A program made the position numbers and the translations under genes. A stretch of DNA of 27,614 bases from a virus: the IMG/VR virus record IMGVR_UViG_3300013126_000194, positions 1 through 27,614 of that record; one strand, written 5' to 3'. A model generated the notes under the pieces. It was given only the letters and a program-made list of their open reading frames with translations. It ran no database searches and was not told the origin of the DNA. Positions 1 to 27,614 of the stretch are shown piece after piece. How positions within the stretch are numbered: position 1 is the first letter of the stretch; every line of letters begins with the position of its first letter.

Positions 1-1754
1 AAAGGGTCTAAATTTGGGTAGCTTTCATTATTTTTAAATACAACTAAAATGTTTATACCTGGTTTAAATGAGCTTGGGTAAGCTAATATGTCTGTATCAT
101 CCTCTTCTTCTTTTAAAATGCCTTTGATTAAATCTTTATTAAACTTAATAGAATTATTAAAATTTAAATTATAAACTTCATATAAAACTTCTCTTTTTAT
201 TTTCTTTTTTATACTATCCCAGCGTTCAATTTTACTTTTAGAATTTATATCACCATTTTGCCAATAATATAAAGATTGTTCATAAGACTCATTTAAAGCC
301 TCCATACGTTTTTTTATTCCACTTTTACAAATTTCTTCAATTTTATTTAAATAAATAACATATTGATTTGAATTATCTATTTTATACTGGTTATTAAATA
401 TATTTTCAAGTTTTTCTAAATATGATTTTGATTTATATATTTTTGTTTTATTATCAGTATTACCTGAGATTTCTATAGATTTTGGGTTTTTATTATCTAT
501 AAAATATTTTAATACCTTATAAGAAGTAGCAGTTACTTGTTTCCAAGCTTCAGGAGATTCATTTTTATTATTTTCAGTGAATTTCCAATGAATTTCCCAA
601 TCATCTGGGTCTAGTGAAGCGGGTCTAAAATAATATAAAGCTTCTATATCATCTTCATTTCCAACAATATATTCAGTTGGGGAAATTTTTTTTATATTAG
701 GTAAATCTTTTTCAAATAATTCAGTTAAAACGTATTGTTTATATTCATTTAAGTATTTATTTGAATTAATGTTATCTGTCCAATTTCTAAACATCATATT
801 ACCCTTTTCATATGCTTCTCTTTCAATTTCAGGCAAATCACCTTCCTCGTTTGTGTTTTGAGTTGTAATATTACCTAATTTACCATTACAGTTTTGTTCG
901 TGGTGAATCATTTCATGTGCAAATGAACGCATTACATCTTTTGGATGACGATCCATTGTATAAAGCACAATTGATTTGTTATTTGGATTGTAATATGCTG
1001 TTTTGCCAAAGAAATCCCTAGCATTTTCTACATCATCCTCTATAAATTTAACTTTAGGTAAAGGACGAATATTCATTCCCTTACTTAACATGTATTGAAT
1101 TAAAGATGATAACATTGTAGGATAACTAAATTTGCTTGGTTCAGCATACATTACTTCCTGGATAGGGGTTTTAGTAAGTATAGACCAAATTTTATCTCTA
1201 TCTTCATTTGATATTTCAGTAGGTAAATAACGTTGGAACGATTCATATTCACCTTTTAAAATGGCTAATCTAGCATTTGTACCGCTTATGCGATCTTTTT
1301 TTCTTCCTTTACCTACTTTTTTATTTCCCTTCAATACGATAGGTTCAAAATTATCGTATTTTCCTTTTAAACTATCAAATCTTTTTAAATCACCCATATC
1401 TTCCTCTCCTCTAATTCCTACTACAGGAAAATAAAAGCTTGTTGGATTATTCTTAATGATTGAACCTACATCTGTTATGGGAGAAGGATTTTGGGATATT
1501 TGGATTTCAACGTTAGATGGTAAATATTTTTTGTAAATGTTCCATATTTGTTCACTTTCATCTTTCGTAATTCCATCCCTATCTTTTTTACTCATCAAAA
1601 CAATAACTTTAGATACTTCGGGACGTTTTGCAACCTCATCAACTAAATAAAAATGACCTAATGTGGGTGGTTTAAAACCACCAGGGATTAAAGCAACACC
1701 TTGTTTAGTTTCCTCTAGTAAAGGTTGTATAAGTGATTTAACTAACGAATTCAT
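1..1754 (-). CDS. Nucleotidyltransferase / zinc metallopeptidase fusion protein (partial, runs off left edge)
   Basis: An open frame of 584 codons runs from an ATG at 1754 to the window edge without a stop, so the C terminus is missing. Residues about 19-165 look like a HxGH-type adenylyl/cytidylyltransferase: GGFKPPTLGH (25-34) gives the nucleotide-binding TxGH signature, and ISGTNAR (156-162) matches the family's second ATP-binding motif. A second domain has HEMIHH (280-285), a zincin HExxH site, with EREAY (311-315) as a plausible third zinc ligand. The rest (about 320-584) is charged, Lys/Asn-rich and unrecognised. The family chemistry would be transfer of a nucleotide to a small phosphorylated substrate, plus peptide hydrolysis. 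The substrate cannot be read from sequence. The start overlaps the upstream kinase gene by 17 nt, suggesting coupling. Both motif calls are strong; the combined function is unknown. Confidence 0.82.
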   Translation of the reverse strand, partial: MNSLVKSLIQPLLEETKQGVALIPGGFKPPTLGHFYLVDEVAKRPEVSKVIVLMSKKDRDGITKDESEQIWNIYKKYLPSNVEIQISQNPSPITDVGSIIKNNPTSFYFPVVGIRGEEDMGDLKRFDSLKGKYDNFEPIVLKGNKKVGKGRKKDRISGTNARLAILKGEYESFQRYLPTEISNEDRDKIWSILTKTPIQEVMYAEPSKFSYPTMLSSLIQYMLSKGMNIRPLPKVKFIEDDVENARDFFGKTAYYNPNNKSIVLYTMDRHPKDVMRSFAHEMIHHEQNCNGKLGNITTQNTNEEGDLPEIEREAYEKGNMMFRNWTDNINSNKYLNEYKQYVLTELFEKDLPNIKKISPTEYIVGNEDDIEALYYFRPASLDPDDWEIHWKFTENNKNESPEAWKQVTATSYKVLKYFIDNKNPKSIEISGNTDNKTKIYKSKSYLEKLENIFNNQYKIDNSNQYVIYLNKIEEICKSGIKKRMEALNESYEQSLYYWQNGDINSKSKIERWDSIKKKIKREVLYEVYNLNFNNSIKFNKDLIKGILKEEEDDTDILAYPSSFKPGINILVVFKNNESYPNLDP

Positions 1755-2493
1755 TTACTTTATTTTTTGCTACATCTAATGTATCAAATTCACGTTCTAT
1801 ATTTAGAAGTGATTTTATTTCTTGGTTTGTTTTTTCTTTATCTGCTTTAGCTTTTGCCATTTCCTCCGGTGATTTTTCTTTTCCTTTAGGCATAGGAAAT
1901 AATTTTTGAATCCTTTCAGGATCAAAAGAAGTATCAACTTCATATCCTGGGGGGTCATTATTGATTAGGGTAATGTTGTTTCTAAATACATGTTTGTAAA
2001 TGTCAATATTTTTTACTATACCTTCCCAACTTTTTAATACAGCACTTGTAGGTAAACTTCTACCACGTTGAGCATTACGAGTTAAAGAAGTCATAGGTGA
2101 TACATAAAGTAATATCATAAATGTATCGTATCCCATTGCCTCTAAATCATCTTTTTTCTTAAGTAATGGTCTTGAAGCAGCACCTGTACCATCAATTATA
2201 ATATTTTCTAAAGATTGAACTGCTTGAGTTTCTTTTTCTTTGGTTATTGCTCTAGCTTTTCCCATTAATTTAGCAGCAGTTGATAGTTCTTCAGGTGACA
2301 TAGAGGCAAAATCTTCTTTGCCTAGCTCTGTTTTTAATAGTTTTTCATAAACGTCATCTACGTTTATTACTTTGAAGCCTTGAAGACCTAATTGATTAAG
2401 TATAGTTGTTTTACCAGATCCAGCAGGTCCAGCCATAAAAATAGCTTTAGGTTTTCCTTGAACCTCTTTAAGTAATTGAACTAGACTTATCAT
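1738..2493 (-). CDS. P-loop kinase, zeta-toxin / polynucleotide-kinase-like
   Basis: This 251-aa protein has a Walker A motif AGPAGSGKTT at residues 21-30 and a hydrophobic strand ending in Asp, IIIDGTGA (98-105), as a Walker B-like element. Arginines at 139, 143 and 145 could form the lid. The arrangement fits small-molecule or nucleic-acid kinases of the AAA_33/zeta-toxin group, which phosphorylate a small substrate with ATP. The C-terminal third (about 205-235) is Lys/Glu-rich and probably helical. It lies 11 nt after the PD-(D/E)XK nuclease gene and overlaps the nucleotidyltransferase gene downstream by 17 nt, so the two may act together. There is no adjacent antitoxin-like gene, so a toxin role is not supported. 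The substrate is unknown. Confidence 0.8.
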   Translation of the reverse strand: MISLVQLLKEVQGKPKAIFMAGPAGSGKTTILNQLGLQGFKVINVDDVYEKLLKTELGKEDFASMSPEELSTAAKLMGKARAITKEKETQAVQSLENIIIDGTGAASRPLLKKKDDLEAMGYDTFMILLYVSPMTSLTRNAQRGRSLPTSAVLKSWEGIVKNIDIYKHVFRNNITLINNDPPGYEVDTSFDPERIQKLFPMPKGKEKSPEEMAKAKADKEKTNQEIKSLLNIEREFDTLDVAKNKVNEFVS

Positions 2494-2504
2494 AATTATA
2501 CATA

Positions 2505-3278
2505 TTATTGATCTCGTTTAGCTACAGTTCTAAATTCAGTAAATACTGGGGAATGGGTTGGATTTTCTAGATCAAATAAGCGTTTTACTGTTTTAAAAAT
2601 ATCAATATTTTCCTCAAATGTGCGAGTTGATTCAACTACTTCCCATCCTTTACCTTGCATTTTTCCAGCAGATGCTTTACGTTTAGATGATTTTAGCCAC
2701 AATATGCCATAATGGTCTATTTTTCTACCAAAACATTCTTCATAACATTGGCCATAAACTGCAGTTTGTAATTCATATGTTGTTTGTAATTGGTTAGATG
2801 TTTTCAAATCCAATAACCATAACTTATCATTTATCTCAACAATTAAATCACAGGTACCTGCTACTTGTAAATTATCTGAAAATAAATGTACTTCGGTTTC
2901 AATTAATGTGGGTTTAATTGTTTCCCAAAATTCAACAAAACGTAAAAACATTTGCCAAACATCTGGGTTATGTTGGGGTCGTCCTTTATCGTCTAAAAAT
3001 TTTAGTTCTTCTCCATTCAAATATGCTTCACACAATTCATGGACTTGAGTACCTTCTTCAGCTGCTTTTTTAACAATATAATCTGAAGCGAATCCAACTT
3101 GTTTGAGCCAATTTTCAAAAAATTTACCTTTTGGGTAATACCCTAAAACATATGTTACAGATGGATAATATTCTCCATTTCTTCTATAGTAACGGGAATC
3201 AGGTAATGTTATTTGTTGTGCATCGTCTGAGATTTCTAGAATTCGATCATAGGATTTTTTAATGTTCCTTTTTTTCAT
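2505..3278 (-). CDS. PD-(D/E)XK nuclease, RecB/Cas4-like exonuclease
   Basis: This 257-aa protein has the core of the PD-(D/E)XK superfamily: GTQVHEL (76-82) with a conserved His, GTCD (141-144) giving the first acidic residue, LDLKT (156-160) giving the D-x-K pair, and a downstream Q171-x3-Y175 motif as in RecB-family nucleases. Members are metal-dependent DNA exonucleases in recombination and replication. The length fits a stand-alone single-domain nuclease; no helicase or Fe-S cysteine cluster is visible. Its ATG overlaps the primase stop as ATGA (3278-3275), so it is probably translationally coupled to the primase and part of the phage DNA replication or recombination module. Confidence 0.85.
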   Translation of the reverse strand: MKKRNIKKSYDRILEISDDAQQITLPDSRYYRRNGEYYPSVTYVLGYYPKGKFFENWLKQVGFASDYIVKKAAEEGTQVHELCEAYLNGEELKFLDDKGRPQHNPDVWQMFLRFVEFWETIKPTLIETEVHLFSDNLQVAGTCDLIVEINDKLWLLDLKTSNQLQTTYELQTAVYGQCYEECFGRKIDHYGILWLKSSKRKASAGKMQGKGWEVVESTRTFEENIDIFKTVKRLFDLENPTHSPVFTEFRTVAKRDQ

Positions 3279-4204
3279 ATAGTTAAAAGTTTTTTCTCCA
3301 TCAATTTGTATTGAGTTAAAGGAGAAACTGTTTGTACTAGTTTAGTAAAGTTTTCAAATCCCATTTCACTTGGATCTTTTCCTTGCATTTCTACGAGGTA
3401 AACTTCCTTTCCAATGTCTAAAAGCTGTTCACAAAAGCCAAGGGCTTGTTTCAAAGCATCTGTATCTAGAGCAATGTATATTTTTTGCACCTTAGAGGTA
3501 ACTATTTTTTTCATTAAATTAGATTGAATATTTTTTCCAAATAATGGAATAGCATTTCTTTTTATTGCCATTGCATCAAATGGACCTTCACACAATATGA
3601 TTGGTAAATCCCAATTAATAAACAATTCAAACGGTATTATATCGCGGGACGTTTCAGGGTTACGGTATTTGGTGAAAGCATCTTTTTCGAATGATCTAGC
3701 GGTGAAATAATTTAATTTACCATTGCTATCATATGAAGGGATAACAATCATATTATTATATGGACCTGAATTGCAGTATCCAATGTTATATTTTAAGATA
3801 TCTTGTTTAGATATGTTTCTTTTTTTAAGATATGCTAGAGCATGCCTTGCAGTAAAATCTTTATTGTTGATAAAAGTTTTGAATTCTTTTGGAAGTTCTA
3901 ATATAGATTGTGGATTTTCTCCTATATCATCTATAGTAACATTTTTTACTAGTTTTCCAAGTTCTTGAAAATATGAGGCATCAACTTTAACTTGTTTAAA
4001 TAAACTTTTAATTGTTTTTCCTTTTTTACCACATGCCCAACAAGCCCAAGGGTTATTTCCTTGACTATTTTCTGTAAAATTAACTTCAAGTTTTGGTTTA
4101 TGGTGATGGCAAAAAGGGCATGTGTATGCTTGATTTCCTCTAGCGGTACGTTTTCCTGTTCCTAAAACAGAATTTACCAAATTAACTAGTAATTCATTTA
4201 CCAT
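3275..4204 (-). CDS. DNA primase (zinc ribbon plus TOPRIM)
   Basis: This 309-aa primase would make RNA primers at the replication fork. The N terminus has a CPFC...CWAC zinc ribbon (Cys 29, 32, 55, 58). The C-terminal half has a TOPRIM fold: LCEGPFDA (204-211) supplies the metal-binding Glu206, and IALDTDA (244-250) supplies Asp247 and Asp249. A DnaG-like catalytic region with NIGYC (140-144) and IVIPSYD (153-159) lies between. Five extra codons upstream could be read from a TTG at 4219, but the ATG at 4204 is the better start and places the zinc ribbon at the usual distance. No helicase domain is fused, unlike T7 gp4, so a separate helicase is expected elsewhere, as in T4. The gene ends in an ATGA overlap with the nuclease gene. 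Confidence 0.88.
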   Translation of the reverse strand: MVNELLVNLVNSVLGTGKRTARGNQAYTCPFCHHHKPKLEVNFTENSQGNNPWACWACGKKGKTIKSLFKQVKVDASYFQELGKLVKNVTIDDIGENPQSILELPKEFKTFINNKDFTARHALAYLKKRNISKQDILKYNIGYCNSGPYNNMIVIPSYDSNGKLNYFTARSFEKDAFTKYRNPETSRDIIPFELFINWDLPIILCEGPFDAMAIKRNAIPLFGKNIQSNLMKKIVTSKVQKIYIALDTDALKQALGFCEQLLDIGKEVYLVEMQGKDPSEMGFENFTKLVQTVSPLTQYKLMEKKLLTI

Positions 4205-4221
4205 AAATAAAAGATACAACT

Positions 4222-4668
4222 TTATTCTTGGGTAGCAAAGTCTTTTGAAAAAAACTTACCTAAAATGTTAGTATTAAGCCATTCATTTGATTCTAAAACA
4301 CTTAACTGAAATTGGTATTTACATTCAAAATAAGTAAGTAATTTTTTATTTGATACTAAACATAATATTTTACGAGTAAAATCTTTTTGTTTTCCCTCTT
4401 TAATTTTTTGTTTAATGAATTCTTCTGAACCATAATAGGTTTTCCAATCGGATTCTTTTTGGATAACTTGAGTAGTAGATTTTCTTCCTCTACCAGTTTG
4501 TTCAGCTAATTCTTTTTTAGTTAATTTTTTCTTTACATTATGGTATAAAGATTTTTTACCTAAATATGCTTTACCTGAGGGTTCATGTACTGTTATGTAA
4601 ATAAAACCATAGGTATCTTGGGGAAAATCATTGATGGATTCTATCCATTTATCATTGTATAACCACAT
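4222..4668 (-). CDS. GIY-YIG-like small endonuclease
   Basis: This 148-aa protein carries a variant GIY-YIG core: YGFIYI (20-25) and KAYLGKK (33-39), followed by a Lys-rich insertion, DWKTYYGS (74-81), an Arg at 99 and Glu115 in YFECKY as plausible catalytic residues. Similar small proteins with a W-x-x-YYGS signature are common in T4-like marine phages and are usually labelled Seg-like endonucleases. GIY-YIG enzymes cut DNA with a tyrosine- and metal-assisted mechanism. No NUMOD DNA-binding tail is present, so it may be a repair or host-DNA nuclease rather than a mobile endonuclease. It sits between the last structural gene and the primase. The family call is moderate and the role unknown. 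Confidence 0.65.
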   Translation of the reverse strand: MWLYNDKWIESINDFPQDTYGFIYITVHEPSGKAYLGKKSLYHNVKKKLTKKELAEQTGRGRKSTTQVIQKESDWKTYYGSEEFIKQKIKEGKQKDFTRKILCLVSNKKLLTYFECKYQFQLSVLESNEWLNTNILGKFFSKDFATQE

Positions 4669-4679
4669 TTAAAAAATTA

Positions 4680-5618
4680 TTAAGAAGCTGTTAAACGATC
4701 ATCAATAGCTGGAACTGTATTATCAAAGAAGAATTGGCTGGTATTTTCTGCTATTCTCCATCTTTGTCCTGTGCTTGTTCCTGTTCCTGAATTGGTACAT
4801 ATCATTTTAATATATGTTCCTGCATCATTTATATTGGATTTTCGGGTAGCTATAGCGCCTGCGGTTCCTACAGTTGGTAAAGTAAGACTGGGAGCTGAAA
4901 CTAACTGTCCTGCCCCAAGGGTCCCATTCCATTCAATAGTAGTTCTTGAACCATTTATTTCTAAAATTTCAATAACATCTCCTGCACTGGCTGTAGTAGG
5001 CATAGTAATAGCACAATTAATTAGGGAATAATTTTGAATAATTCTATAACTTCCTGAGTTGGGGATTTGATATGTTTGGGTAGTTACTTCAACAATAGTT
5101 ACTCCACCAAATTGGGATATAGAAGAAGGAATAGATAAAGAACCAGTATTAACTGTTACACTTTCTGTTGTTCCATCACCTTGGTGGAATGTTATTGTAT
5201 TTAAATTTACTGAGGATGAATAATAAAATGAACCAGTTTCTGAGGGGGTAACCCCTCCACCTCCACCAGAACCAGTATTAACAGTTACAGGAAAAGTTGA
5301 ACCATCACCTTTAGTAAAAGTTATAATATTATTAGTTGCAGAGGCTGTTATTAAGAAAGAACCAGTATTTCCTCCTCCTCCTATTGAGTTTGATGAGGTA
5401 TAATATAGTTGTCCTGTTGTAGTATTTATTGTTAATATATTATTTTGAGAAGTACTAGACAAACCATTAATAGCTACAGATCCTGTTACTGTTAGTGAAC
5501 CTGAAAGGGTAATATCGTATGCTTCTGCTCCTGTAAAAGCATCAATTGATTGGGAAACATGATATGCCTCAACTATGTTTCCTGTTTCAATTCCTATTTG
5601 GGTAAGTATTTTTGCCAT
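4680..5618 (-). CDS. Tail fibre / adhesin-like structural protein with internal repeats
   Basis: This 312-aa protein has a short N-terminal segment, then YDITLSGSLTVTGSVAINGL (34-53), a beta-solenoid-like pattern frequent in marine phage fibres. Two 33-residue repeats follow (85-117 and 128-160). Both begin TGSF, share TFxxGDG(S/T)T and end VTVNTGS, and Gly-rich linkers (GGGG and GGGGG) flank them. The C-terminal half (about 170-312) is a beta-rich domain that could be the receptor-binding head. No enzymatic motif is visible. It is the last gene of the late structural block. A 12-nt gap upstream holds a TATTTATA box. Assignment as a fibre rests on repeat style and position rather than a named family. 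Confidence 0.65.
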   Translation of the reverse strand: MAKILTQIGIETGNIVEAYHVSQSIDAFTGAEAYDITLSGSLTVTGSVAINGLSSTSQNNILTINTTTGQLYYTSSNSIGGGGNTGSFLITASATNNIITFTKGDGSTFPVTVNTGSGGGGGVTPSETGSFYYSSSVNLNTITFHQGDGTTESVTVNTGSLSIPSSISQFGGVTIVEVTTQTYQIPNSGSYRIIQNYSLINCAITMPTTASAGDVIEILEINGSRTTIEWNGTLGAGQLVSAPSLTLPTVGTAGAIATRKSNINDAGTYIKMICTNSGTGTSTGQRWRIAENTSQFFFDNTVPAIDDRLTAS

Positions 5619-5622
5619 TTTA

Positions 5623-5630
5623 TATAAATA
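5623..5630 (-). promoter_or_regulatory. Late-block box TATTTATA, 4 nt before the 5618 start
   Basis: Sense strand reads TATTTATA, filling most of the 12-nt gap between the fibre-like gene and its upstream neighbour. It belongs to the set of boxes at the late gene starts. Confidence 0.45.
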
Positions 5631-6671
5631 TTATAAATCTAAATTAACTAATATTGTTGTGTCAGTAACTGATGAAAGTGGTAATGGTTGGGCTAATTTA
5701 GCTACAGCTATAAGTTCATAACTATTATTGTATAAACCTATTGTTGTAACATATGGATCAAAATAAGAACCAGTTGCATAATCATATACTATACCACTAT
5801 TTGAACTTCCAGAAATTAAAGTTGGATTTTGGGAAAAATTAAATTCATTTTGTCTAATAGTACATTTATGTTGGGATTCATATATTGTAACTGTACTTTG
5901 AAATGAACAAGTTATTTTATCTGTTGTAAATAATGTATTAAAATATCCACCATATACACCTACCGGGGAAGGAGGGGTAGGAGATCCATATGTAACGTAC
6001 CCATATCCATCTAATGAACTAAGTAATTCTTCATTTATTACTGCTATTCCATGTTCATAAATTATATTCCCAATATGAAAACTTGATGTAGCTGAACTGC
6101 TGTATAAAAGATTTCCATTAGCATCATCTATAATAGTTCCATAAACGTTTTCTAAAACAAAACTTCCAGGTTTTATATATTCTCCAAATAAATTTGAAGG
6201 TATAGATAACACACCAATTAAAGAGTTAGAAGATGTAGGGAATAATCTATTTGGAGTAAGAGTATTTGATAAATAATTATAATAGTTTGTTGTATCTCTA
6301 TCACCAAATACTACATTATATTCTGAACTTGGGTATTCATTGTCTAATGTAATAGCTGTAGTCAAATCAGGTACAAAATCAGTACTTTGAAATGATGCTG
6401 TTGAAGCCGGAGAACCTTTTGGGTCTTTTAAAAAATTGGTATAGTAAAGTTCTCTAATTGAACGATAAACTAACTGTTGATTTTGGGTATCGATAATACC
6501 TGTTGGGTATGAGCCAGAGACCCATAAGGAAGAAGTAACATTTCTTCCAATATATCTATCAATTTCTACATTTGAGCCAGTAAGTTCATTTCCTTTAAAA
6601 GTAAACGATTTATTTACCTTAAAAGGTGAGACAATAACGTCAGAAGTTATGAATGGTTTGAAGATGCTCAT
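5631..6671 (-). CDS. Virion structural protein, paralogue A
   Basis: This 346-aa Ser/Tyr/Asn-rich protein is probably beta-rich and part of the tail or baseplate periphery. It has no catalytic motif that I recognise. Its last 75 or so residues (NEFNFSQNPTLISGS, TTIGLYNNSYELIAVAK, then PLPL and a terminal LVNLDL) closely match the C terminus of the neighbouring 335-aa protein, and both begin with a short segment containing DVIVS or DFVVS. The pair therefore looks like a tandem duplication with a conserved C-terminal domain, perhaps for attachment or trimerisation, and divergent middles. It lies 6 nt after the paralogue. A role in host recognition is inference from position and diversification. 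Confidence 0.65.
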   Translation of the reverse strand: MSIFKPFITSDVIVSPFKVNKSFTFKGNELTGSNVEIDRYIGRNVTSSLWVSGSYPTGIIDTQNQQLVYRSIRELYYTNFLKDPKGSPASTASFQSTDFVPDLTTAITLDNEYPSSEYNVVFGDRDTTNYYNYLSNTLTPNRLFPTSSNSLIGVLSIPSNLFGEYIKPGSFVLENVYGTIIDDANGNLLYSSSATSSFHIGNIIYEHGIAVINEELLSSLDGYGYVTYGSPTPPSPVGVYGGYFNTLFTTDKITCSFQSTVTIYESQHKCTIRQNEFNFSQNPTLISGSSNSGIVYDYATGSYFDPYVTTIGLYNNSYELIAVAKLAQPLPLSSVTDTTILVNLDL

Positions 6672-6677
6672 TCATTC

Positions 6678-7685
6678 TTAAAAATCAAGTTTTACTCTAA
6701 CTAGAGCTTCTTTTGTAAAATCTTTTAACAATGGTCTTGACATTTTAGCAACCGCTAAAAGTTCATTTGAATCATTATACATTCCTACAGTTGTGATATA
6801 AACTTGAGGAGCATTTATAAAATCATCATAAATTACCTCACCTGTTGAACCTGAAATAAATGATGGGTTTTCTGAATAGTTAAATTCACTGTTTCTTGCT
6901 CTAGCAAACACATAATCAGATGTAATTGTTTCTTCTGAGTTTAATGCAAAGGATGCTCCTGCATTGATAGCATTAAATAAACGTTGGTTATTTAAACCAT
7001 CTGAATTATTTGAGCGGCTAGGAGCAACATGGATTGATTGTGAAATTGCATATGGGTTTAATATAATAGTTCCTAAATCTGGAAATACTAAACCATATGA
7101 ACCTGATCCAGCTACATAGCCACTATTTGGTAATGATCCTGCTGTTCCACCTGATCCTGAAATTAATTGATATACACGAGATGAACCAATAAATGTATTT
7201 ACTGGGTTATCTTGTGAATCATCTGTTAATGTGATTGAACCCCCTGATCCTGAAAGTTTTAAGGCTAAAGATCCAGGAAAAAGTGATTGTTTATATCTTG
7301 CTCTTTCAATAGATAAAACCCAAAAGTTAGATCCTGTTATAACATTATTTCCTTTTCCAAAAACAAAATTAGCATTTTCATCTTCTAAAATTAATGAACG
7401 ATATTGACCATACATTGTTTTAGAGTATGAATTTCCAGGAACACTAGGATTAAACCATTCACTACCACTTCCTAATGAATCAGCATATACTATGTCAAAT
7501 TGAGTTTCTTGATCAGAAGAAGAAGTATTATATACACTTACATAATAATTTCCAGCTGAACTTGCAATCTGAGTAGATGAAGTAAAGAAAGAGGTTAGTT
7601 GAGGGTTTCCAGTTGACCATAAAGTAGAGGTAATTGAATCACTACTTACTACAAAATCTTCAGGATCAAATCTTTTAAATGACAT
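6678..7685 (-). CDS. Virion structural protein, paralogue B
   Basis: This 335-aa protein starts with SFKRFDPEDFVVSSDSITST and has a Ser/Gly/Tyr-rich, probably beta-structured body. Its C terminus (SEFNYSENPSFISGS, TTVGMYNDSNELLAVAK, PLL, ending VRVKLDF) is shared with the downstream neighbour. The shared tail, similar size and adjacency point to duplication. No enzymatic residues are evident. It follows the 218-aa structural gene after a 16-nt AT-rich gap, which is the only gap of at least 12 nt in the late block without an exact TATTTATA box. A peripheral tail or adhesin function is likely but unproven. Confidence 0.65.
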   Translation of the reverse strand: MSFKRFDPEDFVVSSDSITSTLWSTGNPQLTSFFTSSTQIASSAGNYYVSVYNTSSSDQETQFDIVYADSLGSGSEWFNPSVPGNSYSKTMYGQYRSLILEDENANFVFGKGNNVITGSNFWVLSIERARYKQSLFPGSLALKLSGSGGSITLTDDSQDNPVNTFIGSSRVYQLISGSGGTAGSLPNSGYVAGSGSYGLVFPDLGTIILNPYAISQSIHVAPSRSNNSDGLNNQRLFNAINAGASFALNSEETITSDYVFARARNSEFNYSENPSFISGSTGEVIYDDFINAPQVYITTVGMYNDSNELLAVAKMSRPLLKDFTKEALVRVKLDF

Positions 7686-7701
7686 TATATATTATTTTTT
7701 A

Positions 7702-8358
7702 TTATATTACTCTATCAATTGTAACAGGGATGGTTAATCTAGCTCCACTATCTAAACCTACAAATGTAATAGTTGTAGTAAGTGAAGTATTTGAACCAAA
7801 CAATGTATTTACAGTTGTTGCTCTTAAATTAAATTGGGAACCTATTACTGTTGTAGAAACATTAGTTCCTAAAGTAACGGTTGAATTAGCTGTTGTAGCC
7901 ACTGTTGTATTAATTCCAATACCATTAAATGTTGACATTAAACGAACATCAGCTATAGTAGCTGAGTATCCACTGGTTTCAATAGTTTGGGCATTACCTA
8001 AATAGTTTAATGTTTGAGGGGTAATTGCTAAAGAAGCTCCTTGTTTTAATGTAATTCCAGAATATCCTAAATCAAGTACAGGTAATTTAGCTGTTCCACG
8101 AGGTAAAGTAGCTAATTTGTATTTCATGATTTGAGTTTCTGTTGGAAATGCTTCTAGTAATGGCATATTTTGAATAGCTTCACCATAAAATGCAGAACCA
8201 GATGGGTGATTAGGATTATATAAAGTGTAATCTATTTCATCATCTGCTAGAGCAAATTGTGTAATTCTAAAAGAACCATCGTTTCTAGCTAAAAGTTCTC
8301 TTCCTTTTGTTGTTAATATAGCGTCAACTGTGACTACAGTATTTGAAAGGTATCCCAT
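7702..8358 (-). CDS. Conserved virion-associated protein, function unknown
   Basis: This 218-aa protein begins MGYLSNTVVTVDAILTTKGR and continues with GRELLARNDGSFRITQFAL, NPNHPSG and FPTETQIMKYKL. That N-terminal style is one I associate with structural proteins of marine myoviruses, but I cannot give a T4 equivalent. The C-terminal half is Thr/Val-rich with alternating hydrophobics, typical of a beta-sandwich. No signal peptide, membrane segment or catalytic motif is seen. The homing endonuclease gene ends 4 nt upstream, and the sequence just before this start (sense ATATATTTAAAACC, 8372-8359) resembles the late box and overlaps the endonuclease stop codon. Confidence 0.6.
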   Translation of the reverse strand: MGYLSNTVVTVDAILTTKGRELLARNDGSFRITQFALADDEIDYTLYNPNHPSGSAFYGEAIQNMPLLEAFPTETQIMKYKLATLPRGTAKLPVLDLGYSGITLKQGASLAITPQTLNYLGNAQTIETSGYSATIADVRLMSTFNGIGINTTVATTANSTVTLGTNVSTTVIGSQFNLRATTVNTLFGSNTSLTTTITFVGLDSGARLTIPVTIDRVI

Positions 8359-8362
8359 GGTT

Positions 8363-8977
8363 TTAAATATATTTGAAAATTAATTTATTTTTTAATTGTT
8401 TAGTTAAACCTTTTAAATGATTACCAATAGATCTTTCATTTAAGTTTAATATTTTGGCAGCTTCTCTTATACTAGAATATATTACTCCTGTGTTTATACA
8501 TATTATTTTTTTTGTATTTTTTCCTAACATTGATATTCTCATATTCTCAATATGAGAAGGAGTTGGTTTATATCCAAGTTTAATTTGACTTCTTAATTGT
8601 TTTTCTTCTTTACTCTGGGTTCTTCCTTTATTCCATTTTCCTCTTCCTATTATTTTGGATGAAAGTGACATTTTTTCTTTAGTTTCTTCACTATGTTTTC
8701 CTCCTTTACCATCTATTCTACAACATAGGGATGGTATATCTAGAACTTTATAATAATATTTCCAATATGTTTCTTTTTGTAAAAGTTCATTTTCATCACA
8801 TTCTTCTATAATTTCAAATGTATGATTTTCATAACCATATTTTTTTAATGAATTGTATAATTTGGTTTGACTTTTACAATATAATTTTTGATACCACTCC
8901 CATCTTTTTTTTATATTAGTACTTTGACCAATATATATTTTACCTGTTGGGGATAATATTTTATAGATTCCGACCAT
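8363..8977 (-). CDS. GIY-YIG homing endonuclease with NUMOD DNA-binding repeats
   Basis: This 204-aa protein has a canonical N-terminal GIY-YIG nuclease: GIYKI (3-7), KIYIGQS (13-19), Arg25 and Glu69 as catalytic candidates. Three NUMOD3-type DNA-binding motifs follow, near 93-110 (KHSEETKEKMS), 119-135 (RTQSKEEKQLRS) and 139-152 (TPSHIENMRISMLG). Last comes a NUMOD1 helix-turn-helix element near 158-190 (KIICINTG, then SIREAAKILNLNERSI). This is the standard design of mobile phage endonucleases such as the T4 Seg group. It is free-standing between two late structural genes, with no intron evident around it. It probably spreads by cutting genomes lacking the insertion. A 38-nt AT-rich gap upstream holds a late-type box, which could express it with the structural genes. 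Confidence 0.93.
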   Translation of the reverse strand: MVGIYKILSPTGKIYIGQSTNIKKRWEWYQKLYCKSQTKLYNSLKKYGYENHTFEIIEECDENELLQKETYWKYYYKVLDIPSLCCRIDGKGGKHSEETKEKMSLSSKIIGRGKWNKGRTQSKEEKQLRSQIKLGYKPTPSHIENMRISMLGKNTKKIICINTGVIYSSIREAAKILNLNERSIGNHLKGLTKQLKNKLIFKYI

Positions 8978-8989
8978 GTTTTATTTTAT

Positions 8990-8997
8990 TATAAATA
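8990..8997 (-). promoter_or_regulatory. Late-block box TATTTATA upstream of the homing endonuclease
   Basis: Sense strand ATATTTATAATAAAA contains the box, 12 nt before the ATG at 8977. The same 15-nt string occurs upstream of the gene starting at 16474. Confidence 0.5.
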
Positions 8998-9015
8998 TAT
9001 TATATTAATAAATAC

Positions 9016-12000
9016 TTACCCAATCAACCCTTTTTCGGTAAGAAGTTTAACAAATTCATCAGTATCCTTATTTAATTTCGGAATTACGTATTCTGGGGTA
9101 ATAATGAATGAATTTGGAGATTCGCCTCCAATAGGTCTAAATCCTTCAAATATTATTTGAGAGGCATCATCTACATATCTTCTAATTAAAAAATGGTCTA
9201 AATCAAATGCTGATGAACTGGCATTGATTGGAAGATTTGTGCTAAAGTGGACTTCAATTGAACCTGTTTGAGAAATACGACCTGATCCACTGTCTTCAGG
9301 GGCAAATATTTTTCCTACTTGATATACAAGATCTTCTCTACCTTCAAATCTAAATTCATCACCGTATTGAATTGACCATGGTAATGTTATTGGGTTAAAC
9401 CCAGATTGAGATATATCAGATTGTTTAATATTAACTCCATAAGATTCAACTATTTCAGAAACTGATGAAGTTATAATGTATGGGTAATTGATTGGGTCTA
9501 AATAACCCCATATTGATCCAGTATATGCACTTGGGGGTACATATGGTGGAGTTTGTTCTACTTCAATACGGGAGGAATTAACATATAATTCTTCTTGAAA
9601 TCCAACAAGATTAGGAGAAACATCAGTACATGTTACTTTAAGTGTATATATATCTCCAACATTTAAATCAGATGGAGAAATTGTTTTGCTAATATCATAG
9701 AATGCATCTTGACCATCTTCATCATATAAAAAATTTTCTTCGGCTACTGTTGTGGTACCTTTTAATAATTCTAATCTTACGTTATACTTCATAAGTGGAA
9801 GATTTAAAATATATCTTCTTCCTGTTACACCAGCGTAAGCAGTGATTTTTAAAGAAACAGCATCATCTACAGCACCTTGGGGGACTTGATAACCACCACC
9901 TGTTAAAAATGAACTACCATAAATAGTTGAATTATAATTAATGGTGGTAGATTGAGGGAAAGGAGCAGATAATGTTATTGTACCTCCATTATATAAAAAT
10001 TTGGCTGTATAGTTTCCAACAGGGTTAGTACTTGTAGGGAGAAGACTTTCAAATAGTATCCCTTCCCAAGTTACATTAGGAGCAACACCTTTTTGAGTAT
10101 ATAAAATTGGTTCAATTCTATATCCTCCTCTGATTATATTTCTAAATTGATTATCTATACCTCCCGCACCTGATTGACCTAAAATAGAAGAATATCTGAA
10201 TCTATCTCTGGAGGAAAAATTCTGTTGAGTGTTAGGTAAAGAAATATCTGAAATATTTGGGGTAGAAATGTTTCCATCTTGATCAATTAAATATTTAATA
10301 GTAAATACAGAAGCATTCATTAATTCTGGGGAGTAACTTCCATCCATATAACCATAGGCTACATAAGATTTTAAACTTTCAACTGTGGGAAGTTTACCAA
10401 ATGTACCAATGTCACCTTTTGTCCATTTATTTAACTGTTGAGAGGTTGATTTTGAACCTTCATATCTAGGTATAGTTACACGCTTTGAAGTATAATTTGA
10501 ATCTTGTACTTTTGCTCTAGTTGCAATTCCATTTACTAATTGATTAAAATTAACAGGTTCTGTTAACCCTCTTGAATAATCAACATCCATATAATATGAA
10601 CTGTCTCTTAATTCAAATACATTATTAAATAATGGATTGAAATCAGTATTATCATAATTAGCAAATGTAATATAAGGTTCAACTATAACACTAGAACTAA
10701 AAGATGAAGTTGGAGCTATACTTTGTGTAAGTGTAAATTGAAAATTAGATGCTGAATAATCTGAATTATTAAATCCTTCTAAAAGAAAATACAATACGTC
10801 ATCATTTAATCCTGGGGTGCCAAGAAGGGTATAGAATGTATGAGTAAATCCTGCTCCCGCAACACTAGCAAAGGTATTATTATTTATTTGTTGATATTCT
10901 CCATTGGTTAATCTATATAAAGAAACTTGACCATAAGATGAAGGATCTGCACTCTTAGGATCAACTAAAAAAGACATTGAAAATTGAAGAGATACATTAG
11001 GTGTATTTTCTAAAGTAAATAATCCACTACTAGTACTAAAATAAGGGGTTCCATAGTGAGGTAAATTTCCATCTTCAGTAGTAAATCCTTGAATTACCCA
11101 TGATGCAAAATCATTAACATCTCTAAAAGTTGATCTTGAAGCAGAAACATAATAGTCTTTAATTTCTGTATTTACTCCTGACCCATTAATTGGGATTGGG
11201 TTGCCTACTACTTCATATGTGTAATATGTTGAAGATTCATTAAATGGAATAATATTATATTCAACAAATCCTGTTGTAGTATATTCTATAAGAATTTTAG
11301 ATGCATTTCCTAAAATTATAGTATTATCGTTTCCAAACTGATCAAATTTATTAATTTTTAAATATGATTTAGATGGAACTATAGATGCTGTTATTGGAAG
11401 TCCACTATAACTTATAGATTGTGCATATGGAGCTAATATTAAAATTTCACCAGGATATGGAGTGGTTTTTGAATTAAAAAATGTATCTGAAGTTAAAGTA
11501 TTTGTGTTTAATAATCCATATAATCCATTTCTATACAATATGGGGGAATATGAAGATAAAATATTAACATTAGGATAGGGTGCTGCTAAACTTTGAGTTG
11601 TAACAATCAATACAGATCCACTAAATTCACCGTTGTAAAACTCATCTTGATTATCATGCAATACAAGTACTGAACCTGAAGGGGTTTGAATGGTTTCATA
11701 CCAACTTTGAGATGTATTTAAAATAGAGTTAAATGTATCAAATACACCCCCTGTCCCACCACTAAAATTTTCTACAGTACCTGGTTCATAATCGTTCCAA
11801 GTTGGTTTTAAAGTACCTGAAATATCTAGGTCTTCCCATTCCATTTGTGGTTGTGGGTATTTATTTCTTTCAAGTAAATGTTGTTTAATTACAATTCCAG
11901 AAGCAAGACTTGTACGTGCAGGTACAAAATCTCTAATCATTTTAAATAATGAATTGTCAAAGAATTTAATTAAACGTATAAAATCTGTTAAATTGTAATT

Positions 12001-15000
12001 TGAAGTATATTTTTCAAAGTATTCATTTCGTAATTGATCTAAAGCAGGATATGTAACTGCAGAAGAAGATCTTAATCTTGGGTCACCAATAAATTCACCT
12101 ATATTAAAATATCCTAATTGGTCTACTATATCTTCATTTATCTCATTTTGTGGGGAAAAAGCTACCTCTAAGTAATTAATGTTTGGAGTATAACTTTGAG
12201 ATATGTTTACCATTTGAGATAATGACATAAATGGTGATAAAGTATTTCCTTCAGGTAATACATTATTTTCTATTCTAATTTTATCCGAAATAGTATTTCT
12301 AATACCTGCTACTGGTTGATCAGCAAATGTATATTCTACATTAGGGATAAAATTAGGTGAAGCATCATAGTAAAAGTTACTATCAGAAGCAAATGAATGG
12401 GTTGTTTGCCAAGATCCTGTTATTTTAGGATGGATTGAAATGGATGCTGTGTATTGTTCTCCACCAATTGATGCTCTAAAAGCTAATTCATTTGGTGAAC
12501 TATTTAATGAATTCCCCTCAATTGAATGAGGATTCATTGTATAATCCGTAAATACACTTTCACTTATAGAGACAGCGTAATATCTAATTTCTTGATATGA
12601 ACCAGAGAATGGGGTAAATAATCCAGAAATTGCTCCAGTATCATCATATATCCCAACATCATAAGCAGATATATCATATCCTGTTGAAGATAAAACTGAA
12701 AAACTGACAGGAAAATAACTTGTAACGGTATTATTCCAATTACTAGATACATAGGTTACAGAACTAGAAGCTTTAAATCCTAAAAGAGTTCCATTGTCTC
12801 CTCCTTCATAAATTTTATTTTGTGAATATAAAGTATAAGTATTAGAATTTTTAGTAACCATTACTGACCACCATCCTTCGTCATAAAATGGTAAATAAAT
12901 ACTTGCTGTTTGAGATGAATCTGTAATATCTGGGTAAAATGTTAAAGTAGAATATAGGTAGTATGGGTCTATTATAGAGCCTGAGTATGATCCACTAGCA
13001 TATGCTGAACCAGTGTAGGTTAAGGTAATGGCACTTCCTCCATCTCCATACCATAAACTTTGAGAATATGCAATACTAGATGTTGGTAAACCTTCAGTTT
13101 TAAATCTAAACATTAAAGTTGAAGGAACATCATTTGGGGCGTTCCAATCAGAATTTAAAACCCAAGATGAGGAAATAAAGTTACTTCCAGAGGTATTAAA
13201 AGCATAATTAAATTCATTTTGCCAATAATCCCAATCATTTAAATCTACTTTATCTTTTCCTCCATATTCATTAATCCTTAATATAGTATCAGGAATACCA
13301 TATGAGGTAATTAAAGCGCGCAAACCAGGTAAAGTACCTTTTGATTTAAGTAGATATGGTAAATTATGGTAAATACGTTTGTATAGTGATTTATTCACAT
13401 CATCTAACGGCATGTAGTTATTAGATGCTGAAATAAATTGGTCAATATATTCAAATCCAGAAGGTGTAGGTAATGATCCTGTTATATTTGGGAAAGGGAA
13501 TAAACCACCTTCAGGAGTTAAACCTAAAAATGCAGTATACAAATCATCATTGGAAAAATTATTTTGGTACAATTTAATTCCAAAATCACGAATAGCATCT
13601 GCAACTATATCTTTTGATACACCGTATTCTAAACGGTTATCATTGTCATATTTTTTGGTTATTTCTTTATAATATACCCAAATGTTATCATAATGTTGAG
13701 CTACCATTTGAACAAATAGTTCATACTGATAGTTATTTGAATCGTCTCTTAAATATTCAGGTATAGAATAAAGTAGGTTATCTTTATTTTCGTTATCATA
13801 TAATGAAGCTGAAAGTAAAAGACCACCATAGTATGGGCTAGATTCATTAGTGCTTCCTATCCATGATAGAACTGTAGGGCTATCAGATTTAGCTAATTCA
13901 TATGGTTTTTGATTAGTGGTTTTAGGCCAAGCAATAGGATTGTTTTCGTAATATAAAAAATAATCATACCCATCAAAATTAGTTATAATGTTGTCTATTT
14001 TGGATTGGTATATACTAATACTACCACTTATATCAGAATTAGTAGTAGAATTTAAAACAGATATTGAAGAAGAATATTGTTCAATTAATTGAATTTTATA
14101 ATAAAAATTTCTTAATCTAGTTTCAGCAGAACTAAAATGAATATATCCATCAAAAGTAGTATAATCTATATTTACATCAATTTCTTTTTCTTCAAGTAAA
14201 CTTGCTAATTGTTGTTGAGAACTAGTTAATGAAGTAGAAATTAAATCTGAATAGGTTAATTCAGTGGTTGAATTGTTAACTTGGTCTTTTATATTAAGAT
14301 TAAAATTAGGACCTTGAATTGATGTAGTATCATTTATTTCAAAAACAGGATCATCAAATGTTACTTGATATGCTACTGGTTCTTCAATAGTAATTACAAC
14401 CCAACATGTAGAATTTAAATCAAATTCATCTGGGAGTGGTTCGTAAAGTTTGATAAGAATTGTAGAATTAGTAGGGTCTTGGAGATCAAGAGCTATATTA
14501 TTAGCAAGTATTAAGTTGTTATCTCCAAAATTTAAATAAAAATCTACAAAATAATCACTTTCTTGTCTTTCTTGAATAAATTTATTTGATTGTTCAATTA
14601 ACGAAAGTTCATCTAATGCTGTACTGTCTAATCTAATTTCTGTTCTATCGTTTGATATTTCAGATATATAAAGTTGTTCAAGATCAGATCCTATTTTTTT
14701 ATCTAAAAAATTGTAATAAGATATATACACACCTTGATCAAATCCATTATCTACTAAAGATTGAGAAGGATCAATTACTATTTCAGATAGTTGATCAGGG
14801 TTGTTTTGAATATTTTGAAGAGTATATTGGTTAAAATTATAATCTGTTAAAAATAAATTTTTATTAAGATCATAAACAAAATATTCTATATAACTTTGAG
14901 AACTAAATGTAGTGCCAACATCAAATGAAAGTAACAAGTTTGATTCTTGTGTCTCATATGTTTGAATATCAAAATCTTGTACATTAACTTGGGTAATTTC

Positions 15001-15006
15001 TGCCAT
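9016..15006 (-). CDS. Giant virion structural protein (tail/baseplate), 1996 aa
   Basis: This is the largest gene here, one uninterrupted frame starting with an ATG in a TAATG overlap with the upstream stop. Near residues 550-585 it has LLKSKGTLPGLRALI followed by YGIPDTILRINEYGG. A leucine-rich KGT segment of this kind is reminiscent of P2 gpI-type baseplate proteins. Residues about 610-830 look like a LamG/concanavalin-like jelly roll (WWSVMVTK, then NTYTLYSQNKIYEGG). Near 995-1055 a conserved helical stretch (NLTDFIRLIKFFDNSLFKMI and VPARTSLASGIVIKQHLLER) recalls large marine-phage structural proteins. The remaining half is Ser/Thr/Tyr-rich repeats of beta character. It probably builds the baseplate edge or a long fibre base that carries the smaller adhesins encoded downstream. 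No protease or hydrolase motif is seen. Confidence 0.75.
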   Translation of the reverse strand: MAEITQVNVQDFDIQTYETQESNLLLSFDVGTTFSSQSYIEYFVYDLNKNLFLTDYNFNQYTLQNIQNNPDQLSEIVIDPSQSLVDNGFDQGVYISYYNFLDKKIGSDLEQLYISEISNDRTEIRLDSTALDELSLIEQSNKFIQERQESDYFVDFYLNFGDNNLILANNIALDLQDPTNSTILIKLYEPLPDEFDLNSTCWVVITIEEPVAYQVTFDDPVFEINDTTSIQGPNFNLNIKDQVNNSTTELTYSDLISTSLTSSQQQLASLLEEKEIDVNIDYTTFDGYIHFSSAETRLRNFYYKIQLIEQYSSSISVLNSTTNSDISGSISIYQSKIDNIITNFDGYDYFLYYENNPIAWPKTTNQKPYELAKSDSPTVLSWIGSTNESSPYYGGLLLSASLYDNENKDNLLYSIPEYLRDDSNNYQYELFVQMVAQHYDNIWVYYKEITKKYDNDNRLEYGVSKDIVADAIRDFGIKLYQNNFSNDDLYTAFLGLTPEGGLFPFPNITGSLPTPSGFEYIDQFISASNNYMPLDDVNKSLYKRIYHNLPYLLKSKGTLPGLRALITSYGIPDTILRINEYGGKDKVDLNDWDYWQNEFNYAFNTSGSNFISSSWVLNSDWNAPNDVPSTLMFRFKTEGLPTSSIAYSQSLWYGDGGSAITLTYTGSAYASGSYSGSIIDPYYLYSTLTFYPDITDSSQTASIYLPFYDEGWWSVMVTKNSNTYTLYSQNKIYEGGDNGTLLGFKASSSVTYVSSNWNNTVTSYFPVSFSVLSSTGYDISAYDVGIYDDTGAISGLFTPFSGSYQEIRYYAVSISESVFTDYTMNPHSIEGNSLNSSPNELAFRASIGGEQYTASISIHPKITGSWQTTHSFASDSNFYYDASPNFIPNVEYTFADQPVAGIRNTISDKIRIENNVLPEGNTLSPFMSLSQMVNISQSYTPNINYLEVAFSPQNEINEDIVDQLGYFNIGEFIGDPRLRSSSAVTYPALDQLRNEYFEKYTSNYNLTDFIRLIKFFDNSLFKMIRDFVPARTSLASGIVIKQHLLERNKYPQPQMEWEDLDISGTLKPTWNDYEPGTVENFSGGTGGVFDTFNSILNTSQSWYETIQTPSGSVLVLHDNQDEFYNGEFSGSVLIVTTQSLAAPYPNVNILSSYSPILYRNGLYGLLNTNTLTSDTFFNSKTTPYPGEILILAPYAQSISYSGLPITASIVPSKSYLKINKFDQFGNDNTIILGNASKILIEYTTTGFVEYNIIPFNESSTYYTYEVVGNPIPINGSGVNTEIKDYYVSASRSTFRDVNDFASWVIQGFTTEDGNLPHYGTPYFSTSSGLFTLENTPNVSLQFSMSFLVDPKSADPSSYGQVSLYRLTNGEYQQINNNTFASVAGAGFTHTFYTLLGTPGLNDDVLYFLLEGFNNSDYSASNFQFTLTQSIAPTSSFSSSVIVEPYITFANYDNTDFNPLFNNVFELRDSSYYMDVDYSRGLTEPVNFNQLVNGIATRAKVQDSNYTSKRVTIPRYEGSKSTSQQLNKWTKGDIGTFGKLPTVESLKSYVAYGYMDGSYSPELMNASVFTIKYLIDQDGNISTPNISDISLPNTQQNFSSRDRFRYSSILGQSGAGGIDNQFRNIIRGGYRIEPILYTQKGVAPNVTWEGILFESLLPTSTNPVGNYTAKFLYNGGTITLSAPFPQSTTINYNSTIYGSSFLTGGGYQVPQGAVDDAVSLKITAYAGVTGRRYILNLPLMKYNVRLELLKGTTTVAEENFLYDEDGQDAFYDISKTISPSDLNVGDIYTLKVTCTDVSPNLVGFQEELYVNSSRIEVEQTPPYVPPSAYTGSIWGYLDPINYPYIITSSVSEIVESYGVNIKQSDISQSGFNPITLPWSIQYGDEFRFEGREDLVYQVGKIFAPEDSGSGRISQTGSIEVHFSTNLPINASSSAFDLDHFLIRRYVDDASQIIFEGFRPIGGESPNSFIITPEYVIPKLNKDTDEFVKLLTEKGLIG

Positions 15007-15368
15007 TATTGTGGATTAGCTAAGGGGGTTCCTGTTTGTAATTCTATTATTTGTTTTTGAGCATCAAGTAATTCTGTTCTTAATTGAGCTATTTCAGCCT
15101 GTAGTGCTTCTATTTCTTCTTGATTGGCTTCAAAATCTATATATTCACTACTTTGTTTAATTAAATACTCATGTGAGTTAACAACTCCTAATTCCGGTAT
15201 ATCATAAAACATTTCATTATACATGTTAAAAAAATCATTTACTGTTGGTTGATTTTCAATTTGTTCATTTATAGGTTGAACTCCTAATTGAGTAAAAGAG
15301 GTATTAATTACCTTCTCATATTGTAATTTATTATATACTTGTTTATTAAATGAAATATTTTCAGCCAT
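15006..15368 (-). CDS. Small structural protein with C-terminal coiled coil
   Basis: This 120-aa protein has an Asn/Tyr-rich N-terminal half (NKQVYNKLQYEKVI, then FFNMYNEMFYDIPELG). A clear heptad-like coiled coil covers about residues 78-111 (IDFEANQEEIEALQAEIAQL and onward to IIELQ). It ends in a short Pro-containing tail. It is coupled to genes on both sides by TAATG overlaps (15368 and 15006), so it is made together with the DNRLRE-like protein and the 1996-aa protein. It could be a connector, chaperone or assembly factor for the giant protein. I do not recognise a named family. Confidence 0.6.
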   Translation of the reverse strand: MAENISFNKQVYNKLQYEKVINTSFTQLGVQPINEQIENQPTVNDFFNMYNEMFYDIPELGVVNSHEYLIKQSSEYIDFEANQEEIEALQAEIAQLRTELLDAQKQIIELQTGTPLANPQ

Positions 15369-16474
15369 TAGTTAATAACTTTAAAATAGTAATTATCATC
15401 AAATATTAAAGTAGAATTATTAATTATTGTTTTAATTAATATCTTGTAATACCTTTCAGGTTCTAATCCACTCATGTAAATATCAAAATAATTACCAATT
15501 GAATCAGAACTAATTTGAGTATATTGATCATCGAAATTAATAACAAATTCATTAGTAGCCAAGTCTTTTATAGCATAATATGAAGAAGCTGGTAAATAAT
15601 TTAAATTAGTAAATAATGAAGATGTTTGATATACTCTAGTAGGATATAAAGGACTTACATTTATGTAAAATCTATTAACACTTTCTGGGGTGAATACTCC
15701 AGGATTTTCAGCTAAAGACATTTTTAAATTTGTAGTAGTAACTGGGGTTGGGTTAATAGTGCTATAGTCTCTCCATCTAAATTCTAGTTGTGGGGGGTAA
15801 ATTGTATTAGTATCAACACTATAATATTTTAATACGGGTTGAATATCTTTATCGGGATTAAATTCTTGAGATCCAGTTAATTTAACTATAAACCCATAAT
15901 TTGGAATTGAAGAACTATACCAAGTATTTACTATATTACTTACATCTAGTTCAATATCTTTTACATCACGTAAACTAAATGATTCAGTAACCTTAAAATT
16001 AGATCCTGTATACCAGTTCCCACCCCCAACACTTACATAATTAGAATTAAATGAACTTGTAAAATAATATCCACTATTTGAACCACTTTCTAGCCAATAA
16101 CCTGAACCTGAAAGTAGAGGATAATACCAGGAAGCACCATCTGTAGTTTGAGGGGAGTCTAAATAATATCCTGTCCCGTTATTCCATTGTTGGGCTAAAG
16201 TTAATACTTCAATAGAAGTGTCAGCATTTATTCCTTCAGCGGTGGCTATAAAACTTTTAAAATATACTTTATATGGGTCACCAGATATTTTATTATTTAT
16301 AATATCTTGTATTTCCTCAGTATCAAATTGAGTTAAAAATCTTGAAGCACCAGGATTACCATCTAAATTTAGAGTATTTGTAGTTTCACAAATAGCATCT
16401 AAACCAGTGTTCATTAGGGGGTAATTGGAATATAAAGTAGTATCCTTTGTAGGAAAAATTTTATAAACAGCCAT
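15368..16474 (-). CDS. DNRLRE-like beta-sandwich structural protein
   Basis: This 368-aa protein opens with AVYKIFPTKDTTLYSNYPLM and then NTGLDA, the pattern of DNRLRE-type domains (a 'KDTTLYS...N.G' start on a jelly-roll, usually cell-surface or carbohydrate-associated). It continues with RFLTQFDTEEI, a Tyr/Gly/Ser-rich middle (SGSGYWLESGSNSGYYF), and IELDVSNIVNTWYSS, which is also typical of that domain. The C-terminal 120 residues look like a separate beta domain. It is likely a tail or baseplate-attached module. It is preceded by a 27-nt gap containing a TATTTATA box and ends in a TAATG overlap. A carbohydrate-binding role is inference. Confidence 0.65.
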   Translation of the reverse strand: MAVYKIFPTKDTTLYSNYPLMNTGLDAICETTNTLNLDGNPGASRFLTQFDTEEIQDIINNKISGDPYKVYFKSFIATAEGINADTSIEVLTLAQQWNNGTGYYLDSPQTTDGASWYYPLLSGSGYWLESGSNSGYYFTSSFNSNYVSVGGGNWYTGSNFKVTESFSLRDVKDIELDVSNIVNTWYSSSIPNYGFIVKLTGSQEFNPDKDIQPVLKYYSVDTNTIYPPQLEFRWRDYSTINPTPVTTTNLKMSLAENPGVFTPESVNRFYINVSPLYPTRVYQTSSLFTNLNYLPASSYYAIKDLATNEFVINFDDQYTQISSDSIGNYFDIYMSGLEPERYYKILIKTIINNSTLIFDDNYYFKVIN

Positions 16475-16488
16475 TTATAATGTTTTAT

Positions 16489-16496
16489 TATAAATA
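16489..16496 (-). promoter_or_regulatory. Late-block box TATTTATA upstream of the DNRLRE-like gene
   Basis: Sense strand ATATTTATAATAAAA contains the box, 14 nt before the ATG at 16474, in a 27-nt gap after the gp6/J-like gene start region. Confidence 0.5.
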
Positions 16497-16501
16497 TGGT
16501 A

Positions 16502-18346
16502 TTATAAAGGAACTACTTTGCCTTTTATGTCATTATCAGGATATCTTACTTCAAAAATACTAGGATCTAATGAAGGATATATTACTTGATTTTGTGTAGC
16601 TGCAGTTATATCATATGCATATTGAGAATATCCTTGGGTTGAGCCTGCTTTATTTACAATAGAAACATCTTTTACTGTTTGAACTCCTTTAACTCTATCT
16701 AATAATATGTATAAATCTCTTAAAAATATAGGTTGATTTAATTGCCAATTATTTATATTAAAATATGTTTTTAATGCATTTATACAAGCTAATAAAACCT
16801 CATTATTGTTATATTCTGGGAGAACTATAATTTCAAAATTTACTCCTATATTGATTATAAAGGCATCTCTTATTTCTATATTATCACCAATCATTCTATA
16901 TTGGGATAAGTAAGTTCTTAGATTATTTTTTAATGTATTAGTAGCATAATCTAATTTACCTGTAGAATTTTGGGAAAGAACATATAGATTTAAGGTTTCA
17001 ATAGTTGAAACTTGGTTATCTGTTAGTTTAGGTTGTTCAATGTATGCTTTAGAAATAGCCCCATAATCAGAAGGCATACTTAAAGCTCTAACTAAATAAT
17101 CATCAGCTGTTACTGAACGTTTTTGGGAGGCTATTAATGATAAAGTATTTTGTCTAATTTCTTCTAAGGTATCTCCCCCCTTACCCCCAGAAGCAGCTTC
17201 TGGATTAGTAACTGAAATTGAATTAAAAATGTAATTTGCGGTCACTGGGTTGAGATTGGTTTGGTTAAAAGAAATAGATTCTTTAGAGATATTGTTTAAT
17301 GTATTAGCAACTGCATTTGAGCTAACTCCACCTCCTGTTAAATATCTTACTGTTAAAGTAGTATTGGAAGGTGCTATACCATATGTTCCAGTATATAAAA
17401 AATTTACAGGAGAATATGCTGCTGTTAATTTATCTTTTTTGAATGATAATCCTAATCCAACATTATTAGCATTTGGAGTTATTTCTTCATCTATATCATT
17501 TGGTGATCCTGCGCCAAATTGGATTTGGATGTTAAATAAAGAAGTTAATCGAGTACTAAATCGTCTTTGAACTTTTTTTAATTTTAATAAATATGGAGTA
17601 TCTAATCCACTATTTGGATCATTTATATTTGTATTTTTAACACTATCTAAAACCATTTCTTGCCCTAAATGATCTACTTCATACCATTTATTTCCATTAG
17701 AATCAGTAATATCTAGTATTTTAATAATATTATTTTCATTTATATTGATAGTATTAAATGGGATGGGATCTGTAAAAGTAAATGCTTTACTATTTATTGT
17801 TGCTGAAATAGCTTTTCTAGTTTTTTTTAAAAGAAAATATTGTGGAGTATTTCCTGATATTTGATATACTGAAACTTCTGTTGGGTCTTGGGAACTAGAA
17901 ATAGAAAAATCTACTTTATCTAAGGTTATAAAATTAATTCCGTTAGGAGATGCAATTTGGGTATTTTCTGGGATGTTAATAGCATAATCATAGTCTGGGA
18001 TGGTTTCTCCGCTTACTACTTTTGAAGGGACTTGTTGATAAAAATCTATATTTACTTGGGCAACTCCTGTTGTATTTGGTTTATAACCAAACATATATGC
18101 TAAGTCATATATATTATTGGTTTGTTGAGCATATTGGATAAAATTTTCTTGGAGCTGATTATCAAGATAAAAACTTAAAATATCTCCAACATACGATGCT
18201 TGTTCTATAAACATCATACCTGGGGAAGTAGGAGAAAAATCTGTATAAGTATCAGGAAAATAGGTTTTAGAATATTCTATTAATCTATTTCTAAAATCAT
18301 TAAAATCTCTGTTTAAATAATTTATATTTCTATTAATATTACTCAT
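16502..18346 (-). CDS. Baseplate wedge protein, gp6 / baseplate J-like
   Basis: This 614-aa protein, near the 660 aa of T4 gp6, has the J/gp6 pattern: an N-terminal SPTSPGMMFIEQASYVGDIL and LAYMFGYKPN, a middle of beta segments, and about residues 390-415 reading TLEEIRQNTLSLIASQKRSV followed by TADDYLVRA, the conserved helix-rich element of baseplate J proteins. The C-terminal region (YFNINNWQLNQPIFLRDLYI) is also typical. In the family this protein dimerises to form the wedge ring around the hub and transmits sheath contraction. It starts 3 nt after the gp25-like gene stop, the same order as in many contractile-tail clusters. Confidence 0.87.
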   Translation of the reverse strand: MSNINRNINYLNRDFNDFRNRLIEYSKTYFPDTYTDFSPTSPGMMFIEQASYVGDILSFYLDNQLQENFIQYAQQTNNIYDLAYMFGYKPNTTGVAQVNIDFYQQVPSKVVSGETIPDYDYAINIPENTQIASPNGINFITLDKVDFSISSSQDPTEVSVYQISGNTPQYFLLKKTRKAISATINSKAFTFTDPIPFNTININENNIIKILDITDSNGNKWYEVDHLGQEMVLDSVKNTNINDPNSGLDTPYLLKLKKVQRRFSTRLTSLFNIQIQFGAGSPNDIDEEITPNANNVGLGLSFKKDKLTAAYSPVNFLYTGTYGIAPSNTTLTVRYLTGGGVSSNAVANTLNNISKESISFNQTNLNPVTANYIFNSISVTNPEAASGGKGGDTLEEIRQNTLSLIASQKRSVTADDYLVRALSMPSDYGAISKAYIEQPKLTDNQVSTIETLNLYVLSQNSTGKLDYATNTLKNNLRTYLSQYRMIGDNIEIRDAFIINIGVNFEIIVLPEYNNNEVLLACINALKTYFNINNWQLNQPIFLRDLYILLDRVKGVQTVKDVSIVNKAGSTQGYSQYAYDITAATQNQVIYPSLDPSIFEVRYPDNDIKGKVVPL

Positions 18347-18349
18347 TTT

Positions 18350-18754
18350 TTAAAATTGGATTATTAATTCATCATTTATATTAGAATTTAATATAGAATA
18401 TCTTAATTGAATTATTATAGTATTTTCTTCTTCTTTTTTTAATAGATTTAAAGAATTTACTATTACTTTAGGAAAATATAAAGATAATTGTTCATTAATA
18501 TTATCTTCTAAAGCACTTAAATTCCCATCATTTATTTGTTCAAATATAAAAGCACGTAGACCCCCTCCAAAATTAGGATTAAGATATCTTTCTCCAGGAT
18601 TAGTTAAAAAAAAATTAATTAAATTATTTTTTATAGCATCTTTAGTGGTAAAATTAGATATAAAAACAGCAGGACCATTTAATGGTAAATTTACCCCAAC
18701 AGCAACGTTAGGATTTAAATCAACTGGGTCTATTTGTTGGGGGTTAAAGGGCAT
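18350..18754 (-). CDS. Baseplate wedge protein, gp25-like
   Basis: This 134-aa protein, nearly the length of T4 gp25 (132 aa), belongs to the GPW/gp25 family. The signature is AIKNNLINFFLTNPGERYLN (40-59), then PNFGGGLRAFIFE (60-72), with the family's conserved NPGER and a Gly-rich loop. gp25 joins the sheath initiator to the wedge and nucleates sheath polymerisation. Its C terminus ends in a beta strand (DELIIQF). Its ATG overlaps the upstream stop in TAATG (18754), and it lies directly before the gp6/J-like gene. Confidence 0.9.
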   Translation of the reverse strand: MPFNPQQIDPVDLNPNVAVGVNLPLNGPAVFISNFTTKDAIKNNLINFFLTNPGERYLNPNFGGGLRAFIFEQINDGNLSALEDNINEQLSLYFPKVIVNSLNLLKKEEENTIIIQLRYSILNSNINDELIIQF

Positions 18755-19101
18755 TATTTAGTATTTAATAAACTCATAATTTGATCCATTCCCACTTCAC
18801 CATTGCCTAAATTACCATTTATAGGATCAGATACTTGAGGTCTAAACGACTGTTGAATATCATTTGATGTAAAACTTAAAGCTGTTTCTCCCAACACGTC
18901 TTTATATTTTTGTCTTATATCCATTGTTGGTTGGGTAAATGTAGGATTAGTAGTTGGTGGTGTTGGAGAGGTTGGAGCATATGATTCTTTAACAATTGTT
19001 TTTGGTGAACGAACAGCCTCTAAAAGAATATCTTTTAATTCTTCTTGAATTGCCTCTCGTACTGCTTCTTTAATTAATTTTTTTAATCCGTCGGTTTTCA
19101 T
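18754..19101 (-). CDS. Small late protein with N-terminal amphipathic helix and Pro/Thr linker
   Basis: This 115-aa protein has an N-terminal charged helix (LKKLIKEAVREAIQEELKDI, residues 6-25). A Pro/Thr-rich linker follows (about 42-60, YAPTSPTPPTTNPTFTQPT), then a C-terminal segment with Gly/Asn-rich turns ending VGMDQIMSLLNTK. Helical N termini of this kind in phage tail clusters often mediate assembly or chaperone contacts. It sits between a large tail protein and gp25, preceded by an 18-nt gap with a TATTTATA box 5 nt from its ATG, and its stop overlaps the gp25-like start (TAATG). No named family is recognised. Confidence 0.55.
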   Translation of the reverse strand: MKTDGLKKLIKEAVREAIQEELKDILLEAVRSPKTIVKESYAPTSPTPPTTNPTFTQPTMDIRQKYKDVLGETALSFTSNDIQQSFRPQVSDPINGNLGNGEVGMDQIMSLLNTK

Positions 19102-19106
19102 ATGGT

Positions 19107-19114
19107 TATAAATA
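19107..19114 (-). promoter_or_regulatory. Late-block box TATTTATA, 5 nt before the 19101 start
   Basis: Sense strand TATATTTATAACCATATG places the box in the 18-nt gap before the small helical protein that precedes gp25. Confidence 0.5.
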
Positions 19115-19119
19115 TAAGG

Positions 19120-20148
19120 TTATTCTGCTTTTAAATTATTTTGTTGTATATAAAATACAAGTTCATCTATTAATATCTGATCAATTGATGAAAATGACCA
19201 CTCTCCTTTTAACATTACTACACCTTGTTTATTTCTAGCTATAGCTCTTCTACGTTTTAAAGAATTAGTGGTAGGTTCAGTTTCAACACCCATTTCAAAT
19301 CCATTTACATTTGTAACAACAGGAGATTCTTGTTGGGTTTGTTGTAAAGTTAAAGCTGTTAATTCACTTGAAAGTTGTTCTTGATTAGCGTCTGGGGAAC
19401 ATTGTTGGATGAGACTGTCTAATAGGTTTAAATATTGAAGAAGTTGAGTTAAAACTTGTCTAGTTAATATAAGAACTGCTAATATCCCAGCATTAGCTAT
19501 ATTTAATCTTTCTAATAAAGTATTAATTCTTTGTAAAGCTACAGGAACACTAGCAGGGACAGGGAAAGTAATTGCTAATGTTGCATTATAAGAAATTAAA
19601 AGAGAAGTAATTACACCTTGAGTTATTCCTAAATATTTAGTAGTTGAATCTATTATTTTATAAGATTTATTAATTTGTTTTACTAGTTTATTTTTACGAT
19701 TAATTAATCTAGTTAATTCCTCTGGAGAGGGGCATGTGATGTTGGGAAAATCTGATGCATTGGCTTTTCCTTTATCTATTAATTGAGATACTTTAGTAAT
19801 ACCAAAAGATGATATTAATGTTAAAGTTAAGGGTATAGCTTTTCCTTTTAAATTTATAACCAAATCAGTAAGTTTTTTTTGAGCAAAATATTCTGGTGTT
19901 TTTCCTTCTTTATTAAGTTCTTTTACTTGATCTATAGACAGTTGAGATGCTTCTATTTTATCTAATTCTAAAGCATCTTTAGTAGGTGTTAATTTAATTA
20001 CCCCTAAATCTTCTTTTATAGTACCATCTCCTTTATATGGAATTTTTTCTACAGATTCATACCCAGGAGCAGATATAGTAATAGAAGGTAAATTATTACC
20101 TTCATTTAAAGATGATGTTAATGGAATAAATACGTTTTCAGTTCCCAT
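19120..20148 (-). CDS. Tail structural protein with N-terminal carboxypeptidase-regulatory-like half-domain
   Basis: This 342-aa protein starts with MGTENVFIPLTSSLNEGNNL then PSITISAPGYESVEKI (21-36) and ends that section with DLGVIKLTP (47-55). The SAPGYE strand is the C-terminal part of a carboxypeptidase-regulatory/CnaB-like beta domain, whose expected first strands appear instead at the end of the preceding gene. The middle (about 104-123, 173-205 and 219-240) contains long hydrophobic helices without clear flanking charges, perhaps packed inside the tail rather than in a membrane. The C terminus (RRRAIARNKQGVVMLKGEWS, about 298-317) is a separate basic beta segment. It probably belongs to the hub or tail tube end. 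The split domain suggests fission or frameshifting. Confidence 0.6.
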   Translation of the reverse strand: MGTENVFIPLTSSLNEGNNLPSITISAPGYESVEKIPYKGDGTIKEDLGVIKLTPTKDALELDKIEASQLSIDQVKELNKEGKTPEYFAQKKLTDLVINLKGKAIPLTLTLISSFGITKVSQLIDKGKANASDFPNITCPSPEELTRLINRKNKLVKQINKSYKIIDSTTKYLGITQGVITSLLISYNATLAITFPVPASVPVALQRINTLLERLNIANAGILAVLILTRQVLTQLLQYLNLLDSLIQQCSPDANQEQLSSELTALTLQQTQQESPVVTNVNGFEMGVETEPTTNSLKRRRAIARNKQGVVMLKGEWSFSSIDQILIDELVFYIQQNNLKAE

Positions 20149-20149
20149 A

Positions 20150-20632
20150 CTATCTAATAGTTGCTTTAATTGGTTTACCTGTTTGAGAATTTATTACTGT
20201 TGCTTTAGCTATAACACTTTGATTAGTTTTATTTAAAAAATTTAATCTAACTTCGTTAGATGCTTCTTCAATGGCTTGAAATAATATATCTTTAGCTTTA
20301 ATTTTATCTTGTTTAGATAAAGGAACTTTGTTTAATTCACTTTGAGGAAAATTATTATCAATGAATTTTTTTGATTTAAAAATAAATGCACCAACTCCTA
20401 TAACATCTGTATTTTGAATCATGTGGTTGAGAAAACCAAAATTCATATTTGAAGGGATAAAACGTTTATTATTGATAAAAATTTGGAGGGGATTTTCAAT
20501 ATCATTAATGTCATTTAAAGTTATAGTTACATTAACACTTGGAAGCTTTTGTTTTATAAAGGCATCAAATTTGGATTTAAATGTAAACCAAACATTATTA
20601 AGAAAAGTTGGATCTAAAGTTGGATCTGCCAT
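20150..20632 (-). CDS. Tail-associated protein ending in the first half of a beta domain
   Basis: This 160-aa protein has an aromatic N terminus (FLNNVWFTFKSKFDAFIKQK), a central NMNFGFLNHMIQNTDVIGVG and a Lys-rich helix. It ends in VIAKATVINSQTGKPIKATI just before the TAG. That last segment reads as strands A-B of a carboxypeptidase-regulatory-like domain (the 'TGKPI.AT' turn). The next gene begins 1 nt later in the +1 frame with what looks like the rest of the domain. The gene starts 1 nt after the spike gene stop, so it is translated with the spike and may form part of the hub. No independent family name can be given. Confidence 0.6.
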   Translation of the reverse strand: MADPTLDPTFLNNVWFTFKSKFDAFIKQKLPSVNVTITLNDINDIENPLQIFINNKRFIPSNMNFGFLNHMIQNTDVIGVGAFIFKSKKFIDNNFPQSELNKVPLSKQDKIKAKDILFQAIEEASNEVRLNFLNKTNQSVIAKATVINSQTGKPIKATIR

Positions 20633-20633
20633 A

Positions 20634-21908
20634 TTAACTAGTTTTTACAAAATTTGATTTAATACTATCTAATTGAGCTAAAGTTTTATTTAAATTGATA
20701 GAAGCAGCAGAAGCCACAGGAAGTAAAGTTGGATCTATTTTAGATAATGCTGGTGATTGTAATTTTTCTGAAAGATTAATGAGTTCTTTTATTATTATTT
20801 CTAGTAATTGGGTTGTTTGATTTCCTAGTAAAACTGGTTCTTCTGCATTTTTACTTCCTAATCTAATATCAGATCCATCAATGTAAATTTGTTTTGCTCC
20901 TATATTAACACTGTCATTTGAAGATAAACCAACTGATTTTTGCCCGCTTATTAATACACTATCTTTTTTAGCATTTAATACAATTCTATCTGAATTGAGA
21001 ATTATTTGGGGATTAATATATAAGGATGGGGTTGTAGGAGATGTTCCATCACTATATGATAAAGATAAGAAATTTTCATTTGCTATACTAAATGGAATTT
21101 TTTGTTTGGATGTTAAATAAATTGAAGATAAATCTTTATTTAAGTCCTCAGTTATAGGAATCCATCCTCTATCATCTGTTAGTTTTTCGGGTTGACCATT
21201 TCGGATAATCAAAATTGGATCCCCATTATCACCAGATTCAGACCAATTATTTTTCTTTTTACTTTGTGATTTTGCAGTACTTCCAAAACGAATACTTTGC
21301 CCATATCTTCCTTCCATTAATGAATCACCCATAAAAGGCATTAATGGTTTTATATCTGCTTTTTCTACAAAAGTATTTTGAGATGGATTTATTGGACTAT
21401 TTAAATTTATATCAGTAGATCCATCTTCAACTCTTCTTATAGAACCACTAGCTTGGTAATCGTTAAGTTGGTTATTATTTGTGATTGGTAAATTAGGATA
21501 GGCGTCATGGTGGGGATGATTCCAAATATTTAATGGTTTTAAATAAAAATATTGTTCTGCGCTTGAATAACTTCCTAAATTTTGGCTAGGTAAAGAAAGG
21601 AGTAGAATTACTTCATTTACTAAAGGATATGTTTTTAATTGAGCATCATATGGAAGAGCAAAAGAATCATTAGAAGTTGAAGATGTATCTGTTTTATTAA
21701 CAAATTCATAATATATAGCACCTATCCCATTCCATTGCCCAACTAAATTAAATTTAGGATGATTATCATCTAAAACTATATCAATAACCCTAGCAGGAAT
21801 AATTTTATAAGTTAAATTATCTATTTTTTGAGCTAATAAATTATTAATTGGATTTTTATCATTTACTTTAGGAGTAAATGTAGATATTCCTTGTTTAAAG
21901 ATAGCCAT
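20634..21908 (-). CDS. Baseplate hub / central spike protein, gp5-like
   Basis: This 424-aa protein has an N-terminal OB-fold-like region (about 30-130, IIPARVIDIVLDD onward to YFYLKPLNIW). EGRYGQSIRFGS (199-210) is a motif that recurs in gp5/VgrG-type proteins of marine myoviruses. From about 290 to 365 there is a short-period beta pattern (INPQIILNSDRIVLNAKKDS, then VLISGQKSVGLSSN, IYIDGSDIRLGS) expected for the triple-stranded beta-helix spike. The C-terminal 60 residues are helical. T4 gp5 (575 aa) has a lysozyme domain between OB fold and spike; no such catalytic E...D/T arrangement is visible here, so penetration may rely on another enzyme. Its ATG overlaps the upstream stop as TAATG. 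Confidence 0.8.
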   Translation of the reverse strand: MAIFKQGISTFTPKVNDKNPINNLLAQKIDNLTYKIIPARVIDIVLDDNHPKFNLVGQWNGIGAIYYEFVNKTDTSSTSNDSFALPYDAQLKTYPLVNEVILLLSLPSQNLGSYSSAEQYFYLKPLNIWNHPHHDAYPNLPITNNNQLNDYQASGSIRRVEDGSTDINLNSPINPSQNTFVEKADIKPLMPFMGDSLMEGRYGQSIRFGSTAKSQSKKKNNWSESGDNGDPILIIRNGQPEKLTDDRGWIPITEDLNKDLSSIYLTSKQKIPFSIANENFLSLSYSDGTSPTTPSLYINPQIILNSDRIVLNAKKDSVLISGQKSVGLSSNDSVNIGAKQIYIDGSDIRLGSKNAEEPVLLGNQTTQLLEIIIKELINLSEKLQSPALSKIDPTLLPVASAASINLNKTLAQLDSIKSNFVKTS

Positions 21909-22246
21909 TATTCTTTAGGTTTAAACTTTTGAACCTCGCTTAGTAATTGTTGTTTTTCCTCTTCAGTCATACCGAAACTATCTTCTTCAGATTTTCCAGA
22001 AGCTAAAGCACGTTGAACAATAGTAGCCATTTTAACCAATTGTTCATCATTTTTAATACCTAATTCCATATATTCCTTTATTAAAGGAACTATTAAAGTA
22101 GCATCACCAATATCATTAATTAATGGTTTTAATTCACCTATTAAAGCTGTGATTTGGGCTTCTTTTTTCTTTTGATTATCGTAAATTTCTTTGAGAAGAT
22201 CAGAAAACTTTTTTTTACCAAAAATATTTGAATCTAAATTACTCAT
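21908..22246 (-). CDS. Small helical late protein, function unknown
   Basis: This 112-aa protein is mostly helical and highly charged (KKKFSDLLKEIYDNQKKKEA, then ITALIGELKPLINDIGDATL, LVKMATIVQRAL and TEEEKQQLLSEV). It has no membrane segment, cysteine pair or catalytic motif. It is the first gene of the late structural block after the gp55-like sigma gene, with a 29-nt gap holding two overlapping TATTTATA boxes. It overlaps the spike gene start by TAATG. A chaperone or tail-assembly role for the spike is possible from position alone. Confidence 0.55.
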   Translation of the reverse strand: MSNLDSNIFGKKKFSDLLKEIYDNQKKKEAQITALIGELKPLINDIGDATLIVPLIKEYMELGIKNDEQLVKMATIVQRALASGKSEEDSFGMTEEEKQQLLSEVQKFKPKE

Positions 22247-22260
22247 AATATTATTTTGGG

Positions 22261-22274
22261 TATAAATATAAATA
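22261..22274 (-). promoter_or_regulatory. Double late-block box at the head of the structural block
   Basis: Sense strand TATTTATATTTATA holds two overlapping copies of TATTTATA (plus-strand 22261-22268 and 22267-22274), 14 nt before the ATG at 22246. This is the first gap after the gp55-like sigma gene and a natural place for a late promoter. Confidence 0.55.
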
Positions 22275-22275
22275 A

Positions 22276-22983
22276 TTATAAATTTTGAAACTCTATATAT
22301 ACTTGATCTAAATAGAATAAATAGTTTTTCTTAAATATATTATGTAATGTGTTTGCTATTTTTGTAATTTTAGGAGTTTTAGCATCTGGGATCATTTCAT
22401 GGATATAAATGTAAAGGGCTTTTTTATTAAATACATCTATTTGATCTCTTTTTCTAAATAGTTCTAGAATGGCATCTGCTATTTTAGCATCATATTCTTT
22501 TGGAAAAATATCGTATATGTTAAAACTTACATATTCAATATATCTATCCATAAAATTAGAAAGACGTTCCTTTGGATCAGATGATTCTAACGTATATGAA
22601 TGCGAGTCATCTTTTGACAATTCATCCACTGATACTTTATTAATTTTGCTTTTATAATTTTTTTCGTTATATAATATGCACCATCGTTTTACTATGGTTC
22701 CAAAATAAGAATATGCTTTGGCTCCATTACTTGGATTAAATAAATGGATTTTTGAAAGTAAAAATACTATAATTTCATGTTGTAAATGTTCTAAATTCTC
22801 TACTTCAGTATTATAAAATTTAAACGTATGAATTATGTTTTGAGTCAATTTAAAGAAAGCATAATGTATTTTTTCTTCATATATTTTACTTCGTAAATCT
22901 GGATTAGTTGTATTATTATATAATACTATTGCATCCTCGGTTTCTTGGGTAAAGTAATTTTTACTTTTAGCTTTCTTAGCCAT
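22276..22983 (-). CDS. Late transcription sigma factor, T4 gp55-like
   Basis: This 235-aa protein resembles the gp55-like sigma factors of T4-type marine phages: KNYFTQETEDAIVLYNNTT at the N terminus, RSKIYEEKIHYAFFKLTQNI (31-50), then the region-2-like core with HTFKFY, LQHEIIVFLLSKIHLFNPS (67-85) and AYSYFGTIVKRWCI (90-103). In T4, gp55 redirects host RNA polymerase to late promoters, working with the sliding clamp. I prefer the ATG at 22983, one nucleotide after the upstream stop. An upstream in-frame ATG at 23013 would add 10 residues inside the neighbouring gene. It stands directly upstream of the late structural block that it would be expected to activate. Confidence 0.85.
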   Translation of the reverse strand: MAKKAKSKNYFTQETEDAIVLYNNTTNPDLRSKIYEEKIHYAFFKLTQNIIHTFKFYNTEVENLEHLQHEIIVFLLSKIHLFNPSNGAKAYSYFGTIVKRWCILYNEKNYKSKINKVSVDELSKDDSHSYTLESSDPKERLSNFMDRYIEYVSFNIYDIFPKEYDAKIADAILELFRKRDQIDVFNKKALYIYIHEMIPDAKTPKITKIANTLHNIFKKNYLFYLDQVYIEFQNL

Positions 22984-22984
22984 T

Positions 22985-23272
22985 TTAGTTGAATTTTCTA
23001 AGATTGAATTCATTTAGTATATTTTGAATTTCTGTTATTGATTTAAATATAACACCAACATCATCATCTTTTTCAAATATACCTGCACGATCCACCTCTT
23101 TAAGTTTTTTTTCTGAGATTTCGATTACACGGGATAATCTATCCAAATAGTCTAAATAACCAGCTAAAATATCTTCTGATTTTTCTTGTTTTTTCATCAA
23201 GTTGAAAGTCGTGAATCCTAAGACCACGACTATCATTGATAAGACACAAACGGCAATTACTAATCCTATCAT
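22985..23272 (-). CDS. Small membrane-anchored protein
   Basis: This 95-aa protein has one N-terminal transmembrane segment (about 3-25, GLVIAVCVLSMIVVVLGFTT) followed by Lys residues. The body is charged and helical (SEDILAGYLDYLDRLSRVIE) and ends with DDDVGVIFKSITEIQNILNE. The tail would lie in the cytoplasm. Its ATG overlaps the HD hydrolase stop as ATGA (3272-23269 junction at 23272-23269), and its stop lies 1 nt before the gp55-like start. No family is recognised; its position between an HD hydrolase and the late sigma factor does not define the role. Confidence 0.65.
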   Translation of the reverse strand: MIGLVIAVCVLSMIVVVLGFTTFNLMKKQEKSEDILAGYLDYLDRLSRVIEISEKKLKEVDRAGIFEKDDDVGVIFKSITEIQNILNEFNLRKFN

Positions 23273-24063
23273 ATATTATCTAATAAATTTTTTAAACTAT
23301 CACTCTTAAATGAACCTAAAGCTTTTTCTTTAGTAGACGTTTTTTTAGATGTGTTTGGTTTTGTCCCTAATGTAAAATTTTCTTTTTTAATATCCACGGA
23401 CTTTTTACCTTCTTTTAATTTAGGTAACCATTCACGTTCAAATTCAATACGCGCTGCCATTAAATCCGCCTGATGTAATATAAAAGGAAGTGATGTTCTT
23501 GGTTTCTGTTCCGGCATAAAATTCAAAAGATATTTTTTATTTGCCTCATCATATAAACCATCATGGGTCTGAATAGCTATCATTTCATTAAATGTATACT
23601 GGATACCATGTGATTGGAGTAAAAATAAACCTCTATCTGGAACTGAAGCAAATGGGACTTTAGTATTAAACATATAATCTTCACCTAATTTATCTTTACG
23701 CCATTGATCAGTCTGAGGGATATATGAATCTTCTACTTCATCACCCATTTTACCTAAATCATGATTTAATGCTGAAAATATGAGTTCTTCCATAGTAAAA
23801 GTAGACATATCTGCTCCTTCTTCCTCCCATAAATTATATTGCTTCTCAGCACATCTAATAACACGTAAAACATGTTCAACATATCCACCTGGAAAAGCAT
23901 TATGATATTCTTTTTTATGTGCAGCAGGCATTAACATTAAACGTTCAGAATATTGTTCATAAAATTCTAGAAGTTTTTCTCTACGTGGAGAAGATATTTC
24001 ATTAGAGATGATAAGCATCAAATCATCCCAATTCTTTTGGATTTGTTCGGCTGTTAGATTCAT
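23269..24063 (-). CDS. HD-domain phosphohydrolase
   Basis: This 264-aa protein has the HD superfamily metal site: H64 in GGYVEHVLRV (59-68), the H101-D102 pair in NHDLGK (100-105), later histidines at 152 (QSHGIQ) and 167 (THDG), and D200 in LHQADLMAA. The spacing is similar to YhaM-type HD domains. Enzymes of this family hydrolyse phosphoesters such as nucleotides, cyclic nucleotides or nucleic acid ends. The Lys/Ser/Thr-rich C terminus (about 215-264) is probably disordered. A phage role in nucleotide metabolism or in removal of a signalling nucleotide is possible, but the substrate is not readable. The start context AATAAAAGTTATG resembles that of several neighbouring genes. Confidence 0.85.
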   Translation of the reverse strand: MNLTAEQIQKNWDDLMLIISNEISSPRREKLLEFYEQYSERLMLMPAAHKKEYHNAFPGGYVEHVLRVIRCAEKQYNLWEEEGADMSTFTMEELIFSALNHDLGKMGDEVEDSYIPQTDQWRKDKLGEDYMFNTKVPFASVPDRGLFLLQSHGIQYTFNEMIAIQTHDGLYDEANKKYLLNFMPEQKPRTSLPFILHQADLMAARIEFEREWLPKLKEGKKSVDIKKENFTLGTKPNTSKKTSTKEKALGSFKSDSLKNLLDNI

Positions 24064-24078
24064 AACTTTTATTTTTGA

Positions 24079-24252
24079 TTAATTATTATTTTCTCTTTCT
24101 ACAATAGATTGAGTATCGTCTCTTAATTCAAGAACCTCATTCAATATTTCACGAGCTGCTTCTACATTTCTTTCATTTAAAGCATTTCTCATTCGTTTTA
24201 ATTTTCCTTCCATAGACTCCAAGCGTCTCAATACTAATTCTTTATATTTCAT
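24079..24252 (-). CDS. Small helical protein, 57 aa
   Basis: A complete frame from ATG 24252 to TAA 24079 encodes 57 residues, beginning MKYKELVLRRLESMEGKLKR and ending SIVERENNN. It is almost entirely charged helix with hydrophobic spacing consistent with a short coiled coil. It fills the gap before the HD hydrolase gene, 15 nt from its ATG, on the same strand. Upstream is an A-rich start context rather than a Shine-Dalgarno site. No family is recognised, but codon use and packing match its neighbours. Confidence 0.65.
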   Translation of the reverse strand: MKYKELVLRRLESMEGKLKRMRNALNERNVEAAREILNEVLELRDDTQSIVERENNN

Positions 24253-24338
24253 TTTTTATTTTTTTACTTATTTAATTTATAACCTTAATTATTTTAACAA
24301 TTAATATTAAAATATAAAATAAAGATAATAACCTTCTT
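24253..24338. other. AT-rich intergenic gap
   Basis: An 86-bp, strongly AT-rich stretch between the 150-aa and 57-aa genes. I see no strong hairpin or tRNA; it may carry a promoter for the 57-aa/HD-hydrolase/gp55-like run. Confidence 0.3.
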
Positions 24339-24791
24339 TTACGGAATCAAGCTCTCTTTTTCAAGATATGCTCTTTTTACAAAATCTTGTATTTTTTTAA
24401 TAAAAGCACATTTTTCATATTCCTCCATTTTTTCAAAATATCGCAATATGATTTCAAGACATTTAATAAAATCTTCTGAAGCATTGTTTTGTAAAGCTAA
24501 TTTCCATTCCTTTTTTCTAGTGCTACATTCAGAAATCCAGTACCATGCTCTATTGTACATCATAAAATCCCCAGCTTCATCAATACCCAATATATCAATG
24601 TCAGATTTAGAAGATGAAAAGAATTTTAAAACTTGCTTTTTAAATATTGTACCTTGAGAGATCATTTTAATGAACATTCCAATCTTAAAATGAGGTGTTT
24701 CCTTAAAAGCTTCTAGCTCCTTTTTAATACGTTTATCCTCTTCGTTATCTTCGGAAAACCCAAATAATGCAAATATGCCCCCTAAATTCAT
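24339..24791 (-). CDS. Hypothetical protein, 150 aa
   Basis: The sequence begins MNLGGIFALFGFSEDNEEDK and continues as mixed helix with many aromatic and charged residues (FMMYNRAWYWISECSTRKKE, then FIKCLEIILRYFEKMEEYEK). Cys residues at about positions 89, 110 and 127 are not arranged as a zinc site. No membrane segment is clear. The start is preceded by ATAAGGGTATG, related to the AATAAAGGTTATG context upstream. An 86-nt AT-rich gap separates it from the 57-aa gene downstream. It is probably an early host-takeover protein, but only because of its location among small early-type genes. Confidence 0.55.
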   Translation of the reverse strand: MNLGGIFALFGFSEDNEEDKRIKKELEAFKETPHFKIGMFIKMISQGTIFKKQVLKFFSSSKSDIDILGIDEAGDFMMYNRAWYWISECSTRKKEWKLALQNNASEDFIKCLEIILRYFEKMEEYEKCAFIKKIQDFVKRAYLEKESLIP

Positions 24792-24832
24792 ACCCTTATA
24801 TGTATATACAATTTCTTAATTGAATTTACGTG

Positions 24833-25093
24833 TTAATTCGTTGATTTTAACGTTTTAATTTTTAAGTCTAAATCATTAATTTTACTCTCTAAATAAGCTA
24901 TAGATTTTTTTAATTCATCATAAGCCTTAATTGGATTAATAAAATCGGGATTACCGGGATGATATTTCCACATTTCATCCAACACATCACAATCACTAAT
25001 TAATTGATTTTGAAGTAAAATAATTTCATTTTCTAGATCTTGTAGTTCCATATCTACAATTTGTTGATAAATATTTAAATTTTTACTAGACAT
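24833..25093 (-). CDS. Coiled-coil protein, 86 aa
   Basis: This 86-aa protein consists of two heptad-rich helices (YQQIVDMELQDLENEIILLQ and ELKKSIAYLESKINDLDLKI) joined by a loop with WKYHPGNPDF. It is likely an antiparallel coiled-coil hairpin. The ATG lies inside the last codons of the T5orf172-type gene (8-nt overlap), implying coupled expression. No family is recognised. Confidence 0.6.
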   Translation of the reverse strand: MSSKNLNIYQQIVDMELQDLENEIILLQNQLISDCDVLDEMWKYHPGNPDFINPIKAYDELKKSIAYLESKINDLDLKIKTLKSTN

Positions 25094-25538
25094 ACTTTTT
25101 TCCTATTTGTTCTATAACCTGTTTAGCTTCATCCAAAGATACTCTAAAAAACTCTCTTTGTGGGTTTACTCTATATTTTTTAAAAAACTTATGAACTTCT
25201 TGTTCTATACGCTCACCTTTAAAACACTTATAAGCCCATTCAACCTCATATCCCATTGGCACTCCAGTTCCACGAGATACTTGTGTTGCTCTATCAAATG
25301 GATCCTTTTTAGTATAACCTATTTTAATCATATCAGGCATTGCGGGATTTGACAAGATATAAACCCATTCATCACCCTCGCGGCCTATAAATAGACCTCG
25401 TTTTTTACCCGTGTAATACGTTATTTCGTCCCAACCGTCTTGTTGCTCTTGAACCGTAAAATATGTTGGTGGATTATTTGAGTAATCTTCAGAACAAGGA
25501 ATAAATTTTTTAGCTTCTTCATGTGTGATACGTTTCAT
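25086..25538 (-). CDS. T5orf172-type GIY-YIG superfamily protein
   Basis: This 150-aa protein carries the T5orf172 (GIY-YIG-like) domain. The elements are WVYILSNPAM (58-67), IKIGYTKKDPFDRATQVSRG (71-90) with Arg83, a central IEQEVHKFFKKYRV (111-124) with Glu112/Glu114 and His116, and NPQREFFRV (125-133). The domain occurs alone or fused in large DNA viruses and phages. Nuclease activity is expected from the fold, but the biological target is unknown. The first 50 residues are extra and unrecognised. An AATAAAGGTTATG element ends 7 nt upstream of the start and itself opens an 8-codon frame in another phase. Confidence 0.82.
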   Translation of the reverse strand: MKRITHEEAKKFIPCSEDYSNNPPTYFTVQEQQDGWDEITYYTGKKRGLFIGREGDEWVYILSNPAMPDMIKIGYTKKDPFDRATQVSRGTGVPMGYEVEWAYKCFKGERIEQEVHKFFKKYRVNPQREFFRVSLDEAKQVIEQIGKKYV

Positions 25539-25542
25539 ATTT

Positions 25543-25555
25543 CATAACCTTTATT
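25543..25555 (-). promoter_or_regulatory. Start-context element AATAAAGGTTATG (third copy)
   Basis: Here the element's ATG (25545) opens only an 8-codon frame ending in TGA, in a different phase from the T5orf172-type gene whose ATG is at 25538. It may act as a ribosome-binding region for that gene (AAAGG about 10 nt upstream) or as a tiny leader. Confidence 0.45.
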
Positions 25556-25562
25556 ATTAATT

Positions 25563-25805
25563 TTAAAATCGAGCTTTAGCACCCGAGCCTTTATACCAAG
25601 GTAAACCTTCTCTTGTACGCAATCTCTCCCTCCATTCCTCCTCCGTATATTTAATTCCATTTAAATAATACTCACGTAAACGATTATTTCCCTCAGGTAT
25701 TAAAGCGGGACCATCCCAATTATGTAATTTACCATCGAACATATACATTATAGTTCCATCTGCTGTTTTAAGCTTTCTTGAGGGTTGATATTTGTTATTT
25801 TCCAT
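25563..25805 (-). CDS. Small protein with a MORN-like DGKLHNWDGPA repeat
   Basis: This 80-aa protein contains one copy of a motif frequent in T4-like phages: GTIMYMFDGKLHNWDGPALI then REYYLNGIKYTEEEWRER. It resembles a single toxin-repeat or MORN-type beta hairpin (DGKLH..DGPA..NG). The C terminus is short and basic (YKGSGAKARF). Function is unknown; such repeats usually mediate contacts. Its ATG sits 11 nt inside the end of the upstream membrane protein gene, indicating coupling. Confidence 0.7.
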   Translation of the reverse strand: MENNKYQPSRKLKTADGTIMYMFDGKLHNWDGPALIPEGNNRLREYYLNGIKYTEEEWRERLRTREGLPWYKGSGAKARF

Positions 25806-26067
25806 AAATTAATTCAATAAAAAATTTTTCTAATTCAAACGGTTCAGAATATTTGTATATTCCATAACATGCAAAAGCACATCCTATAACCAATATTACA
25901 GATATACCATTAAATGGAATAAATCCCATTATTGTTAAAACAATATCTATAACACCTAGGATGATAAATAGTAAAAAAGCAATTTCGTGTTTACGAATCT
26001 CACGATTCAATTTTTTTAGTCTTTCTTGAGCTTCTTGTTGGCTCATATTTTCCAAATTTTCTAACAT
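25795..26067 (-). CDS. Two-pass membrane protein with N-terminal coiled coil
   Basis: This 90-aa protein has a charged N-terminal helix (MSQQEAQERLKKLNREIRKH, 8-27). Two transmembrane segments follow (about 29-49, IAFLLFIILGVIDIVLTIMG, and 54-72, ISVILVIGCAFACYGIYKY), joined by a short loop. A short amphipathic C terminus (EKFFIELIYGK) closes it. A second in-frame ATG at residue 8 is possible, but the first is immediately preceded by AATAAAGGTT as in a neighbouring gene. It is likely an inner-membrane protein made early in infection; its role is unknown. Confidence 0.7.
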   Translation of the reverse strand: MLENLENMSQQEAQERLKKLNREIRKHEIAFLLFIILGVIDIVLTIMGFIPFNGISVILVIGCAFACYGIYKYSEPFELEKFFIELIYGK

Positions 26068-26080
26068 AACCTTTATTTAA
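26062..26080 (-). promoter_or_regulatory. Start-context element AATAAAGGTTATG (second copy)
   Basis: Sense AAATAAAGGTTATGTTAGA spans the ATG at 26067 of the two-pass membrane protein and is identical over 19 nt to the copy at 26220. Confidence 0.5.
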
Positions 26081-26220
26081 AATAAATAATCACTTAACAT
26101 ATCTCCAACAATACATCCTGCTAAAAATGTTAACCCAAATAATCCAGTGATACTAAATACAATTATTAATCCAACAATTGCTAAAATTTTAATTTCTTTG
26201 TTTTTTACTTTATCTAACAT
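26077..26220 (-). CDS. Small two-segment membrane protein, 47 aa
   Basis: I place the start at the ATG at 26220, giving 47 residues beginning MLDKVKNKEIKILAIVGLII, because AAATAAAGGTTATG precedes it exactly as it precedes the next gene. A longer reading from 26307 would overlap the 144-aa structural gene and add an unrelated N terminus. A lysine-rich start is followed by about 33 hydrophobic residues with GLFGLTFLAG in the middle, enough for a hairpin of two short membrane helices, and ends DMLSDYLF. Size and topology are compatible with a holin-like or membrane-perturbing peptide, but there is no family evidence. Confidence 0.6.
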   Translation of the reverse strand: MLDKVKNKEIKILAIVGLIIVFSITGLFGLTFLAGCIVGDMLSDYLF

Positions 26221-26233
26221 AACCTTTATTTTA
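26215..26233 (-). promoter_or_regulatory. Start-context element AATAAAGGTTATG
   Basis: Sense AAATAAAGGTTATGTTAGA spans the start of the 47-aa membrane protein and fixes its ATG at 26220. The same 19 nt recur at 26067, though the two proteins are not alike after residue 2. The AAAGG is only 2 nt from the ATG, too close for a classical Shine-Dalgarno site. Confidence 0.5.
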
Positions 26234-26285
26234 ATTGATTTATACCCTGAATATACAAATAAAAAATTGGTTAGCCACGGACTTT

Positions 26286-26720
26286 TTAATAAATTGGTTC
26301 TTCCCAAGAAGAAGTTACGTTATTCCATAATAAGGATACTAGATTCCAACTTCCATTAGGAAAAGAGCCTCCATTTATAGTAAAACTATTTAATATACGA
26401 GTATGTAGCTCATTAGGGGTTAATGGGGGATTTGAATCAACAGTAACTGTTAAAGGTCCTGTTCCTCTAAAATAAACATTATTTGGAGTAATTGGGGTTG
26501 TTGGTGTAAAATCAAAACTTGAATTTCCTGGAGGGATAACTGCCCCTAAAACATAAGAGGAAGTAACTATTCCATTAGAATTAACGCTAACTAAATTATC
26601 AATAGTACCTACTATATTTTGTAGAGAAGATGAATCATATATATTTTGAGAATTGCTAACAGTTTCAATCACAAAATAAACTGATCCCTCTGAGGTGTTG
26701 GAAAATGTAAAAGTGGACAT
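26286..26720 (-). CDS. Virion-like beta-rich protein, 144 aa
   Basis: This 144-aa protein is Ser/Thr/Asn/Pro-rich with alternating hydrophobics (STFTFSNTSEGSVYFVIETV, VSVNSNGIVTSSYVL, PPGNSSFDFTP, GTGPLTVTVDSNPPLTPNEL) and ends WNNVTSSWEEPIY. This is the composition of phage head-decoration, collar or fibre modules. There are no Cys, membrane or catalytic signals. The ATG directly abuts the stop of the 31-aa membrane gene, so it is the last gene of a small operon. Structural identity is inferred from composition only. Confidence 0.55.
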   Translation of the reverse strand: MSTFTFSNTSEGSVYFVIETVSNSQNIYDSSSLQNIVGTIDNLVSVNSNGIVTSSYVLGAVIPPGNSSFDFTPTTPITPNNVYFRGTGPLTVTVDSNPPLTPNELHTRILNSFTINGGSFPNGSWNLVSLLWNNVTSSWEEPIY

Positions 26721-26816
26721 TTATCGTTTTGTGATAAATATCTCAAAAAAACTAATTATAGCGGTAACTATTAAAGATAATACTCCTAAGGGCAAATATA
26801 TTAATTTATTTAACAT
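26721..26816 (-). CDS. 31-aa single-pass membrane peptide
   Basis: A complete frame of 31 residues, beginning MLNKLIYLPLGVLSLIVTAI, runs from the ATG at 26816 to a TAA at 26721. About 20 residues are hydrophobic and form one transmembrane helix, flanked by Lys4 and a C-terminal TKR, suggesting the C terminus lies in the cytoplasm. It is below usual ORF size limits. It is supported by a TAATG overlap with the upstream gene stop and by the next gene starting at the very next base. Candidates are a spanin- or holin-associated peptide or a membrane anchor. No family can be named. Confidence 0.68.
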   Translation of the reverse strand: MLNKLIYLPLGVLSLIVTAIISFFEIFITKR

Positions 26817-27004
26817 TATCCAAACATTAAAAATCCTATGGCTATACCGGCAAGTATACCTACAAGGGTACCTGTAAGGTATTTTATGTCGTTAATTTCT
26901 TCTTCTATTGCTTTGGCTCTTTCTATAACAAAATTGTTATAATTTGGAGACGTTTCATCTAAATTTAAATACTTAATTAAGTATTCTACTGCTGATCTTT
27001 TCAT
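26816..27004 (-). CDS. 62-aa C-terminal-anchored membrane protein
   Basis: This 62-aa protein has a polar helical N terminus (MKRSAVEYLIKYLNLDETSP, then IERAKAIEEEINDIKYL). A C-terminal transmembrane helix follows (about 43-61, LTGTLVGILAGIAIGFLMFG) with a Gly-x3-Gly style face that could drive oligomerisation. It heads an operon with the 31-aa membrane peptide and the 144-aa protein. The start is the ATG at 27004, preceded by AATAAACATAAAAT without a Shine-Dalgarno site. A 12-bp palindrome (27023-27034) lies about 20 nt upstream and may be a regulatory site. Family unknown. Confidence 0.65.
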   Translation of the reverse strand: MKRSAVEYLIKYLNLDETSPNYNNFVIERAKAIEEEINDIKYLTGTLVGILAGIAIGFLMFG

Positions 27005-27022
27005 ATTTTATGTTTATTTAAA

Positions 27023-27034
27023 ATATACGTATAT
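27023..27034. promoter_or_regulatory. Perfect 12-bp palindrome ATATACGTATAT
   Basis: A perfect palindrome about 20 nt upstream of the 27004 start codon, between the small-membrane-protein operon and the GC-richer region. Its position fits an operator or part of a promoter, but AT-rich palindromes can arise by chance. Confidence 0.35.
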
Positions 27035-27176
27035 CCTTTATCGATGCCAAGAATCTTTTAAAAAGAAGAATTTTAATTTTTGTGGACTTTTATTCCTTTG
27101 GCCGTTTTGAAATTTGGTTTTCATTTAGGGGGAAATGTATGTTTAGTATATAGTTATATACAATGTCGATGCGTAA

Positions 27177-27192
27177 AGATCGTATTCGATCT
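27177..27192. repeat. Short hairpin AGATCG-TATT-CGATCT
   Basis: A perfect 6-bp inverted repeat with a 4-nt loop inside the long gap without a convincing gene. No U-run follows on either strand, so it is not a standard terminator. It may be structural or regulatory. Confidence 0.35.
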
Positions 27193-27323
27193 GTGAAGTG
27201 GTCTAAGCACCGGTCCTCACCACACCACACCGTATTGACAACGGCGCGCGTGGGGCGATACGGGATACCATATACCATATATATACGGCGGTACCGCACC
27301 AGACCTACCACCCTCATACCTTA

Positions 27324-27421
27324 GGTCTTATACCCCATACCTCTACTATGGTCACAGGGTCACCAGACTCACAGGGTCACTGGATCACAGGGTCTCGGGT
27401 CTTATACCTCATACCTCCACT
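27324..27421. repeat. Iteron-like repeat cluster
   Basis: Three copies of TCACAGGGTC(A/T)C lie at 27352-27363, 27369-27380 and 27385-27396, spaced 17 and 16 bp. They are flanked by two 24-bp direct repeats (27324-27347 and 27398-27421, 22 of 24 identical) that start GGTCTTATACC. The regular spacing of about one and a half helical turns resembles binding sites for a replication initiator or repressor. The rest of 27005-27424 contains no convincing gene. Confidence 0.6.
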
Positions 27422-27424
27422 GTC

Positions 27425-27595
27425 TCACCATCTCACCGGCTCCGCGGTCTTGGATCTTACCACTTGCCCATTTTCAAACCAGTAAAACGCCAGCTTACCC
27501 TCAGGGGTTAAGACCGTAATTGTGGCTTGATCCAGGTTACCATCTATATTTTGGATTCGGGGTCTATTAATCTTGATAAATGTGTCTACGCTCAT
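27425..27595 (-). CDS. 56-aa soluble protein in the GC-richer right end
   Basis: A complete frame from ATG 27595 to TGA 27425 encodes 56 residues, starting MSVDTFIKINRPRIQNIDGN and ending TAEPVRW. It has TITVLTPEGKLAFYWFENGQ in the middle, a plausible small beta domain. The ATG is preceded by TTTTGGAGACC, a clear Shine-Dalgarno-like GGAG, which most other genes here lack. Codon use is richer in G and C than in the rest of the window. It may be a genuine small phage gene. No family is recognised. Confidence 0.55.
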   Translation of the reverse strand: MSVDTFIKINRPRIQNIDGNLDQATITVLTPEGKLAFYWFENGQVVRSKTAEPVRW

Positions 27596-27614
27596 GGTCT
27601 CCAAAAGCCCGATT

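Follow-up and report, generated by a model that had tools for sequence, protein, structure and literature searches.

A two-base variant of the T4-type late promoter box probably serves a phage group with a remote gp55-like sigma factor

Late promoters of Escherichia phage T4 are read by the sigma factor gp55 and activated by the sliding clamp gp45 through gp33, with transcription starting 6 nt past the box. They consist of TATAAATA at positions -13 to -6, with nothing at -35 and an AT-rich stretch downstream (PMC2988020, PMC1524935). Structural work on T4 shows A(-12) stacked on Y97, A(-9) in contact with N13 and H95, and A(-8) bonded to T99 (PMC7892883). The late promoter of Aeromonas phage Aeh1 reads CTAAATA from -12 (PMC1524935), and T4-like cyanophages such as S-PM2 possess a T4-type box with a weakly conserved -13 position (PMC2988020, PMC1524935).

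The stretch analyzed here (the window, 27,614 nt in full) is a 27.6-kb viral contig with 29% GC that carries gp6- and gp25-like baseplate genes. T4-related late promoters have been described mostly for hosts using Shine-Dalgarno (SD) sequences. Bacteroidota make little use of SD sequences, and their housekeeping promoter is composed of TTG at -33 and TAnnTTTG at -7. The late-block genes of the window are located on the minus strand, so that the sense form of the box studied here is TATTTATA (Table 1). The late block also contains, at 9016-15006 (-), a gene for a 1996-aa protein without PHROG or Pfam match.

Table 1. Putative promoter boxes and associated genes in the window
Feature	Position	Strand	Remarks
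Putative gp55-like late sigma factor, 245 aa	22276..23013	-	Region-2-like domain and C-terminal helical extension; candidate reader of the box
Putative late box TATTTATA (sense)	5623..5630	-	Ends 4 nt from the start codon of gene 4680-5618; immediately behind the stop codon of gene 5631-6671
Putative late box TATTTATA	8990..8997	-	Ends 12 nt from the start codon of gene 8363-8977 (product homing-endonuclease-like)
Putative late box TATTTATA	16489..16496	-	Ends 14 nt from the start codon of gene 15368-16474
Putative late box TATTTATA	19107..19114	-	Ends exactly 5 nt from the start codon of gene 18754-19101
Putative late box TATTTATA	22261..22268	-	Ends 14 nt from the start codon of gene 21908-22246
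Second octamer copy, overlapping, upstream	22267..22274	-	Same site as 22261..22268
TATTTATA within gene 25086-25538	25386..25393	-	
gp6-like baseplate wedge protein	16502..18346	-	Query for finding relatives
gp25-like baseplate wedge protein	18350..18754	-	PHROG 261, E 2.5e-20; next downstream of gene 18754-19101

Six late-block gaps measure at least 12 nt (12, 16, 38, 27, 18 and 29 nt). Five of them contain sense TATTTATA, and the 16-nt gap 7686-7701 is devoid of it. The initial annotation had placed the box in five of six such gaps, 4 to 14 nt from the ATG, and its coordinates agree with ours. When the gaps were shuffled internally 100,000 times, the box appeared in three of the six at most, a value reached 18 times; in 20,000 shuffles, any single 8-mer was common to no more than four gaps. 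Compared with shuffled gaps, a check proposed along with the annotation, the box is thus far more frequent (five versus at most three). All five intergenic boxes extend to ATATTTATA, and the 15-nt string described as common to two sites is indeed found in the gaps above 8977 and 16474 (ATATTTATAATAAAA). The number of copies had to be corrected. Five intergenic copies and one intragenic copy on the plus strand had been recognized, but the overlapping copy at 22267-22274 was overlooked, as were two copies on the other strand at 16294 (inside gene 15368-16474) and 16750 (inside gene 16502-18346). The total is therefore nine, seven plus-strand and two minus-strand. The overlapping copy is missing from most relatives displayed and is probably incidental. 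The intragenic copy is probably due to chance; coding sequence of related genomes contains the octamer at a background of about 0.3 to 1.4 copies per 10 kb. Taken over the full window, the octamer shows no over-representation (9 observed, shuffle mean 11.3), and its non-random aspect is place and orientation.

One scan of viral contigs yielded 526 relatives with a gp6-like protein. The nearest isolated relative found was Flavobacterium phage immuto (NC_055915), whose gp6-like protein is 46% identical. The portal (Gp20), major capsid protein (Gp23), sheath and tube encoded by its 160-kb genome are T4-like, whereas the DNA polymerase belongs to family A. Of the 323 gaps in 80 related viral loci, 163 contained TATTTATA versus approx. 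11 expected, and together with ATATTTATA it stood out among the gap k-mers by an order of magnitude. In contrast, TATAAATA remained at background (14 versus 15.7 expected), so that the group falls outside the T4 type in the strict sense of the consensus. Gaps were also counted genome by genome, so that homologous copies cannot inflate the totals. Boxed gaps amounted to 22, 18 and 12 in the related genomes G001, G002 and G003 and to 23 in immuto, compared with 1.2-1.7 expected from Markov models. Mel-JY01, the second annotated phage in which the box recurs, displayed 10 versus 1.1 expected. In four of these five genomes TATAAATA was at background, the exception being G001 with 8 versus 2.5 expected; in co-directional gaps sense TATTTATA exceeded TATAAATA. 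LR756508 (191 kb examined) possesses a related sigma-like gene, yet its gaps lack TATTTATA and the search gave no clear box.

Upstream regions of orthologs could be compared at three of the window's five sites, and unique relatives were counted. The box was kept in 71 of 71 relatives at 16489..16496, mostly 12-15 nt from the ATG, and in 59 of 61 at 22261..22268 although the flanks vary. At 19107..19114 it was kept in 80 of 81 relatives, 79 of which had a spacing of exactly 5 nt. The start codon of the corresponding gene is credible because the first residues of the protein are conserved among relatives. In general, the flanks drift at orthologous sites, and the spacing is mostly 11-16 nt at two of the three. 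The box at 8990..8997 was kept in one relative and absent from another, and no orthologous site for 5623..5630 was present among the fetched relatives. Within-genome logos of 24 sites (immuto) and 58 sites (G001 and G002) displayed the motif [A/C]TAT[T/G]TATA followed by A and no -35 element. The region downstream of the box is A-rich, and adenines dominate 4-6 nt after it; in immuto the fifth base is A in 92% of the sites.

Like the T4 late promoter, the box is an eight-base AT sequence at a -10-like position that lacks a -35 element, is followed by AT-rich DNA and precedes structural genes, in phages coding for a sigma-like factor that has a region-2-like domain. Of the three bases flipped into T4 gp55 pockets, A(-12) and A(-8) are retained. 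Unlike T4, the window group carries T for A at -10 and -9 and tolerates G at -10. The same script applied to the T4 structural block detected TATAAATA in sense before late genes, mostly 21-28 nt from the ATG. The median distance in that block was 26.5 nt and is thus longer than in G001 and G002 (13 nt) or immuto (16.5 nt). The initial annotation had regarded the box as a reversed T4 promoter, which is misleading. The outer TAT..ATA equals its own reverse complement, so that TATAAATA and TATTTATA differ at -10 and -9 alone, two adjacent middle positions. A common orientation with two substitutions is simpler and makes a reversal unneeded; near-palindromy explains the reversed look. Aeh1, whose diverged late box is read by a diverged gp55, is a precedent, and the window box would thus represent a variant of a kind already known. 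However, Aeh1 alters -13/-12 and keeps the TAAATA core, whereas the window group keeps -12 and alters -10/-9. Cyanophage promoters differ from the window box in that they retain the central AAA. In the open-access literature searched, no earlier report of a TATTTATA late box was found.

The distribution of the box among gene classes was followed in immuto, whose late blocks we delimited from the annotation. The box or its G variant occurred in 18 of 34 late-block gaps compared with 8 of 72 others (p = 7e-6), which bears out the enrichment before structural rather than early genes that had been suggested as a check. The early motif of this phage showed the reverse pattern (0 of 34 late-block gaps, 22 of 72 others). 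In immuto, boxes lie upstream of the genes for terminase, portal, sheath, tube, hub and tape measure, and in G001 upstream of two sheath genes, tube, fibre and head-tail adaptor genes; none of 10 G001 genes behind the other motif of that genome had a structural match. G001 harbors two adjacent, different tail sheath genes (L098:4584-6287 and L098:6334-8100) with one late box each. The small early genes of the same genomes mostly lack the box and display other motifs instead. In G001-G003 they are preceded by GGAAT-N20-TCGTATATT. The form GGAAT-N20-TTTCGTATATT is very strong (24 of 112 G001 gaps versus 0.1 expected) and was located in G001, G002 and G003 (L090-L104, L114-L120; e.g. L093:4481-19359). 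G001 and G003 look nearly identical at these loci. The motif is reminiscent of the -35/-10 pairs of ECF-type sigma factors (GGAA.../CGTA) and may constitute an early or middle promoter class. Between 60.9 and 76.3 kb of NC_055915, immuto early genes exhibit AGTTG...TATATTTAGGTATCAATAATT, a host-like promoter with an added conserved downstream stretch. In the window, TTG-N20-TATATTTT at 27005-27064, upstream of the early gene 26816-27004 (minus), is a possible host-type promoter.

The candidate reader of the box is longer than T4 gp55 (245 versus 185 aa) and carries a C-terminal extension. Three lines of evidence agree with the gp55-like gene noted in the initial annotation, namely a profile-profile match, a search with the PHROG late-sigma family and a weak similarity in fold. 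Using hhalign, its family (P0001) matched the T4 gp55 family remotely (probability 79.9%, E 1.4e-5, 97 columns) from the N-terminus through region 2. The score decreased to 14.4% with close relatives alone; 17 other window families, serving as negative controls, all reached at most 0.4%. The PHROG late-sigma search matched this gene only. Among seven related genomes, PHROG_234 gave one match each in G005, G006 and immuto (E 0.002-0.008), the immuto match being the ortholog of the window gene. The sigma-like proteins of immuto and Mel-JY01 are 44% and 39% identical to that of the window. Direct PHROGs and Pfam scans provided no name for the gene; the best single Pfam match, Sigma70_r2, was below the cut-off (E 0.067), and T4 gp55 itself scored 0.087. 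The link required profiles because tblastn with T4 gp55 returned no Flavobacterium phage among the matches listed. The AlphaFold model is weak (pLDDT 69, pTM 0.40), and in a PDB fold search with it the highest-ranking entries were for the most part sigma factors, without any significant match (best E 0.065). Residues 147-245 comprise helices at 173-187, 197-207 and 213-237, which might correspond to a helix-turn-helix or to what is left of a region 4. A gp45-like sliding clamp (PHROG 223) was detected in G001 (G001:C1:109952-110569, E 2.7e-7) and G003 (G003:C1:80832-81449, E 2.0e-7), and none was detected in immuto, G002 (perhaps incomplete), Mel-JY01 or LR756508. Unlike in T4, the clamp is thus found in some relatives only.

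The equivalent of T4 Y97 is Y in 34 of 34 window-family proteins. The equivalent of N13, the -9 contact, is Q in all 34, and that of T99 is G, S or Q. F86 is kept in 31 of 34, and N13, R57 and T99 are changed. As a correlation, with residues paired via a remote profile alignment, these contacts fit a kept -12 and a changed -9. A replacement of H95 by Y or F as cause of the base change was dropped, as F is likewise found in cyanophages whose boxes are of the TATAAATA type.

A real promoter might instead be read by a host sigma factor, possibly together with a phage activator. TATTTATA and the Bacteroidota -7 element TAnnTTTG have TAnnT in common, the identification of the sigma gene is remote, and the clamp was not found in immuto. 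However, the logos of the boxed sites lack both the -33 TTG and the TTTG end, whereas the early promoters of immuto show TTG...TATATTTAG and resemble the Bacteroidota host promoter. Moreover, immuto and Mel-JY01 share the box as well as the related sigma-like protein. We consider recognition by a host sigma factor unlikely.

The distances between box and ATG bear on the idea that AU-rich UAUUUAUA in the mRNA recruits ribosomes to late starts in a host without Shine-Dalgarno sequences. The box is located a few to approx. 25 nt from the ATG, the related hosts are Bacteroidota, sparing users of SD sequences, and the spacing of one site is fixed at 5 nt in almost all relatives. On the other hand, none of 439 starts with a gap below 12 nt has a box in the 60 nt upstream, although these genes are translated too. 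In larger gaps it was present in 64 of 90 (12-19 nt), 70 of 77 (20-29 nt) and 21 of 56 (30-49 nt), and in few beyond. The box is absent from most early genes of these phages, and the spacing is variable elsewhere (11-16 nt at orthologous sites, 1-33 nt within immuto). In Mel-JY01, the most informative case, the box is kept at a median of 33 nt, with SD-like GGAG/GAGG stretches between box and ATG. A role as ribosome recruitment signal is therefore highly unlikely. The distance seems to track the leader needed by the host and not the box itself, as the long spacing of Mel-JY01 and T4 contrasts with the medians of 13 to 16.5 nt in the SD-poor group.

Alternatively, UAUUUAUA could be the site at which an endonuclease cuts polycistronic late mRNA. 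RNase E-type enzymes commonly target AU-rich single-stranded RNA, and many boxes reside inside same-strand gene arrays. However, terminator-like (intrinsic) hairpins directly precede 12 of 90 boxes compared with 19 of 489 box-less starts (p = 0.001), and upstream RNA would have ended there. A near-fixed sequence is ill-suited to a loosely specific nuclease, the box is mostly limited to late genes, and convergent gaps, of which there are few, contain none. Processing is hardly plausible on these grounds. Finally, a chance origin in AT-rich gaps of 29% GC DNA, for which the lack of enrichment over the whole window might speak, has a negligible probability and was rejected on the basis of the same-gap shuffles and the Markov expectations in five genomes, along with strand asymmetry and orthologous footprints.

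Position, orientation and conservation of the box, the class of genes behind it, the missing -35 element and the presence of a sigma-like gene are observations. We interpret the box as very probably the late promoter of this phage group, of T4 type with the core TATTTATA replacing TATAAATA, and read by the gp55-like protein. Of the three readings offered initially, a new late-promoter form is thus well supported, whereas a translation-start signal and an mRNA processing site are disfavored. In the proposed mechanism, the gp55-like sigma factor would bind the host RNA polymerase core and recognize [A/C]TAT[T/G]TATA at the bacterial -10 position without a -35 element. Transcription would begin at the A approx. 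5-6 nt past the box, and any activation coupled to the clamp would be an addition to this scheme. Repeated boxes would act as internal late promoters within the same-strand array of structural genes. The sequences TATTTATA, TATGTATA and TATAAATA were named as template variants for comparing box recognition.

In Bacteroidota-type members the box is 3-25 nt from most start codons, so that late mRNAs would carry very short leaders or none. If the start is T4-like, 5-6 nt downstream, boxes 4-5 nt before the ATG would start transcription at the ATG itself. Leaderless mRNAs are predicted for gene 4680-5618, with its box at 4 nt, and for gene 18754-19101, with its box at 5 nt, in the latter case from the spacing common to 79 of 81 relatives. 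A further suggestion, which we put forward tentatively, is that the recoded promoter co-evolved with the diverged gp55 in phages of SD-poor Bacteroidota, and that its position 4-5 nt from the ATG renders some of the late mRNAs leaderless by design, which would couple promoter position to the mode of translation initiation of the host.

With the TATTTATA box as late promoter, an abundant phage group, with 526 related gp6 loci from a single scan of viral contigs, would use a two-base box variant together with a remote gp55. For the gp55-DNA structure this would represent a natural specificity swap involving positions -9 and -10 and residues N13 and T99. Through the close spacing of box and ATG, promoter position would be tied to translation independent of SD sequences, and late mRNAs are predicted to be leaderless. 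As a practical use, the box may mark late transcription units in Bacteroidota phage genomes, in which most genes are unnamed.
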